Assembly: GCF_900112525.1 (NCBI RefSeq)
Contig: NZ_FOMD01000005.1
Location: 62,001 to 126,000 of the forward strand
DNA length: 64,000 nt
From: Klenkia taihuensis
Lineage (GTDB): Bacteria > Actinomycetota > Actinomycetes > Mycobacteriales > Geodermatophilaceae
Direction: 5' to 3'
The notes below the pieces were generated by a model. That model had not been told where the DNA came from. It worked only from the letters and a program-made list of their open reading frames with translations, and ran no database searches. Positions 1-64,000 of the stretch are shown here, in pieces; the first letter of the stretch is position 1, and each line of letters begins with the position of its first letter. The translations under genes and the position numbers were made by a program.

Positions 1-516
1 AACAACGCCGGGATCGGCGCACAGGGGACCGTCGCGGACAACGACGACGCCGAGTGGGCCAGGGTGTGGGACGTCAACGTGGTCGGCATCGCCCGGGTCA
101 CCCGGGCGGCACTCCCCCACCTCCGGGTCTCGCCGTCCGCGGCGGTGGTCAACGTGTCCTCCATCGCCGCGACGGCGGGCCTCCCCCAACGGGCTCTGTA
201 CAGCGCAACCAAGGGGGCGGTGCTGGCCCTGACCATGGCGATGGCCGCCGACCACGTCCGCGAGGGCATCCGCGTGAACGCCGTGTGCCCGGGCACCGCG
301 GACACCCCGTGGGTGGGACGACTGCTGGCTGCTGCCGGCGATCCGGCAGCAGAACGCGCAGCGCTGGAGGCCCGGCAGCCGCACGGCCGCCTGGTGAGCG
401 CCGCAGAGATCGCCGAGGCCATCGCCTACCTGGCCGCACCGGCCAACCGGTCCGTGGTGGGAACAGCCCTGGCCGTCGACGGAGGCATGCAGGGTCTACG
501 ACTGCGTCCGGTGTGA
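1..516 (+). CDS. SDR-family dehydrogenase, C-terminal part (5' end outside window)
   Basis: C-terminal part of a classical short-chain dehydrogenase/reductase. Reading frame 1 is open from the first base and begins NNAG, the conserved motif after beta-strand 4. It continues with the catalytic Ser region (VVNVSS) and the YxxxK pair in YSATKGAV. It ends in the usual VDGGM tail at a TGA at 514-516. The Rossmann TGxxxGxG half lies outside the window. The stop overlaps the GTG of the lactonase gene, so the two are translationally coupled. With the lactonase and the aldo/keto reductase downstream, the neighbourhood suggests the 2-keto-3-deoxy-L-fuconate dehydrogenase step of oxidative L-fucose (or related deoxy-sugar) breakdown. 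That substrate is inferred from context; the family call is secure. Confidence 0.9.
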   Translation, partial: NNAGIGAQGTVADNDDAEWARVWDVNVVGIARVTRAALPHLRVSPSAAVVNVSSIAATAGLPQRALYSATKGAVLALTMAMAADHVREGIRVNAVCPGTADTPWVGRLLAAAGDPAAERAALEARQPHGRLVSAAEIAEAIAYLAAPANRSVVGTALAVDGGMQGLRLRPV

Positions 517-1403
517 GCGGCACCGACCCGGACGCCGCGCAGGCACTGCCGTTGCTGGACACCCACGCCCACATCTGGTCCCGGGCCCGGACACCGCAGC
601 CGTGGATCGAGCCGGCGACCATGGCTCCCCTCGACCGGGACTTCGACGTGACCGACCTGGCGGCAGCGCAACGCGCGGCCGGCATCACCGAGGGCGCCGT
701 CCTGGTCCAGTCGGCGCACGACCCGGCGGAGACCGGTGACCTCCTGGCCGCCGTCGACGGGCTGGTGGTCCGCGGTGTCGTCGGCTGGGTCGACCTGCGC
801 GCCGACCTCGACCTCCAGCTCGAGAGCTGGGGCCCTGACGCCCGGCACCTCGTCGGTGTGCGGCACCTGGCTCACCAGGACCCTGACCCGTGGGCGCTGC
901 TGGCCGACGAGCGGAGGCGTTCGTTCGCGGCCCTCGCCGGGCACGAGTTGCCCGTGGACCTGGTCCTGCGCCCCGAGCAGCTGCGGCCGGTGGGCGTGGA
1001 GCTCGCGCGCCGGCACCCGGGGACGCTTCTGGTGCTGGACCACCTGGGGAACCCGCCGCTCGCCGACGAGCAGGCGTTCGCGGGATGGCGCCGGGCACTG
1101 GCGGAGTTCGCTGCCCACCCGAACACCACGGTCAAGCTGTCCGGGATCGCCCTGCACGCGGCCGACCACGCCGATCCCGAGTCGATGCGCGACGCCGTCG
1201 ACCACGCGCTCGGGTGCTTCGGAGCAGAGCGCACCATGTTCGGGTCGGACTGGCCCGTGGTCGAACTCGCCGGAGGAGCGAGGACGTGGACGTCCACCGT
1301 GCGCGCCCTGACCCAGCAGCTGTCCCGATCTGAGCGCCGCGCTGTGTTCAGCGAGGTCGGACGACGCATCTATCGTCTCGGGGGACGTCGTGCGGCTCCG
1401 TGA
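513..1403 (+). CDS. Amidohydrolase-2 family sugar lactonase (L-fuconolactonase-like)
   Basis: Metal-dependent hydrolase of the amidohydrolase-2 (COG3618) family, 296 aa. The N-terminus carries the HxH metal motif in LLDTHAHIW, and the C-terminal part has the FGSDWPV motif supplying the catalytic Asp. Family members of this length open sugar lactones (L-fuconolactone, L-rhamnonolactone) or 2-pyrone-4,6-dicarboxylate. The GTG at 513 was chosen because it overlaps the TGA of the upstream dehydrogenase and lies about 12 codons before the HxH motif; the same frame is open much further upstream, but that part is only read-through of the SDR gene. The next gene begins inside the last 14 bases. Context with an SDR and a D-threo-aldose dehydrogenase-like reductase favours a deoxy-sugar lactonase. 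Confidence 0.85.
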   Translation: MSGTDPDAAQALPLLDTHAHIWSRARTPQPWIEPATMAPLDRDFDVTDLAAAQRAAGITEGAVLVQSAHDPAETGDLLAAVDGLVVRGVVGWVDLRADLDLQLESWGPDARHLVGVRHLAHQDPDPWALLADERRRSFAALAGHELPVDLVLRPEQLRPVGVELARRHPGTLLVLDHLGNPPLADEQAFAGWRRALAEFAAHPNTTVKLSGIALHAADHADPESMRDAVDHALGCFGAERTMFGSDWPVVELAGGARTWTSTVRALTQQLSRSERRAVFSEVGRRIYRLGGRRAAP

Positions 1404-2349
1404 GCTCACCCAGCACCTGGCCGTGACCGAGCTGGGCCTGGGAACGGCCGGGCTGGGGAACCTCTACCGGTCCATCTCGGACGAGCAGGCCCGCCGGACC
1501 GTCGACACGGCGTGGGACGGCGGGGTGCGGCTGTTCGACACGGCCCCGCACTACGGGCTCGGGTTGGCCGAACGACGCCTGGGCGACGCACTCGCCGACC
1601 GCGCGCGCGACGAGTTCGTGGTGAGCACCAAGGTGGGCCGACTGCTGGTGGAACGCAGACCACCATTGCCGCGGGACACCGAGATGTTCGACGTCCCCGG
1701 TGACCTCACCCGGGTCTGGGACGCCACGCCCGATGGGGTCCGGCGCAGCCTCGAGTCCAGCCTGGACCGGCTCGGGCTCGACCACGTCGACATCGCGCTG
1801 CTCCACGACCCGGACGTCTCGGGAGAGCCGGATGCGCTGGAGAAGGGTGTGGCCGCCCTGCTCGCGCTGCGGGACGAGGGGCTCGTGCGTGCGGTGGGGG
1901 TGGGGTCCAACGACGAGCCGACGGTCGCCACCGCCTTCCGCCGGTACCCGATCGACGTGGCGATGCTCGCCGGCCGGCGGACCCTGCTGCGTCCGGAGGG
2001 GGGCCGGGCGGCGTTCGAGGCGGCAGCGGGCCGGCCGGTCCTGCTCGCCGGCGTGTTCGCCTCGGGACTGCTCGCAACGCCCCGACCGCCGACCGGTGCA
2101 CGGGTCGACTACCGACCGGCCTCGCAGGACGAGCACAGCGCCGCACTGCACCTCGCTGCCGAGCTCGCCGCGGTGGGCAGCACGCTGCCCGCAGCCGCCA
2201 TCGCGCACGCCCTGGCGGTGCCGTCGGTGGGCAGTGTCGTGCTCGGACCCAGCAGCCCCCAGGAGGTGGAGCAGGTGCTCCACCACCACCTCAGCGGGTG
2301 CCCGGTCCAGGACTGGTCCACGTTCCTCGGCGCACGCGCCGGCAGCTGA
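1390..2349 (+). CDS. Aldo/keto reductase (D-threo-aldose/L-fucose 1-dehydrogenase-like)
   Basis: Aldo/keto reductase of 319 aa with a TIM-barrel pattern. The catalytic Asp and Tyr lie in FDTAPHYG, the Lys in STKVGRLL and the His in LLHDPD. The N-terminal LGLGTAGLGNLY and the PHYGLGLAERRLG signature are those of the branch that oxidises D-threo-aldoses such as L-fucose at C1 with NAD(P)+. It starts at a GTG inside the last codons of the lactonase gene, so the SDR, lactonase and reductase form one coupled operon. A plausible order is C1 oxidation by this enzyme, lactone opening by the lactonase, then dehydrogenation by the SDR. The gene converges on the sugar ABC operon. Exact substrate unproven. 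Confidence 0.85.
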   Translation: MRLRELTQHLAVTELGLGTAGLGNLYRSISDEQARRTVDTAWDGGVRLFDTAPHYGLGLAERRLGDALADRARDEFVVSTKVGRLLVERRPPLPRDTEMFDVPGDLTRVWDATPDGVRRSLESSLDRLGLDHVDIALLHDPDVSGEPDALEKGVAALLALRDEGLVRAVGVGSNDEPTVATAFRRYPIDVAMLAGRRTLLRPEGGRAAFEAAAGRPVLLAGVFASGLLATPRPPTGARVDYRPASQDEHSAALHLAAELAAVGSTLPAAAIAHALAVPSVGSVVLGPSSPQEVEQVLHHHLSGCPVQDWSTFLGARAGS

Positions 2350-2395
2350 TCCGGCAGGTGCTCGCTGGGTCAGCTGCAGCCCGTCGCCGGTGTGG

Positions 2396-2793
2396 TCAGA
2401 CCAGGACGCTGGGGATCCCCATCCGGGCGGCCATCGCCTCGAGGTGACTGCGCTGCTCGGGTGTGCAGGTGGTCGGGATGACCAGCAGAGGGGCGCCGGC
2501 GCAGGCGTCGGCAAGGGTGCGATCTACGTCGTGGACACCCTGTTCCCGTGGGCGAGCGGTGCCCGACCGCTGGCGGGCGCTGCTGCGGGCGCCCAGCTCC
2601 TGTGCGGCCGTGTCCGGTTCGTAGGCCAGCGCGGCCACGGCTTCCAGCACCCGCACCCGGGTGGCGGCGGCGACCGGCCCACTGGCGTTGCACACCCGCG
2701 AGACGGTCTGGCGGGACACCCCCGCGAGGCGGGCCACGTCGTCCACCGTGGCGCGGACGTGACCTGCGCTCGAGGAGACGGGTTCGGCGGCGG

Positions 2794-2797
<4 letters not shown>
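2396..2797 (-). CDS. LacI-family DNA-binding domain protein lacking the ligand-binding domain
   Basis: Short protein of 133 aa. Residues about 16-65 form a textbook LacI helix-turn-helix and hinge helix (VDDVARLAGVSRQTVSRV). After that come only about 65 residues with no recognisable periplasmic-binding-protein core, against about 270 in a normal LacI/GalR regulator. The GTG start overlaps the TGA of the upstream ATPase gene, so it is the last gene of the ABC/GH3 operon. It could be a decayed repressor, or a small protein competing for the same operators as the full-length LacI protein at 9748. No alternative frame restores the missing domain within the space before the convergent reductase gene, so this is a deletion rather than a simple frameshift. 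Confidence 0.7.
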
Positions 2798-3884
<1,087 letters not shown>

Positions 3885-3979
3885 GGGGTTCCTCCTGTGC
3901 CGGGCAGGGTGCCGGCTGCGGGTGCGGGTCGGGGTCGGCGGGATGAGCTCGGGTGTCCCCCGAGGTCTCCCGCCGGGCG

Positions 3980-6349
3980 TCAGGGGGTGGTGGTGGCGCG
4001 TGTGGAGAGCGCTCGGGTGTGGTCGACGATGCGGACGGCCCCGGTGAGCTCGACGGCGACGGCGACGCCGGGGTCAGCGGCCGACTGCGCCACGGTGAGC
4101 TCGATGCGGCCCGGCTCGACCCGTCGGCGCAGGTCGGCGCCGGTGAAGGCAGCGAGGTCGGCCGGCACCTCGAAGGAGACGGTGGACCGCTGGCCGGCCT
4201 GCAGCTCCACGCGGGTGAAGCCGATGAGTCGGCGGACCGGCCGCGTGGTGCTGGCCACGGGGTCGCTGAGGTAGAGCTGCGGGACGGCGGAGCCGGCACG
4301 CCCACCGGTGTTGGTGATCTCGACCTGCACCGTCACGGTGCCGGACACGGGCACGGCGGCGGCATCCACCCGGGCGGCGCCGAACTCGAAGGTGGTCCAG
4401 GAGAGACCGTGCCCGAAGGGGAACGCCGGTGTGGGGTCGATGTTGCTGACCCCGTCGCTCTTGAGCGCCAGCGGCGGCGCCAGGTAAGTGCTGGGGTGCG
4501 GCGCGTTGTCCCCGGGGATCTGGACAGGCAGCCGCCCGGCAGGTTCCGCTACACCGGTGAGCACCTCGGCGAGCGCGGTGGCGCCCTCGACCCCGGGGAA
4601 GAAGACCTGCAGCGTCGCCGCAGCGCGCGCTGCGTGGCGGCCGACGGCGTAGGGCCGACCGGACAGCACCACGAGGACGACGCGACGACCGGCCTCCGCC
4701 GCCGCCTCGAGGACGGCTTCGGCCAGCTGCTCCTGCACGCCGGGGAGGTCCAGGGTGACGACGTCGCAGCCTTCTCCGGACGTGCCGTGCCCGAACATGC
4801 CGGCCCGGTCCCCGACCACGAGGACCGTGACGTCGGAGTCCGCGGCCAGGGCGGCAGCAGCCGCTATCCCGGATGTGTCACCACCGGTGATGTCGCAGCC
4901 GCGCAGGTGGCTGATCGTCGAGTCCGGCAGCGCCGCGCGGAGCGCCTCGACGACCGTGGGCGCCTCGACGCCCAGGGCGACGCCGGGATGCTTGGGCACG
5001 ACGTGGTTCGGGAAGCTGTAGCACCCGAACAGGCATTGGGCGTCGTCCGCGCCCGGGCCGACGACGGCGATCCGGCGCCCCTCGAGCGGCAGCGAGGTGC
5101 CGTCGTCGGACAGCAGGGTGATCGACCGGCGTGCCAACCGTCGGGCGAGGGTCCGGTTGCGGGAGGAGTCGAGGTCGACCGGGGACTCCGGCCCGCCCGG
5201 GTTCCAGTCGGGGTCGAGCAGGCCGAGGTGAGCCTTCTGGGTCAGCACCCGGAGCGCCGCCCGGTCGACGTCCTCCTCGGGGACGAGTCCGGCCCGCACC
5301 TGCTGGGCCAGCCGCTCGCCGAAGGCCAGCGTGTGCGGGAGCTCGACGTCCATACCGGCAGCCAGGGACATGGCACCCGCCGCCGACAGGTCCTCAGCCA
5401 CCCGATGGGTGGTGGCCAGGAACGCGACCGCCCAGTAGTCGGACACCACGGTGCCGGTGAACCCCCAGCGGTCCCGGAGCAGCTCGGTCAGCAGCGCGTG
5501 GTCCGCGGCCGGGGCCACGCCGTCGACGTCCGCGTAGGAGTTCATCACCGAGGCGACACGGCCGACGACGACGGCCTTCTCGAACGGGGGCAGGACCACG
5601 TCGGCGAACTCCCGCGGACCCATACCGACGGGCGCGTGGTTGCGCCCGCCGCGGGAGGCGGAGTAGCCGGCGAAGTGCTTCAGGGTGGCGAGCACGCCGC
5701 CGGACTGCAGGCCGGTGACGTACCCCAGACCGACCTCCGAGACCAGGTACGGGTCCTCCCCCATGGTCTCCTCGACCCGACCCCACCGGTAGTCGCGCAC
5801 CACGTCCAGGACGGGGGCCAGTCCCTGGTGGACACCCAGGGACGCCATGTCCTCGCCGATCGCCCGCCCCATCTCCTGCACCAGGTCGGGGTCCCAGCTC
5901 GCTCCCCAGGCCAGCGACGTCGGGTACACCGTGGCTTTCCAAGCGGTGAGTCCGGTCAGGCACTCCTCGTGCGCGATCGCCGGGATGCCGAACCGGTTGG
6001 CGGCAACCACCTGCCGCTGCAGGTCGGTCAGCCGTTCCTTGCCGGTGCCGGGCTCGACGGGCGCGGTCCCGAAGGCACGGGTGATGTGTCCGAGACCGTC
6101 GACGATCTCCTCGTCGAAGGGACGAGCACCCCGGAAGGTCTCCTGCATCGGGGCGACATCGCCGCCCGCGTCCTCCTCCCCGGGCCAGGAACTGCCGATC
6201 TGGCCGAGCTTCTCCTCCAGGGTCATCTCGGCCAGCAGCGCGGCCGCCCGCTCGTGCGCCGGGCGGTCGGTGTCGTGCCAGCTGCCGGTGAGTCGGTGGT
6301 CCTGCTGCATCGTCACGTGGAGGTCCGTTCTCGAGGTGGAGGGGTGCAC
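3980..6349 (-). CDS. Glycoside hydrolase family 3 (beta-glucosidase/beta-xylosidase)
   Basis: Intracellular GH3 exo-glycosidase, 789 aa, with no signal peptide. It shows the family order: (alpha/beta)8 domain with GEDP near 197-200 and KHF at 224-226; the nucleophile Asp at about 304 in VVSDYW; an (alpha/beta)6 sandwich ending near 600; and a C-terminal FnIII-like domain (after about 650). It releases terminal glucose or xylose from beta-linked oligosaccharides imported by the neighbouring ABC system. A GTG at 6349 and an ATG 13 codons in (6310) are both possible starts; neither has a strong ribosome site. It lies between the permease genes and the ATPase gene on the same strand, the arrangement of xylo- or gluco-oligosaccharide uptake operons in actinobacteria. 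GH3 sequence alone does not separate the two specificities. Confidence 0.9.
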   Translation of the reverse strand: MHPSTSRTDLHVTMQQDHRLTGSWHDTDRPAHERAAALLAEMTLEEKLGQIGSSWPGEEDAGGDVAPMQETFRGARPFDEEIVDGLGHITRAFGTAPVEPGTGKERLTDLQRQVVAANRFGIPAIAHEECLTGLTAWKATVYPTSLAWGASWDPDLVQEMGRAIGEDMASLGVHQGLAPVLDVVRDYRWGRVEETMGEDPYLVSEVGLGYVTGLQSGGVLATLKHFAGYSASRGGRNHAPVGMGPREFADVVLPPFEKAVVVGRVASVMNSYADVDGVAPAADHALLTELLRDRWGFTGTVVSDYWAVAFLATTHRVAEDLSAAGAMSLAAGMDVELPHTLAFGERLAQQVRAGLVPEEDVDRAALRVLTQKAHLGLLDPDWNPGGPESPVDLDSSRNRTLARRLARRSITLLSDDGTSLPLEGRRIAVVGPGADDAQCLFGCYSFPNHVVPKHPGVALGVEAPTVVEALRAALPDSTISHLRGCDITGGDTSGIAAAAALAADSDVTVLVVGDRAGMFGHGTSGEGCDVVTLDLPGVQEQLAEAVLEAAAEAGRRVVLVVLSGRPYAVGRHAARAAATLQVFFPGVEGATALAEVLTGVAEPAGRLPVQIPGDNAPHPSTYLAPPLALKSDGVSNIDPTPAFPFGHGLSWTTFEFGAARVDAAAVPVSGTVTVQVEITNTGGRAGSAVPQLYLSDPVASTTRPVRRLIGFTRVELQAGQRSTVSFEVPADLAAFTGADLRRRVEPGRIELTVAQSAADPGVAVAVELTGAVRIVDHTRALSTRATTTP

Positions 6350-6394
6350 ACGGGCCCGCTCGGCGAGGGGCGGACGTGGGGGTGAGGCGGGGCG

Positions 6395-7210
6395 CTACTT
6401 GCCGCCCGCGCCGGCCAGGCCGGCCACGAGGGATCTGCGCGCGAAGAGGTAGATGGCGAGGATCGGCACCGCGGACAGCAGGATCGCCGCGAAGACCTGC
6501 GGCGGGTTCACCTGGTACTGGCCGATGTAGTCGTAGATGCCGAGCGTGACCATCCGGGTCTCGGCCGACTGGGTGAGGATCAGCGGGAAGAGGAACCCGT
6601 TCCACGCGTTCAGCGCGGTGAAGACTGCGACGGTGGCGATGGAGCTGCGGGACAGCGGGATCACCAGGTGCCACAGGGCGCGGCCCGGGCTGGCACCGTC
6701 CAGTTCGATGGCCTCGAACAGCTCGGCGTTGATGTCACGCATGCCCCCCGCCAGGACCAGGACGCTCACCGGCAGGGCGAAAGCGGCGGTCGGCAGGATC
6801 ACCGCCCAGTAGGTGTCGTACAGACCCAACCGGTTGATGATCAGGAAGACCGGGATGATGACCGCCTGGGCCGGGATGGCCAGCCCGAGCAGGAACAGCC
6901 GGAAGATCCTCGACGAGCTGCGCCCGCCGCCCCGCACCACCGAGTACGCCACGGGGACCGCCAGGACGAGCACGACCACCACCGTCGCCGCAGCGACGAA
7001 CAGCGTGTTCCCGACGTACCGGGGGAAGTTGCCCGCGAGGACGGTGGCGAAGTTGTCCAGCGTGAACTGGCTGGGCAGGGCGAGCGGTCCGTCGTCGACG
7101 TACTGCGACGAGGGCCGGAAGGCGGTCGCGATCACCGCGTACAGGGGGACGGCGATCACCGCCAGCCAGATCAGCGACCCCAGCCCTGCCAGGTAGTTGG
7201 GCCTCCTCAC
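6395..7210 (-). CDS. Carbohydrate ABC transporter permease, second subunit (MalG/UgpE type)
   Basis: Inner-membrane permease of 271 aa with six hydrophobic segments. The EAA loop sits in FEAIELDGASPGRALWHLVIP, where the coupling helix contacts the ATPase. The GTG start at 7210 overlaps the TGA of the first permease gene, so the pair is coupled and should form the heterodimeric channel. The C-terminus ends LAGAGGK. Stop codon TAG at 6395-6397; GH3 follows 45 bases later. Length and topology are normal for the family. The same frame is open far upstream into the first permease gene, but that stretch is a shadow. Confidence 0.92.
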   Translation of the reverse strand: MRRPNYLAGLGSLIWLAVIAVPLYAVIATAFRPSSQYVDDGPLALPSQFTLDNFATVLAGNFPRYVGNTLFVAAATVVVVLVLAVPVAYSVVRGGGRSSSRIFRLFLLGLAIPAQAVIIPVFLIINRLGLYDTYWAVILPTAAFALPVSVLVLAGGMRDINAELFEAIELDGASPGRALWHLVIPLSRSSIATVAVFTALNAWNGFLFPLILTQSAETRMVTLGIYDYIGQYQVNPPQVFAAILLSAVPILAIYLFARRSLVAGLAGAGGK

Positions 7211-8136
7211 ACCCCCTCCAGGGTGCTCTTCATCCGGTCGTACCCGGTGAGTCGGACGAGGACCAGGGACACCGCGGTCGACAGCACCAGCAACAGCACG
7301 GCGATGGTGCTCGCGTAGCCCATGTTGTAGCTCTGGAAGGCCTCGCGGTACATGAGGAAGGGCAAGATCGTCGTATCGCTCCCTGGTCCGCCGTTGGTGA
7401 GGACGAGCACGATCTCGAAGGCCGTCAGGCCACCGACGATCATGAAGGTCATCGACGTGACCATCGTGTTGCGCAGCTGGGGAAGGGTGATGGCGCGGAA
7501 CTGGCGGTACCGCCCGGCGCCGTCGATCTCGGCGGCCTCGTAGAGCGAGCGCGGGATCGCGCGGGCCGCGCCCTGGTAGAGCAGGGCGTGGAAGGGGATG
7601 TACTGCCAGCTGCCCACGGCGATCAGGCAGGCGATCGCCCCGGTCTGGGTCCCCAGCAGGTTCCCGTCTCCGAACAGCCACTCCAGCTTGGAGGGAACCC
7701 CGAAGTTCGGGTCCAGCAGCTGGCGCCACATGACGGCAGCGGCTGCGATGGACAGCACCAGGGGGATGAAGAAGATGCTGGAGAGGATCGCCCGGTTGCG
7801 CTGCGGCCCTGCCGACCAGGCGCCGAGCAGGACTGCAGCGATCGTCTGTGCGACCAGGTTGCCGATCAGCAGGACGAACGTGACCACCGTCGAGGACAGC
7901 ACGGTGGAGTCGCTGAAGAACTCCGTCCAGTTGTCGAGGCCGATCAGCGACGGCACGTTGAGGCCGTCCCAGTCGGTGAAGGACAGGTAGAGCACCCCCA
8001 CCATGGGGACGATGGCGAAGATGCCGAAGAAGAGTAGTCCGGGGAGGGCCCAGAGCACGCCGGGCCGACCCTGCGAGGGGTCGGCCCGGCGCTCGGCACT
8101 CCGCCGGCCCGCGCGGGCAGCGGTGAGCGAGGTCAC
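7207..8136 (-). CDS. Carbohydrate ABC transporter permease, first subunit (MalF/UgpA type)
   Basis: Permease of 309 aa. After a short basic N-terminus the first membrane helix begins at about residue 29 (WALPGLLFFGIFAIVPMVG), and five further helices follow. The EAA loop is in LYEAAEIDGAGRYRQFRAITLP. It begins at a GTG 18 bases after the binding-protein gene and overlaps the second permease gene by four bases. It builds half of the translocation pore for the sugar bound by the upstream lipoprotein. It belongs to the CUT1 class, which handles oligosaccharides and uses the MsmK-type ATPase that is frameshifted further down this operon. Confidence 0.92.
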   Translation of the reverse strand: MTSLTAARAGRRSAERRADPSQGRPGVLWALPGLLFFGIFAIVPMVGVLYLSFTDWDGLNVPSLIGLDNWTEFFSDSTVLSSTVVTFVLLIGNLVAQTIAAVLLGAWSAGPQRNRAILSSIFFIPLVLSIAAAAVMWRQLLDPNFGVPSKLEWLFGDGNLLGTQTGAIACLIAVGSWQYIPFHALLYQGAARAIPRSLYEAAEIDGAGRYRQFRAITLPQLRNTMVTSMTFMIVGGLTAFEIVLVLTNGGPGSDTTILPFLMYREAFQSYNMGYASTIAVLLLVLSTAVSLVLVRLTGYDRMKSTLEGV

Positions 8137-8154
8137 GACGTCAAGGCCTCGTTC

Positions 8155-9453
8155 CTAGATGGCCGCGACGGTGTCGACGAACTGCTCCGGGGTCTGCTGC
8201 CCGTTGAACAGCTCCTGCAGAGCGGCCAGCATGGGCGTGGCGATCTCGAAGCCGAGCGCCTGGTCCCAGGACTGGGTGAAGGTCGGCGCATTGGCGACGA
8301 GGTCGAACTGGAACCGGGCGTAGTCCGGGTTCGGCGCGGAGGCGAGGGCCTCCTCCGCGTTGGCCGTGACGGGCACCTCACCGAGGTCGACGAGGCCCTG
8401 GACGTACTCGTCGCTGGTCAGCGTCTCGAGGTAGTCCGCCGCAGTCTGGGAGGGTGCCCCCGAGGTGACGGACACGTAGTTGGTGGGGTTGCCGACGATG
8501 TTGTCCGGGTCGCCCGCACCGCCCTCGACAGCCGGGAACGGCACGTAGCCCAGGCCGTTGGCCGCGAAGTCCGCGGAGGCCTCCTGCTGCACCGCGTACT
8601 CCCACGACCCCATCAGCTGCATGGCTGCCTGCCCGCTCGACACGAGCGTGGACGAGCCGCCGGCGCCGTAGCCGACCGAGCCGAAGTTCGTGCCGAAGGC
8701 CCCCGAGTCGACCAGGTCCTGGATCGTCTCCGCGGCCTGGAGGACAGCCGGGTCACGCCAGGCGTCCTCCTCGCCGCTCTCGATGCGCTGGAAGACCTCA
8801 GGGCCGCCGATGCGGTCGGTGAGGTAGGACAGCCACATGAGCTCCGTCCACGAGCTGGAGCTCTCCCCGGCGAGGGCGATCGGGGTGATGCCGCGGTCCT
8901 GGAACGTGCCGACGAGGTCCTGCAGGTCGCTCATCGTCGTCGGCGGCTCGACGCCGGCGTCCGCGAACACCTGCTTGTTGTAGAAGAGGAACACCGGCTG
9001 GGTACCGCGGCACGGGATGCCAAACACGGTTCCGTCGTCGCTCGACCCGGCCTGGAGGACCGAGGGCAGGAACTGGTCGGCCAGGTTCTCGGCGCCGGGC
9101 AGGCTGGCGATGTCGACGATGCGGTCGGCCTCGGCGTACTCGCGCATCGGGCCACCGCCCCAGCTGAAGAACATGTCCGGTGCCTGACCGGAACCCATGG
9201 AGACGCGCAGCTTGTCGAGGTAGCCGTCAGAGGGGACGGCGTCGAGGGTGACGGTGCCGTCCCCGGTCTCGTTGAACGCATCGATCCCGGCCTGCTGCAC
9301 GGTGTTGGTCGGGTCCTGCAGGGTCCAGAAGCTCGCGTCGCCGGTCGGCGAGCTGGCCTCGGTCGAACCACCACCGCAGCCGGTCGCCGAGACGGCGACT
9401 GCGAGGGCTGCGCCGGATGCGAAGAGGGTTCGCGTCCACCGGCTCCTGTTCAT
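8155..9453 (-). CDS. Extracellular sugar-binding lipoprotein of ABC importer
   Basis: Substrate-binding protein (bacterial extracellular solute-binding family 1) of 432 aa. Residues 1-27 form a lipoprotein signal: Met-Asn-Arg-Ser-Arg, a hydrophobic run, then the lipobox SATGC. The mature protein has the usual two-lobe pattern with Trp/Tyr-rich sugar-contact stretches (FFSWGGG, LMGSWEYAV). The ATG at 9453 was chosen because it begins the signal peptide and follows a purine-rich AGAGGTG. It is the first gene of the uptake operon and captures the oligosaccharide outside the membrane. The divergent LacI regulator and the inverted repeats between them imply sugar-induced control. Confidence 0.92.
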   Translation of the reverse strand: MNRSRWTRTLFASGAALAVAVSATGCGGGSTEASSPTGDASFWTLQDPTNTVQQAGIDAFNETGDGTVTLDAVPSDGYLDKLRVSMGSGQAPDMFFSWGGGPMREYAEADRIVDIASLPGAENLADQFLPSVLQAGSSDDGTVFGIPCRGTQPVFLFYNKQVFADAGVEPPTTMSDLQDLVGTFQDRGITPIALAGESSSSWTELMWLSYLTDRIGGPEVFQRIESGEEDAWRDPAVLQAAETIQDLVDSGAFGTNFGSVGYGAGGSSTLVSSGQAAMQLMGSWEYAVQQEASADFAANGLGYVPFPAVEGGAGDPDNIVGNPTNYVSVTSGAPSQTAADYLETLTSDEYVQGLVDLGEVPVTANAEEALASAPNPDYARFQFDLVANAPTFTQSWDQALGFEIATPMLAALQELFNGQQTPEQFVDTVAAI

Positions 9454-9532
9454 CTGTGCACCTCTTTCCGAGGGGTGGCGGTCCGTCCGACAACCCCGAC
9501 GCTCGACCGACGACCCATCCGCCGATCGCCGA

Positions 9533-9556
9533 CGAAAGTTTCGGACCTGATCCGAA
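9533..9556. promoter_or_regulatory. Two overlapping inverted repeats in the LacI/ABC divergent promoter region
   Basis: Within the 294-base gap between the binding-protein start (9453) and the LacI start (9748) lie CGAAA-G-TTTCG at 9533-9543 and TTCGGA-N5-TCCGAA at 9540-9556. Both are perfect in their arms and share four bases. The first is the symmetric CGAA/TTCG form reported for LacI-type control of xylo-oligosaccharide operons in Streptomyces (my recollection of the family). It is the obvious candidate operator for the divergent LacI protein. The rest of the gap shows AT-richer stretches near 9630-9735 but no promoter I would commit to. Confidence 0.5.
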
Positions 9557-9747
9557 CGGGCCCCCGTCGTTGCGAGCGAGGTGAAGTTGAGCCCACGCAC
9601 GCCGTGACGGCAACCACATCGGGCTGCAAAGTTACGCAAACATTGCGCCCACACGCCCATCTGGCTCTCGATACTTGCGAACCTTGACGTAGCGACTTGC
9701 GAGACACACAGTGTCCGGGTGACCTATATCTCCCAGGGCTGGCGACG

Positions 9748-10821
9748 GTGACGCTGGTGGCGCCCGCCAACGGCCGGAGCGGCGGGGGGCGACGACACGG
9801 GCTCCTCACCGCCGTTGCCCGCCAGGCCGGCGTGTCCGTGGGGACGGTGTCCAAGGTGGTGCACGGCCGCCGGGACGTCGGCGCCGAGACCCGGGCGCGC
9901 ATCCTGGAGATGCTGTCGGAGGCCGGGTGGTCGTCGGACCAGCCGATCGTCACCGCTCAGCGCATCTTGGTGGTGTTCCGGGACCTGGACAGCCCCTATC
10001 CGCTGGAGTTGGCACGAGGCCTGGTGGATGCCGCGGCAGCCCAGGGGTTCGAGGTGGTGGTGGGCACGACGATGCACCGATCGGTGACGGAGTGGATCGA
10101 CGGCTGCGACCGGCCGGACGTCGCAGGCATGGTGCTGGTGATCTCCCGGATGACCGAGCGCGACCAACGTCGGGTCCTCGACACCCACGTGCCGGTCGTG
10201 CTGGTCGACCCGCTCAGCGAGCCCATGCCCGGTGTGCCCAACATCGGCGTCACCAACTGGCGGGGTGGGCGCGACGCGGTCCAGCACCTCCTCGACCTGG
10301 GGCACCGACGGATCGGGATCGTGGCCGGTCGACCGCACTCCCCCGCCGGCGGCGCCCGCCTCCAGGGCTACCGCGCCGGGCTGCACGAAGCCGGTATCGC
10401 CTTCGACTCAGGACTGGTCCGGCCCACCGACTTCGACTACGAGGAGGCCATCGAGGCCGCCTGCTCGCTGCTGTCCGGCCCGGAGCCGCCGACCGCCGTC
10501 TTCGCGACCAGCGACGCCCAAGCTCTCGGGGTCCTGGAGGCTGCCCGCCGCCTGCACATCGCGGTGCCCGACGAGCTGTCGGTGGTGTCGTTCGACGACA
10601 CCTCGAACGCCGCGACGGCCAGTCCCCCGCTGACCGCGATCCGCCAGCCCTTCGAAGAGCTGGGCCAGGTCGCCATCAGGGTCCTCCAGGAGACCCTGGA
10701 GGGAACCGCCCCGGGTGTGGACCACTACGAGTTGGCGACCACCCTGACCGTGCGGGCCTCCACGGCTCCAGCCCCGGCTGCGGGCTCCGTCGACCATCCC
10801 GGACACCGCGAGCGTTCCTGA
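9748..10821 (+). CDS. LacI/GalR-family transcriptional repressor
   Basis: Full-length LacI regulator, 357 aa from the GTG at 9748. A TTG at 9697 is in frame, but the added 17 residues look unlike coding sequence. The HTH is at about residues 15-40 (AVARQAGVSVGTVSKVVHG), followed by a hinge and a periplasmic-binding-protein-like effector core containing GVTNWRGGRDAVQHLLDLGHRRIG and the VPDELSVVSFDD strand. It is divergent from the sugar-uptake operon and should repress it, with an imported sugar as inducer. The short LacI-like protein at 2396-2797 has a related DNA-binding domain but no effector core. Effector identity cannot be read from the sequence. Confidence 0.9.
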   Translation: MTLVAPANGRSGGGRRHGLLTAVARQAGVSVGTVSKVVHGRRDVGAETRARILEMLSEAGWSSDQPIVTAQRILVVFRDLDSPYPLELARGLVDAAAAQGFEVVVGTTMHRSVTEWIDGCDRPDVAGMVLVISRMTERDQRRVLDTHVPVVLVDPLSEPMPGVPNIGVTNWRGGRDAVQHLLDLGHRRIGIVAGRPHSPAGGARLQGYRAGLHEAGIAFDSGLVRPTDFDYEEAIEAACSLLSGPEPPTAVFATSDAQALGVLEAARRLHIAVPDELSVVSFDDTSNAATASPPLTAIRQPFEELGQVAIRVLQETLEGTAPGVDHYELATTLTVRASTAPAPAAGSVDHPGHRERS

Positions 10822-10895
10822 GACGGTGCCGTCCCGCCTGGTGACAGCCTGCCGTTGCACTCTGCCGGAGCGACGCGGGTGGCGAATGTGCCCGG

Positions 10896-11369
10896 TCAGT
10901 CGCCGACGGGGGCGGTGCGGCCGCTGGGGTCTCGCACGTCGGGTTCCTCGAAGATCAAGTGGGTTCGGGTGGTGAGCACCCCAGGCATGCTCTGGATCTC
11001 GTCGAGCACGACGCGCTTCAGATCGGCGTTGTCCCGGGCGCGGACGAGCAGCACCACGTCGAACTCCCCGCCCACCAGGCCGATGTGGGCTATACCCGGC
11101 AGGGCGCGGAGTCGTTCTCGGATGTCCCGCCACTGCGACTGACGCACGTTCATGGTTACGAACGCTGAGGTGGTCTGCCCGGCGAGCACCGGGTCGACGT
11201 CGGCGCGGAAGCCCCGGATGACCCCCGTGGCCTGGAGTCGCTCGACGCGGGCGTAGGCGTTGGCCCGAGAGATGTGCAGCTGCTCGGCCAGGGAGCGCAT
11301 CGAGATGCGCCCGTCCCCGGTGAGGGTGGTCAAGATCGCTTGATCGATGCCGTCGAGGTGCTGTGCCAC
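10896..11369 (-). CDS. Lrp/AsnC-family regulator, probable control of the 2-oxoacid dehydrogenase operon
   Basis: Lrp/AsnC-type regulator of 157 aa. An N-terminal winged HTH covers about residues 5-55 (SMRSLAEQLHISRANAYARVERL). A RAM effector-binding domain follows (about 70-140), with the characteristic GLVGGEFDVVLLV and the C-terminal glycine-rich turn. The start is a GTG at 11369 preceded by GAGGAG eight bases upstream. It is divergent from the E1 alpha gene with only 62 bases between starts. This is the typical arrangement for a BkdR-like regulator that senses branched-chain amino acids or their oxo-acids and activates the degradation operon. Confidence 0.9.
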   Translation of the reverse strand: MAQHLDGIDQAILTTLTGDGRISMRSLAEQLHISRANAYARVERLQATGVIRGFRADVDPVLAGQTTSAFVTMNVRQSQWRDIRERLRALPGIAHIGLVGGEFDVVLLVRARDNADLKRVVLDEIQSMPGVLTTRTHLIFEEPDVRDPSGRTAPVGD

Positions 11370-11431
11370 TCGTCCATCTCCTCGCCTGCGGTTGCTTCCT
11401 TGATTGGACGAACGGCTCGCCAGGTGGGGAT

Positions 11432-12595
11432 GTGAGCGTACGTCTTCTCGAAGATCAGCGACTACTGGACGACGGGTGGCTGTCCCTCGACCATTCCCGC
11501 ATGCCCGTCGACGCTGATCTCCTGATGCCGACCGCAGTCCCGGTGCAGCTGATCGGCCCCGATGGCGAACGGGTGGCCACCTCCGCGCGGGCCATGCCCT
11601 CCGACGCGGACCTGGTGCGCGCCTACACCGCGCTGGTGGCCGCCCGGCGGCTGAACGACCAGGCTTACGCCTTGGTCCGGCAGGGCAGGCTGGCGGTGTA
11701 CCCGTCGTCGCACGGGCAGGAGGCCTGCCAGGTGGCGGCCGCCCAGGTACTGGACGCCGCGGACTGGCTCTTCCCGACCTACCGGGACACCGCGGCCGTC
11801 GTGGCCCGCGGTGTCCCCGCCGGCGAGGTGCTGGTCCTGCTCAAGGGTGACTGGCACTCCGGCTACGACCCCTACACCCACAACGTCGCCCCGCAGGCCA
11901 CCCCGCTGGCGACGCAGCTGCTGCACGCCGTCGGTGTCGCTCACGCCGCCCGCCTGCGCGTGGAGCCGACGGTCGTGCTGGCCATGTGCGGTGACGGCGC
12001 GACCAGCGAGGGCGACTTCCACGAGGCCCTGAACTTCGCCGCCGTGTTCCGCGCCCCGGTCGTCTTCTTTGTGCAGAACAACGAGTACGCGATCTCCGTC
12101 CCGCTGGCGCGGCAGTCCGTGGCCCCGTCGCTGGCCCACAAGGGCATCGGGTACGGCATCCGGGGCGAACGGGTCGACGGCAACGACGCGGCCGCCCTGC
12201 TCACCGTCCTGGGGGACGCGGTGACCCGGGCTCGGGAGGGTGCCGGCCCCCAGCTGATCGAGGCCCACACCTACCGGATGCAGGCCCACACCAACGCCGA
12301 CGACGCCCGGCGCTACCGCGCGGACGCCGACGTCGCCGCCTGGGAGCACCGGGACCCGCTCGCCCGGCTGAGCACCTACCTGCGTGGGCGGGGCCTGCTC
12401 GACGACGCCGGCCAGCAGGTCGCCGACGCGGCCGCCGAGGAGCTGGCGGCGGGCATGCGGGAAGAGCTCTTCCGGGACGTCACACCAGATCCGGCCGACC
12501 TGTTCACCCACGTCTTCGCCGTCCCGACACCACAGCTGATCGAGCAGTCCGCGGTGGTCGCCGACGAGCAGTCCCGTGAAGGAGCACTCCGATGA
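11432..12595 (+). CDS. bkdA: 2-oxoacid dehydrogenase E1 component, alpha subunit
   Basis: Thiamine-diphosphate-dependent E1 alpha subunit, 387 aa. It has the ThDP-binding GDGATSEGDFHEALNFA block, with the conserved Asn in VQNNEYAIS, and the YRMQAHTNADD loop typical of branched-chain and pyruvate E1 alpha chains. With E1 beta it decarboxylates a 2-oxo acid and transfers the acyl group to the lipoyl arm of E2. The GTG at 11432 was chosen because AGGTGGGG lies just upstream; the frame continues to 11363, but that would overlap the Lrp gene start. An ATG at 11502 is the next alternative. The stop overlaps the E1 beta ATG. The three-gene layout and Lrp neighbour fit the mycobacterial branched-chain complex (BkdABC) better than housekeeping PDH. 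Confidence 0.88.
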   Translation: MSVRLLEDQRLLDDGWLSLDHSRMPVDADLLMPTAVPVQLIGPDGERVATSARAMPSDADLVRAYTALVAARRLNDQAYALVRQGRLAVYPSSHGQEACQVAAAQVLDAADWLFPTYRDTAAVVARGVPAGEVLVLLKGDWHSGYDPYTHNVAPQATPLATQLLHAVGVAHAARLRVEPTVVLAMCGDGATSEGDFHEALNFAAVFRAPVVFFVQNNEYAISVPLARQSVAPSLAHKGIGYGIRGERVDGNDAAALLTVLGDAVTRAREGAGPQLIEAHTYRMQAHTNADDARRYRADADVAAWEHRDPLARLSTYLRGRGLLDDAGQQVADAAAEELAAGMREELFRDVTPDPADLFTHVFAVPTPQLIEQSAVVADEQSREGALR

Positions 12596-13608
12596 GCACC
12601 ACGACCACCCAGCCCGCACCGACCGGGCACCAGAAGCTGACGATGGCCCAGGCGCTCAACCACGCGCTCCGGGACGAGATGTCCGCCGACCCCTCCGTGG
12701 TGGTGTTCGGTGAGGACGTCGGCGCGTTGGGCGGGGTCTTCCGGATCACCGACGGTCTGACGGCCGAGTTCGGCGACACCCGCTGCTTCGACACCCCGTT
12801 GGCCGAGTCCGGCATCGTGGGGATGGCGATCGGGATGGCGATGAACGGCATGCGCCCGGTGGTGGAGATGCAGTTCGATGCGTTCGGCTACCCGGCGTTC
12901 GAGCAGGTCGTCAGCCACGTCGCGAAGATGCGCAACCGGACGCGGGGTGCGGTCACCCTGCCCATGGTCATCCGGGTGCCCTACGCGGGTGGCATCGGGG
13001 GCGTCGAGCACCACTGCGACTCCTCGGAGGCCTACTACGCCCACACCCCCGGGCTGCAGGTCCTCACGCCGGCCGATGCCGCAGACGCCTACGGGCTGCT
13101 GCGGGCCGCGATCGCCTCGCCGGACCCGGTGGTCTTCCTGGAACCGAAGAAGCTGTACTGGGCGAAGGAGGAGGTGGACCTGTCCGCCGAGGTCCCCGGG
13201 ATAGGGCGGGCCGTCGTCCGGCGGGCCGGCACCGATGCCACTCTCATCGCCTACGGACCGTCCGTCCCGGTCGCCCTGGAAGCAGCTGCGATCGCTGCCC
13301 AGGAGGGACGCAGCCTGCAGGTGGTCGACGTGCGGTCCATCGTTCCCTTCGACGACGAGACCGTCGCCGCAGCGGTGCGCTCCACCGGGCGTGCCGTGGT
13401 CATCGCCGAGGCTCCGGGCTTCGCCAGCGTCGCCTCCGAGATCGCCGCCCGGGTCACGGAGCGCTGCTTCCACTCCCTGGCGGCGCCGATCGCCCGGGTC
13501 ACCGGATTCGACATCCCTTTCCCGCCGCCCAAACTGGAGCACTTCCAACTGCCCGGCGTGGACCGGGTCCTCGATGCCGTCGACGCCCTCCAGTGGGAGA
13601 CCTCGTGA
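12592..13608 (+). CDS. bkdB: 2-oxoacid dehydrogenase E1 component, beta subunit
   Basis: E1 beta transketolase-like subunit, 338 aa. Expected landmarks are the N-terminal EDVGALGGVFRITDGL block, the FDTPLAESGIVGMAIGMA segment, the potassium-loop region PYAGGIGGVEHHCDS, and the C-terminal transketolase domain with ERCFHSLAAPIARVTGFD. It pairs with the alpha subunit in an alpha2beta2 tetramer and helps form the ThDP site. The ATG overlaps the alpha-subunit stop (ATGA), and its own TGA overlaps the GTG of E2, so all three subunits are translationally coupled, consistent with fixed stoichiometry. Confidence 0.92.
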   Translation: MSTTTTQPAPTGHQKLTMAQALNHALRDEMSADPSVVVFGEDVGALGGVFRITDGLTAEFGDTRCFDTPLAESGIVGMAIGMAMNGMRPVVEMQFDAFGYPAFEQVVSHVAKMRNRTRGAVTLPMVIRVPYAGGIGGVEHHCDSSEAYYAHTPGLQVLTPADAADAYGLLRAAIASPDPVVFLEPKKLYWAKEEVDLSAEVPGIGRAVVRRAGTDATLIAYGPSVPVALEAAAIAAQEGRSLQVVDVRSIVPFDDETVAAAVRSTGRAVVIAEAPGFASVASEIAARVTERCFHSLAAPIARVTGFDIPFPPPKLEHFQLPGVDRVLDAVDALQWETS

Positions 13609-14969
13609 GCGAGCAGACCTTCCTGCTGCCCGACCTCGGGGAAGGCCTCACCGACGCAGAAGTCGTCCGCTGGCTGGTCGCCGAGGGTGACGTGGTCACC
13701 GTCGACCAGGTGGTTGTCGAGGTCGAGACCGCCAAGTCGCTGGTCGACGTCCCCACCCCCTACGCCGGGCGCGTCTCCCGCCTGCACGGGGAAGAGGGTC
13801 AGACCGTCGATGTGGGCAGCCCGTTGATCAGCGTCTCCCCGGTCGCAGCCGCCGCAGCGAACCCTCTCGACTCCTCGGTCGAGGCCGTCGCCGCTCAGAC
13901 CTACCGCGAGGAGGAGCAGGCGGGGTCCGGGAACGTCCTGATCGGCTACGGCACCACGGCGACTGCCAGCGGACACCGCCGCAGGCGCCGCGGGACCGGA
14001 CAGTCGAGCACACCCACGGTCGGCGCACCCGCACCGGCACCGGTCGGCCGGGTCCCGCTCGTCGTGTCACCCCTGGTGCGCCGGCTGGCGCGTGACACCG
14101 GGGTCGACCTGGGTCAGCTCGCCCGGCAGACCGGCGGGACGGTCATCACGCGTTCGGCGGTCCTGGCGGCCGCCGAACGCTCGACCGCCCCGGCCGCTCC
14201 ATCCATGGTCAACCCGGACGTGGACGCAGCGGGTGGGGCGGCACCGGCACCGGCGGAGCCCGAGCGCACGACAACAGCCGGTGAGCTGCGGATCCCGTTG
14301 AACGGGTTCCGCAAGGCCGTCTCGGCAGTTCTCACCCGCAGCCGCGCCGAGATCCCCGAAGCAACGGTGTGGGTCGACGTCGACGTCACCGACACCTGGA
14401 TGCTGCGGGAACGACTGAAGGCGGCGGGCGGTCCCGCGCCCTCGCTGATGGCCTTCTTCGGTCGGTTCGCCGTCGCCGGACTGCGCGCCCACCCCGTCCT
14501 CAACAGCCGGGTCGACACCGACACCAGCGAGATCGTGCAGCTCGAGCGCATCGACCTGGGGATCGCTGTGCAGAGCCCCCGCGGCCTGGTCGTCCCCGCC
14601 GTGCTGGATGCGGGTCGGATGACGATGACCGAGCTTGACTCCGCCATCGGTGACCTCACCAAGCGGACCCGGGCCGGCCAGGCGACCAGCGAGGAACTGG
14701 CTGCCGGGACGTTCACCGTCAACAACTACGGCGGATTCCGGGTCGACGGCAGCGCGGCCATCATCAACTACCCCGAGGCGGCCATCCTGGGCTTCGGTCG
14801 GATCATCGACCGCCCGTGGGTGGTCGAGGGCGAGATCGTCGTCCGCAAGATCATGCAGATGTCCTTCGTCTTCGACCACAGGGTCTGCGACGGTGGCACA
14901 GCGGCCGGGTTCATGCGGGTCGTGGCCGACTCGCTGGAATCGCCGGCTTCGGCCCTGACCCATCTGTGA
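13605..14969 (+). CDS. bkdC: Dihydrolipoamide acyltransferase E2 (branched-chain type)
   Basis: E2 core enzyme, 454 aa. Residues about 5-78 are one lipoyl domain with the lipoylated Lys at about 44 (VETAKSLVD). A linker rich in Ala/Pro/Arg follows, then an E1/E3-binding domain at about 148-182 (SPLVRRLARDTGVDL). The catalytic acyltransferase domain from about 225 ends with the HxxxDG active site (H425, D429, in DHRVCDGG). It transfers the acyl group from the lipoyl arm to CoA. The GTG at 13605 overlaps the E1 beta stop; four extra upstream codons in frame are read-through. No E3 (dihydrolipoamide dehydrogenase) is encoded nearby, so the complex must borrow one. Confidence 0.92.
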   Translation: MSEQTFLLPDLGEGLTDAEVVRWLVAEGDVVTVDQVVVEVETAKSLVDVPTPYAGRVSRLHGEEGQTVDVGSPLISVSPVAAAAANPLDSSVEAVAAQTYREEEQAGSGNVLIGYGTTATASGHRRRRRGTGQSSTPTVGAPAPAPVGRVPLVVSPLVRRLARDTGVDLGQLARQTGGTVITRSAVLAAAERSTAPAAPSMVNPDVDAAGGAAPAPAEPERTTTAGELRIPLNGFRKAVSAVLTRSRAEIPEATVWVDVDVTDTWMLRERLKAAGGPAPSLMAFFGRFAVAGLRAHPVLNSRVDTDTSEIVQLERIDLGIAVQSPRGLVVPAVLDAGRMTMTELDSAIGDLTKRTRAGQATSEELAAGTFTVNNYGGFRVDGSAAIINYPEAAILGFGRIIDRPWVVEGEIVVRKIMQMSFVFDHRVCDGGTAAGFMRVVADSLESPASALTHL

Positions 14970-15019
14970 GCCGGCCGCCCGCGCCGGAACCACCACGCCC
15001 GTTCTCGGAGAGGTACCCC

Positions 15020-15955
15020 TTGCCCGACATCGTTGCCCACCTGCAGGCCCGGTTCCTCGCCACGGTCGTCACCCGGCTCATCGCGGCACCGTCGGTGGAG
15101 CTGACCAGCCGGGAGGTGCCTGCTGCGCAGACCGTGAGCGTCCCGACGCGGCACGGTGCGATCCGGTGCTTCATCACGCATCCGGCGGCGGGCGCACCGC
15201 TCAACGGCGAGGGCACTGCCCCGCCGGTGCACATCAACATCCACGGCGGGGCGTTCCTCATCGGGGCACCGCGTCAGGACGACCACCTGGTCCGGGCCAT
15301 CGCCGGCGAGGTCGGCGCGGTGGTGATCAACATCGACTACTCCACGGCGCCCCAGGCGCGGTACCCGCAAGCCCACGAGGAGTGCTACGACGTCCTGCGA
15401 TGGGTGCAGAGCTCGGGTGACCGCATGGGATGGGACAGCGGGCGGGTGTCCATCGGTGGGGGCAGTGCCGGCGGGAACCTGGCGCTCGGTGTGCTGCAGC
15501 TGGCACATCAGAACGGGGACCCTGCGCTGCGGGCGGGCGTGCTCGTGGTCCCGAGTGTCGACCAGACCATCCCGGCCCACGACTACACCTCCCCGGTGGG
15601 CAGCGAGTCGCCGGCACCATTCGTCAGCCCCGGCCTGGTGCGGAGCATCCAGGTGACCTACTTCGCCGAAGCTGCTCGCCGACCGGAGGCGCTGGCGTCA
15701 CCGGTCCTGGCCGACGGGGAAATGTTGGCGGCGCTGCCGCCGCTGCTGGTGCTCAGCGCGGAGCTGGACTCGCTCCGCCCGCAGATCGAGCATTTCGCGG
15801 AGAGAGCGCGGGCCGCCGGCGCCGAGCTGACCTACACGTGCCTGGACGGCGTCGACCACGACTTCCCCGTCCGGCCCAAGGGCGACCGTCCGCTGGCAGC
15901 GCTGAGGGAGGCCGCCACGTTCATGCAGGACCACCTGCTGCACCACCTGCGCTGA
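15020..15955 (+). CDS. Alpha/beta hydrolase, HSL/GDXG esterase family
   Basis: Carboxylesterase of the hormone-sensitive-lipase family, 311 aa. It has the oxyanion motif HGGAF, the nucleophile motif GGSAGG (the usual form is GDSAGG), a catalytic Asp candidate in SAELDSL and the His in GVDHDF. The TTG at 15020 was chosen because GGAGAGG lies six bases upstream. A GTG at 14966 overlapping the E2 stop is in frame and would add 18 residues of Pro/Arg-rich sequence. It may be co-transcribed with the E2 gene. The 3' end overlaps the convergent LysR gene by 35 bases. Substrate unknown; such enzymes act on short acyl esters or lactones. Confidence 0.82.
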   Translation: MPDIVAHLQARFLATVVTRLIAAPSVELTSREVPAAQTVSVPTRHGAIRCFITHPAAGAPLNGEGTAPPVHINIHGGAFLIGAPRQDDHLVRAIAGEVGAVVINIDYSTAPQARYPQAHEECYDVLRWVQSSGDRMGWDSGRVSIGGGSAGGNLALGVLQLAHQNGDPALRAGVLVVPSVDQTIPAHDYTSPVGSESPAPFVSPGLVRSIQVTYFAEAARRPEALASPVLADGEMLAALPPLLVLSAELDSLRPQIEHFAERARAAGAELTYTCLDGVDHDFPVRPKGDRPLAALREAATFMQDHLLHHLR

Positions 15956-16922
15956 GACGGGCACTGGCGGCGCGGCCGGTCCCTCTCCGCGCCGGCTGTT
16001 CCTCTGCGGAGACCGCTTCGCCGGCGCTGGTCAAGGCTCTCCGCAGCCACGCATGGGCCGGGTCACCACGGAATGCCGGGTGGAACCAGAATGCCTCGGC
16101 CAGCGGCACGGCGTCCCAGGGGCAGGGCAGCTGACGAACTCCTGCTGCCGTGCCCAGGCGGTCGGCCAGCCGGCGCTGCACCAGCGCCACCTGGTCTGTG
16201 CCGGCCACCAGGAAGGGGATGGCCAAGAAGGTCTCGGCGATGACGTTGACCACGGGCTCGACTCCGTGCATCCGCAGCTGACGGACCGCCGGGGTGAAGG
16301 CGATCGGCCCGTCGTACCCGATCACCCACGGCAGCACCGCGAGCTGGTCCATCGTGAGGTTCTCGCCCACCTCGGTGTTGTCCTGGGACAAGATGCACAC
16401 CCAGTCGTCCTCGAAGAGCTGGACGGCCGGGACGTCGCTGAGGAATCCGTGCGGCAGCACGACTCCGTCGACGGTGCGCAGGGTCTCCATCGCGTTGGTC
16501 ATCGCCTGCACGCTGATCTCCAGCAGGCGGATCCGTACGTGTGGGGCTTGCTGCGCCACCACCGTGGTCACAGCACCACCCAGCACCATCGCGGCGTAGT
16601 CGGACACCATGATGGTGAACTCGCGGGCGGAGGAGGACGCGTCGAAGTCGGGCGTGGCATCGAACACGCGTTGGAAGCCGGACAGTGCCGCGGCGGTCCG
16701 GGGAGCCAGTTGCTCGGCGAGCGGGGTCAGCACCGACCTGTTGCCGTCGCGGATCAGCAGTTCGTCCCCGAAGTGTCGTCGCAGCTTGGCCAGCGCTCCT
16801 GACACCGAGGGCTGGGTCACCCCCAGTCGCGTTGCTGCCCGGGTGACGCCGCGCTCGCTGAGCAGCGCGTCGAGGGTGACGACCAAGTTGAGATCCAGGT
16901 TGCGCAGGCCCGCGTAGTCCAC
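15921..16922 (-). CDS. LysR-type transcriptional regulator
   Basis: LysR regulator, 333 aa. The winged HTH spans about residues 5-62, with LDALLSERGVTRAATRLGVTQPSVSGALAKLR being typical of the NodD/SyrM-like branch; a type 2 periplasmic-binding-like effector domain follows. The GTG at 16922 begins the conserved start of the domain; the frame is open further upstream without coding character. It diverges from the FAD hydroxylase operon and most likely activates it in response to an aromatic substrate. The last 35 bases lie inside the 3' end of the esterase gene on the other strand, which gives a low-complexity Ala/Gly/Arg tail. Confidence 0.88.
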   Translation of the reverse strand: MDYAGLRNLDLNLVVTLDALLSERGVTRAATRLGVTQPSVSGALAKLRRHFGDELLIRDGNRSVLTPLAEQLAPRTAAALSGFQRVFDATPDFDASSSAREFTIMVSDYAAMVLGGAVTTVVAQQAPHVRIRLLEISVQAMTNAMETLRTVDGVVLPHGFLSDVPAVQLFEDDWVCILSQDNTEVGENLTMDQLAVLPWVIGYDGPIAFTPAVRQLRMHGVEPVVNVIAETFLAIPFLVAGTDQVALVQRRLADRLGTAAGVRQLPCPWDAVPLAEAFWFHPAFRGDPAHAWLRRALTSAGEAVSAEEQPARRGTGRAASARLSAGGAAGGPA

Positions 16923-17061
16923 ACCCCACCATAGGTGAGGCCGATGACTTCGATAACGAACTCGCACTTCCGTGATGTGACGGCGTTCACGACAGTGGTA
17001 CGCGTCATACAGCGAGCGTCGGCCGACCGGGCCGACCCGCCTGCACCCTGATGGAGCTCTC
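16923..17061. promoter_or_regulatory. Divergent LysR/hydroxylase promoter region with a TTCG-ATAA-CGAA inverted repeat
   Basis: A 139-base gap between divergent starts. It contains TTCG-ATAA-CGAA at 16949-16960, close in size to a LysR-type T-N11-A site, and is the likely binding place for the LysR protein. GGAG seven bases before 17062 is a good ribosome site for the hydroxylase gene. Promoter boxes are not clear enough to assign. Confidence 0.4.
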
Positions 17062-18627
17062 ATGACCGTCGACGTGGACGTCGCCATCGTTGGATACGGA
17101 CCCGGGGGCGAGGTGCTGGCCTCCCTGCTGGGGCAGGCCGGGCACCGCGTGGTGGTGTTCGAGAAGTTCCCCGCGCCCTACGGGCTGCCCCGGATGAGCA
17201 CCCTGGACGGCGAGATCGCCAGGTTGCTGCAGCACACCGGCGACGGCGTCAAGGCACTGGAGGGCTCCGTCCCCCAGCACTTCGGCAACCTGTACGGGGC
17301 CGACGGCGAGCTGGCCATCCGCTTCGACTGGACCGGTGAGCTGTGCGGTCACGCCTCGCACCTGAGCCTCCACCAGCCCAACATCGAGAGCGCCATGCAG
17401 GAGCGGGTTGCCTCCCTCCCCTCCGTCGACGTCCGCTGGGGGACCGAGGTCACCGAGGTCGAGGACCTCGGGGACTCGGTCCGGGTGACGGCGCGGACGC
17501 TGACCACCACCGACGAGCAGGCCCCCCTCGAGCAGGTGACCGCGACCTACGTCGTCGGCATGGACGGCGCATCGAGCTTCGTCCGCCAGGCGCTGGGGAT
17601 CCCGCTGGAGATCCTCCGCCAGCACGACGACCAGTGGTTCCTCACCGACTTCGACATCCTCGACCCGGCGATCAAGGAGCCCGAGACCGAGATCCACATG
17701 ATCCCGACCGGGCCCTACTTCTGGGGGCCGAACGGGGCCGGCCGCTGCCGCACCGACGTCCGGATCATGCCCGGCACCGAGCCTGCCGAGCTCATGGACG
17801 AGGAGCACGGCTACGCGTGGCTGGAGGCCAACATCGGCATCCCCCGCGAGGCGGTCCGGATCAGCCGGCGGGTCCTCTACCGCTTCCGCTCCCAGTACGC
17901 CAAGTCCTTCCGCAGTGGCCGGGTCTTCATTGGTGGCGACGCCGCCCACGCCATGACCCCGTTCATGGCCCAGGGCTCCTGCTCGGCCATGCGCGACGGC
18001 GCCAACCTGGCCTGGAAGCTCGACCTGGTGCTCCGGGGCTGCGCCACCGACGAGCTGCTGGACACCTACGAGCCCGAGCGGCTGGCACACGTGGTCCCCC
18101 TGGTCCACGGGTCCTTGGCGCAGTGGGGGCTGCTCACCGAGGAGGACTCCGCCAAGGCCGCCGGCCGCGACGCCTTCCTGCGCTCGGGCGAGGCCCACCT
18201 GCCACCCATGCCCATCCTCACCGCCGGGATCATCCACCGCGGCCCCGACGGCGAGCCGGTCGGACCCGCCGGAGAGCTCAGCCCGCAGGGCAAGGTCCGC
18301 ATCGGCGAGCGGGAGGGCCTGCTGGACGACCTGGTCGGCTTCGGGTTCCAGGTGATCAGCGCCGACCCCCTGGACGACGCCCTCACCGATGCCCAGCGCA
18401 GCGCACTGGACTCGATCGGAGCGAAGGTCCTGATCCTCGGCGACGGCGGAGTGGGCGACCTGGAGGACACCTACGCCACCTTCCTGGCCGAGCACGGCGC
18501 CACCAGCTACATCAGCCGCCCGGACTTCTACCTCTTCGGTACCGCCACCGGCCCACAGGCAACCTCCGCTCTGGTCGATGCGCTGCTTGCACAGCTGCCC
18601 CTCACCGCCCAGCCGGTGCCGGCATGA
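17062..18627 (+). CDS. FAD-dependent aromatic hydroxylase (MhpA/PheA-like monooxygenase)
   Basis: Group A flavoprotein hydroxylase, 521 aa. The N-terminal Rossmann fold has GxGxxG in VGYGPGGEVLASLLGQAG, with Glu at the end of strand 2 (VVVFEK). The DG motif is in VVGMDGASSFVRQALG. The second FAD motif GDAAHAMTPFMAQG is near residue 292, and a C-terminal thioredoxin-like domain follows (about 400-515). Such enzymes add a hydroxyl to a phenolic ring using NAD(P)H and O2; 3-(3-hydroxyphenyl)propionate hydroxylase is the closest known type. It is first in a coupled operon with a hydrolase, an FAH-family enzyme and a DUF3500 protein, and is divergent from LysR. Substrate not determined. Confidence 0.88.
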   Translation: MTVDVDVAIVGYGPGGEVLASLLGQAGHRVVVFEKFPAPYGLPRMSTLDGEIARLLQHTGDGVKALEGSVPQHFGNLYGADGELAIRFDWTGELCGHASHLSLHQPNIESAMQERVASLPSVDVRWGTEVTEVEDLGDSVRVTARTLTTTDEQAPLEQVTATYVVGMDGASSFVRQALGIPLEILRQHDDQWFLTDFDILDPAIKEPETEIHMIPTGPYFWGPNGAGRCRTDVRIMPGTEPAELMDEEHGYAWLEANIGIPREAVRISRRVLYRFRSQYAKSFRSGRVFIGGDAAHAMTPFMAQGSCSAMRDGANLAWKLDLVLRGCATDELLDTYEPERLAHVVPLVHGSLAQWGLLTEEDSAKAAGRDAFLRSGEAHLPPMPILTAGIIHRGPDGEPVGPAGELSPQGKVRIGEREGLLDDLVGFGFQVISADPLDDALTDAQRSALDSIGAKVLILGDGGVGDLEDTYATFLAEHGATSYISRPDFYLFGTATGPQATSALVDALLAQLPLTAQPVPA

Positions 18628-19451
18628 CCGAGAGCCCCGCCCCCTCACCGGGTCGCCTCCCCGGCGGAGGGTTCACCTACGGCACCGTGCAGGCCGGTGG
18701 TTACACGCTGGACTACGCCACTGCCGGGCCCGAGGATCCTGCAGCGGTCCTCGTATCCCTGCCGGGGTCGGCCGGTCTGGAGATGTCGATTGCCAAGGAC
18801 CAGCTGGCCGGCCACTACCGGGTCATCGAGCTCAACCCGCCGGGATGGGGCGCCCGAGACGACGTCAGCGAGAAGATGCACCAGTCGCAGCTGGGGCCGA
18901 TCCTCACCGAAGCCGTCGAGCGCCTGACCGACGGGCCCTTCTTCCTGGTCGGCACCTCGATGGGCGGCAGCAACGCCCTCTACGTCGCAGCGGCGCTCCC
19001 GCACCGGGTCCGCGGGATCGTCCTGGAAGGCGGCATGGCCCCCAGCCGACCCGAGGATCTCCGGATGCCTCCCCCGCCCGAGCCCGGCTCGGACGCCGGA
19101 CCCGAGGCGTCCTACCCGGCCCCGGTCACCGATCCCCGCAAGCCGTGGGCGACCCCGGAGTACGTGACCGGGCAGATGAGCGTCCGGCTCCGGATGTTCG
19201 GCTGGATCGAGCCGGACTTGCAGGCCTCCGAGGCCATCGCTGCCATCCGGGAACGGGGTACCCCCGTGCTCGCCCTGCTGGGCGAGGACGACGAGATCAT
19301 CGCCCCCAGCCAGCAGCAGCGTTTCCAGGAGGAGTTGCCCCAGGCCGACTTCCAGCTGGTGCCCACCGGCGCGCACGACCTGCAGAACACCGTCCCCGAC
19401 GTGTTCGTCGACCTCGTCGAGAACTTCATCGCTTCGGTAGGGCAGCAGTGA
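18624..19451 (+). CDS. Alpha/beta hydrolase of aromatic-catabolic operon
   Basis: Alpha/beta-fold hydrolase, 275 aa. The nucleophile elbow is GTSMGG (Ser in the GxSxG motif) in FFLVGTSMGGSNALYVAAA. The acid is probably in LLGEDDEII, and the catalytic His is in TGAHDLQN. The ATG overlaps the hydroxylase stop (ATGA) and its own stop overlaps the next GTG. In meta-cleavage pathways the equivalent position encodes a C-C bond hydrolase (MhpC/HsaD-like), which would fit hydroxylase, ring cleavage, then hydrolase. The sequence could equally be an esterase feeding the hydroxylase. Assigned as hydrolase only. Confidence 0.82.
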   Translation: MTESPAPSPGRLPGGGFTYGTVQAGGYTLDYATAGPEDPAAVLVSLPGSAGLEMSIAKDQLAGHYRVIELNPPGWGARDDVSEKMHQSQLGPILTEAVERLTDGPFFLVGTSMGGSNALYVAAALPHRVRGIVLEGGMAPSRPEDLRMPPPPEPGSDAGPEASYPAPVTDPRKPWATPEYVTGQMSVRLRMFGWIEPDLQASEAIAAIRERGTPVLALLGEDDEIIAPSQQQRFQEELPQADFQLVPTGAHDLQNTVPDVFVDLVENFIASVGQQ

Positions 19452-20311
19452 GGATCGTCGGCTTCCGCCACCGCACCGGAGACACGGACAGCGGGGACGT
19501 GCAGGTCGGTGCGCTGTCCGAGGACGGCGCCCGGGTGACCGCGCTGGCCACCCTGGAGGAGTTCTGGTCCGACGCCGCCGCCCTGCTGGCCGCCGACCCG
19601 GCCGCCGCGATGGCCGCGCCGGAGCTCGCGGTCACCGACGTCGAGCTGGTGCCGCCGGTGCTGCCCGGCGCCCGGGTGATCTGCATCGGGCTGAACTACC
19701 TCAAGCACGTCGCCGAGGGCTCCTTCGCCGGCGAGGGCGCGCCGCCGCACCCGACGCTGTTCGCCCGCTGGACGCAGTCGCTGTCGGTCGGCGGGGTCGG
19801 CGTCCCGGTGCCGGTCGACGAGGACGGCCTGGACTGGGAGGGCGAGGTGATGGCATACGTCGGCGCCGAGCTGGTCGACGCCACGCCCGAGGAGGCGCTG
19901 GCCGCCGTCGTCGGGTACTCCACCTTTAACGACATCACCGCCCGCCGGGCGCAGAAGCTGACCAGCCAGTGGATCCTCGGCAAGAACGCCGACCGGTCCG
20001 GGCCGCTGGGCCCGATCGTGCCGGCCGCCGAGGTCGGCGACCTGCGCGACGGTCTGCGGGTGCGGACCCGGGTCAACGGGCAGATCGTGCAGGACGGCTC
20101 GACCGACGAGATGGTCTACACCGTCGGCGACACCCTGGCGCTGGCGTCGCGCACGTTCACGCTGCGCCCGGGCGACCTGCTGGCCACCGGCACGCCCTCG
20201 GGGGTCGGCTACGCCCGCGACCCGCAGTGGCTGATGCAGCCCGGCGATGTCGTCGAGGTGGAGATCGACCGGCTCGGCACGCTGACCACGCCCGTGGTGG
20301 CCGGCCGGTGA
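19448..20311 (+). CDS. Fumarylacetoacetate hydrolase family protein
   Basis: FAH-family enzyme of 287 aa. The N-terminal small domain is followed by the catalytic core with CIGLNYLKHVAE, the metal-site Glu pair in DWEGEVMAYVG, GYSTFNDITAR, the GKNADRSGPLGP loop, and the C-terminal LLATGTPSGVGYARDP, all hallmarks of the MhpD/HpcG/FAH superfamily. Members hydrolyse C-C bonds of acylpyruvates or act as hydratases or decarboxylases of 2-oxo-dienoates late in aromatic degradation. GTG at 19448 overlaps the preceding stop. Its place after the hydroxylase and hydrolase supports an aromatic pathway role. The exact reaction is not deducible. Confidence 0.87.
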   Translation: MRIVGFRHRTGDTDSGDVQVGALSEDGARVTALATLEEFWSDAAALLAADPAAAMAAPELAVTDVELVPPVLPGARVICIGLNYLKHVAEGSFAGEGAPPHPTLFARWTQSLSVGGVGVPVPVDEDGLDWEGEVMAYVGAELVDATPEEALAAVVGYSTFNDITARRAQKLTSQWILGKNADRSGPLGPIVPAAEVGDLRDGLRVRTRVNGQIVQDGSTDEMVYTVGDTLALASRTFTLRPGDLLATGTPSGVGYARDPQWLMQPGDVVEVEIDRLGTLTTPVVAGR

Positions 20312-21546
20312 CGGACTTCCGGCAGTACCTCTTCCCGCACGACCACCCGCGGCTGGCCTCGGTCCGCGGGATGGACCCCTACGCCTACCGCGAGCACGCC
20401 CGCACCCCCGGCACGTTCACCGGTGGGCTGGTCGAGGGCTGGACGCCGCTGTACCTGGCCCCCTTCCGCGGCATCACCGAGGACGGCACGCTGCGCGAGG
20501 ACCTCTACGACCTGACCCCGGCCGCACCCGGCGAGGAGGCCCCGGTGTCGGCGATGATCGCCGCCGCCGACAGGCTGCTCGAGCTGCTCGACGACGACGA
20601 CCGGGCGCAGCTGCAGCACCCGGTGGACGCCCCCGAGTGGCAGACATGGGCGAACCCGGAGTTCATGCAGTTCGACACCGGGCTCCGGCTGGAGTTCCAG
20701 CCGGTCCCCGTCCAGGAGGCCGCGCTGGCGCTGGTCGCGGCGTCGCTCTCCACCGAGGGATACGCCCAGGTGCACGCGATGATGCGGATCAACGGCTTCC
20801 TCGGCGAGGTCGTCGGGTTGCCGGCGATCCTGAACGAGCTCAGCTACAACATCGCGCTCTACGGCGACCCCGACCTGCGGGCACCTTGGGGCTGGCAGCT
20901 CTACGGCCACCACTGCGCGGTCAACTGCCTGGTCGTCGAGGGCCGGATGATCGTGTCACCAGTGTTCCTGGGAGCCGAGCCCGACCGGATCGACGACGGC
21001 CCGGATGCCGGCCACAGGGCCTTCGGCGACCGGATAGCACAGCACCTGGCGGTGATGGACGCGATGACCCCGGACCAGCGGGCCGCTGCCACCGTCTACG
21101 CGCAGATGGTGGACCCGGCGATGCCCCCGGGCCGGGTCCACCCAGGTGACGAGCGGCACCTGGCGGGGGCGTTCCAGGACAACCGGGTCATCCCGGTCGA
21201 GGGCGTCCAGGTGGCCGACCTACCGCAGGCGGCGCAGGACGCAGCTCTGACCCTGGTCGCCACGGCCGTCTCCCTGCTGCCTGACGGTCCGCGGACGGCA
21301 TGCCTGCGGGAGGTGAGGGACCACTGGGCGGAGACGTCGTTCAGCTGGATCGGTGGTCATGCTCCCGGGGACGTCTTCTACGCCCGCCTGCAGTCCCCGG
21401 TGCTGATCGCCGAGCTCGATCACCACTGCGGCGTCTTCCTGGACTACCGGACACCCCAGCCCTTCCATGTCCACACCGTGCTGCGCACGCCGCACGGCAA
21501 CGACTACGGGCGAGCCTGGGTGCGCCAGTGGCAGGCGGGACGCTGA
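20308..21546 (+). CDS. DUF3500 domain protein of the aromatic-catabolic operon
   Basis: Protein of 412 aa matching the DUF3500 family as I know it: a WxxxxFxxFD-like segment early, GWQLYGHHCAVNCLVV in the middle, and a C-terminal VLIAELDHHCGVF followed by HVHTVLRTPHGNDYG. The repeated conserved His/Asp/Glu residues suggest a metal site or hydrolase, but no function is established for the family to my knowledge. The GTG overlaps the FAH stop, so it is the fourth coupled gene of this operon. No signal peptide or membrane segment is seen. It ends just before a strong hairpin at 21556. Confidence 0.75.
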   Translation: MTDFRQYLFPHDHPRLASVRGMDPYAYREHARTPGTFTGGLVEGWTPLYLAPFRGITEDGTLREDLYDLTPAAPGEEAPVSAMIAAADRLLELLDDDDRAQLQHPVDAPEWQTWANPEFMQFDTGLRLEFQPVPVQEAALALVAASLSTEGYAQVHAMMRINGFLGEVVGLPAILNELSYNIALYGDPDLRAPWGWQLYGHHCAVNCLVVEGRMIVSPVFLGAEPDRIDDGPDAGHRAFGDRIAQHLAVMDAMTPDQRAAATVYAQMVDPAMPPGRVHPGDERHLAGAFQDNRVIPVEGVQVADLPQAAQDAALTLVATAVSLLPDGPRTACLREVRDHWAETSFSWIGGHAPGDVFYARLQSPVLIAELDHHCGVFLDYRTPQPFHVHTVLRTPHGNDYGRAWVRQWQAGR

Positions 21547-21555
21547 ACGAGCCGG

Positions 21556-21587
21556 CCGTGCCCGGCGGAGGCGTCCGCCGGGCACGG
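21556..21587. terminator. Bidirectional intrinsic-type hairpin between convergent genes
   Basis: A perfect 14-bp stem, CCGTGCCCGGCGGA with its complement, closes a 4-base GGCG loop. It lies in the 48-base gap between the DUF3500 stop (21546) and the convergent NIPSNAP stop (21595). No T-run follows, as is common in high-GC actinobacteria. It should end transcription from both sides. Confidence 0.75.
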
Positions 21588-21594
21588 TGGGGAC

Positions 21595-21912
21595 TCAGCG
21601 CAGCGGGGAGGCCTCGGCCGGCGCGAGGAAGACGGAGTGCACCGCGACGATGTCGGACATCGTGAAGCCGGCCATGTCGTCCCGGAACGCCTGGCTGCTC
21701 ATGTACTCGGCGGTGACGGCGCCGGGGTCCGCACCGTCGGCGTAGGACACCAACGCGATGAGCGTCGGCGCGTCGGCCGGCTCCTGGCGCCAGATGGCGT
21801 GCGTGGTGACGCCAGCCGCCGCGAGGCTCGGGATGTGCCGGGCCCAGTGCACGGTCTCGTACCGCTCAAGGGCTTCGACGGAGGCCAGGGTGTACGTGCG
21901 GAGCTCGAACAA
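21595..21912 (-). CDS. NIPSNAP family protein
   Basis: Small protein of 105 aa with the NIPSNAP ferredoxin-like fold pattern: FELRTYTL at the N-terminus, ERYETVHWARHIPSLAAAGV, and a second half repeating the beta-alpha-beta layout. The TTG at 21912 is favoured as start because the conserved domain begins at the next codon and GAGGAG lies about eight bases upstream; the open frame continues further upstream without coding character. NIPSNAP proteins often sit next to catabolic genes, but their enzymatic role is unclear. It is transcribed toward the DUF3500 gene and is not part of that operon. Confidence 0.82.
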   Translation of the reverse strand: MFELRTYTLASVEALERYETVHWARHIPSLAAAGVTTHAIWRQEPADAPTLIALVSYADGADPGAVTAEYMSSQAFRDDMAGFTMSDIVAVHSVFLAPAEASPLR

Positions 21913-22225
21913 GGGGGGGTCTCCTCGGGTAGGGCAGCGGGCCGTCGCACCATCGGACGATGTCGTTCCACCGCACCCGTCGATCCTCGCAGGACGATGC
22001 CCGCGGGCTCGCGTCACCCCACGCGCGAGGCCGGATCCGGGCTCCGGTCGTCCCCTGTGGTCGTGAGCCCCCGACCTGGATGGCACTCGCGCGTCCGCAC
22101 CCGTCCCAGATGGGGCGAGCGGTCCGTGCGCGGGATCACAAGACGGGCAGGAACGGCTGCGAGTGCCGAAGGCTTGTGCAGGGCGGAACATGAACTTTCA
22201 ATAATTTCGGCAAGGAGCAGCTCTC
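21913..22225. promoter_or_regulatory. Divergent intergenic region, promoter for the oxidoreductase/dioxygenase pair
   Basis: A 313-base non-coding gap. Near its right end TTGTGC (22174-22179) and an AT-rich TTCAATAATTT block (22197-22207) are spaced 18-19 bases apart and could form a -35/-10 pair. AAGGAG follows immediately before the ATG at 22226. The left half is GC-rich and shows nothing I can name. Open frames across it on both strands look like shadows. Confidence 0.35.
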
Positions 22226-22804
22226 ATGGCACACATCAGCATCCTGGGTACCGGCACCATGGGTTCGGTCATCGCCTCGATCGCGCAGGCCGGCGACAAC
22301 ACCGTCGAGCTCCTCGGCAGCAACGACACGGCCACGCCGGTGACCGGCGACGTCGTCGTCCTCGCCGTCCCCTACGCAGCCCTGGCCGGCATCGCGTCCA
22401 CCCGCGGCGCCGAGCTCGCCGGCAAGGTCGTCGTCGACGTGACCAACCCGGTCGACTTCGCCACGTTCGACTCCCTCCTCGTGCCCGCGGATGGTTCCGC
22501 GGCGGCCGAGGTCGCCGCAGCCCTGCCCGACTCGCGTGTGCTCAAGGCGTTCAACACCACCTTCGGCGCGACGCTGGCCTCCGGCACCGTCGGTGGGCAG
22601 CAGCCCACCACCGTCCTGATCGCCGGGGACGACGCGGACGCGAAGGCCCAGCTGGCCGCGATCGTCACCGCCGGTGGCCTGCGCGCCGTCGACGCCGGCT
22701 CCCTCCGCCGGGCCCGCGAGCTCGAGGCCCTGGGCTTCCTGCAGCTCACCCTGGCCGCCACCGAGAAGGTGTCCTGGACCGCGGGCTTCGCCGTCGTCGC
22801 CTGA
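22226..22804 (+). CDS. NADPH:F420 oxidoreductase-like NAD(P)-binding protein
   Basis: Protein of 192 aa, essentially a single Rossmann domain. ISILGTGTMGSVIASIAQAG is the nucleotide site, followed by VVVLAVPYAALAGI, VVVDVTNPVDF, VLKAFNTTFGATLASG and the C-terminal RARELEALGFLQLTLA. This is the layout of the F420-dependent NADP reductase (F420_oxidored) family, at normal length. AAGGAG sits ahead of the ATG. It is followed after 39 bases by the DODA-type dioxygenase gene, suggesting a two-gene unit for redox and ring-cleavage chemistry. Whether it uses F420 or only NADP(H) cannot be said. Confidence 0.82.
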   Translation: MAHISILGTGTMGSVIASIAQAGDNTVELLGSNDTATPVTGDVVVLAVPYAALAGIASTRGAELAGKVVVDVTNPVDFATFDSLLVPADGSAAAEVAAALPDSRVLKAFNTTFGATLASGTVGGQQPTTVLIAGDDADAKAQLAAIVTAGGLRAVDAGSLRRARELEALGFLQLTLAATEKVSWTAGFAVVA

Positions 22805-22843
22805 CACCTCCTCCCCCACCCATCCTGCAGCCGAGGAGCCACC

Positions 22844-23752
22844 GTGCCCACCACCCCCACCACCACCCAGGTCGCCGACGCCCGTATCCCGGCTGCACAC
22901 CCCTTCGCCGGGCACCTGCGCCGGGCCCAGGCCCTCGAGCAGGCGGCCCCCCACCGGACGTGGACGCCCGAGGACGGGCCCCTGCCCAGCCTCTACGTCT
23001 CGCACGGCGGGGGGCCGATGCCGTTCGCCAGCAATGACTGGCTCGACCCGCTGCACGACTGGGCCCGTTCGCTCCCGAAGCCGAGGGCGATCCTCGTCGT
23101 CTCCGCGCACTGGGAGTCCGCTCCGCTCTCGCTGAGCGCGGACCGGCCCGCGGACCTGGTGTACGACTTCGGCGGCTTCGACCCGCTCTACGACGCCTTC
23201 CGCTACGACACCCCGGACGCCGGGGACCTGGCTCGGACCGTTGCCGGTCTGATGCCCGACACCCAGCAGGTCCATCAGCACACCCGCCGCGGCCTCGACC
23301 ACGGCGCCTGGGTACCGCTGAAGATCATGTACCCGTCCGCGGACGTCCCGGTTCTGCAGCTGAGCCTGCCCACCGAGGACCCCGACGAGCTGCTGGCGCT
23401 CGGCCAGCGGTTGCGACCTCTTCGGGAGTCCGGCGTCCTGGTTGTCGGCTCGGGCCACATGACCCACGGCCTGCCGTTCCTCACCCGCGAGAACTTCACC
23501 CAGAACACGGCGCCGGCCTGGTCCGTGGACTTCGACGCCTGGGCCGCCGACGCCCTGGCCCGCGGTGACGTCGCCGAGCTCGCCCGGTTCCGCGACGCCG
23601 CGCCCGGGATGCCCTACGCGCACCCCACCGTCGAGCACTTCACGCCGCTCTTCGTCGCTCTCGGGGCGGCCACCGACCCCGCGGCCCCGGTGACGACGAT
23701 GCTCGAAGGTTACGGCGTGGGCCTCTCTCGACGGTCGTTCCAGGCAGCGTGA
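22844..23752 (+). CDS. Extradiol dioxygenase, LigB/4,5-DOPA-dioxygenase family
   Basis: Class III extradiol dioxygenase-like protein of 302 aa. Candidate metal ligands are the His of YVSHGGGPM and the His of RRGLDHGAWVPLKIMYP, with ILVVSAHWES and VVGSGHMTHGL providing further conserved His residues as in YgiD/DODA proteins. The first 40 residues are an extension before the domain. The GTG at 22844 has GAGGAG upstream. These enzymes open catechols at the 4,5-position; bacterial YgiD homologues work with Zn or Fe. It may supply the ring-cleavage step for the hydroxylase operon 4 kb away, which has no dioxygenase of its own. That link is inference. Confidence 0.83.
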   Translation: MPTTPTTTQVADARIPAAHPFAGHLRRAQALEQAAPHRTWTPEDGPLPSLYVSHGGGPMPFASNDWLDPLHDWARSLPKPRAILVVSAHWESAPLSLSADRPADLVYDFGGFDPLYDAFRYDTPDAGDLARTVAGLMPDTQQVHQHTRRGLDHGAWVPLKIMYPSADVPVLQLSLPTEDPDELLALGQRLRPLRESGVLVVGSGHMTHGLPFLTRENFTQNTAPAWSVDFDAWAADALARGDVAELARFRDAAPGMPYAHPTVEHFTPLFVALGAATDPAAPVTTMLEGYGVGLSRRSFQAA

Positions 23753-23868
23753 TCGACGGGCCCGCCGCGCGGCGTCCGTGGCCCTGATCCTGAGCCGTCC
23801 GCCGTCCAGGGGACCCGGGCGGGTGATCGTCCCAGCCAGGCCTCAAGCCAGGCCGCACCCGGTCCGTT

Positions 23869-25317
23869 GTGCACCACATGACAGCTCTGCTCGACGAGGC
23901 CGGCCTCAGGTCCCAGCAGCATCTCCTGCTGGCCGACCTCGACCTGCTCGACACCCCTGGCAACGTTGAGCTCGACGCCGTGGTCCGGGTCGCTGCAGCA
24001 GTGGCTGGGGTCCCCTACGCCGCGATCAACCTGCTGGACACCGAACGCCAGTGCCAACCCAGCGCCACAGGATTTCCGGGCGAGGACTCGCCCAGGCACG
24101 AATCGATGTGCGATGTCGCCGGCCGGCTCGGCACCGTGGTGCACGTCCCGGACGCCTCCGCCGACGACCGCTTCGCGGACAACCCCTGGGTGGACGGCCG
24201 CCGCTCCACCGTGCGGCTGTACGCCAGTGCACCGCTGCTCGTCGACGGGGTCTCCATCGGCAGCCTGTGCGTGTTCGACCTCGCGCCCGGCCATCTCTCC
24301 CCCGACCAGCTCGACAGGTTGGGAGATCTCGCCGAGGTGGTGGTGGCCCTGCTGGTCGGGCGCCGCGCCCACCGGCGCAGCGAGCTGGCCCGGGCGGAGC
24401 TGGCTCGCGTCAACGACCAGCTGAGCCGGACCCGGGCCTTCGAGAATGCTCTGCTGGAGGCCTTGCCGGTCGGGGTGGTCGCAGCGGACGCCGACCGCCG
24501 GGTCACGCTGTTCAACCAGGTCAGCAGGCACTGGCACGGACAGGACACCGACGCGGCCCTGACCCCCGCCGAGCTGGCCAGCGCCTACGACCTCTACCAG
24601 GCCGACGGCACGACACCGCTCCCCGTTGACCGCATCCCGCTGATGAGGGTGTTCGACGAGGGCCGCATCACCGACGCCGAGATGGTCATCCGCGCACACG
24701 GGAAGCCTCCCCGGATCGTCTCGGTCTCCGGCACCACCATCCAGGACGCCCACGGCGAATGCGTCGGAGCAGTCGTCGCGATGGCCGACGTCACCCGGCA
24801 GCACGAGCTGGCCGAGCAGCTGCGGACCGCCGCCATGCACGACGCCCTCACCGGACTCCCCAACCGCACCCTGCTCATGGACCGACTCGCGCACGCCCTG
24901 CAGGCCATTCACCGCGACGCCGGGTCCTTGGCGCTCCTCTACTGCGACCTCGACGGGTTCAAGGCGGTCAACGACGACTTCGGCCACGCCGCCGGGGATG
25001 ACGTGCTCGCCCAGGCCGCCGTCCGCCTGCTCGACGCCGTCCGCCCCGGCGACACCGTCGCCCGCATCGGTGGCGACGAATTCGTCCTGCTGTGCCCAGG
25101 TGTGGACACCGCGCCGCACGCGCAGGCCGTCGCCGACCGGGTCACCGCCGCGCTGGCCGAGCCCATCCACTCGACCGAGACGGTGCACCAGCTGGGCATC
25201 AGCGTCGGGATAGCCCTGAGCCGCACGGACTCCTCCCCCGAGAACCTGCTCACCCGCGCGGACGAAGCCATGTACCGCGTCAAACGGCGTCGACGCACCG
25301 AGGCCCGACGCGCCTGA
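23869..25317 (+). CDS. Diguanylate cyclase with GAF and PAS sensory domains
   Basis: Signalling enzyme of 482 aa, soluble. A GAF domain occupies about residues 20-165 and a PAS domain about 190-315 (ALPVGVVAADADRRVTLFN). A GGDEF domain runs from about 325 to the end, with the intact active-site motif RIGGDEF near 399-405 and the DALTGLPNR entry motif. It should make cyclic di-GMP from two GTP in response to a ligand or redox signal. The GTG at 23869 and an ATG three codons in are both possible. No inhibitory RxxD is obvious. It is a single gene, followed by a gap and then the left edge of the conjugative element. Confidence 0.9.
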   Translation: MHHMTALLDEAGLRSQQHLLLADLDLLDTPGNVELDAVVRVAAAVAGVPYAAINLLDTERQCQPSATGFPGEDSPRHESMCDVAGRLGTVVHVPDASADDRFADNPWVDGRRSTVRLYASAPLLVDGVSIGSLCVFDLAPGHLSPDQLDRLGDLAEVVVALLVGRRAHRRSELARAELARVNDQLSRTRAFENALLEALPVGVVAADADRRVTLFNQVSRHWHGQDTDAALTPAELASAYDLYQADGTTPLPVDRIPLMRVFDEGRITDAEMVIRAHGKPPRIVSVSGTTIQDAHGECVGAVVAMADVTRQHELAEQLRTAAMHDALTGLPNRTLLMDRLAHALQAIHRDAGSLALLYCDLDGFKAVNDDFGHAAGDDVLAQAAVRLLDAVRPGDTVARIGGDEFVLLCPGVDTAPHAQAVADRVTAALAEPIHSTETVHQLGISVGIALSRTDSSPENLLTRADEAMYRVKRRRRTEARRA

Positions 25318-25532
25318 TCACACGCCTCGGCGCCCCTCCGACCGCATCCACCCGACCGATCATCGGTTGCGCTAGAGCCGAGTTCGGTCCCCTTCGCGAC
25401 CGGCCCGGGGTGCCAGCACCACGGACGCAACGCGGCGCGACTGACCCAGCGTGTCATCACCGCCGGCGGTGATGATCCAGTTGTTCCTGCCGGCGTCTCG
25501 GAACGCGGTGATGGACCACAACACCCGCGGCA
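25318..25532. other. Intergenic gap at the left edge of the conjugative element
   Basis: A 215-base non-coding stretch between the cyclase gene and the first element-type gene. Its main feature is the 22-bp perfect palindrome at 25454-25475. No tRNA fragment or integrase was found here. The boundary of the element probably lies within or close to this gap, because gene content changes abruptly. Confidence 0.4.
25454..25475. repeat. 22-bp perfect palindrome
   Basis: TCATCACCGCC and its exact complement form an uninterrupted palindrome in the gap between the cyclase gene and the left edge of the conjugative element. It could act as a terminator hairpin for the flanking convergent genes, or as a protein-binding or recombination site. 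No T-run follows. Confidence 0.6.
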
Positions 25533-25868
25533 TCAGGCGTGGGCGGTCGGGCCTTCGACCCGTTCGACAGCGCCCTGCCACACCCAGCAGCGCAACCGCT
25601 CCTCCCCCACCTGGAGCTCGATGCCGACGGCGTCGACCGTCCAGCGCTTGACCTGGACCGTGCAGCGGATGTCGGTATCACCGAACTTCAGCCACGCCAA
25701 AGCCCGCATGGGACCGCGCTCAGGCGCGAGCGACACGACCCGGGTGGTCAGCTGCAGCTGCTCGGGCGTGAGTGTGTGGAGAGTGCCGCGGCGCCGGGCG
25801 CCCTGCAGCCGGCGCTCCTGGGCACGCTGCGCACCCGCTTCGGGGTAGCGCCTGTTCGAACCCACCAC
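25533..25868 (-). CDS. Small conserved protein of element edge (left copy of the roughly 115-aa family)
   Basis: Protein of about 111 aa from the GTG at 25868; the frame is open to 25940. It has SNRRYPEAG near the start, QERRLQ, then a Trp-rich beta-like half (LAWLKFGDTDIRC, RCWVWQGAVERVEG). It is clearly paralogous to the protein at 50093-50443, with most motif residues shared. At the position where the right copy has its ATG, this copy has GCG, so its start must differ. It is predicted soluble and basic. Its 5' part overlaps the end of the HTH gene's open frame. I know of no function; the beta-strand/Trp pattern might suggest a small barrel that binds nucleic acid or protein. Confidence 0.6.
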   Translation of the reverse strand: MVGSNRRYPEAGAQRAQERRLQGARRRGTLHTLTPEQLQLTTRVVSLAPERGPMRALAWLKFGDTDIRCTVQVKRWTVDAVGIELQVGEERLRCWVWQGAVERVEGPTAHA

Positions 25869-26175
25869 CCAAAGATCGCACGCATGTTCGACCAGGTCTC
25901 GCGACGTTCCGGTGCCGTCCTCGAGGGTTAGAAACTCCACGGGCAGCGCCGACAGCGCGGCGCGGGATCCGGTGCTTGTTCAGCACGCGGCGAACGGCGG
26001 TCTGAGACCGGTCGACCAGCTCGGCGATTTCCCGCAGCGACCGACCTTCGACGTAGGCGGTGACGACGAAGGACTCCAACCGGTCCTGCAGCTGCCGATC
26101 GAGCACAGTGCCACTGCGGGCTGTTCCGACGAACTGCGGCAGGGGCCGCAGCTGGGGCCGGGGCGGGTAGGGCAC
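25720..26175 (-). CDS. Helix-turn-helix protein of element edge (left copy), C-terminus runs into the next gene
   Basis: The first about 75 residues carry the conserved part: PYPPRPQL at the start, then a HTH in VEGRSLREIAELVDRSQTAVRRVL. This is the small HTH type seen in actinobacterial mobile elements. The right-hand paralogue (49205-49474) ends after 89 residues, whereas this frame stays open for 151, and its last roughly 70 residues overlap the start of the downstream small gene in another frame. The extra tail is Arg/Ala/Pro-rich and probably not functional, suggesting loss of the original stop. It lies 12 bases after the 165-aa gene, the same pairing as in the right copy. Likely a DNA-binding regulator. 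Confidence 0.65.
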   Translation of the reverse strand: MPYPPRPQLRPLPQFVGTARSGTVLDRQLQDRLESFVVTAYVEGRSLREIAELVDRSQTAVRRVLNKHRIPRRAVGAARGVSNPRGRHRNVARPGRTCVRSLGGGFEQALPRSGCAACPGAPAAGRPAPRHSPHTHARAAAADHPGRVARA

Positions 26176-26187
26176 GTGCGCCGTCAG

Positions 26188-26685
26188 TCAGTCTCGGGCC
26201 GGCCACGGCACCAGCGGCGGCATCTGCTCGCCCACCTGCGTACCCGCATCGGCGTCGTGGTGTTCGTGGCTGCCGCCGGCGTGGGACAGGGCGGCCAACA
26301 GCAGCTGAAGGTGCCTCCGGTCCAGGCCGGACGCGACGTCGCCGAGGTCGACGGGCCGACCATCGGCGATGGACGCTGCCGAGCGGAGGATGCGCAGCTG
26401 GCCGCTGCTGCCCTCGATGCGGCCGACGCGCACAGCTTCGTCGAGCTCAGTCCAGGCGATGGCCGCCCAGGCCACGCCGGGGACCTGGCCGGTGGGAGGT
26501 GCGGTGTCGTCCTCGTCGGTGTCGACGGTGATGAGGTCGGCAGCAGCGAGGGCGGGAAGCCAGTGGCCTGCGTTGGCCAGCAGCAGGATGGCGGCTTCAG
26601 AGGTGTAATCACCGATGGCGGCGCGCAGCAGCGCAGACTCCAGGTCGACCGGGTCGAGGTCGGCGGCGCGGGGTGCGAACAGCAC
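26188..26685 (-). CDS. Conserved 165-aa protein of element edge (left copy)
   Basis: Unknown protein of 165 aa. Conserved features shared with the right copy at 49484-49981, without gaps, are PRA-DLDPVDL near the N-terminus, GDY-EAA-LLL, a Trp-Leu-Pro stretch, the middle AWT-LD-AVR-GRI, SGQLR-LR-AAS, HAGGSHEH and the C-terminal PPLVPWPA. It is predicted all-helical and acidic. The GTG start has a good AAGGAG six bases upstream. In both copies it is directly followed by the HTH gene, so the two probably act together. No domain name known to me fits. Confidence 0.7.
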   Translation of the reverse strand: MLFAPRAADLDPVDLESALLRAAIGDYTSEAAILLLANAGHWLPALAAADLITVDTDEDDTAPPTGQVPGVAWAAIAWTELDEAVRVGRIEGSSGQLRILRSAASIADGRPVDLGDVASGLDRRHLQLLLAALSHAGGSHEHHDADAGTQVGEQMPPLVPWPARD

Positions 26686-26966
26686 GGGGTTCTCCTTGGT
26701 GGCTGGTGCCGGTCTGTCGAGGGTCCCAGCCAGCCACAGCTGGGTGATGGTTCACGGGCGTCTGCCCCCCGGGGGGTGGTCGAGGAACGCGGGCAGGTGA
26801 GGTTGGCGCCGTACCCGTCGAGTGGTCTGGAGCTCACGGACGCGCCAGCTGCGAACCGGCGCGGGCACCCAGCCCGGAGCGGTCGCCGGCGGCGGTCGCA
26901 CCTCACCTCGATGGTGCTGACCTGCGGTGGGGCCGCACCCGGCGGCACGACCCCGACTCAGCAGGA

Positions 26967-28493
26967 TCAGTTGTTTCTGGACAGGGGTTCCTGACCGCAA
27001 GCGCGGCGCTCGACGTCGGCCAGGGCATACCCGAGGGTCTGCAGGTGGCCCAGGTAGCGGCCGGTGGCCGCACGCAAGGAGCGCCAGTCGTTGCGATCGG
27101 TGCGGGCCTCGTACGCGGCCAGCACGAAGACCAGCGTCAGCACCAGCGCGCGCGCCTCGGTGGCCTTCCCCACCAGCGCAACCAGCTCGGCCGACCGGCC
27201 GTAGGCACCCGACGCCACCCCGAGCAGATCGGCGGCGAGGTGGTTGCCGCCGACGTCGGCCAGCAGGTCGGCGTCCTGGGCGAGCGCACCGGCAACGAAC
27301 GCAGCGGTGCCCTTGGGTACGGACTTACGAGTACCCAGAGCACGCAGCCACTCCCGCCGCACGGTCTCTGCACTGCCCCAGGCCTTGTTGGACTCGATCA
27401 CGTCGCGGCGATCGGCACGGGCGGTCTCGCGCTGGTCCTCGGTCATCTCCTCGGCCGGGATGCGCGCGGCTCCCCTGCTGCCCGTGGTGGACCACCGGTC
27501 GCGGTGCCCATGGGTGACCGGGTCGGTGCAGACGAACACCGGAACCGGGCGAGGGCGCCAATGCCGCTCCCCCACCGACCCCTCGGTCTCCTCCTCCCCG
27601 TCGTCCTCGTCGTCGTTCTGGCCCTCGATGCTGGTGATGGGCTGGCCGTCGTCGTCGACCCAGCCGTAGCGCTCGGCGATGTAGGCGGCGTGACCGGGGC
27701 ACGCAGCGTGCCCGGTCACCGCCAGCTCGCCTCCGTCGGCATCGGTGAGCCGGTGCAGCGGGAGCGCCGCCTCACCGGCTGCGGGGGTGTCGACGACCCG
27801 GACTCCAGCCGTCATCAGCCGGTCGGCGGCGGCAGCGCGATGGGCGGCGGCGGTGCGCTCGTCGCGGAGCCGCTGGGCGACGTGGTCGAACCGGCCATCG
27901 CGCGCGCCGACCACCAGGGCCTTGACCGCCTCAGGGTCGGCGTCGAACTCTGCGACGGTGGCGGCCTGGGTGAGGTCCAGGAAGTCGTAGCGGGCGGTGG
28001 CGGCCTTGGCCAGCTCGGACCCGGTGACGGCGAGGGCAGCGGCGACATCGGTCTTGCTCGCTCGGGTGCGGCGAGCGATCTGGGTGGGGCTGACCCCGAA
28101 TGCTGACAGCTGGCCAATGACGTCGATCCGCTCAGCGTTGGTCAGGCCGGCGCGGTGCTCGTTCTCCGCCCACTGGGTGACCAGCCGCTCCACGGTTCCC
28201 GCGTCGTCGCAGCTCTCGTCCGCGACGACGACCACCGGCACGGAGGTGCGGCCGAGCTTGACGGCGGCCAGCGTGCGGCGGTGGCCGTAACGGACCCGCA
28301 GGCACCCGTCGACAGTGCGGACGGCGACGATCGGGACCAGGACGCCGTGCTCGGCGATGCTGCCGCAGAAGTCGGGGTCCAGACGGTCGTCGTGACGGAC
28401 GTTGAGGTCGACCAGCAACGCGGCCGGGTCGATGTCGACCAGCTCCCGTTCGCTCACGGACAGGGCGGGGGAAACGCTCTCGATGGCGGTCAT
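26967..28493 (-). CDS. ParB/RepB-type nuclease-domain protein
   Basis: ParB-family protein of 508 aa. The N-terminal ParB/Srx-like domain (about 20-110) includes VRYGHRRTLAAVKLG, the CTP-binding GHRR-type motif. A ParB HTH region follows (about 120-190, with SPTQIARRTRASKTDVAAAL), then a long C-terminal region with an acidic stretch near 300. It may bind centromere-like sites for segregation, or regulate or process the transfer region. It diverges from the relaxase gene across a 258-base gap. No ParA gene is adjacent; the nearest ParA-like gene is at 46242. Proteins of this size are typical of actinobacterial conjugative elements. Confidence 0.8.
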   Translation of the reverse strand: MTAIESVSPALSVSERELVDIDPAALLVDLNVRHDDRLDPDFCGSIAEHGVLVPIVAVRTVDGCLRVRYGHRRTLAAVKLGRTSVPVVVVADESCDDAGTVERLVTQWAENEHRAGLTNAERIDVIGQLSAFGVSPTQIARRTRASKTDVAAALAVTGSELAKAATARYDFLDLTQAATVAEFDADPEAVKALVVGARDGRFDHVAQRLRDERTAAAHRAAAADRLMTAGVRVVDTPAAGEAALPLHRLTDADGGELAVTGHAACPGHAAYIAERYGWVDDDGQPITSIEGQNDDEDDGEEETEGSVGERHWRPRPVPVFVCTDPVTHGHRDRWSTTGSRGAARIPAEEMTEDQRETARADRRDVIESNKAWGSAETVRREWLRALGTRKSVPKGTAAFVAGALAQDADLLADVGGNHLAADLLGVASGAYGRSAELVALVGKATEARALVLTLVFVLAAYEARTDRNDWRSLRAATGRYLGHLQTLGYALADVERRACGQEPLSRNN

Positions 28494-28754
28494 GACGGGC
28501 TCCAGTGGGTGACGAAGGGACGGTCGATCAAGATCAATCCTCGTCCGTCACCGCTCCTAGCAGGGCTCATCCCCGTCAGCTGTGGACACCGGGCATCGGC
28601 AACCTGCCCTGTGGACGATGGACGGACCTGACGCTCTCGGACCACCCGCCGCGGCCCACTCCGGCCGCCGACCAGAAGGCACCCACTCCGCCGACACACC
28701 TCTTGCGTAACGGGTGACAGCCGGGCGGCCCCGGGGCTCCCTGCCCTGTGTGTG
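28494..28754. promoter_or_regulatory. Divergent parB/relaxase gap, oriT candidate, with a CTGTGGAC pair
   Basis: This non-coding gap lies directly upstream of the relaxase gene, the usual place for an origin of transfer. It holds CTGTGGAC at 28580-28587 and again at 28609-28616, 29 bases apart. The same motif pair with the same spacing occurs at 39191/39220. It also holds a GATCAAGATCAATC stretch and the palindrome GCCCCGGGGC (28728-28737). A nick site could not be assigned. Confidence 0.4.
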
Positions 28755-31700
28755 ATGACGGTGCACAAGCTGACCGCCGGGGACGGGTACGCCTACCTCA
28801 GCCGCCAGGTCGCTGCGCAGGACACGACTGAACCCACTCCGGGTGGGCTGTCGTCGTACTACACCGCGCGGGGCGAAGCGCCCGGGCGGTGGATGGGCCG
28901 CGGCCTCGACGGGCTCAGCGGGCCGCCCCTCGGGCCGGAGGTGACCGAGGCGCAGATGCGGGCGCTGTTCGGGGAAGGACGTCACCCCAACCGCACCGAC
29001 GTGGAGAGGGCCGTCGTCGAGGCGGGGGGCGTGCCCGTCGCGGCTGAGCGGGCGTCACGGTTGGGTGCGCCCTACCGGGTCTTCCCGGCGGCCAACGAGT
29101 TCCGGCGGCGCTGCGCCGTCGAGTACCGCGAGTCCAACGCGGCCCGAGGTGAACGGGGGACGGCACCGGTTCCCGCGGAGGACCGCGCCCGCATCCGCAC
29201 AGCCGTCGCCACCGACATGTTCCGAGAGACCTTCGGCCGAGACCCGCTAGATCCCAGGGAGCTGTCGGGCCACCTCGCGCGGCTCTCTCGGCAGCGGACC
29301 ACCGCGGTGGCGGGCTACGACCTCGCGTTCAGCCCAGTCAAGAGTGTCTCGACGTTGTGGGCCATCGCCCCCCGGGACGTCGCCGAGGTCATCGAGAAAG
29401 CCCACGCCGACGCCGTGGCGGATGTCGTGGCCTGGCTGGAGGACCGCGCCACCTACACCCGCACCGGCCGTGACGGAGTCGCCCAGGTCGACGCGCGGGG
29501 ACTGCTCGCCGCAGCGTTCACCCACCGCGACTCGCGGGCCGGCGACCCCGATCTGCACACCCACGTCGCCGTCAGCAACAAGGTCCAGACCATCGGGGGT
29601 CGTTGGCTCGCTCTCGATGGGCGCCCCGTCTACAAGAACACCGTCGCAGCCTCCGAGCGGTACAACACCCGCATCGAGGCTTTCCTCGTCGAACGGCTGG
29701 GTGTGTGTTTCGCTGACCGGCAGGACGACGAGCCCGGCAAGCGGCCGGTCCGCGAGATCGTCGGAATCGACGGGCCGCTCCCCCGCCTGTGGTCATCCCG
29801 ACGAGCTGCCATCAACACGAGGCGAGCAGTCCTGAGCGCTGCGTTCCAGACCGATCACGGACGACCACCCACCGCGCGGGAAGCGATCCACCTCGCCCAG
29901 CAGGCCAACCTCGAGACCCGTGAAGCCAAGCATGAACCGCTGACGCACGCGGAACAGCGCGCGACCTGGCGAGCCGAGGCGCTGATCGTGCTCGGCGACA
30001 AGCACCACCTCGACAGCTACGTCAACAATGCCCTGCACCGGGCGGGCGGCCGAGCCGGCTCCGACATCACTTCAGGATGGCTGGACCAGGCGGCACAGGC
30101 GACGGTCGACCGCGTCGGGCAATCACGAGCGACCTGGAACGAGGCCCATCTCCGAGCCGAAGGGGAGCGGCTCGTCCGGCGAGCAGGAGTGCCCGCACGA
30201 GAACTCGATCTGGTGGTCGACACCATCGTCAGCCGAGCGATGTCACCCCCCATGTCGGTCCGCCTCACACCGATGCGGGAGGACGGCGAGCCAGCCGCAC
30301 TTCGACGCCGGGACGGCGCGTCGGTATTCGAGACCGCCGACTCTGCCGTCCACACCTCGGACGCGGTCCTCGAAGCAGAACGCGCGGTTATCGACGCGGC
30401 CGGACGGTTCGACGGACACACCACCCCAAGCTCGGCCGTCGAGAGCGCCCTGCTCATCGCGGCCGAATCGGGGCCGACCCTGAACCCCGGCCAGGCGGGC
30501 TTCGTCCGTGCCCTCGCCACCTCCGGCGCCCGCGTGCAGGTCGCCGTCGCGCCCGCAGGCACCGGCAAGACCACCGCCCTTCGCGCCCTGGCCATCGCCT
30601 GGCGAGCCGGTGGCGGCACCGTCGTCGGGCTCGCGCCCACCGCCGCCGCCAGCTCCGTCCTACGGGAGCAGCTCGCCGACGCAACCGACACGGTGGCCAA
30701 GTTCGTGCACGCAGCGCAGACCGGGATCGACCCGCCGGCCTGGCTGAGCTCCATCGGACCGGGATCCCTCGTCATCGTGGACGAAGCCGGTGCAGCCACC
30801 ACCCACGACCTCGCCGCCGTCATCGCCACAGTCGTGGCCGCGGGCGGCTCGGTACGTCTGGTCGGCGATGACCACCAGCTAGCGCCCATCGGCGCCGGTG
30901 GACTGCTCGCCGACCTGGCAGCCGCCAACGGCGCCGCCCATCTCGACGAGGTCGTCCGCTTCACCCACGCCGAGAGCGGCGAGCCGAACGCCGTCGAGGG
31001 CTTGGTCTCGCTCGCACTGCGCGAAGGAGACCCGACCGCGCTGGCCTACTACGCGGACCGCGGCCGACTGCACGTCGGCGACCTCTCGTCCTGCGTCGAC
31101 CAGGCCTACGACGCCTGGGCCGCCGACCGGACAGCAGGACTCGATCCGCTGATGCTCGCCCCCACACGGGAGCTGGTCCGGGAACTCAACCTGCGCGCCC
31201 GCGACGACCGCCTCGCCCGAGAGGGGACACCGTCACGGGAGGTCGACCTCGCCGACGGCACCAGGGCATCGGCCGGCGACGTCGTCATCAGCCGTCGGAA
31301 CGACCGGACGCTGGCCAGCGGGACGGCGAGCTGGGTCGCCAACGGGGACCGGTGGACCATCGCTGCAGTCCGCCACTCCGGCGCCGTCGACGCCGTCCAC
31401 ACGGCGACGGCCGCGCTCGTGACCCTCCCGCCCGACTACGTCCGCAACCACCTCCGCCTCGGCTACGCCACCACCGTCCACGGCGCCCAAGGCGTCACTG
31501 CCGACTCCAGCTACACCGTGGTGGCCGGCCACGAATCCCGCCAGCTCCTCTACGTCGCGCTCACCCGAGGCCGGCACACCAACCACGCCTTCGTCACCGT
31601 CACCGGAGACGGCGACGAGCACAGCGCCATCACCCGCGACGGGGTTCTGCCTCCCACTGCCGTCGAGGTTCTCCGACGGGTCCTTGCGCGGAACGACGCC

Positions 31701-33854
31701 CTGCGGTCGGCCAGCAGTGTCATCGCCGCCGAGGATGACCCCGAACAGCAACTCGCGGCAGAGGTCGACCGTTACGTGCACTCGCTGGGAACCGCGGCCG
31801 AGGAGCTGGTCGGGCCGGGCGGGATGGCCGCCATCGACCACGCAGCCGAGACCGCCGTCCCTGGCCTGACCGACGAACCCGCCTACCCGGCACTGCGCGC
31901 CGACCTCGCGCTGCACGGCGCGGCCGGGCACGACGCACCATCGCTACTGCGGGAAGCCTCCGTCGACCCTCGAGGCCTGGACGGCGCCCGCGACGCCGCA
32001 GCCGTCCTCGACTGGCGCATAGGGGCGCCGACCCCCGACGGACCGCCGCCACCGCTCCCCTGGCTCCCCGCCATCCCGCGCGCCGTCTCGGACGCTCCCA
32101 CCTGGGGTGACTACCTGGGTCGGCGTGCCCGCCGCGTGCACGAGCTCGCGACAGCGATCGCCGAGGACGCCGAGTCCTGGACCCCGAACTCGGCCCCACC
32201 ATGGGCCAGACCCCTCATCCCCGACCACGAATTGGTCCGCGACCTCGCGGTCTGGCGAGCAGCTGCCGGCGTCGAACGGACAGACCCACGCCCCACCGGC
32301 GCCCCCAGCAGCACAGCGGCCGACCTCGCCGCACAGCAGGGGCTCGACGACCGTGTCCGCCGGTGCGTAAGCGAAGCGACCGCGGGCGCCGTCCGATGGG
32401 CCGCCCAGCTGCGCGACGCAGCTCCCGACCTCATCAACGACCCCTTCTGGCCCGTCCTCCTCGATCGGCTCGTCGACCGGCGCATGGACGACCCGAACGG
32501 CGCCTCCCTGGTCGAGGCCGTGACTATCAACCCGCTGCCGGATGAGCTGCCTGCGGCCGCATTGTGGTGGCGCCTGGTCGAACACTTGCGCCTCCGCAGC
32601 CCGGACCCTGCACAGCTCGCTGTCGTCGAGGGTCTCGATCCCTCCCCGACGGTGGACCCCGTGGTCGCAGCCCCGGGCTACGGTGAAATCGGTCCGTCCC
32701 GAGCACGGGTGCTGCAGCTCAACCAGCTCGCCGCAGACTTCTTCGCCGATGCCTACCCCGGCTCCTGGGCACAGAGCTACCTCGCCGAGCGTCTGGGCAC
32801 CGACCCCAGCAACGCCACCAACCACGTCATCGGCCTTGCACCGCAAGAGTGGACAGGCCTCGTCGACTACCTCCGACGTGGCGGTGCTAGCGACTTGGAG
32901 CTGCTCGCATCGGGGCTAGCAAGCAGGACAACCAGGGGCGGAGTAGTTGACCGCTTCCGTGACCGCGTCATGTTCGCGATCCAGGACGATGACGGCATCG
33001 TCGGCTGGATCGGTCGACGCCACCCCGACGCCGACACGCAACCGCACCCCGCTTCGCCGAAGTACCTGAACACCGCCGAGACCGTCGCCTTCACCAAGGG
33101 GCAACAGCTGTTCGGGCTCGTGGAGAGCCGCCGTGACATCGCCCGCGGAGCGACTGCTGTCCTGGTCGAAGGCCCCCTCGACGCCCTCGCGGTGACCATG
33201 GCCGGCGCCGGCGACTTCATCGGCGTCGCACCACTGGGCACCGCCTTTACCGAACCGCAGGCCGAACGTCTGCTCTCTGCGGTTCGCGACGACCAGCGGG
33301 GACCGATCGTGGCAATGGACTCCGACGATGCGGGACGACGCTCGGCGGAGGGCATCTTCTGGCGGCTGGGCACGCGAACCGAGGCGCGATCACTGACGCT
33401 GCCCGACGGTGAGGACCCAGCTGGCTTCCTGCACCGCGCCGGGGCCCCGGCGTTGGCGACCGCGTTGAGGGCTTCGCCGAGCCTGGCTGGGGCGCTGGTC
33501 GAGGCACGGATGGACGAATTCGCTAAGGACTTGGCCACCGTCGAGGGTCAGGTCGCGGCTACCCGGCGGGCCGCCCAGGTCATCGCGGCTACACCCGTAA
33601 CGACATGGGCGGCCCTGCTCACACAGGTCGTGGCCCGAACCGGCATCGCACCCGACATCGCGCTGCAAGAAGCTCTCGCCGTCGGCGACCTGCTGACTTC
33701 ACCCGTGCGGCATCGGACGGCCGAATCGCGAGACATCGGAGAGCTTGGGCGCGAGAGCATCCCCCGCGCTCGGCAAGCGGTGCAGCAAGAGCCCGGTTCT
33801 ACGAGGGCAGCACCGCCTCCTCGAGCCGCGAGGTGCCATAGATTGCCGTCCTGA
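28755..33854 (+). CDS. MobF-family relaxase fused to helicase and TOPRIM primase-like domain
   Basis: Very large conjugation protein, about 1700 aa. The N-terminal relaxase (about 1-430) has paired Tyr clusters (GYAYL near 12-16, SSYYTARGEAPGRW near 35-47) and the three-His metal site in FTHRDSR and LHTHVAV (about 258, 269, 271). A superfamily-1 helicase follows, with Walker A APAGTGKTT near 602-609, Walker B IVDEAG near 673, and later motifs to about 960 (LYVALTRGRHTN). The C-terminal third has a primase-like segment and a TOPRIM fold with LVEGPLDAL near 1470 and MDSDDAGRR near 1521. It should nick oriT, stay covalently attached to the transferred strand, unwind DNA, and possibly prime replacement synthesis in the recipient. 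A GTG one codon earlier is also possible. Confidence 0.9.
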   Translation: MTVHKLTAGDGYAYLSRQVAAQDTTEPTPGGLSSYYTARGEAPGRWMGRGLDGLSGPPLGPEVTEAQMRALFGEGRHPNRTDVERAVVEAGGVPVAAERASRLGAPYRVFPAANEFRRRCAVEYRESNAARGERGTAPVPAEDRARIRTAVATDMFRETFGRDPLDPRELSGHLARLSRQRTTAVAGYDLAFSPVKSVSTLWAIAPRDVAEVIEKAHADAVADVVAWLEDRATYTRTGRDGVAQVDARGLLAAAFTHRDSRAGDPDLHTHVAVSNKVQTIGGRWLALDGRPVYKNTVAASERYNTRIEAFLVERLGVCFADRQDDEPGKRPVREIVGIDGPLPRLWSSRRAAINTRRAVLSAAFQTDHGRPPTAREAIHLAQQANLETREAKHEPLTHAEQRATWRAEALIVLGDKHHLDSYVNNALHRAGGRAGSDITSGWLDQAAQATVDRVGQSRATWNEAHLRAEGERLVRRAGVPARELDLVVDTIVSRAMSPPMSVRLTPMREDGEPAALRRRDGASVFETADSAVHTSDAVLEAERAVIDAAGRFDGHTTPSSAVESALLIAAESGPTLNPGQAGFVRALATSGARVQVAVAPAGTGKTTALRALAIAWRAGGGTVVGLAPTAAASSVLREQLADATDTVAKFVHAAQTGIDPPAWLSSIGPGSLVIVDEAGAATTHDLAAVIATVVAAGGSVRLVGDDHQLAPIGAGGLLADLAAANGAAHLDEVVRFTHAESGEPNAVEGLVSLALREGDPTALAYYADRGRLHVGDLSSCVDQAYDAWAADRTAGLDPLMLAPTRELVRELNLRARDDRLAREGTPSREVDLADGTRASAGDVVISRRNDRTLASGTASWVANGDRWTIAAVRHSGAVDAVHTATAALVTLPPDYVRNHLRLGYATTVHGAQGVTADSSYTVVAGHESRQLLYVALTRGRHTNHAFVTVTGDGDEHSAITRDGVLPPTAVEVLRRVLARNDALRSASSVIAAEDDPEQQLAAEVDRYVHSLGTAAEELVGPGGMAAIDHAAETAVPGLTDEPAYPALRADLALHGAAGHDAPSLLREASVDPRGLDGARDAAAVLDWRIGAPTPDGPPPPLPWLPAIPRAVSDAPTWGDYLGRRARRVHELATAIAEDAESWTPNSAPPWARPLIPDHELVRDLAVWRAAAGVERTDPRPTGAPSSTAADLAAQQGLDDRVRRCVSEATAGAVRWAAQLRDAAPDLINDPFWPVLLDRLVDRRMDDPNGASLVEAVTINPLPDELPAAALWWRLVEHLRLRSPDPAQLAVVEGLDPSPTVDPVVAAPGYGEIGPSRARVLQLNQLAADFFADAYPGSWAQSYLAERLGTDPSNATNHVIGLAPQEWTGLVDYLRRGGASDLELLASGLASRTTRGGVVDRFRDRVMFAIQDDDGIVGWIGRRHPDADTQPHPASPKYLNTAETVAFTKGQQLFGLVESRRDIARGATAVLVEGPLDALAVTMAGAGDFIGVAPLGTAFTEPQAERLLSAVRDDQRGPIVAMDSDDAGRRSAEGIFWRLGTRTEARSLTLPDGEDPAGFLHRAGAPALATALRASPSLAGALVEARMDEFAKDLATVEGQVAATRRAAQVIAATPVTTWAALLTQVVARTGIAPDIALQEALAVGDLLTSPVRHRTAESRDIGELGRESIPRARQAVQQEPGSTRAAPPPRAARCHRLPS

Positions 33855-33983
33855 TGCTCGCACCGGGGACGTTCTGCCGTTGCCCCGGCGACCGAGAGAC
33901 ATCGGCTGCCACGCCTACGTACAGGAGCGCAGCGCGTCTTAGAACGAGATCTGGACTTCAGCCTTCAAGGGCCAACCCTCGCG

Positions 33984-33989
33984 TATAAA
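33984..33989 (+). promoter_or_regulatory. Possible -10 element (TATAAA) before the small membrane protein gene
   Basis: TATAAA stands out in the otherwise GC-rich 184-base gap after the relaxase gene, about 50 bases before the ATG at 34039. No convincing -35 is visible at 16-18 bases upstream, so this is a weak call. Confidence 0.3.
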
Positions 33990-34038
33990 GACGCGCGCTC
34001 GTATCGTGGCGCCAGACGACGCTTAGCATGGAGCTCAG

Positions 34039-34293
34039 ATGACCAGTCGGACGTTGACGATCGCAGTGGGCGTCGCTGTGGTCGTGGGTTTAGCGGTGCT
34101 CCTGGGCACAAGTAGCGGAGTAGGCGTGTGCGTCGACGGGGTCGGCGGAGGAAGCAGCTGCCAGCAGCAGGGCGGCCCAAATTACGTCTTGGCTGTCGTC
34201 TTGGCATCTCTCAGCGGAGCCGTGGTTGCAGTTCTTTCAAGGCTGCGCCGCCGCCGACGTAGTAGGCAGCTTCCCTCCGATCATTCAAAGTAG
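34039..34293 (+). CDS. Small two-helix membrane protein
   Basis: Protein of 84 aa. There is a hydrophobic helix at about residues 6-23, a short Gly/Ser/Cys loop with two Cys (CVDG and SSCQQQ) that could form a disulfide outside the membrane, a second helix at about 48-66, and a basic tail (RLRRRRRSR) that would stay in the cytoplasm. GGAG precedes the ATG. The start of this AT-richer cargo stretch differs in composition from the transfer genes. I recognise no family; a surface-exclusion or accessory membrane role is only a guess from position. Confidence 0.55.
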   Translation: MTSRTLTIAVGVAVVVGLAVLLGTSSGVGVCVDGVGGGSSCQQQGGPNYVLAVVLASLSGAVVAVLSRLRRRRRSRQLPSDHSK

Positions 34294-34436
34294 GCGCCCT
34301 AGCGTCGCCCTCGCCTTGACCGGCGCCCGCTCGTCATGACTCAACTGCACGGTCCACCCTGGACCCGCGGCCCTGCGGCCCTTACGAGACCGGACCGACG
34401 GTCAATGGACTTTCGATCTGCTGGCCGGCCTGTCCT

Positions 34437-34468
34437 GCGGCGAGTCGCAAACAAGAATTTGTCGCCGC
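34437..34468. terminator. Hairpin upstream of the metalloprotease gene
   Basis: Arms GCGGCGA and TCGCCGC (7 bp, perfect) enclose an inner CAAA/TTTG pairing, with a four-base bulge on the left side. It lies in the 252-base gap after the small membrane protein gene and could terminate that transcript or act in the leader of the protease gene. No other clear signal was seen in this gap, and short frames in it look non-coding. Confidence 0.4.
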
Positions 34469-34545
34469 CTGGCGGCCTGACTCTTGCCATCACGGGGTGA
34501 AGCCTGTCACAGTGCTGAGCGTTTCCTGTGCGAGGAGCGAGCTGT

Positions 34546-35541
34546 GTGAAACCGGGCCTTTATCCTAGCCATACTTGGATGCGGCGTCCTTCTGACGTCC
34601 GTCGCAACCCCGGCGAACGCCGCGCCAGACCCTTGCGACCTCGCTCCGTCGGTCCTAGTTGCGGAGCTAGTACCGCTTTCCATGCTGTGCGATCTAACCG
34701 GAGTCGTCGCCCGCAGTGAGACGACCGGTCTATCTATCGTCGTTCCGGCGCCCGGATACGGCGTCGGGGCAAACGCGCTTCGAATCGGGGGCGAGGCTCA
34801 GTTCTCACTCACGGTCGAAAGCGACGGAAAGCTAGTGGTAGATGAGCTCATCGCAGACTTCAGCGCGCACCCACAACCTGCTGGCCCCATCAGCGAGGGC
34901 CAAGTCGGAGGGCAGTCTGCATGCACTGACTACAGTTACACGAATCTTTATGGCAAAGAGTCGGACAATCGCGTTTGGTACTACAACAACTCTCGCGTAC
35001 GGGGCGGAGCCGGCTCTTCCGCCGCGTCCTATTACCAGCAGCAGATCATTTCAGGTGTCGTTGATCTTCTGGCAGGCTACAACGACTGTGGGCTCCCTCG
35101 CAATTTTGCAGCAAGTCAGACCTACAACGGGACTACATCCATGTCTGGCAGTGCAGTGGGCAACGGAACATGTTCAGGATCGGACGGATACAACATTGTG
35201 GATTGGGGGTCAATCGAGACGAGCACCACCCTCGCCGTGGCTTGCACCTACAACATCAACTATTTGATCGGCAAGGAGATCACTGGAGGAGACATCAAGA
35301 TCGACCCCGAATGGAGCTGGCTGACCGGCGCTGTCCCCTCGACGTGCACTTCGTCATACTCTCTCCTTGCGGTCATGACTCACGAATGGGGTCATACCTT
35401 CGGTTTAGGTCACACTCCCGAGCCCAACGTCGATCATCGACAGCAGACCATAGTCCATTCGTCACTCCCTGCTCGACATTCCAGGAGACTCTTGGACGAG
35501 GTGACTGGACTGGAATGTTTGACACATACGGTCTTCGCTAG
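34546..35541 (+). pseudogene. Secreted matrixin-like zinc metalloprotease, two single-base frameshifts
   Basis: The main frame contains HEWGHTFGLGH, the HExxHxxGxxH zinc site of metzincins. Upstream, this frame encodes a signal peptide (AFILAILGCGVLL up to ANAAPDPC), but an in-frame TGA blocks its start. Removing one C near 34552 joins it to GTG-AAA at 34546, which has GAGGAG nine bases upstream. After the zinc site the frame ends QQTI, while another frame supplies SPFVTPCSTFQETLGRGD and ends at 35541. Adding one G after 35451 restores QQTMSP, the Met-turn expected in this clan. With both repairs the product is about 331 aa. The region is AT-richer and uses codons unlike its neighbours, so it looks acquired. 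Either a fresh pseudogene or two sequencing errors. Confidence 0.75.
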
Positions 35542-35560
35542 GCGCCTGTTGCGCCACGGT

Positions 35561-36064
35561 TCAAGGGACAGGACCTCGTCCGGCCATTCTTTGTTGCGAC
35601 GCCGAATGTGCGTATCGACCCTGAGCTGGCCAGGCCTGATGCCGCCCAGTTCGGCACGTGCTTTCCCCCAGCCGGTCGGTCATCCGATCGCAGAACGTGG
35701 GTAAGGCGTACCGGTTCCAGTCCTCGATCTGCCCGGGGGCGGCCGACGCCTCAGCCTCCCACCGAAGTACTGCAAGCACCGGCAGCTCTCGGGCAATGTG
35801 CGGGTGCTCCCGCCAGCACGCGGGGATCAGCTGCGCCGGGCGCCAGGCGAACTCGTGGTTGAGCCACAGCACGACGTCGTCGCACCACGACCAGATGCTC
35901 TCTGCAAGCTCCGCTGTGCAGGACGCCGGCTCCCACGGGCGCTCCAGCTCCGCCACAGCCGACGCCGGGAAGGCCTGCCCGCCTTCGCGACCGTGCACCG
36001 ACCTCAGCAGGTCGAGCGCGGCGAGCACGGCCAGCGGCGGCGCCGGGAACGGCAGCACGATCAC
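35561..36064 (-). CDS. Hypothetical protein at the end of the transfer operon
   Basis: Protein of 167 aa. The central part has WCDDVVLWLNHEFAWR, a CWREHPHIARELPVL stretch and YALPTFCDRM, a Trp/His-rich helical pattern that recalls small proteins (DUF4913-like in style) encoded beside actinobacterial coupling-protein genes. I would not assign the family firmly. Its ATG overlaps the stop of the coupling-protein ATPase gene (ATGA), so it is the last gene of the operon. The last about 35 residues are of unusual composition and lie toward the AT-rich cargo, so the original end may have been altered when the cargo was inserted. Confidence 0.6.
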   Translation of the reverse strand: MIVLPFPAPPLAVLAALDLLRSVHGREGGQAFPASAVAELERPWEPASCTAELAESIWSWCDDVVLWLNHEFAWRPAQLIPACWREHPHIARELPVLAVLRWEAEASAAPGQIEDWNRYALPTFCDRMTDRLGESTCRTGRHQAWPAQGRYAHSASQQRMAGRGPVP

Positions 36065-37542
36065 GGCGTACCAGGTGAGTCCGGTGCGGTCATCCAGTTC
36101 GCGCGGGCATACCCGAGCGCCGCCTCCGTCCGCACGTCGACGTCATCTGCACGGGACCGTGCGGCATCCACAGCCACCCGCGCAGTGGCCAGCTCCTCGG
36201 ACAGGCGACGCCCGTCCTGACCGTCCAGGCATCTGCGCAGTCGCGCGATGATCGGCGGCGCGGTCCCGGCGATCACGACGACGTGCCGCTCCGGCACCGT
36301 CCGGAAGTCACCAGGCCGGAGCACACGGACGTCCTCCCCCGAGCGCGACGAGCCCGCGCCGCCCGGGCCGTCCGTGATGGTGCTGCGGCTGATCCGGACG
36401 TCATCCAGCAGCTCGGACAGCTCCCGGTAGAAGTGCACGTCCTTGCCCCCGCCGAACACGATCAGGTTGTTCGTCAACCCGAACAGCGAGCGGGCCTCGT
36501 CCTCCCCGTAGGCGACGACCATCTGCTTCCAGGTCTGGGTGGCGTAGATGAATGACAGCCCGAGCGCGCGCTCGTTGGCCATCCGCACCCGCAGAGTCGG
36601 TAGCGGCGCCGTGGACGGCAACTCATCAAGGCAGGCCAGGAAGGACGGCGTCATGCGCCCGTGCGGGGACGACGTCGCGAGGTGCAGGGCGGTGTCCAGG
36701 ACATGCTCGGCGACGGCGGTCATGAGGGGCGCGGCCGAGGCGTAGGGGTCCTCCCGGCCCAGCAGGTAGATGGTCCCGTCGTTCCGGATGAGGTCGACGA
36801 GATCGGTCGCCGGGCGGCCGGCCGCGGGTACGCATCGGCGGCGAACATCGGGCTGGAAGAAGAGGGCCATGGCCTGCTGCGCGGTCGTGATTGTGTTGCC
36901 GACGGTGTCCGGACTCCCCCGCAGCGCGCCGATCAGCAACCCGTCCCAGAAGCGGGCGGCGTGCGGGTGCTGCTGAAGGATCTCCGCCGGCTGTTCGGCC
37001 GCGACGGGGTTGGCCACCCACTCCAGGACGTGGTCGATGGTGCGTCCGGTCAGCGCGGCAGCATGCAGGAAGCCCTGGAGCACCTTGGCGGTCTCGGCGG
37101 CGTAGAAGCGCGCCGCACCGTCCTGGCGTCCGCCGGAGACGGCGCCGCTGACCGTGCCCGCCGAGAACGCCTTGGCCCTGCGTTCTGCAGTTCGCGGGTC
37201 CACGCACCCGGCGACGGGGTCCCAGACCAGCTCGGGGGTACCCGGCGCAGCGCCGAACGGGTCCAGGACGGCGACCGGCCGGGCCGGACCCCCGGGTCGC
37301 ACCGGGTGCTGGCGACGTCCGACGGTCAGGAGCAGGTCGTCGACCTTGGTCAGCGTCGCCAGGGCACCTCCGCGGTGAGCGAGCAGAGCCGGCGCGAGCA
37401 GGTCGAGGGTCTTCCCGGAGCCCTGCTCACCGAAGACCCCTGTGGTGCGGTCGTACCGGCACCACAGGTCGACGCCCGACGGCACCGCAGATCGGCCGAG
37501 CCGCCAGCCGACGTCAAGAGGGTCGAACCGCGGCCGGCGCAT
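36061..37542 (-). CDS. Conjugative coupling protein ATPase domain (VirD4/TraG-like), lacking membrane part
   Basis: P-loop ATPase, 493 aa. Walker A FGEQGSGKT is at about 38-45, Walker B-type FLACLDELPS is in the middle, followed by the ATQTWKQM sensor segment. The sequence VWDPVAGCVDP is typical of actinobacterial type IV coupling proteins. It docks the relaxase-DNA complex to the secretion channel. The first residues, RFDPLDVGWRLGR, are normally internal in this family, and the two N-terminal membrane helices are absent. A separate gene at 39233-39691 ends with the matching upstream segment. The ATG shares one base with the stop of the preceding gene; the long in-frame Arg/Pro-rich extension upstream is shadow sequence. 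Confidence 0.88.
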   Translation of the reverse strand: MRRPRFDPLDVGWRLGRSAVPSGVDLWCRYDRTTGVFGEQGSGKTLDLLAPALLAHRGGALATLTKVDDLLLTVGRRQHPVRPGGPARPVAVLDPFGAAPGTPELVWDPVAGCVDPRTAERRAKAFSAGTVSGAVSGGRQDGAARFYAAETAKVLQGFLHAAALTGRTIDHVLEWVANPVAAEQPAEILQQHPHAARFWDGLLIGALRGSPDTVGNTITTAQQAMALFFQPDVRRRCVPAAGRPATDLVDLIRNDGTIYLLGREDPYASAAPLMTAVAEHVLDTALHLATSSPHGRMTPSFLACLDELPSTAPLPTLRVRMANERALGLSFIYATQTWKQMVVAYGEDEARSLFGLTNNLIVFGGGKDVHFYRELSELLDDVRISRSTITDGPGGAGSSRSGEDVRVLRPGDFRTVPERHVVVIAGTAPPIIARLRRCLDGQDGRRLSEELATARVAVDAARSRADDVDVRTEAALGYARANWMTAPDSPGTP

Positions 37543-38819
37543 CAACGGGCCCTCGTGTGGCCCTGCGGTCGCTGCCGCCCGAGCAGCACCTGCCTCGCGG
37601 CCTCCCGGCTGGCGGCCTCGAGCGCGCCAGCTGCCTCGGGCCGGCGCAGCATCTCCGCGTTGGCGGCCTGGGCACGCCGCGGGAAGCCCGGCGGGTGTGC
37701 TTCGTCGATCCGTACGGCGACCGCCAGCGACAGAAGTCGCGCGTTGTGCAGAGCCCCCACGACCGGTTGCAGATCGGCCGCATTCGCGCGGACCAGTCCG
37801 GCCGGTTGGTAGCCGCGCAGGTAGGGGGCCAGTCGATCCTCGCGCGGGGGGAGGTCGCGGGCGAAGGCGACCAGACTGCCGTCGTCGGCCCACGTCCTGA
37901 CGGTCCGGTACAGCAGCTGCACGGCGAGCGTCGGCATGTGCTGCGCGGCGGCAGCGACCACGCCTCGCACCGCTTGGTCACCGAGCAGCACCTCGGGCGG
38001 CGCGCTGGTCAGGCTCTGCTGGAGGCGGACGGCCGCGATCACCGGCGGCGGGGCGTAGGGCTGTGGCCGCCTGCTGCCGTCGTCGTAGGGCCGCAGCGCC
38101 TCCCGAACTGCACGCCAGCCCGGTGCAGCCAGGTGGCCGGTGCCCAGCGGTGCCGACGTGTCCAGCTGCTGCGCGAGCGCGGTGACCGTCTCGGCCGCCA
38201 CGGCGTAGGTCAGGACCTCCGCCACCGACGGCAGGTGGGCCGTCGCGCTGGTTGCCCGGAGCAGGACCGCCACCGCATCGGGGACGACGTCCACCGGGCC
38301 CCGTCCGGTGATCCGCTCGGCGCCGGCCAAGGGTCGGTCGAGCAGCGCGGCGTCGACGCTGGACGGCGGGTGGAGTGCAGCGGTCTGCTGGACGCGCAGC
38401 GACCACCGTTCGACCTGCTCGACCCGCTGAGTCGCGGCTGCGGCGGTCGGCTGGAGGACGGCTGCCAGGGGCGTGACCGCGTCGGCCATCAGCGTCGCCA
38501 CCGCCCACCGCGAGGAGAGCGTGCTTTGGCTGTGCAGGACAGCAAGGCTGTCGGCCGCCGCGCCGGCCAGCCCCGCCATGGGTCCCTCACCGGCCGGTGC
38601 ATGCCGGGCCAGCTCGGTGCAGGCGGTGGCGAGTCCGGCGACGTCCCGTTCAAGGCCACGGCGGCTGTCCGTCGACAGTCCGTCGCGGCGCAGGTGGCTC
38701 AGTGCGCGGCCGAGGTGTCCCAGGGCCGTCGCGGCATCAGCCTGGTCCGACGCCGTCCGTTCCACCCGCTCGGCGATGTCGACCAGCCCGTCGAGGAGCT
38801 GGCCCAGCGACGTCGCCAT
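37542..38819 (-). CDS. Hypothetical helical protein between the two halves of the coupling protein
   Basis: Protein of 425 aa, almost entirely predicted helical, Ala/Leu/Arg-rich, with no signal peptide, membrane helix or recognised motif. The start region has regularly spaced Leu/Val heptads (about 1-60) compatible with a coiled coil. The ATG overlaps or abuts the stop of the 99-aa gene upstream, and the stop is shared with the start of the coupling ATPase, so it is translated with the transfer genes. It could be an accessory or adaptor protein of the coupling complex. No function is claimed. Confidence 0.65.
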   Translation of the reverse strand: MATSLGQLLDGLVDIAERVERTASDQADAATALGHLGRALSHLRRDGLSTDSRRGLERDVAGLATACTELARHAPAGEGPMAGLAGAAADSLAVLHSQSTLSSRWAVATLMADAVTPLAAVLQPTAAAATQRVEQVERWSLRVQQTAALHPPSSVDAALLDRPLAGAERITGRGPVDVVPDAVAVLLRATSATAHLPSVAEVLTYAVAAETVTALAQQLDTSAPLGTGHLAAPGWRAVREALRPYDDGSRRPQPYAPPPVIAAVRLQQSLTSAPPEVLLGDQAVRGVVAAAAQHMPTLAVQLLYRTVRTWADDGSLVAFARDLPPREDRLAPYLRGYQPAGLVRANAADLQPVVGALHNARLLSLAVAVRIDEAHPPGFPRRAQAANAEMLRRPEAAGALEAASREAARQVLLGRQRPQGHTRAR

Positions 38820-39118
38820 CAGCGGACCGCGATCAGCGCACGGCGGCCGTGCCGGGCTGCCTGGACGACCGCCGGCTGCGCGAAATCGTCCGCGTGCAGC
38901 TCGCCGAGGGCGCGCAGCGCTCGCGTGATGAGCACGTCGGGCCCGGGATGGTCAGGAACCGGCGGCACGGGCCCGGTGTGGACGCCCAGGGCAGCGCACG
39001 CGGCCAGGCTGTGCAGGGCTACGGAACGGCCCGCGAGACGGTGCCTACCTGCGGTGGCGAACAACACGGCGGCGAGCCGGACCTTGTCTCGTGTGGTCAG
39101 GCCGTTGGTGGTCTGCAT
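38819..39118 (-). CDS. Hypothetical 99-aa protein of the transfer operon
   Basis: Small Ala/Leu/Arg-rich protein with no membrane helix. It has a central VHTGPVPPVPDHPGPDVL loop between two helical halves. The ATG at 39118 has a GAGGAG-type site (from ...GAGGAGAACC) just upstream, and the stop overlaps the next gene by one base. It follows a 114-base gap that holds the CTGTGGAC repeat pair, so it may start a separately controlled sub-operon (39118 to 35561). Family unknown. Confidence 0.6.
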   Translation of the reverse strand: MQTTNGLTTRDKVRLAAVLFATAGRHRLAGRSVALHSLAACAALGVHTGPVPPVPDHPGPDVLITRALRALGELHADDFAQPAVVQAARHGRRALIAVR

Positions 39119-39232
39119 GGTTCTCCTCGGTCAGGGTCGAAGCACGACCGTCAGGTCCCCTGCGACGTCATGAGGAGCAGGTCGCCGGACCTGTGGACAG
39201 CTGACAGATCTGCTGCGGGCTGTGGACGGCGG
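39119..39232. promoter_or_regulatory. Internal gap of the transfer operon with a CTGTGGAC repeat pair
   Basis: This is the only sizeable break in the minus-strand transfer operon. It carries CTGTGGAC at 39191-39198 and 39220-39227, 29 bases apart, the same motif and spacing as in the parB/relaxase gap. It may be an internal promoter with a shared operator. Confidence 0.4.
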
Positions 39233-39691
39233 TCAGCGGCTGTCGAGATCGGGGCGGATGACGGCCCGCGCCGCGCGCAGTCGGGACACACCGAGGGCGT
39301 CCTCGGCCTGTCGCCGGGTGGCCATGCCGGTCTTCCCTGCTCGGAGCCGGTCCCGCACGGCGAGGGACGCCGACACCGCCGCAACGGTGAGCAGCACTTC
39401 GCCGACGGCGATCACGACGTAGGTCGGCACGGGCCCAGCCAGCTGGGCCACCTGGCCGGCGGAGTAACCGGCCCCGAGCCGTCCTCGGATGAGGCCGACC
39501 ACGACCGGTCCCACGTCGGCTGCTTGGGCTGGCCACACCCAGCCATGGCCCCACAGCGAGGCGGCGATCCCGACGGCCGCGAGCGCGACGCTCGCCATCG
39601 CGCCGAGGACGACGGCCGTGCCGATGACGGCGAGCTCCCAGCCGCGACCTGCCGGTTGCGGGTCCCGCACGCGGCGCAGCGGAGCGCTCAT
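39233..39691 (-). CDS. Two-helix membrane protein, probable detached N-terminus of the coupling protein
   Basis: Protein of 152 aa. Two membrane helices, at about 17-45 and 85-110, flank a periplasmic loop. A cytoplasmic tail reads TGMATRRQAEDALGVSRLRAARAVIRPDL and then stops. In intact actinobacterial VirD4-like coupling proteins as I know them, two helices are followed by an A-R-x-E/Q-...-LG-...-RPxL segment and then directly by a xVGxxLGR segment and Walker A. That second segment begins the ATPase protein at 36061-37542. This gene therefore looks like the membrane half of a split coupling protein. The ATG overlaps the NlpC/P60 gene stop (ATGA). Confidence 0.72.
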   Translation of the reverse strand: MSAPLRRVRDPQPAGRGWELAVIGTAVVLGAMASVALAAVGIAASLWGHGWVWPAQAADVGPVVVGLIRGRLGAGYSAGQVAQLAGPVPTYVVIAVGEVLLTVAAVSASLAVRDRLRAGKTGMATRRQAEDALGVSRLRAARAVIRPDLDSR

Positions 39692-40788
39692 CCGATGTGC
39701 CGAACAGCCACGACCTGGCCGGACCACCGGCTGGCCTCGGTCACGATGACGGGCACCCCGGTCATGGGGGCGTGCACCAGGTAGAGGTGGCGGCCGTCCT
39801 CCTGGTCGACGTAGCCGGCCACCATCCCGACGTGCCCCGGGCGCAGTGCGGTCCCGCCTGCGCCCGGGATCATGACCAGGTCACCCCCCACCGCATCGGT
39901 GAGGTTGATGGCGCCCGGGGTGCCGTGCCCGGTCTGGGCTGCGGCGTTGTGCGGCAGGGCGACCCCGCCCGCAGCCCACGCCGCCATGGTCAGACCGGAG
40001 CAGTCGAAGGAGTTGGGTCCTGCGGCCGCCCACACGTAGGGCTTGCCGAGTTGGGCGAGGGCGTACTGAACAGCAGCCACGCCCTGCGGCGACCCGTTGA
40101 TGACCAGACCGGCCGGGACGGTCGTCGTCCCGGTGGTGTTGCCGCCCATCGGGCCGACGAACTCACCCACAGGCCGTGCACCACCTGCGCCGGGGCAGAT
40201 CGCGGCGGCGTCGCTGGTGCCCGCGGCACCCGCCGTGCTGCTCGCGGTGGGCCAGATCTGTCCCACGACCTCGTCCGCCAGTCCGACGTGGAGTGCGTAC
40301 CGATCCGGGTAGGCCGAGATCTGGACTGCCTGCGCGACGTCACCCATGGGTCTGGTCTCCCAGTCGGGGACGTCGACCATCCGGTCGAGGAACGCGTTGG
40401 TCGACCGGACGGGGTCGATGGCAACGGCTTCGGTGTAGATCGACACCCGCTGCTGGAACAGCCCTTCGGAGTCGTGATCGGTCTGCACGGCGGAGTTGAC
40501 CAGCCGGGACTCGGTGTAGGCGGTGGCCACCGCGATGACCGCAGCTCGTACCGGGAGCTGTCGTTCGGCGACCGTCGACACGATGGTCCAGGCGTGACCC
40601 ATCTGGTCGGCATCGAGCTCGACGCCGGTGACCGTCTGGCCCGAGCCTGCGCCCGCGCAGAGGCCCGGCGCCGCTCCCGCCGGTGTTGCACCACCGCCCG
40701 TCAGGACCATCAGGACTGCCGTCACGACGGACACCACCGGGACGACGGCCACGGCGACGCCCTTCGCCGCGCCCTGACTGGTGGTCAC
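39688..40788 (-). CDS. NlpC/P60 peptidoglycan hydrolase of the conjugation machinery
   Basis: Protein of 366 aa. A signal-anchor helix (about 8-35, ending AAPGLC) is followed by a lysozyme/VirB1-like helical segment (about 45-170, with AYTESRLVNSAV carrying a candidate catalytic Glu). A C-terminal NlpC/P60 domain (about 225-366) has the active Cys in NSFDCSGLTMAAW, the His in RPGHVGMVAG and a third polar residue in LVHAP. It should cut cell-wall peptides, and possibly glycan, to let the secretion channel through. The GTG at 40788 overlaps the VirB4 gene stop. Upstream in-frame residues are shadow. The two-domain layout matches the cell-wall hydrolases of Gram-positive type IV secretion systems. 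Confidence 0.87.
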   Translation of the reverse strand: MTTSQGAAKGVAVAVVPVVSVVTAVLMVLTGGGATPAGAAPGLCAGAGSGQTVTGVELDADQMGHAWTIVSTVAERQLPVRAAVIAVATAYTESRLVNSAVQTDHDSEGLFQQRVSIYTEAVAIDPVRSTNAFLDRMVDVPDWETRPMGDVAQAVQISAYPDRYALHVGLADEVVGQIWPTASSTAGAAGTSDAAAICPGAGGARPVGEFVGPMGGNTTGTTTVPAGLVINGSPQGVAAVQYALAQLGKPYVWAAAGPNSFDCSGLTMAAWAAGGVALPHNAAAQTGHGTPGAINLTDAVGGDLVMIPGAGGTALRPGHVGMVAGYVDQEDGRHLYLVHAPMTGVPVIVTEASRWSGQVVAVRHIG

Positions 40789-42302
40789 TTGTCCTCGCCC
40801 CCAGGGGCGGCGATGGCGTCGTTGGTGTTCGTCAAGGCCACGTCGACCGAGGTCCGGACGGTCTGCACCTTCGCGACATGGCTGCCGACCATCCACAGGG
40901 CCCGGCCCCGGCCCGCGGCGGCCCAGTCGGTGACGATGCGCTCGGCCATCGGGGTCAGGCCCAGCAGGCCGGACAGTTCATCGCCGATCTGCTCGTCCTG
41001 ACCGAGGAGCACCTTGGTCGCGCACAGGTGCAGCAGGTCCCGTGCGATGGCGACCGCTTGGCTGTCGGCGTCGCCGACGGTCAGCATGTCGGAGGGCTTG
41101 TGGGCGACGACGATCTGGATGCAGCCGTCGTTCCGGGACAGTCGGAGGTCGGCGTCGAGCGACTTGACCGCGTCGGTACCCAGACGCATCTGCTTCCAGC
41201 ACTCGTCCCTAATGACGATGCGCAGGTCCCCGGGTTCGGCAACCTGGGTCATCGCTCGGCCCCACGAGTTGAGGCAGGTCAGCGCGACCCCGACGGCCTG
41301 GTCCCCGAGCGGTTCCAGTCTCGACAGGGACAGTGACTGGATCGGCGCCCGCCAGTCGACCTGCACGGTCGTCGGAGCGTCGAAGAGACCGGCGAGGTGG
41401 CCGGTGACGAGGGCGCCCAGCGCGTCGCGCACCGGTCGGGTGTCGTCGAGGAAGTGCTGACGGTCGGCGTACCGGCAGGCATCGACCAGGGTGTCCCCCG
41501 GCTCCCGCAGGGCATGCCACAGCTGCGGGATGGTGATCTCCCGCAGGCGATCGCCGCCGTCGCTGTAGCCGGTGACGTCACGCAGCACGTGGCCGACAGC
41601 GGTCTCGGCCGTGGGCCCGAACGGCACGTTCTGCGACCCGACCAGGCCCCGCACCAGCAGCAGCCAGCGAGCGAACACCATCGCGGCCCGTCGCTGTGCC
41701 TCCGCCCTCGACAGCGCCGTCCAGTCGTTGCCCAGCGGGCCGAAGTCCAATGGGTTGATCCGTGCCGGCAAGCCATGGCCGACGGCGTGCGGCTCGACGC
41801 CGAGAGCGCTGCACAGGGGCGCGTACTCGTCCTTCACGTCGCCCAGGACGAGGGTGCGGTAGCCGTAGGCCATCTGCCGGAGGGCGAACATCTTGACCGT
41901 CCCGGACTTCCCCCGACCCGGTGCCCCGAACACGATCATGTTGGGGTTGGTCACCCCGGCGACACCACCCAGCGTCCAGCCGATGGGGTCCGCGGCGAAC
42001 GCACCGCCGGACAGGTAGTCGATGCCGAGGAGCGCCCCCGAGGACGACAGACCGTTGCCCGCGATGAACGGCCAGACACCACCGACCTGCTCCGTCGTCA
42101 TCCGGTACACCGCCATCGGAGCAGGTACCGCCGCCCACCCGCCGGCGACCTCGGCCCGCCCACGCCGTCCGACCGACGCGCCGAACGGACCACGATCCAC
42201 GTGGCGGACCGGCCCCGGTGCCGTGGTCGGGAGGTCGTGGTGGAAGTCGGACATCAGCCGAGCGAGTCCCCGGCCACCCCCGGCATTCCTCGAGACCATC
42301 AT
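40785..42302 (-). CDS. VirB4-like conjugation ATPase
   Basis: Cytoplasmic ATPase of 505 aa. Walker A is FGAPGRGKSGT at about 125-135, preceded by the conserved GVTNPNMIVFG. The Walker B region is LRIVIRDECWK, and an AHKPSDM sensor segment follows. The motor energises the type IV secretion channel and pairs with the coupling ATPase. The ATG at 42302 overlaps the stop of the SCO6880-type gene. Compared with Gram-negative VirB4 (about 800 aa), it lacks the long N-terminal domain, which in actinobacterial systems seems to be supplied by the separate upstream protein. Confidence 0.85.
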   Translation of the reverse strand: MMVSRNAGGGRGLARLMSDFHHDLPTTAPGPVRHVDRGPFGASVGRRGRAEVAGGWAAVPAPMAVYRMTTEQVGGVWPFIAGNGLSSSGALLGIDYLSGGAFAADPIGWTLGGVAGVTNPNMIVFGAPGRGKSGTVKMFALRQMAYGYRTLVLGDVKDEYAPLCSALGVEPHAVGHGLPARINPLDFGPLGNDWTALSRAEAQRRAAMVFARWLLLVRGLVGSQNVPFGPTAETAVGHVLRDVTGYSDGGDRLREITIPQLWHALREPGDTLVDACRYADRQHFLDDTRPVRDALGALVTGHLAGLFDAPTTVQVDWRAPIQSLSLSRLEPLGDQAVGVALTCLNSWGRAMTQVAEPGDLRIVIRDECWKQMRLGTDAVKSLDADLRLSRNDGCIQIVVAHKPSDMLTVGDADSQAVAIARDLLHLCATKVLLGQDEQIGDELSGLLGLTPMAERIVTDWAAAGRGRALWMVGSHVAKVQTVRTSVDVALTNTNDAIAAPGGEDK

Positions 42303-43789
42303 CGGGCGCCCCGACGACGCGGCAGGCCGACACCGAGCGGGATGCACGCGGCGGCGAAGCCGGAGTCCTGCGCCAGGTCCAACCGAAGCGGCTTGAACCC
42401 GCTGTTGGTGATGCTGGACTCCAGCCGTCGTCCGAAGTCGCTGATGGACCAGGTCGCGGGCACCGTCACCGCGGCGGCCACCGCAACCCGCACCAGCGCG
42501 TTGCCCTCCGCGAACCGGATGTCCCGGCCCTCCACCCTGGCGGCTTCCTGCCGGTGCGCTGCGCGCACCCGGAAGCCCCCACGCCGGCGGATCTCGTTGG
42601 TCAGCTCGGAGCTCATCGACTCCCCGCCGATCATCCTGTCCGCCCGGGTGTGGCTGATCGGTTCGAAGAAGACTGTCACCGAACGGCGTTCACCAGCGGC
42701 CGTCGGAACGAGGACGGGGGCCAGCGCACCCATGACCGCCCCCTTGTCGGGGAGCAGCACGGTGCAGGTGACCGACTGCCATGCGTCGTGCTCGTAGTGG
42801 CGCCGTTCCGGGGGCGGCGCGGACGACGGGCCGGCCAGGGCCATCGGCAGATCGGGCTCCTCGGTGGTCAACCGGGCGCGGTCACCGGGCGCGAAGCCGG
42901 TGCGGACAGCAGCTGCGAGGCCGGATGAGTCGAGCCACGCCACCGACGAGCAGCCGACAGGTCCGAGCAACCGCGCCTCGAGCTCCGACATGAGGCCGTA
43001 CAGCACGCGCGCTCGGCCGTCCGTCCCGCCGCCTGCCTCCCTGGCGAGCCTGGAGATGCGCCGTTCCGGGACCACGACCGTCACGAAGGCCTCATGCCGG
43101 ACCCCGGCCGCGGTCATGATGTCCGCGAGCTCGTCGATCACCGCATGCGCCAGCGCCGGTGCGTCTGCCCGCCGGTTCGCTGCCTGCCAGGCAGACCGTT
43201 CCGCGCCGTCGTCCGGCACGGTCCGCACCTGCAGCGCGAAGGACGAGACGAGCTCGCCGGTGGCGGTGCTCTCCAGCAGCTCCGCCAGGCCGTGCCCGAG
43301 CCGCGTCCGGGTGTCGGCCTCGGCCAGGCCGATGCCGGGGTGGGCGATGCGGGCCACCACGGACCAGGTGCGTTCACGGTCGTCCGAGACCACCGCGGGC
43401 CGGCAGAGCAGCGGGCCGAACGGTGGTCCGTCGTGGGTGCGGATCCCCGACAGCACCCCCGGCAGATCTGCGTCCTCGAGGTCGTCGACGTCGCCTGCCG
43501 CGGACCGGGACTGCCAAGAGGTCCACCCGAGAGCCGCGCCGACGAGCCGGTGGCAGGCATCCCACGACCAGCGCAACGGAGTGCGGCCGCGCACCGGCAC
43601 GGCGACGAGGACGACGAACACCGCCCACACCGGGGTCCACGCCGCGGCCACGGCCCACCGCTGAGCGCCGAGGGCCGCGAAGACGGGTATGCCTGCGGCC
43701 GCCGCGCCGACGCAGGTCCCGACGCCGAGGCCGCCGAACGATGCGCCGCGATCGACGGACCAGGAGCCATAACGAACCGGAGTGCTCAC
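42299..43789 (-). CDS. SCO6880-type conjugation protein
   Basis: Protein of 496 aa with two adjacent membrane helices near residues 18-60 (FGGLGVGTCVGAAAAGIPVFAAL and a following VVLVAVPV run) and then a large soluble domain. The layout and position directly before VirB4 match the SCO6880 family known from Streptomyces conjugative elements. In arrangement it resembles a VirB3 helix pair fused to the N-terminal domain of VirB4, and it probably anchors the motor ATPase to the membrane. GTG at 43789 overlaps the VirB6 gene stop. The family name is from memory of annotation practice. Confidence 0.75.
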   Translation of the reverse strand: MSTPVRYGSWSVDRGASFGGLGVGTCVGAAAAGIPVFAALGAQRWAVAAAWTPVWAVFVVLVAVPVRGRTPLRWSWDACHRLVGAALGWTSWQSRSAAGDVDDLEDADLPGVLSGIRTHDGPPFGPLLCRPAVVSDDRERTWSVVARIAHPGIGLAEADTRTRLGHGLAELLESTATGELVSSFALQVRTVPDDGAERSAWQAANRRADAPALAHAVIDELADIMTAAGVRHEAFVTVVVPERRISRLAREAGGGTDGRARVLYGLMSELEARLLGPVGCSSVAWLDSSGLAAAVRTGFAPGDRARLTTEEPDLPMALAGPSSAPPPERRHYEHDAWQSVTCTVLLPDKGAVMGALAPVLVPTAAGERRSVTVFFEPISHTRADRMIGGESMSSELTNEIRRRGGFRVRAAHRQEAARVEGRDIRFAEGNALVRVAVAAAVTVPATWSISDFGRRLESSITNSGFKPLRLDLAQDSGFAAACIPLGVGLPRRRGAR

Positions 43790-45135
43790 GGCTTCTCCCC
43801 TGCGGGCGGCGCGGTGCCGGCCGGGGCGGGGCCGGCTGATGGCCATGGGTCAGGCCCGGGGATCGGCGGAGGCGCGGGAGACGTCGAGGTCCCGCCCCCG
43901 GCGTCCCTCGTCGCACCACCGACGCCCGAAGGAGCTGATGCCCGTTGCGAGCGGCGTTGCCCGGAGCCAGCCGGGTAGCTCGGATGACCGACACCTCCCG
44001 CGTTGAGCACGTCTGCGGCGAGGTCCACCGTGCGGTGCGCGACTGCGGCGACGACGCCCACACCTGCCGCCGCCGCGCCGCCGACCGCACCGGCTGCTGC
44101 CCCCAGCCGCCCGACCGACTGCGCCTCCGCAGCGGCCTCACCGTGCGACCGGCCGTCTCCGACGCTGGCAGCAGCAGCCCCGCTGCCATTGCCGTGACCA
44201 CCACTCCGGGCGATGCCCGACAGCCCGCCCGCGTCGCTCCACGACTGTCGGAGTGCGGACCCCGATGCCGTACCGGGGTCGACGAACGCGAGCAGGCGGA
44301 ACAGGACGAGCGGGCAGACGGCCCCGACGGCCACCATGACGGCGCCGACGACGGCCGTCCCGGCGGCCTGCGCGGTGGAGTCGCCGTTGCCGGCGACGAC
44401 GCCGGCCGAGAGCTGCACGCCGATGCCGAGCATGAGAGCCGCCGTCGGTGTGATGAGCAGGCTCGCGAAGAACCACCGCAGGCTCTTCCAGAACCAGGAC
44501 CGGGTGCTGTCGCTGAGCAGCCCGCCGGCCGAGATGGGCGCGGTCGCGATCAGGATGATCAGGGCCGCCTCCCGGACGAGCGCGATGATCACGTAGAAGA
44601 ACGCCGCAGGGATGACCAGCAGGAGCGACGACAGACCGAGGACCGTGGCCGCGGTGGCGTCGACGACGTCACGAGGCCAGGAGTTGGCGGGGTCGACGGC
44701 GGACAGGCTGTCCACGTCCAGCATCGCTCGAAGGATCCCGCGGGCCAGTTCGGCCGCGGCGAGGATGAACCCGCCGGCCGCCCCCAGGTAGCCCACCCAG
44801 ACGAGACCGAACTGCAGCACCCCCAGGACCACCCGGCCCAGCGACCGGCCATCCCGCCGCACGAGGGCGAGGGTGAGCTGGACGAACATCATGACGACGG
44901 CGACGCTGGCGCCCAGCCACAGCGTGGTCGGGAGGACCGCACCCATCGGCCCGGTCTCGGACACGTCCGGTGTGGTGAGTGCATCGATGACCCGGAGGGC
45001 GAGACCGAGCAGCCACAGCCCGGCGGACCAGATGCTGACCATGGCTGCTGTCCACACGTCGGCGACGGCCTCGGCGGCGAGGTCGCCGAGCCAGCTCATG
45101 GGGTTGAGGTCGATCGCGACGACGTCCTCACCCAT
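43786..45135 (-). CDS. VirB6/TrbL-like polytopic channel protein
   Basis: Protein of 449 aa. It has an N-terminal amphipathic stretch, then at least six strongly hydrophobic helices between about 30 and 295 (for example FVQLTLAL, VVLGVLQFGLVWVGYL, LLLVIPAAFFYVIIALV, ALIILIATAPISAGGLL, ASLLITPTAALMLGIG). A long Gly/Ala/Pro/Ser-rich cytoplasmic or extracellular tail follows (about 300-449). The SAGGLL segment after a charged loop is typical of TrbL/VirB6 channel proteins. The ATG at 45135 overlaps the preceding gene by eight bases. It forms part of the inner-membrane DNA channel. Confidence 0.82.
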   Translation of the reverse strand: MGEDVVAIDLNPMSWLGDLAAEAVADVWTAAMVSIWSAGLWLLGLALRVIDALTTPDVSETGPMGAVLPTTLWLGASVAVVMMFVQLTLALVRRDGRSLGRVVLGVLQFGLVWVGYLGAAGGFILAAAELARGILRAMLDVDSLSAVDPANSWPRDVVDATAATVLGLSSLLLVIPAAFFYVIIALVREAALIILIATAPISAGGLLSDSTRSWFWKSLRWFFASLLITPTAALMLGIGVQLSAGVVAGNGDSTAQAAGTAVVGAVMVAVGAVCPLVLFRLLAFVDPGTASGSALRQSWSDAGGLSGIARSGGHGNGSGAAAASVGDGRSHGEAAAEAQSVGRLGAAAGAVGGAAAAGVGVVAAVAHRTVDLAADVLNAGGVGHPSYPAGSGQRRSQRASAPSGVGGATRDAGGGTSTSPAPPPIPGPDPWPSAGPAPAGTAPPAGEKP

Positions 45136-45955
45136 CGTGGAGATCCCGGTAGCCGACGGAGATGGCGAGGTCGGTTCCTGGCCACACGGACGGGGGCTGC
45201 GCCGGTTCCACTCCCGGGCCGATGAGCCACCGGTCGACGGACCAGACCATCCGCTGGCAGTCCGCGACGGCGCCGCGTGCCGTCTGGTCGAGCGTGACGT
45301 CGAGCTCGAAGTCGACGCAGGGGACGACGAAATGGGGTCCGACGGTGCCCTTGATGAGCCCCATGAGGGGGGTCATGACGATGGCGAGCCGGTCGGACCC
45401 GCCTCCGGAGACTCCTGTTCTGTCGAACAGGGTGGCCATGGCGTGCACGACCGACCAGCTGGTCGTGGTGGGCCCGCCCGGCAGGGCCCAGGCCCTGATC
45501 ACGTCCCGGGCGCCGGCCAGGGAGCCGGACTGGAACGCGGTCCGGTCGATGGCTGCTAGCTGCGCCAGGGCACCCTCGGGCGTGGCGGGGAACCCCGTCG
45601 GGACGCCCGCCGGCCCGGTGGTGGTCGGCGCCGGGAGCACGATGGCCGGGCCCGGGTCACGGGTGGAGACCGGGCCGGGTCGCGCAGCGGACTCGTCGAC
45701 CACGGGCATGGGTCGATCGCTGAGTTCGTCTCGCGCGCTCCGAGGGTCAGTCCCGCTCGGGCCATCCGACGCACCGGACTGCGGCACGGGCGCCGCGTCG
45801 GCAGCGACGGGTTCGTCCGGTTCGACGGCTCGGACAAGGCCCACCGCGGCCGCCCCGACGAGGACGACAACGCCCACGGCGACGAACCCGATCAGCCCGA
45901 CGAGGCGTCGGCGGCTCCAGCCGGTGCCGGACGAACGCTGCGCTCGGCGGGCCAT
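45128..45955 (-). CDS. Single-pass membrane protein, VirB8/TcpC-like in layout
   Basis: Protein of 275 aa. A short basic cytoplasmic N-terminus is followed by one helix at about 17-42 (LVGLIGFVAVGVVVLVGAAAVGLV). A Pro/Ser/Asp-rich linker to about 120 leads to a compact extracellular domain to the end, starting TPEGALAQLAAIDRTAF. VirB8/TcpC-type scaffold proteins have the same order, with an NTF2-like domain after one helix. Sequence identity to them is too weak for me to assert. The ATG at 45955 shares one base with the stop of the small membrane-protein gene. It is probably a structural part of the channel. Confidence 0.65.
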   Translation of the reverse strand: MARRAQRSSGTGWSRRRLVGLIGFVAVGVVVLVGAAAVGLVRAVEPDEPVAADAAPVPQSGASDGPSGTDPRSARDELSDRPMPVVDESAARPGPVSTRDPGPAIVLPAPTTTGPAGVPTGFPATPEGALAQLAAIDRTAFQSGSLAGARDVIRAWALPGGPTTTSWSVVHAMATLFDRTGVSGGGSDRLAIVMTPLMGLIKGTVGPHFVVPCVDFELDVTLDQTARGAVADCQRMVWSVDRWLIGPGVEPAQPPSVWPGTDLAISVGYRDLHDG

Positions 45956-46245
45956 CAGCAGCCCGTCCCGACGATGGACTGCACGATCACGTAGCCGACG
46001 ACGTAGAGGATCGCGCCGACGACGCAGATGAGGATGCCGTCCATCCCGAGGCGCGCACCGCGGGGGTGGTGGGTCACCCGCCCCCAGATGAGCATGCCGA
46101 CGCTGGCGAAGAAGCAGATGGCCAGCACCGCCAGCACGCCCCACTTGACCCAGGACGTGATCTGGTCGGCGTAGACCTGGACCCCGGGAGGGGCTGCCGG
46201 GCACACCGCGGCCGCCAGCACGAGATCACCGAGGCCGCCGCTCAC
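45955..46245 (-). CDS. Small two-helix membrane protein, VirB2/pilin-like in size and position
   Basis: Protein of 96 aa. A short N-terminal hydrophobic stretch (LVLAAAVCPAAPPG) is followed by two membrane helices, about 33-56 (WVKWGVLAVLAICFFASVGMLIWG) and about 67-90, joined by a basic loop (RVTHHPRGARLG). Two helices with a positively charged cytoplasmic loop are typical of VirB2-like pilins and of related small channel proteins. The GTG at 46245 overlaps the ParA-like gene stop. No secretion signal with a clear cleavage site is seen. Role inferred only from topology and place in the operon. Confidence 0.6.
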   Translation of the reverse strand: MSGGLGDLVLAAAVCPAAPPGVQVYADQITSWVKWGVLAVLAICFFASVGMLIWGRVTHHPRGARLGMDGILICVVGAILYVVGYVIVQSIVGTGC

Positions 46246-47129
46246 TGGATGGCTCCGTCGATGCGACGAGACCCCGTGAAGGGCCCACGGTGCAGGTGAC
46301 CGACCGTCTGCGCGAGCGAGAGCAACTGGGCACCGGCGGCGACCAACGCCCGTGGCAGGGGCCGGTCCGTCAGGCCGGTGACGTCGAGGCGGGCGTCCCA
46401 GGGAACCGAGACGACGAGACCTGCGCTGCGGAGATTGTCCACCGCCGGACCGACCGAAGCCCGGACCTCGCGCGCCCATCCCTGCGGCCCGACAGCGGCG
46501 ACGAGCAGCGGGCGGCCGGCCAACTGCCGCAGCCGCTCCTCGACGAGGCGCACCCCTGGGACGTTCGCCCGGCAGACCACGATCGTCGGCGAGCCGCTCG
46601 CCGACCTCGACTCCGCGGTTCCGAGGTCCAGCACGGTCAACCCGTCCTGGACCAGGTGGCTGTCCCCGTCGCGTGCTGGGCTCTCGCCGAGGGCGCGGCG
46701 CTCGATCACGACAGCGTCCCGCCGTCCGCGTAGCCAGGTCCCAGTCGGGTCGGTGCCCAACTCCACGGCTGCCGCTGCCACGAGCCCCGAACGCCCGGGG
46801 GCGGCTGGGTCCAGCAGGTGTACGGACTGACCGGCGGCGCCGGCCGCATCGGCCAGGGCGAGCGCGACTGTTGAGGACCCAGCACCGGGGTGACCGGCCA
46901 TGACCGACACCTGACGCGACCCATTGCTGCTGCTCGGGCGAGGGGTGATGTCGGAGCAGGGGTCCGCCTCGCCGGCCACGTCACCCCGGACCTGGGGTAC
47001 CTGCCGACCGAGCAGCTGTCGCATGACCTGCTGCACGTCGGCGACGGACAAGGGACCTACGGGCTGCTGGTCGACCCCCAGGACGCGTCCCACGGAGACC
47101 GGTCCCCCGACACCACCGGCGGCGCTCAC
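46242..47129 (-). CDS. ParA/MinD-like P-loop protein with altered Walker A
   Basis: Protein of 295 aa. From about residue 75 it has a MinD/ParA-like fold: VSVMAGHPGAGSSTVALALADAAG corresponds to the P-loop, followed by VHLLDPAAPGRSGLVAA, LTVLDLGT and ADVPW-like strands. The catalytic Lys of the GKS/T motif is replaced (GAGSST), so ATP binding may be impaired or atypical. The N-terminal 70 residues are a low-conservation extension. It is the second gene of the transfer operon; its start overlaps the head regulator's stop. Comparable proteins near actinobacterial conjugation genes may help localise the machinery. Family level only. Confidence 0.68.
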   Translation of the reverse strand: MSAAGGVGGPVSVGRVLGVDQQPVGPLSVADVQQVMRQLLGRQVPQVRGDVAGEADPCSDITPRPSSSNGSRQVSVMAGHPGAGSSTVALALADAAGAAGQSVHLLDPAAPGRSGLVAAAAVELGTDPTGTWLRGRRDAVVIERRALGESPARDGDSHLVQDGLTVLDLGTAESRSASGSPTIVVCRANVPGVRLVEERLRQLAGRPLLVAAVGPQGWAREVRASVGPAVDNLRSAGLVVSVPWDARLDVTGLTDRPLPRALVAAGAQLLSLAQTVGHLHRGPFTGSRRIDGAIQ

Positions 47130-47884
47130 GCGACCGCTGCCAGGTAGTCGCGGGCGACCGCCCGCAGCGTCTCCAGCGTCCTGCGCCGACGGCGGTACAG
47201 GGTGCGGGTGGAGATGCCGTGCTCGGCCGCGACGATGTCGTCACCGCCGGATGGGTGCAGGTGTCGGCCCCGCTCGGTCGCGATGAGCAGCTCCAGCTCG
47301 CGCGGGTCGACCCCGGAGTCGACAGCCCACTGCAACAACTCGACGACGTCGACGTCGTCCGCCTCCGGTGTCGGGACGGCGGGCTGCAGCCGGGTGATGT
47401 CGCCGTCCGCGGTGAGCACCTCCCCGCGCTCGGGGTGACGTCGGTTCCTCGGCCTCAGCTCGGCGAGGACTGCGTGCCGGGTGTCGTGCCGAAGGTTCGC
47501 GGCGATCGACCGGGGTCGGCGTCGCCACGGGTACCGGCGGATCTGGCAGGCCAGCTCACCGGTGACCACGGCGACGATGTCCGGACTGAGGTCCTGAAGC
47601 TGACGGACCGTGGTCCACACCAGGCCGCTCAACAGGTGGAGCAGCAAGGCGAGCGCGTCGTCGTCCGCGCCGTTGTCGGCCGCGGCCCGCCTCACCAGTG
47701 CGGCGAGGACGGCGTCGCTGCGCTCGTGGTCGCTGGTTGCCGCGCAGGCCTGGACGACGTCGGCGACGGTCGAGGTGGCCCTCAGTGCGGGCTCGGTCTC
47801 CGCCCAGCGCTCGAGGGTGCGGCTGGCGTCGACGCGGACGACGAGCGCCGGCCAACTGCCGACGATCGTGGGGTCGTGGAACAT
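47126..47884 (-). CDS. HTH protein at the head of the transfer operon
   Basis: Protein of 252 aa with a C-terminal helix-turn-helix (AEHGISTRTLYRRRRRTLETL at about 222-242) resembling sigma-factor region 4 or LuxR-type DNA-binding ends. It is preceded by RELELLIATERGRH, which looks like the first helices of that domain. The N-terminal 150 residues are helical, with no recognised domain. It is the first gene of the 12-kb minus-strand operon and faces the repeat cluster at 47944-48046, so it is a good candidate for the regulator of the operon through those repeats. No membrane segments. Confidence 0.7.
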   Translation of the reverse strand: MFHDPTIVGSWPALVVRVDASRTLERWAETEPALRATSTVADVVQACAATSDHERSDAVLAALVRRAAADNGADDDALALLLHLLSGLVWTTVRQLQDLSPDIVAVVTGELACQIRRYPWRRRPRSIAANLRHDTRHAVLAELRPRNRRHPERGEVLTADGDITRLQPAVPTPEADDVDVVELLQWAVDSGVDPRELELLIATERGRHLHPSGGDDIVAAEHGISTRTLYRRRRRTLETLRAVARDYLAAVA

Positions 47885-47943
47885 GCGGGTGCCTCCGGCA
47901 TCAGTGGATGCCGACGACGTTCCGAAGAGACGTTCGAGCGCCC

Positions 47944-48046
47944 GTCACCCCGCTGCCTCGTCCGGCATCCGTCACCCCGCCCGGTGGCGACGTCGAGCCG
48001 GGGGTGACACGACCCGGCCGGGGTGACAAGGCCCCGCGAGGGTGAC
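47944..48046. repeat. Cluster of GTCACCCCG/CGGGGTGAC repeats between the transfer operon and the ligase gene
   Basis: GTCACCCCG occurs at 47944-47952 and 47971-47979. In inverted orientation, a G-rich GGGGGTGAC form ends at 48008, CGGGGTGAC is at 48019-48027 and GAGGGTGAC is at 48038-48046. The two direct copies start 27 bases apart, and the three inverted copies end 19 bases apart. The cluster lies between divergent genes and looks like a multi-site operator or iteron array. Confidence 0.6.
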
Positions 48047-48167
48047 CGCTGCAGAACCTCCCGTGCGGACTGCAGGCAGTGACGGACACGCCCGCGAATC
48101 ACCCGGCGGGGTAGTCCGAGCGCTTGAACCTTCGGCGGCACACTTACCCGGACCACAGGCTGACCTC

Positions 48168-49187
48168 GTGACGAGCCCGGCTGGCCTGCCCCGACCACGG
48201 CGCGCCGCGCCGGGAGGTCTGGCCGGGCCGGTACCGGTGGCGCTCGCCAAAGCCGTCGAGCAGGTGCCGGCCGCCGACAGCCTTCCTGGAGGCTGCGCGT
48301 ACGAGCTGAAGTGGGACGGCTTCCGCCTCGTCGTGGTGCGGGAGACGGACGGTGCTCGGCTGTGGTCCCGGCAGGGCAAGGACCTCACGGCTCGCTTCCC
48401 CGACATCGCCCGCGCAGCGACCGCCCAACTGTCACCCGGCACCGTCGTCGACGGCGAGGTGGTCATCTGGGCCGACGACCGGCTCGACTTCGGCTTGCTG
48501 CAGCGCCGGCTCGTCATCGGCCTGTCCGGTCTGCAGGCGCTGGTCCGCGCGCACCCAGCGTCCCTCGTCGTCTTCGACGTCCTGTCGAACGCCGGCCGCG
48601 ACGTGCGACGCCTGCCCCTGGTCCAGCGTCGTCGGAGGCTGGAGCGCCTGGCGGCGGACTGGTCACCGCCGATGCAGCTGTGCCCGCAGACCAACGACCG
48701 GGACGAAGCACTGACCTGGATGACCGACTACCGGCCCGCCGGCGTGGAGGGCCTCGTGGTCAAGGCCGCCGGCGGTGCATACCTACCCGGCAGGCGGGAC
48801 TGGCTCAAGGTCAAGTCCCGGGAGACCACCGAGGTCGTCGTCGGCGGCGTCCTCGGCTCCCTGGAGCGACCCAGCCAACTGGTCGCCGGCCGTTACCTCG
48901 ACGGACAGCTGCGCGTCGTCGGCCGGTCGACCCCGCTGAACCGGGCTCAGTCGGCCGAACTGGCCGCGGCGCTGACCCCGGCCGACGAGGACCACCCCTG
49001 GCCCGAGCGCATCGGCACCGGCGCGTTCGGCGGGGGTCGGCTCTCTGTGCCGATGCTGCGGGTCGAACCGACCGGGGTGGCCGAGGTGTCCGCCGACGCC
49101 GCGCTGACCGCTGGCGTGTTCCGGCACCCGCTGCGGTTCGTGCGGATGCGCCCCGACCTCGGGCCCGCGGACGTGCCCACCATCTGA
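48168..49187 (+). CDS. ATP-dependent DNA ligase (LigC/LigD-type)
   Basis: Nucleotidyltransferase-type DNA ligase, 339 aa. Motif I ELKWDGFR carries the adenylated Lys at about 48. Motif III is in LVVFDVL, motif IV in VEGLVVKA and motif V in WLKVKS; an OB-fold follows (about 215-330). Size and motifs match the stand-alone actinobacterial ligases related to NHEJ LigC/LigD. The GTG at 48168 begins about 20 residues before the conserved domain; the frame is open to a GTG at 48042, but the extra stretch lacks conservation features. It diverges from the transfer operon. It could seal the transferred strand after recircularisation or repair breaks; that link is inference. Confidence 0.85.
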   Translation: MTSPAGLPRPRRAAPGGLAGPVPVALAKAVEQVPAADSLPGGCAYELKWDGFRLVVVRETDGARLWSRQGKDLTARFPDIARAATAQLSPGTVVDGEVVIWADDRLDFGLLQRRLVIGLSGLQALVRAHPASLVVFDVLSNAGRDVRRLPLVQRRRRLERLAADWSPPMQLCPQTNDRDEALTWMTDYRPAGVEGLVVKAAGGAYLPGRRDWLKVKSRETTEVVVGGVLGSLERPSQLVAGRYLDGQLRVVGRSTPLNRAQSAELAAALTPADEDHPWPERIGTGAFGGGRLSVPMLRVEPTGVAEVSADAALTAGVFRHPLRFVRMRPDLGPADVPTI

Positions 49188-49204
49188 GGACTCGTCCGTC
49201 GACG

Positions 49205-49474
49205 TCAGGTCCGTTGAGACCGTCGCCGGGCGCCGGTGCGGGCCGCACCGACAGGACGCAGCGGAACGTCGTGTGCATGCAGAACGCGTCGTACGGCGGT
49301 CTGCGAGCGGTCGACGAGCTCACCGATCTCCCGCAGCGACCGGCCCTGGGTGTAGGCCGTGACAATGTAGGCGTCCAGCCGCGCGCGCAGCTCGCGATCC
49401 AGGAACCTGCCGTCGACTGAGGTACCGGCGAACTCCGGCTCAGGTGCCAGCTGTGGCCTCGGCGGATAGACCAT
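49205..49474 (-). CDS. Helix-turn-helix protein of element edge (right copy)
   Basis: Small basic protein of 89 aa. YPPRPQLAP at the start and the HTH in TQGRSLREIGELVDRSQTAVRRVLHAHDVP match the left copy at 25720-26175, with most residues shared through the HTH. It has a natural stop after an Arg/Thr-rich tail, unlike the left copy. It follows the 165-aa gene by nine bases on the same strand and converges on the ligase gene. It is probably a DNA-binding regulator or an accessory to the 165-aa protein. Confidence 0.75.
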   Translation of the reverse strand: MVYPPRPQLAPEPEFAGTSVDGRFLDRELRARLDAYIVTAYTQGRSLREIGELVDRSQTAVRRVLHAHDVPLRPVGAARTGARRRSQRT

Positions 49475-49483
49475 CGACGTCGC

Positions 49484-49981
49484 TCACTCCCCCGCAGGCC
49501 ACGGCACCAACGGCGGGACCGGGTCACCCACGTCGCCGACGACCCCGGTGCTGCGGTGCTCATGGCTACCGCCGGCGTGGGCGATGGCGGCGAGCAGCAG
49601 AGCCAGGCGCGGCCGGTCCAGGCCTGCGGCGAGGTCGCCGAGGGCCACCGGCTGACCTTCGGCGAGGGATGCGGCTGCGCGCAGCAGACGCAGCTGGCCG
49701 GCCGACCCCACGATCCGCCCTTGCCGGACCGCCGCGTCCAGGTCTGTCCAGGCGACCTGCGCCCAGCCGATGCCGGCGGGCCGGCCTGTCGGTGGTCCTG
49801 CGGGGTCGTCGTCGTAGTCCACGGCGATCAGCTCCGCGCCGGCAAGGGTGGGCAACCAGTAGCCGTCGTTGACCAGCAACAGCACGGCGGCCTCGGCGCT
49901 GTAGTCACCAACCGCGACGCGCAGCAGCGCGTTCTGCAGGTCGACAGGGTCCAGGTCGACCGCGCGAGGCGGGAACAGCAC
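49484..49981 (-). CDS. Conserved 165-aa protein of element edge (right copy)
   Basis: Aligns end to end without gaps with the protein at 26188-26685: DLDPVDL, GDYSAEAAVLLL, YWLPTLAGAELIAVD, AWTDLDAAVRQGRI, SAGQLRLLRAAASLAEGQ, AHAGGSHEH and PPLVPWPA. I chose GTG at 49981, which matches the left copy's start, with GAGGAG about ten bases upstream; the open frame extends a little further. It is predicted helical and soluble. It is paired with the HTH gene downstream and 111 bases after the small Trp-rich gene. Unknown function. Confidence 0.72.
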   Translation of the reverse strand: MLFPPRAVDLDPVDLQNALLRVAVGDYSAEAAVLLLVNDGYWLPTLAGAELIAVDYDDDPAGPPTGRPAGIGWAQVAWTDLDAAVRQGRIVGSAGQLRLLRAAASLAEGQPVALGDLAAGLDRPRLALLLAAIAHAGGSHEHRSTGVVGDVGDPVPPLVPWPAGE

Positions 49982-50092
49982 GGTCCTCACTGCTCCTCGT
50001 GATCGACAGGACTGGCGGCCCACGAGTGTGCCCGCCGCTGGGGCTCCTCGGCGGGGGTGTCACCCACGGGGGTCAACGCGCAACCGGTCAGA

Positions 50093-50443
50093 TCATCCAG
50101 CCGGCGGACGACCCGCGGTGCGCTGAACTGCCCCCTGCCAGACCCAGCAGCGCAATGTCTCGGTCCCGACGTCCACCTCGACCCCTACGGCGTCGTCGGT
50201 CCATCGCCTGACCCGGACCGGGCAGCGGATGTCGGCGTCGCCGAAGCGCAGCCAGGCAAGCCCCCACATCGTCGCCCGCTCGGGGGCGATGGATACAGCC
50301 TGGTTGTCGAGATCGAGCTGCTCCTCCGTCAGGCTCTGCAGCCGCCCCTGCAGGCGGATCTCCTGTAGCCGGCGTTCCTGCCCACGCCGTGCACCGGCGT
50401 CTGGATAACGACGGTTCGTCCCCACCTGGACAGATTCGCACAT
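50093..50443 (-). CDS. Small conserved protein of element edge (right copy of the roughly 115-aa family)
   Basis: Protein of 116 aa from the ATG at 50443. Motifs TNRRYPDAGAR, QERRLQE, LTEEQLDLDNQAVSIAPER, LAWLRFGDADIRC and LRCWVWQGAVQR match the left copy (25533-25868). It probably contains a small beta-barrel-like half with conserved Trp. Here it is upstream of the 165-aa gene, whereas the left copy lies downstream of the HTH gene, so the set has been rearranged. The long open frame upstream of the ATG is probably non-coding. Function unknown. Confidence 0.7.
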   Translation of the reverse strand: MCESVQVGTNRRYPDAGARRGQERRLQEIRLQGRLQSLTEEQLDLDNQAVSIAPERATMWGLAWLRFGDADIRCPVRVRRWTDDAVGVEVDVGTETLRCWVWQGAVQRTAGRPPAG

Positions 50444-50680
50444 GCGTTCGATAGTTGCCGAGACGGCCGCGCCGTGCGGGGCTGAGAACCTGTATCGGGG
50501 TGTCCTCGTCGTGGGTCCCGGCGGGCCAACCCTGATGGCCTGACAACCAGGAGTTGCACGCCAATCCGGGTCACCTTGACGCGCGTCAGACTTGGCGTGT
50601 GCACAGACAGGCGCGGTGATAGCCGCCCGATGGGTGCGCGATGCGGGTTTCCTGTCGGTGAGCACCGCAATGATGGGCGC

Positions 50681-52357
50681 GTGCTGGATTGGGCTGCGTA
50701 TGACCCGGCGAAGGTGGAACGCGTCGCCAAGATCCTCGTCCGGGAGGCCTGCGGCGCGACCGGTATCGATGGCAGCGGTGGAGACCTCGCGCAGGACCTT
50801 CGGCACGACGGCCCAGACGGGCTGACCATCTACGAGGTCAAGTCCTTCGCCAAGCGGCTGACGTCTAAGCAGAAGCGGCAGATCAAGGCCTCGCTGGCGC
50901 GCGCGGTCGAGCTCCATGAGCCGTTCAGCTGGGTCCTGGTTATCCCGCTGGACCCGACCACGGCGGAGCTGGACTGGTTCTACAAGCTGAAGTCGGAGTT
51001 CTCCGACGTCGTCTTGGAATGGTTCGGCTTGGACTGGCTCGACGGCAAGGTCGCCGGCCGGGAAAGCCTGATCAGCTACGTCGAGGGAGCGAACTACACG
51101 CTGCTGCGGCGCGCCCTACAGGCCGGTGCTGAACGCGAAGCGCTCGCGACCGGCAACGACTACCTGGCCCGGCTGAATTCTCTGCACGACCTCGGAGACA
51201 CCATCTCGCCTCACTGGCGGCTCGAGGTCGGCGACAGCCCGTGGGGCCCAGCGACCACCCTCACCGCGCAGCGCGAGGACGCCCCCACCGAAGACCCCGT
51301 TGAACTCACCCCACGCTTCCGGTTCCCCGGTGAGGACCCCGAGGCTGTCGAGGCCCACGAGCGGCTGCTGCGCTGGTTCCGTTTAGGCGGCGACGTGGAA
51401 ATCCCGGGCCGGTTCGTCGAAGAGGTGCGCGTCACCGCGGCCTCGGAGGCGACCCAGCGGCTGCTCGGCGAGCCCAGCCGCCAGGTGAGCCAGCTGCGCC
51501 TGATCAGCATCCCCAACAACACCGGCCTGCCGCTCCGCGGCACCCTGGTCCTTGAGCGGCCCGGAGTCACCGACACCGTGTCGGTGCCATTCGCCTTCAC
51601 CCAGCGGGTCGGCGGGCACAGCGGGTCCACGCTGACCGGCACCGATGACAGTGGGCTGCTCGAGGGCACCCTGGAGCTGGTCGAGGAGGGCGAGGGCACC
51701 GCCACCGGCTCGCTGACCCTCAGCCTCAAGCCGCTGGCCAGCTCCTACCCCCACGACGCGCTGCCCGGCCTGCGGCTGGTGGCCTTCGCCCGCAGCGGGG
51801 ACACCCTGTCCTTGCGCCGCGGACCGGTGCCGTTCATGTCCTGCGGAGCGGCCGGCAACGCCCCCGAGGGCATCCCCGAGCTGTACCAGCTCGTGCAGGC
51901 ACTAGAGGTGCTGCAGGGCCATCTGGGCACCCTGGTCCCCATTCCGGCGGAGCTGCCTACCGACCAGGAGGCCCGGGAGCTGCTGGCGATGGCCGCTGCC
52001 CTCAGCGGCACCCCGGGCCAACTGCCCTACGACGGGCTGAGCGCACCGCTGACCGCCGGGACGATCCGGGCCTTTTTGGACTCGGTGCCACCTGGACCGG
52101 GGGTCATCTACGCCGCCCCGGACAGCTTCACCGTCACCCTCGACGGCCACACGTACAAGGTGCCCGGTCTGGCCCTCTGGTCACCCTCGGTCGACCTGAC
52201 CAACCGTGACGAGCTCGAGGCCCTCGCCGCCGCCGATAATGTCGAGGCCGTCGCAAGGTTCACCTGCACGGAGGGCAAGAAGGTCTTCATGATCCGGGCA
52301 GCTGACCAGCTAGGTCCGGAGTACCGGCCCATCGTCGGTCTGCCTTCCGCCGGCTGA
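50681..52357 (+). CDS. PD-(D/E)XK nuclease-like protein with large C-terminal domain, candidate defence gene
   Basis: Protein of 558 aa. The N-terminal about 130 residues look like a restriction-endonuclease fold: LDWAAYDPAKVERVAKIL at the start, GIDGSGGDL with a candidate catalytic Asp at about 35, then YEVKSF supplying Glu-52 and Lys-54, followed by LTSKQKRQIKASLARAVE. The remaining about 400 residues are beta-rich in the middle (VPFAFTQRVGGHSGSTLTG) with no domain I recognise. The GTG at 50681 begins where similar proteins begin; an in-frame TTG at 50576 is possible. It is a lone + strand gene at the right edge of the conjugative element. A DNA-targeting defence effector is plausible but unproven; it could also be a repair nuclease. 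Confidence 0.65.
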   Translation: MLDWAAYDPAKVERVAKILVREACGATGIDGSGGDLAQDLRHDGPDGLTIYEVKSFAKRLTSKQKRQIKASLARAVELHEPFSWVLVIPLDPTTAELDWFYKLKSEFSDVVLEWFGLDWLDGKVAGRESLISYVEGANYTLLRRALQAGAEREALATGNDYLARLNSLHDLGDTISPHWRLEVGDSPWGPATTLTAQREDAPTEDPVELTPRFRFPGEDPEAVEAHERLLRWFRLGGDVEIPGRFVEEVRVTAASEATQRLLGEPSRQVSQLRLISIPNNTGLPLRGTLVLERPGVTDTVSVPFAFTQRVGGHSGSTLTGTDDSGLLEGTLELVEEGEGTATGSLTLSLKPLASSYPHDALPGLRLVAFARSGDTLSLRRGPVPFMSCGAAGNAPEGIPELYQLVQALEVLQGHLGTLVPIPAELPTDQEARELLAMAAALSGTPGQLPYDGLSAPLTAGTIRAFLDSVPPGPGVIYAAPDSFTVTLDGHTYKVPGLALWSPSVDLTNRDELEALAAADNVEAVARFTCTEGKKVFMIRAADQLGPEYRPIVGLPSAG

Positions 52358-52611
52358 CCGTTGCGGGGGCACGCCGTCGTGGTTGCCCTCCGGCAAGACT
52401 GGCAGGCAGGCGCAGCCCGCCGTGCAGGTAGTGGAGGGCACGCAGCAGCTCCCGCTCGACCAACCTGCCGGAGTGCCGGTGGCTGCCGTGCCGCTGCAGC
52501 AGGTCGTGGCCCGTCAGGTGCCTCGGGCGAGCGGTAGTGCGTCGAGGGGCTTTTGCTCGCCGATGAGGCGACTGGCGGGCCACGGGGGCTCTTAGACCAT
52601 CGAAGGATCAT
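52358..52611. other. Intergenic gap between the nuclease-like gene and the Tad operon end
   Basis: A 254-base gap between convergent genes. Apart from a weak stem (GGGCA/TGCCC near 52369-52391), nothing can be named. A minus-strand frame across it has some protein-like character but no ribosome site or recognised motif, and it reads into the nuclease-like gene. Confidence 0.3.
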
Positions 52612-55600
52612 TCATCGCCGCGAACGGCGGAAAAGGACCTCCGCCGTTCGCGGGGGCAGGTCCTCCTCCACCTCGGCATCGTGGTTGGCGAGGATCCGCG
52701 CGACGAAGGCGTCGGCCTCAGCACTGTTGCCGAGGGCATCGCACGCTGCGACCAGGTCCAGCAGGGGCACGTCCTCGTACGTCCCTGACCGGAGGGCTAC
52801 CTGCGCCGCGGCGATGGCCCGCTCAGGCTCTCCGTTGCCGAGGTGGTGGGTGGACACGACATGGGCGACGTCGACGATGACCGCGGCGAGTTCGAGGTCC
52901 ATCCTGTTGCCGTCGTCGAGCAGCCAGCCGTATCCGCCCACACCGCGAACACGCATGTCCGGGAGCTCGAACGGGCGGCCCCGGACCAGGTCCAGCGCCG
53001 CGTGCAGATCTGTGATCCCGTCAGCGCCGCGGGCCAGCCCCCGGGCGCGCAGACGCCGGAACAGGTCCGCGTCCACGAGCGCACCCTTGATGCGGTACCG
53101 GCCGCCGGCAGCTGCGGTCAGCCCGGAGGGCAGGAAAGCATCACCGTCCTCGTCCGTCCCGAGCCAGGTGCGGACGACGGAGATGGACTGGCGGACCTTC
53201 GTCTTGCCGATGACGTCGGGCTCGTCCGGCCAGAGTGCCGTGGCGTACTGCTCGCTCGTCGCGCCATCCGGGCGTGTCGCGAGGTAGGCGATCACCTCGG
53301 TGTAGAACTGGCGCCTCGGGTTCCGCTCCGGCAGGCGTCCCTGTGCCTCGACACGCACCGGCCCGAGGATGGTCAGCTTGGGACGACCGGACCGCGGGTT
53401 ATTCCAGTGGGCGAGGTCGCGGTCGAGGTTCGGGTCCCCTGACGCGGCTGCTTCGCGTCGTGCCGGCGTGGTCGCGGGTGCGAGCACGTGGACGTCGGGC
53501 GAGGTGGTCGCTGCGGTGGCCAGGTAGGCGTCGTCCGGTAGAGGCAGGACCGAGTCGACGAGACCCTCGACCACCTGTGGGCGGCTGCCCCTCGTCTCGT
53601 CGGCTGGCTCGCCGTCCCCCCAGTGCCCGGCTGCGACCGGGCTGCCGGCGTCCCCGGGCGAGGGCGCGTGGTCCGGCAGACCAGCCGCGTGCGCGAGCAG
53701 CTGGGCCAGCGGAGCAGCCTCGTCGATCGGCATCTGATGCGCCACGACTTCGAGCCCCAGCTCGGGAACGGCCAGGACGCCGGCGTCGTCGATGGTCGCC
53801 CGCAGCCCTGGACCCCCTGCGTTCGTCGCCATGACGAGGGCGAGACCAGTGCGGTGACCGATGCCGGCCAGGGTGTCCTCGAGCTGCAGCGTCTCCGCGG
53901 AGTCGTCGCCAAGCAAAAGGACCCGCGGCGCCCAGGCGTCGGGCTCGATGTCGTCGACACGGGCGCGCAACGCATCCGTCGCTCCGTCGGTGGCGGCCGC
54001 GCGGCGATCAGCGAGAAGCCTGCCGAACTGGGTCACCGCGTGATCCCCGCTGTCGTGCAGCCGGAGACGATCGGGGTTCAGCTGGCTCAGCTCGTCGCCG
54101 ACGCCCACTGCGTCCACCAGGAGCATCTCGGACCAGGTGTTGTGGGCGAGCTCGGCGGCGATGTACCGGAGCAGGTCGGCCGCCCGTTGGGGGTCCCCCG
54201 CTATCCGGAGCACGCCCGCCTGCTCGAGGTCGAGGAGCCAGTGGTCCCCCGTCCGTGAGCGCCCCACCGATACGAGGCCGGGGAACGGTGCAGGGCCTCG
54301 CCCGCCTCGGTGATGATCAGGTGTATGCGCCTCCCGGCTCAGGGACCAGCGCGTACCTGCCGCGTCCGCGACCCACGGTGCCGGGGCGGCATGCATCGGT
54401 TCCGCGAGCCGCACCAGCACGGCCTCCGCCGACACGCTCACCGCCAGGATCTCGGGGAGCGCCGTGGAGGTGCGGTCGCGCCGGGCCAGGCTTCTCAACG
54501 CCCTGTCGAGGAAGGCGACGTCGACGCCCTCTGAAGCCACCAGCGAGCGTTCGACCGCGGCGAGGTGGGGTGGCGGCACCGGGACTGCCCGGCCCGGACG
54601 ACGATGCCGGAACTGACGCCGGCGGTACCTCTGGAGGGCCAGGAAGGACACCGCCCCGAGCACAGATGCGACGCCGGCCGCCGCGGCGACCACCGCGCCG
54701 CTGTCGACCTCGGATTCGGACGCCGTCCCTCCGTCGGACGGCGCTGTCGTGCCCGGAGCTGACGAAGGGGTCGGTCTTGGGGCCACTGACGTCGGCGTCG
54801 GCGGAACGGCTGTCGGAGATGCCGGGGGGCTAGGGGTCGAGGTCGGCGGGGCGGACGAGGGCGTGCCCTCGCTGGGCGGCGCTGGTGCGCTGTCACTCGG
54901 ACCCGGGGCCGGATCTTCGGGATCAGGGAGGCCTGGAACTGTGAGTGTCCAGCCTGGATGGATAAGGTCCGGGTCGTCGAAGACCTCTCCCCCGGGCTCG
55001 GTCCGCCCGGCGTTGGCCTCCCACACACTCGGCCAGGTCGCGCCGTCCCCGTGGGCGTCCTCTGCGATGGTCCAGAGGCTGTCGCCTGGCTCGACCACGA
55101 TGTCGACAGCGGGGGCGTCCTCTACAGGCGCCTCGGCTGTGCTCAGCCCGACGGCGTCACCCGGGAAGGCGAGGGCCGTGCCCGGGACGATGTGGTTGTC
55201 CGGCCCGATGCGCCCCTCGTTGAGCGCGACGATCTCCGGATAGCGAAGAGGGTCACCGAGGTGCTTGTCGGCAAGCGCCCACAGGGTGTCGCGGCGCTGC
55301 ACTACGTACTCGGGTCCGGTTCCTGCGTCAGCCACGGGCGCTGTCCGAGCCGCCTCCGGCGGAGCCTGCTGGGAGACCGCCACGGCCGCAGCGGCGACCG
55401 GCAGAGGGGGCCGGGCCGTCGCCGAGGATGCGGCGAGCGGTGCCGCCGTACCGGACACGCTCAGCCCGACGACCACCATTGCCAGCAGAGCAGCTACCGG
55501 GCCCTGCACACCGGCCAGTCCGGGTAGCCGAGGCGCAGGGCGTGAGCGGATGAGTGCCCAGACCTCCGCGGCGGTCGCGAGGGTGAAGACCAGCCAGCAG

Positions 55601-55800
55601 AACCACGCCCCCGCCGCGAGGACGGCACGCAGTACCTGGCCGTCGTCCCGCGAAGTGAGCACCGCACCGACCTCGTGGACCGACGGCGCCGCCATCGGGC
55701 CGAGGCCGAGGAACACGAGGAGAAAGGGCACGCCGGCGACGACCCCGAACAGCAGCGCCAGGGCACCGAGTCCCCGCATGACCCTGGCGATGGTGGTCAT
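52612..55800 (-). CDS. Membrane protein with two LysM domains and a C-terminal BTAD regulator domain
   Basis: Protein of 1062 aa. Three N-terminal helices (about 8-32, 57-82, 103-124) are followed by LysM 1 at about 165-215 (YVVQRRDTLWALADKHLGDP) and LysM 2 at about 235-292 (IVVEPGDSLWTIAEDAHGD). A Pro/Ser/Thr-rich linker leads to a further helix at about 372-395, then a large cytoplasmic part. That part ends in a BTAD-like helical domain (from about 925), preceded by a winged-helix-like block (TSEQYATALWPDEPDVIGKTKVRQSISVVRTWLG), as in SARP regulators. Thus a wall-binding exterior is joined to a regulator-type interior. It is the last gene of the Tad operon and could anchor or sense pilus assembly at the cell wall. 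ATG overlaps the preceding stop. Confidence 0.85.
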   Translation of the reverse strand: MTTIARVMRGLGALALLFGVVAGVPFLLVFLGLGPMAAPSVHEVGAVLTSRDDGQVLRAVLAAGAWFCWLVFTLATAAEVWALIRSRPAPRLPGLAGVQGPVAALLAMVVVGLSVSGTAAPLAASSATARPPLPVAAAAVAVSQQAPPEAARTAPVADAGTGPEYVVQRRDTLWALADKHLGDPLRYPEIVALNEGRIGPDNHIVPGTALAFPGDAVGLSTAEAPVEDAPAVDIVVEPGDSLWTIAEDAHGDGATWPSVWEANAGRTEPGGEVFDDPDLIHPGWTLTVPGLPDPEDPAPGPSDSAPAPPSEGTPSSAPPTSTPSPPASPTAVPPTPTSVAPRPTPSSAPGTTAPSDGGTASESEVDSGAVVAAAAGVASVLGAVSFLALQRYRRRQFRHRRPGRAVPVPPPHLAAVERSLVASEGVDVAFLDRALRSLARRDRTSTALPEILAVSVSAEAVLVRLAEPMHAAPAPWVADAAGTRWSLSREAHTPDHHRGGRGPAPFPGLVSVGRSRTGDHWLLDLEQAGVLRIAGDPQRAADLLRYIAAELAHNTWSEMLLVDAVGVGDELSQLNPDRLRLHDSGDHAVTQFGRLLADRRAAATDGATDALRARVDDIEPDAWAPRVLLLGDDSAETLQLEDTLAGIGHRTGLALVMATNAGGPGLRATIDDAGVLAVPELGLEVVAHQMPIDEAAPLAQLLAHAAGLPDHAPSPGDAGSPVAAGHWGDGEPADETRGSRPQVVEGLVDSVLPLPDDAYLATAATTSPDVHVLAPATTPARREAAASGDPNLDRDLAHWNNPRSGRPKLTILGPVRVEAQGRLPERNPRRQFYTEVIAYLATRPDGATSEQYATALWPDEPDVIGKTKVRQSISVVRTWLGTDEDGDAFLPSGLTAAAGGRYRIKGALVDADLFRRLRARGLARGADGITDLHAALDLVRGRPFELPDMRVRGVGGYGWLLDDGNRMDLELAAVIVDVAHVVSTHHLGNGEPERAIAAAQVALRSGTYEDVPLLDLVAACDALGNSAEADAFVARILANHDAEVEEDLPPRTAEVLFRRSRR

Positions 55801-56201
55801 CGGACCGGCTCCCCGTCGACGAGACCCACTTCGAGCTGAGCACTGTGCGTGCGGGTCTGGCGGACCGGCAGGCCGAGCAGCGGCGTCGAGTCCGTGACGG
55901 TGACGGTCACCTCGACCAACCCCGGCCCCTGCACGCGGACCGACCCACTGGCCCCGGTCTGCCTCAGGTAGGCATCCGCGGCAGCGACAGCCAACTGGGT
56001 GTCTCGTGAGCCGCCGGTCGGCACCGGTCCCACCGCAATGGCAGCAGCCCTGGCCGCTTCGGCGGAGGCGCTGTCGGCCCTGTTGGCTGCCTGGATGTTG
56101 GCGCCGGCATCAACCAGCGCAGTCACGACGATGCCTGCGACGAGGACGACGGAGCAGAACAGCACCGACACCGACCCCCGCTCGTCCCGCGTCGGGTTCA
56201 T
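55797..56201 (-). CDS. TadG/TadE-like pseudopilin-type protein (no Glu at +5)
   Basis: Protein of 134 aa. A short basic start, then DERGSVSVLF and a hydrophobic helix (about 12-32). The RGS site looks like the Gly before which prepilin peptidase cuts, but the Glu at position +5 is replaced by Leu, so processing is uncertain. A small domain (about 55-120) follows that resembles Rv3654c-like TadE partners of actinobacteria. It overlaps both neighbours by four bases (ATGA). Probably a minor pilus or anchoring component. Confidence 0.75.
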   Translation of the reverse strand: MNPTRDERGSVSVLFCSVVLVAGIVVTALVDAGANIQAANRADSASAEAARAAAIAVGPVPTGGSRDTQLAVAAADAYLRQTGASGSVRVQGPGLVEVTVTVTDSTPLLGLPVRQTRTHSAQLEVGLVDGEPVR

Positions 56202-56626
56202 GAGGTGCCTCGCGTCGGGTCCACCGGACTGGCCGCGACGTCGTCCAACGTGCGCGACCCGGGTAGCCCCGCGAAGCCGATGTCGGACAGGTCGACGGTG
56301 CAGCCGACGCGTACGGACACCGAGGCTCCGTCCCCGGGGGCTGCCGAGAACTTGGACGTGTCGACGTCGACCGTGATGGAGCGGCAGTGCAGCTCCCTGT
56401 CGTCCAGGGCCTGCGTGGCGGCCAGCGTGGCCGCCGTCTGCGCAGCGGCGGGCGACCGTGCGACCGATGCCTCTCGCGCAGCGATGCCGGCTACGCCGGT
56501 GATGCGGTTCCCGGCCAGCGCCACCCGGGCGCCGGCCACCACGAGTGCGAGCACGAGGAACGCGACAGGGAGCAGGATGGCAAGTTCGACCGACTCCGAT
56601 CCGCGTTCGCCTCGGGGTCTGGTCAT
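56198..56626 (-). CDS. TadE-like minor pilin
   Basis: Protein of 142 aa. The N-terminal GERGSESVELAILLPVAFLVL has the TadE signature: Gly followed by SESVE with Glu at +5, then a membrane helix, the substrate pattern of the pilus prepilin peptidase. The rest is a small extracellular domain with two Cys (HCRS, VGCTVD) that may pair. It is one of two consecutive TadE-type genes, both with Glu at +5. ATGA overlaps on both sides place it firmly in the pilus operon. Confidence 0.85.
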   Translation of the reverse strand: MTRPRGERGSESVELAILLPVAFLVLALVVAGARVALAGNRITGVAGIAAREASVARSPAAAQTAATLAATQALDDRELHCRSITVDVDTSKFSAAPGDGASVSVRVGCTVDLSDIGFAGLPGSRTLDDVAASPVDPTRGTS

Positions 56627-57051
56627 GGGTTCTCCGAAGTCGTGAACCGCTCGAGTCCTTGCGCGACGGCCACGTCGACGACGGGGACGAAGCCCGGCAG
56701 CGGGATCACGTTCGGGACGTCGGCCACGACGTGCACCGTCACCGACGTGGCAGTCCGCGCCTCGTCGACCCGGTAGTCGGTGATGGTGCCGGTGCCCAGG
56801 CCCGCCAGGTACGCCTCGGCTGCGCTCCGGCCGGCGCCAGCTGGGGCGTCGTCCAGGCTCCCGGCGCGGGCCCCGGCTGCGGCGGCTGCCTCGGCGGCGT
56901 CGTGGGCGAAGTACCAGAGCCCGAGCTGCGGGCCGGCCAGCAGCACCATGACGAGGACCGGGAAGAGCACGGCGAACTCGACGCTCGACGAGCCACGCTC
57001 AACCCGTGGATCGGCGCCACCGCGCCGTCCTCCCCGGAACCCGATCCTCAT
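56623..57051 (-). CDS. TadE-like minor pilin
   Basis: Protein of 142 aa. A basic start (RIGFRGGRRGG) precedes VERGSSSVEFAVLFPVLVMVL, again with Gly then SSSVE, Glu at +5, and a hydrophobic helix, typical of TadE. The C-terminal domain is small and beta-rich. It follows the Flp pilin gene by 12 bases and overlaps the second TadE gene by four. It is probably processed by the prepilin peptidase encoded divergently at 63702. Confidence 0.85.
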   Translation of the reverse strand: MRIGFRGGRRGGADPRVERGSSSVEFAVLFPVLVMVLLAGPQLGLWYFAHDAAEAAAAAGARAGSLDDAPAGAGRSAAEAYLAGLGTGTITDYRVDEARTATSVTVHVVADVPNVIPLPGFVPVVDVAVAQGLERFTTSENP

Positions 57052-57063
57052 GGTGCGTTGCGC

Positions 57064-57282
57064 CTACTGGAACAGCGCGATCTTGCCGGTCACGAAGGCG
57101 ACGGCCCCGGCGGTCACCGCCCCACCGAGGGCGATGGCGAGGATGACCATGAACGCCTTCTCCGACGAGTCGGAGCCGCGGTCGTCGGTGACGTCGTCGG
57201 CACGGAGCCACGCGATGACCGCGTAGATGCCGACCTGGACGGCGTGGCTCGCTCGGTCGGTGAGGTTGCTGGTGCGGGACAT
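57064..57282 (-). CDS. Flp-type pilin candidate
   Basis: Protein of 72 aa, the shortest in the operon. A leader of about 35 residues ends DDRGSDSSEKAFM, with Gly then SDSSE placing Glu at +5 after the cut. A hydrophobic stretch of about 28 residues follows (MVILAIALGGAVTAGAVAFVTG). The mature product would be about 37 aa, in the Flp range. The leader is longer than usual, and Phe-Met replaces the common Tyr after Glu. It lies directly after TadC and before the TadE genes, where the major pilin is expected in actinobacterial Tad loci. Confidence 0.75.
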   Translation of the reverse strand: MSRTSNLTDRASHAVQVGIYAVIAWLRADDVTDDRGSDSSEKAFMVILAIALGGAVTAGAVAFVTGKIALFQ

Positions 57283-57307
57283 GGGTCTCTCCTGGGGACG
57301 ACGGTGC

Positions 57308-58201
57308 TCAGGTCGCGGTGGTGAACATGCGGATGAGGAACGGGACGAGGACGAAGAGGGTCAGGCCGGTCACGAGGAGGGCCAGGGGCCGGGCCATGCG
57401 CTCGCTGATCTCGTTGGCTTGCGTCCGCGCGTCGGCCAGCTCGGCGTGGCGCAGTGTGCGAGCCGTGGCCAGCAGCGTGTTGTAGACCGAGGCTCCGTCC
57501 GAGGCGACCGCGGCGATGTCGGCCAGGCTTCGGAGTTCCTCGACGTCCAGCTCGTCGCCCAGCGCGCGGAGGTCGGTCCATGGTTTGCGGCCGGCGAGGG
57601 CGGCCCGTCGTACGGCCTGGTGGATCCGGCGGAACGGCTCGCTGCCGGACACCCGGGCTGCTTCTTCGAGCGCCTGCTCGACCGAGCCGCGGGCTCGCCG
57701 TTCACCCGCCACGAGCGTCAGGTAGCACTCAAGGTTGGTCCGGAACTCGGCACGGGCGAGCTGGGCTCGCTCCCGTGTCTCTGCGGTCGGGAGGAACCAG
57801 CCGACGGCGGCGAGGCCCAGGCCCACCGCCACGGGGATGACCGCCCCGGCCGGGCCCCCGAGGACGGCGACCAGCACGCCGAGCGCCGTCGGAGCGAGCA
57901 GCCCGAGGAGGGCGAGGCTGAGCTTGCGCGCAGCAAGCTCCGTCCTGCTGCTCCCCAGGATGGCCAGGTCGGCGTCGGTGACTCCCAGCCGCTGTTCGAC
58001 CTCACGGACCCACCGACCCGGAAGCATTCCTGACCGGGAACGGGCCTCACCGACGGCGTGGACACGGGTCCCCGGGCGGACGGCGAGCTGCTCCAGGGCT
58101 GCGCTGAGCGCGGGCGGCGACGGCCGGAGGGCCCGGACAGCGAGCACCGCCCCGCCGGCGACGAGCATCCCGGCCAGCGTGGCCAGCTGAAGGGCGCTCA
58201 T
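57308..58201 (-). CDS. tadC: TadC, pilus platform protein
   Basis: Type II secretion system F-type inner-membrane protein, 297 aa. Hydrophobic helices are at about 3-22, 92-115, 118-138 and near the C-terminus (LALLVTGLTLFVLVPFLIRMF). The T2SSF domain with LTLVAGERRARGSVEQALEEAA is in the middle. With TadB it forms the platform on which the ATPase turns. ATG at 58201 overlaps the TadB stop. Residues upstream in frame are shadow. Confidence 0.9.
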   Translation of the reverse strand: MSALQLATLAGMLVAGGAVLAVRALRPSPPALSAALEQLAVRPGTRVHAVGEARSRSGMLPGRWVREVEQRLGVTDADLAILGSSRTELAARKLSLALLGLLAPTALGVLVAVLGGPAGAVIPVAVGLGLAAVGWFLPTAETRERAQLARAEFRTNLECYLTLVAGERRARGSVEQALEEAARVSGSEPFRRIHQAVRRAALAGRKPWTDLRALGDELDVEELRSLADIAAVASDGASVYNTLLATARTLRHAELADARTQANEISERMARPLALLVTGLTLFVLVPFLIRMFTTAT

Positions 58202-59058
58202 CGCGCAACCTCCACGGACCGATCGGCGAGCACCCGCGGCCAGGTCGGCGGCGCCGACAGCGCCCGCATCCACCGCAACGCCGCACCGAAGAGGGCGGCG
58301 ACCACGAGGAGGGCGAGCTGGCCACCAAGGCTGGAGTAGCCCGACAGGAAGGTCCGTGCGAACAGCAGCATGCCCACGACGACGAGCCCGGTGGTGATGA
58401 CGATCGTCCGCATGTTCGACCGGGGCTTGGCCCGTTCGGCCTCGACCTCTCGGATCATCCGGGACCGCTCGTCGAGGTCGGTGGCCAGCGCCGTGAGGAC
58501 CTCGGCAAGTCCCGGTCCGCCGTTGCGCTCACGGAGGATCAGCACCATCGCGATCTTGTCCGCGGCCGGATCACGGACGTCGTCCGCGAACCTCCGCAGC
58601 GCCGTCTCCACGCCCTGGGGACCCATGCGGCTGACCAGGTCGGCGACGGCCGGGCGGATGGCGAGCGGTGCCGAGTCGAGGGAACGGCGCAGCGCCTCCC
58701 GCGTGGAACCGGCCGCACCTGAGCTGATGAGGTCCGCCAGCCGACGCGTCCAGTCGGCCAGCGCGTCGGACACCGTGATGAGGTGGCGGGACTCCTTCCC
58801 GCCGCCGACGACGGACGGCACGAACACGACCGCAGCCGCCGTTGCGAGGGCGGCTACCGGCCAACCGGTGAGCGCCAGCACCAAGACGCCGGCGACCCCC
58901 GCCCCACCGTGAAGGCGGGTGAACCTGAGCCGAGACCGGCGAGTTGCCCGCCCAGTACCGGATCTCAGCGTCACCCCTCGGACGGCACCGATCGCCAGCA
59001 CGACTCCGGCGGCAACGAGGAGCCCGGCGACGGTCATCAGCCACGTGCCGCTGCTCAT
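58198..59058 (-). CDS. tadB: TadB, pilus platform protein
   Basis: Second T2SSF-type membrane protein, 286 aa. Helices are at about 5-27, 50-82 and two near 220-265, enclosing a cytoplasmic domain with DALADWTRRLADLISSGAAGSTREALRR and RERNGGPGLAEVLTALATDLDERSRM, the usual TadB pattern. It overlaps TadA and TadC genes by four bases each. Partner of TadC in the assembly platform. Confidence 0.9.
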   Translation of the reverse strand: MSSGTWLMTVAGLLVAAGVVLAIGAVRGVTLRSGTGRATRRSRLRFTRLHGGAGVAGVLVLALTGWPVAALATAAAVVFVPSVVGGGKESRHLITVSDALADWTRRLADLISSGAAGSTREALRRSLDSAPLAIRPAVADLVSRMGPQGVETALRRFADDVRDPAADKIAMVLILRERNGGPGLAEVLTALATDLDERSRMIREVEAERAKPRSNMRTIVITTGLVVVGMLLFARTFLSGYSSLGGQLALLVVAALFGAALRWMRALSAPPTWPRVLADRSVEVAR

Positions 59059-60467
59059 CGCAGAGCCTCACTGGTTCCGAGTGGGGGCCAGTCGGAAACA
59101 GCTGGGTGCAGCCATTCCGGGTCGAACCCGACCGAGTCGAGCCGCTCACGGAGCGCAGGGCTAAGCATCCCCGCTCCGGTGGCCTGGGCTCGACGATCGC
59201 CGGCTCGTGGTGCGAACACCGGGTTCAGGTCGGGACGACCGGAGTCCCCGACGGCGCCGAGTTCGTAGATGCCGGAGACGTAGCGGTTGTAGGAGCGATC
59301 GCGTTCGACGTGGACGACCAGGCCGAGGGCCGCCAGCGAGCGCAGGACCAGCTCGCTCGAAGGTGCCGGGTGAGCCTTCAGTGCGTTGATGAGCACCTTG
59401 TCGAAGATCCCGCCCGCCGACGGGGAGTGGATCGTGCACATGACCGACGCGATGCCGCTGGTCGCAGCCTCCAGCAGCGACGTCACGTAGGCGCCACGGA
59501 CCTCCCCCACCAGGACCCAGGTGGGCGACGCACGCAGGGCGAGGTGCAGCGCGTCGCCCATGTCGAAGGCCCCCCGACCTTCGGCGTTCGGGAGTCTCGA
59601 CTCAAAGGGGCGGCAGACGGCATGCCGGGAGACGTAGCGGCGCTGGTCGGCGTCCCATCGCGGCAGGTGCAGTCCGAGCTCCCGCTCGTCCTCGACCGTG
59701 ACGACGACGTTGTTCCACGGGATCGCGTTGCCGAGGGCTCTCATCAGGGTGGTCTTGCCGACCCCGGGAGCACCGGACACCAGAGGGGAGATGCCGGCCT
59801 GGATGGCTGCGGTCAGGAAGGCTCGAACGGGTGCGTCGACCATGCCCATCTGATGCAGGTCGGCCAGGCTCGGGTCGGCGAAGCGGTGAATACGGATGAC
59901 ACCTGCTGGACGGGGCAGCACGTCCATGGCGGCCTGCAGGCGCGCGCCGAGCTGCGTCACCCCTTGCAGGCGGACGTTGAGGATGGGGCTGGCCGAGGAG
60001 AACTCGCGGCTGGTCTGGCCACCGTCGGACCGGGAACCGATTGCACGGAGCAGCTGCTCGAGCTCCTCGTCGGAGGCAGCGATGGGTGGACCGGGCACCA
60101 GCGAGCCGTCGAGGGTCCTCAGCATCGTGCGCTCGGATCCCTCGAAGTGGATGTCCTCGACGTCGGGCCGGGCGAGCAGTGGCGCGAGGCGCCCGAGCCC
60201 GTCGAGCTCGGCCAGCACGGCAGCGACCAACTTGTCCTCGAGCAGACCCGCCGGCGCTGGACGACCGCTGTTGGCCTCGTGCAGCAGCCACTGCGCGTAC
60301 TCGTCGCCGATCAGCTTGCGGGTGAGCTCACGGCGTGGCCCTGGCGCGTAGTTGCGATCCTCGGCGCTGAGCCGGGTGGAGACGCGCTGCCGCAGCTCGG
60401 TGACGACGCGGTAGTCGCTCTCGGTCAGCTCGGGGTCGAGCCCGGGGTCGCTGAGGTGCGCGGTCAC
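59055..60467 (-). CDS. tadA: TadA/CpaF, pilus assembly ATPase
   Basis: Secretion ATPase of the GspE/VirB11 family, 470 aa. Walker A GAPGVGKTTLMRAL is at about 236-249. An Asp/Glu box is in VEDERELGLH, with a Walker-B-like LVGEVRGAY and a His box in CTIHSPSAGG. The N-terminal domain includes DIHFEGSERTM. It powers pilin polymerisation. The GTG at 60467 overlaps the TadZ stop. Length is normal for the family. Confidence 0.93.
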   Translation of the reverse strand: MTAHLSDPGLDPELTESDYRVVTELRQRVSTRLSAEDRNYAPGPRRELTRKLIGDEYAQWLLHEANSGRPAPAGLLEDKLVAAVLAELDGLGRLAPLLARPDVEDIHFEGSERTMLRTLDGSLVPGPPIAASDEELEQLLRAIGSRSDGGQTSREFSSASPILNVRLQGVTQLGARLQAAMDVLPRPAGVIRIHRFADPSLADLHQMGMVDAPVRAFLTAAIQAGISPLVSGAPGVGKTTLMRALGNAIPWNNVVVTVEDERELGLHLPRWDADQRRYVSRHAVCRPFESRLPNAEGRGAFDMGDALHLALRASPTWVLVGEVRGAYVTSLLEAATSGIASVMCTIHSPSAGGIFDKVLINALKAHPAPSSELVLRSLAALGLVVHVERDRSYNRYVSGIYELGAVGDSGRPDLNPVFAPRAGDRRAQATGAGMLSPALRERLDSVGFDPEWLHPAVSDWPPLGTSEALR

Positions 60468-61237
60468 GCCGGCACCGACGCCCCGCGAACACCGGCCGTG
60501 GCCAGGTGCTGGGCAAGGCCGGAGGCCGCCCGCATGAGTGGTGAACGCCGGAGACCGCGACCGGTTGTCAGCACACCGTCGGACAGCGCCGACGCGGCGG
60601 CAGGATCGTGCGGCAGTTCCCCACCGAGAGGAACGCCCAGCGCACCGGCGACCTCGGTCGAGGAGTAGGGGCCGGAGCCGATGACCAGCGCCGAGACGGT
60701 CGTGAGGTCACCCAGTTCTGCGCGGAGCCGACGCAGTGCGTCCTGGGCCGCGTGCACCGACCGCACGCTCGGTCGGACGGCGAGCAAGGCGTGATCCACG
60801 TAGCGGAGGACCGGCCAGCATCCCCGGTCTCCAACGAGGCGCCCGGTGTCGACCAGGACGTCACGGCCCAGCGAGGACTCCGCGGTCGCCAGTGCGGCGG
60901 CGAGCCGTTCCCACGTCGCGGAGGTGAAGGAGGCGCCCTGAGCAGCTGTCCCAAAGCCCGGCAGCAGACCGAGCATCGGGTGCTCGGGGACCTGCACCGC
61001 ATGGCTCAACAGCGCCGAGGCCGCCGGCGCGGCGCCGGCCTCGTGCCGGACGGCGGTCGACCAGGACAACAGGCCCGTGTCCGCCCCGATCCGGCCCGTC
61101 ATCAGACCGGGAGCGATGTCTCCCCCGGCGACGTCGCAGTCGGCGAGGAGCAGGGCCCGCGGCCAGTGCGACGCCAGGGCGCAGACCGACGTGGTCACGC
61201 CCGGTGCGGCTTTGCCTGCCGTGACCGCGATGAGCAC
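60464..61237 (-). CDS. TadZ/CpaE-like localisation protein
   Basis: MinD/ParA-like protein, 257 aa. The start VTAGKAAPGVTTSVCALA occupies the P-loop position, but the Gly-Lys-Ser/Thr is Gly-Val-Thr-Thr, so the usual catalytic Lys is absent, as in several TadZ-type proteins. LLADCDVAGGDIAPGL follows as the deviant Walker B region. It lacks the N-terminal receiver-like domain of CpaE. It probably places the Tad machine in the cell. GTG at 61237 shares one base with the CpaB gene stop. Confidence 0.8.
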   Translation of the reverse strand: MLIAVTAGKAAPGVTTSVCALASHWPRALLLADCDVAGGDIAPGLMTGRIGADTGLLSWSTAVRHEAGAAPAASALLSHAVQVPEHPMLGLLPGFGTAAQGASFTSATWERLAAALATAESSLGRDVLVDTGRLVGDRGCWPVLRYVDHALLAVRPSVRSVHAAQDALRRLRAELGDLTTVSALVIGSGPYSSTEVAGALGVPLGGELPHDPAAASALSDGVLTTGRGLRRSPLMRAASGLAQHLATAGVRGASVPA

Positions 61238-61941
61238 TAGGCCCCCCCGGCGAGGACGACGACCGCGAGGTTGCCGGTCGACGCCAGTGCGGCGACCGCG
61301 ACGCCGTCGGCCTGGGCCACGCGGACGTCGACCACGGTGACCTGTGTCGTCGCGTTGACCGGGCCGACCTCCGCAACCGTCGCTTCGACGGGATCGGGCA
61401 GCTCGCTGGTCCCGGCATTCGTCGTGACCCCGGTTGTCCCGGGGGTCGGGACCACCAGGATCTGCTGACCGGGGTTGAGCCCACGGGCGGGGAACTGGCC
61501 GTCCTGCAGAGCAAGGGCGACCAGTACCTCGCCGGCCGCCAGATCGCTGCCTGTGCCAACCTGTCCGGTCGTGATCAGGGAGCCCTGGGACAGAGGCACC
61601 TCAGCGACCATCCCGACCACGTCGGAGAGGTCGTCCGCCGGGATCGGGGCGAGCGCCGGGTCGTCCGGAATGCTGGCGACCACCAGATCGGCGGCGGTGA
61701 GGGTGGCGCCCACCGGGACGTCGCGGGCGACGGCGAGCACGTCGGTGCGGGTCGTCAGCATCTGCGCTGCCGTGTAGGCCAGGATGCCGCCGAGCAGGAC
61801 GACAAGGACGGCGAGCGACAGCGTCTTGCGGCTGACTCGCCGCTTGGCCGCTGCCGTCAGCTGAACCGGGGCAGCGGACGGGAGGGCGTTCTCCTCCCTG
61901 CGCGGCGCGGCAGCTGGCCGCGAGTTGATCTGTGCGGTCAC
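61237..61941 (-). CDS. cpaB: CpaB-like SAF-domain pilus protein
   Basis: Protein of 234 aa. One membrane helix lies at about 36-58 (LAVLVVLLGGILAYTAAQML). A SAF domain follows (VLAVARDVPVGATLTAADL), and then a C-terminal CpaB-type domain with GLNPGQQILVVPTPG. In other systems CpaB/RcpC helps stabilise the secretion channel outside the membrane. GTG at 61941 overlaps the secreted-protein gene's stop. Confidence 0.83.
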   Translation of the reverse strand: MTAQINSRPAAAPRREENALPSAAPVQLTAAAKRRVSRKTLSLAVLVVLLGGILAYTAAQMLTTRTDVLAVARDVPVGATLTAADLVVASIPDDPALAPIPADDLSDVVGMVAEVPLSQGSLITTGQVGTGSDLAAGEVLVALALQDGQFPARGLNPGQQILVVPTPGTTGVTTNAGTSELPDPVEATVAEVGPVNATTQVTVVDVRVAQADGVAVAALASTGNLAVVVLAGGA

Positions 61942-62894
61942 CGGGTCACCACTGTCTGCGCCTCGACCACGGCGAACTGCGTAGTGGAGGTCGTCGTGAT
62001 CTGCGGGAGGGTGCCGGTGGCGCCCGTCGAGGATGTCCAGGCAATCGACCACTGGATGCCGTACACGGCCGTGACCTTCCCGTCGGGCTCGCCCAGGGAC
62101 GAGCGGGGGTAGCGGTAGTCGCAGCCGTTGGGCGAAGGGCTCCAGACCCCGGCCGCGGGCTGCCACGCCGTCCCAGGCCCGGAGCACGACACAGCTGGGG
62201 CGCCGTCGCCGGGACTGAAGGTGAGGGCGGTCGGGGTCACGGTGACCTCAGCCCACACTCCGCCGGCGTCGGCCCGCGCGGACGTCGGTCGGTAGGCGTC
62301 TGCGTCTGTCCAGAACCAGGTGTGGGCGTTGACGACGGTGAATGGCCGCCCGTCGGTGAGGGTCCCGGATGGGTAGCGACCAGCCGACGGCGACGGGAGG
62401 ACAACCGTATTCAGCGCCTGTTGCGCAAGGACGGCGGGGTCGATGGCGGCCGGTCCGGCGGGAGGTGTGGCGGACCAGAAGGTGTAGCCGTTCGTGCCAG
62501 GAAAGGAGACCCCGTTGGTGAACGGCGTGCAGTAGTAGAGGGCGCCGTCGGTGCGGCCACCCCACATCGGGGAGCTGAATGCCGGGGGGTTCTCAAGGGG
62601 GCTGACGTAGCACTGCTTGGCCTGCGACCACCAGCCAGCCGCCGACGAGCAGGAGACCGTCACGCCCAGTCGGGTGTCGGTGCAGACTGCGGTCGTCGTC
62701 GTGGTCGGGCCGCCACCGTTCGTCGGTGGGGTGTTGGCGGTTCCGCCGCCCTGACTGTTCGTCGCGGCAGTGACGACGCAGATTCCGTGCGCGGTGTACT
62801 GCTGGCACTCGGCGGGGGCTGCCCAGGCGTCCGAGGCCGGTGCCAGGGCGGCGACGAGCAGCAAGCCGACTAGGCCTGCCCTCAGCCAGGACAT
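61938..62894 (-). CDS. Secreted protein of the Tad operon
   Basis: Protein of 318 aa with a clear signal peptide at 1-26 (LRAGLVGLLLVAALAPASDAWA, cut before APAEC). The mature part has a Thr/Gly-rich segment (about 50-68), several Cys pairs and Trp/Tyr-rich beta-like sequence, with no domain I recognise. The start overlaps the upstream lipoprotein gene by 13 bases. Extracytoplasmic proteins at this place in actinobacterial Tad operons are common but uncharacterised; it may replace an outer channel or adhesin-type part. Confidence 0.75.
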   Translation of the reverse strand: MSWLRAGLVGLLLVAALAPASDAWAAPAECQQYTAHGICVVTAATNSQGGGTANTPPTNGGGPTTTTTAVCTDTRLGVTVSCSSAAGWWSQAKQCYVSPLENPPAFSSPMWGGRTDGALYYCTPFTNGVSFPGTNGYTFWSATPPAGPAAIDPAVLAQQALNTVVLPSPSAGRYPSGTLTDGRPFTVVNAHTWFWTDADAYRPTSARADAGGVWAEVTVTPTALTFSPGDGAPAVSCSGPGTAWQPAAGVWSPSPNGCDYRYPRSSLGEPDGKVTAVYGIQWSIAWTSSTGATGTLPQITTTSTTQFAVVEAQTVVTR

Positions 62895-63478
62895 GCTTGC
62901 GCCTGTGTGTTCGGGGCCGAGCTAACCCGCCAGGCCGATGGGTCGGGGTAGGCGATGTTCACGATCGTCAGGTCGGAGACCAGGAAGGGCGCTCGCTCGG
63001 GCAGAGCCACGGCGGCACCGTTCGCGTCGAGTGCCCCGACCTGGGTGACGTCGACGCATGCGGTGATCTGGACCGCGGGGAGGTCGCCGGCGTCGCCAGA
63101 GGTGTCGAGGTCGACGGCTCCCGTCGTCGTGCTCACGACCTGCGACTGCCCCGTCTGAGTGTAGCCGCTTGCCCGAAACGCCTGAAGGGTCGCGGCCTCT
63201 GAGGTTGCCTCGGGGTCCACCGCGACTGCGTACAGATCGTCGATGGACAGGCTCGGGTCCGTGTAGAGCTGGTCGACGGTTTCCCAGTACAGGCGGACGA
63301 GCGCGTCGGCTGCCTCGACCGCCTGCTCCTCAGGAGCAGCGGTCGATGAGGGGGCGGACGATGCCGGAGTCGGTGAAGCCGTTGGCTGCTCAGTAGTCCT
63401 GTCCCCGGAACACGCGGCGAGGAGGAGGGGCAGGGTCATCAGGGCGCAGCGGGCAGCCACGACGTGCGAGGGCGTCAT
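62882..63478 (-). CDS. Lipoprotein, first gene of the Tad operon
   Basis: Protein of 198 aa. Residues 1-22 form a lipoprotein signal ending LLLAACSG (lipobox LAAC). A Thr/Pro/Ser linker is followed by an acidic domain (ADALVRLYWETVDQLYTDPSLSIDDLYAV and onward) with an NTF2-like feel. The ATG at 63478 was chosen because it opens the signal; an in-frame GTG far upstream adds non-coding-like residues. It faces the divergent prepilin peptidase gene across 223 bases and probably shares its control. Confidence 0.78.
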   Translation of the reverse strand: MTPSHVVAARCALMTLPLLLAACSGDRTTEQPTASPTPASSAPSSTAAPEEQAVEAADALVRLYWETVDQLYTDPSLSIDDLYAVAVDPEATSEAATLQAFRASGYTQTGQSQVVSTTTGAVDLDTSGDAGDLPAVQITACVDVTQVGALDANGAAVALPERAPFLVSDLTIVNIAYPDPSAWRVSSAPNTQAQACPG

Positions 63479-63701
63479 GCTGCGGCACCTTCCTCCATTC
63501 CTCACTTGGGTCGGGAGCATGCGCCGCGTGTTGCGCGGAGCAATGGCTTCAGGTGCCACGTCACCCGGTTCAGTGACATCCGCTGGCGGTTTTGAGCTTC
63601 CTTGGGTCACGAAGGGTCACTTGGTTGTACAACTCGGGTGACGTCGCTTCGACCAGCGCACTCAGCACTAGCAATAGCGAAAGTAGGTGAACGACACCTA
63701 C
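63479..63701. promoter_or_regulatory. Divergent promoter region of the Tad locus with two inverted repeats
   Basis: The gap holds GTTGTACAAC (perfect palindrome, 63624-63633), two GGGTCAC direct repeats ten bases apart (63604, 63614), and GTAGGTG-AACGA-CACCTAC at 63683-63701. The last ends at the base before the ATG of the prepilin peptidase gene and contains its AGGTGA ribosome site, so a hairpin there would hide the start. Confidence 0.45.
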
Positions 63702-64000
63702 ATGACTGCTGCTTTGGTCGGCGGACTGGTCGGCGCTCTGGTCATGCCGCTGCTCGTACGAGTAGGACTTCGTCAGCTGCGTTCACACCGGCCGTTCGGC
63801 AGATGGGCCACGTCCACATACGTCGCTACCGGGTTCGGCATCGGGGCCGCAGCGGCGGGCTTGTCAGCTACCCGCGTCGATGGGGCGCTGCTTCCAGCGT
63901 TGGTCGCGTGGGCTTTGGCCCTCACCGCGCTAGCTTTTTGCGACGGCGCTGCCCGTCGGATTCCCACCGCACTGGTACGCCAGGCCGCAGTGGTGGTCGT
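63702..64000 (+). CDS. Prepilin peptidase (A24 family, TadV/CpaA-like), 3' end outside window
   Basis: First 99 residues of an integral-membrane aspartic peptidase. Helices are at about 3-20, 40-58 and 66-82, then FCDGAARRIPTALV, which holds the first catalytic Asp with the conserved R-IP pattern. The second Asp (GxGD motif) would lie beyond the window. It should cut the leaders of the Flp and TadE proteins encoded in the divergent operon. The ribosome site AGGTGA is inside a 7-bp hairpin. Confidence 0.8.
   Translation, partial: MTAALVGGLVGALVMPLLVRVGLRQLRSHRPFGRWATSTYVATGFGIGAAAAGLSATRVDGALLPALVAWALALTALAFCDGAARRIPTALVRQAAVVV

What the first reader, a model, noticed from the sequence alone, without database searches (positions are those of the whole stretch)
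25533..50443. Paralogous three-gene sets at both edges of the conjugative region
Seen: the HTH, 165-aa and roughly 115-aa proteins at 25.5-26.7 kb each have a clear homologue at 49.2-50.4 kb, all on the minus strand. The 165-aa pair aligns without gaps. Inference: either an ancestral duplication placed copies at each end, or two elements merged. Because these genes have no known function and sit at the borders, they may be a maintenance, immunity or regulatory module of this element class.
Basis: partly seen in the sequence, partly recalled or inferred. Interest (0 to 1): 0.7.

Follow-up and report, generated by a model that had tools for sequence, protein, structure and literature searches.

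The report
Twin transfer-linked gene sets
Two copies of a small set of uncharacterised genes sit in a DNA island of a soil actinobacterium that looks able to transfer itself; relatives of one of these genes often, though not always, lie near DNA-transfer genes, so the set may help such DNA start or settle after transfer.

The parts
25533..25868 (-). Y115L, 111 aa, no Pfam match (E up to 1) and no PHROGs match (E up to 0.1)
   Evidence: homologues of the family on plasmids of Micrococcales
25939..26175 (-). HTHL, conserved 79 aa of an HTH_58-type protein (frame open to 25720, overlapping Y115L)
26188..26685 (-). [not shown]
26967..28493 (-). [not shown]
28693..28719 (+). 27-bp conserved site GACACACCTCNTGCNNNNCGGGTGACA, candidate oriT/nic region
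28752..33854 (+). MobF relaxase-helicase with C-terminal primase (DNAG_N/Toprim) part
36061..37485 (-). TraG/T4CP coupling protein
40785..42347 (-). T4SS ATPase, like plasmid proteins annotated SCO6880 family (no Pfam match for 40785-42116)
43786..45135 (-). TrbL/VirB6-like protein
48042..49187 (+). ATP-dependent DNA ligase, neighbour of Y115 or HTH in three further elements of the genus
49205..49474 (-). HTHR, 89 aa, HTH_58
49484..49981 (-). [not shown]
50093..50443 (-). Y115R, 116 aa
52612..60467 (-). LysM protein and Tad-like genes to the right of the right set (only LysM and the T2SSE ATPase were named by Pfam; other Tad names are recalled)

Best explanation
[not shown]
Confidence: 0.45

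Rival explanations
1. [not shown]
For: Two small, tightly spaced genes, HTH second, on mobile DNA, several copies per genome.
Confidence: 0.12
2. [not shown]
For: Place between the LysM/Tad and T4SS genes in 11 loci and in the window's right set.
Against: Does not explain the ParB, SSB and ArdC company elsewhere or the cassette in a mini-element where no T4SS gene was found.
Confidence: 0.2
3. A recent duplication of a three-gene block within this element.
For: Two sets about 23.3 kb apart, same strand.
Confidence: 0.03

Closest known systems
ssb-parB2-psiB-psiA leading-region cluster of F/IncI plasmids (passages of PMC8406263 and PMC11541004 seen)
   Same: ParB-like and SSB genes in a row with small unassigned proteins, linked to relaxase genes
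T4SS-type ICEs of Actinobacteria with MOBF relaxase (PMC3218068, passages seen)
   Same: Tyrosine integrase, tRNA site, TrwC-type relaxase, T4CP, T4SS ATPase
Integrative and mobilizable elements (PMC5704250, PMC11389934; search listing only)
   Same: Mini-elements L291 and L286: integrase, excisionase-like gene and a copy of the candidate oriT, no mobF found

Membership tests
T4SS-type ICE | integrase and att repeats at a tRNA | tested here: met
   94-bp direct repeat, 94.7%, C6:8114-8207 and C6:144099-144192 at tRNA-Pro; Phage_integrase E 1.7e-28. Empty-site synteny left of attL was not found beyond one 67% hit in K. marina
T4SS-type ICE | relaxase, T4CP, VirB4-like ATPase | tested here: met
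   TrwC E 2.7e-82, TraG-D_C 7.4e-20; best plasmid match of the ATPase 53% over 99%, annotated SCO6880 family
T4SS-type ICE | excision and transfer | not testable with these tools
   needs experiment
Leading-region/establishment module | clustered with SSB, ParB or anti-restriction ArdC | tested here: met
   for part of the family; at the window itself only ParB
Leading-region/establishment module | lies on the first-entering side of oriT | tested here: inconclusive
   candidate oriT 28693-28719 is separated from the left set by parB; nic strand unknown
Leading-region/establishment module | genes read with the T-strand as template, i.e. towards oriT | tested here: inconclusive
   not met in the window if 28693-28719 is oriT, since the genes run away from it; in MobP loci they run towards mobC, but oriT there was not located. 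I therefore say 'works like', not 'is one'
Leading-region/establishment module | early expression in recipient | not testable with these tools
   none
Toxin-antitoxin pair | regular pairing of the two genes | tested here: not met
   [not shown]
[not shown]
   no ABC_tran hit at the window copy; 4 of 47 members match ABC_tran, best E 0.16, fewer than the 5 that match DUF2397, best E 0.0075; 13 rows of the Micrococcales-type branch align to the half of 15 ABC domains after the P-loop, prob 96.5, score 52.8 vs at most 9.7 in 30 column shuffles, while all 47 rows score 2.2, within their own shuffles; no ABC protein listed in the fold searches

The most novel reading that the evidence does not exclude
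Probability: 0.07. Interest if true: 0.85.

Novelty: new variant of a known kind. Interest (0 to 1): 0.5.

Why it matters
The passages on early-acting transfer genes that I saw deal with F/IncI, Salmonella, Serratia and streptococcal elements, not with Actinobacteria. A recurrent, unnamed module near relaxases in Geodermatophilaceae and Micrococcales gives concrete candidates for actinobacterial establishment or anti-defence genes. The candidate oriT, with mini-elements without mobF that share it, makes mobilisation in this group directly testable.

Full report

Setting. A 94-bp direct repeat of the 3' end of tRNA-Pro(GGG) and its flank lies at C6:8114-8207 and C6:144099-144192, with a tyrosine integrase beside the right copy and der-, cmk- and scpAB-like core genes beyond (names by eye from translations). 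So the window lies wholly inside a ~136-kb island. MobF relaxase with a primase part, T4CP, TrbL and an SCO6880-type ATPase are present. The left set is ~79 kb and the right set ~32 kb from the nearer repeat: neither marks a border. Leaf380 (G004) shares T4SS/Tad-side and integrase-side DNA (66-72%) upstream of the same tRNA. The left end rests on the repeat alone; an empty site was not found.

Noticed in passing
[not shown]
   Followed up: partly
window 50681-52357: Long protein next to the right set with a weak PADLOC hit (PDC-M58A, E 2.5e-5); a 58% relative in G003 (L061) again lies beside Y115. Possible defence nuclease.
   Followed up: no
window 28752-33854: Relaxase, helicase and DnaG-type primase parts in one 1700-aa protein.
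   Followed up: no
window 48042-49187: ATP-dependent DNA ligase that recurs beside Y115 or HTH in other elements of the genus and beside Y115 in Arthrobacter mangrovi (L158).
   Followed up: partly
[not shown]
   Followed up: partly
window 34682-35704: Matrixin-like metallopeptidase (E 6.6e-6) between mobF and traG.
   Followed up: no
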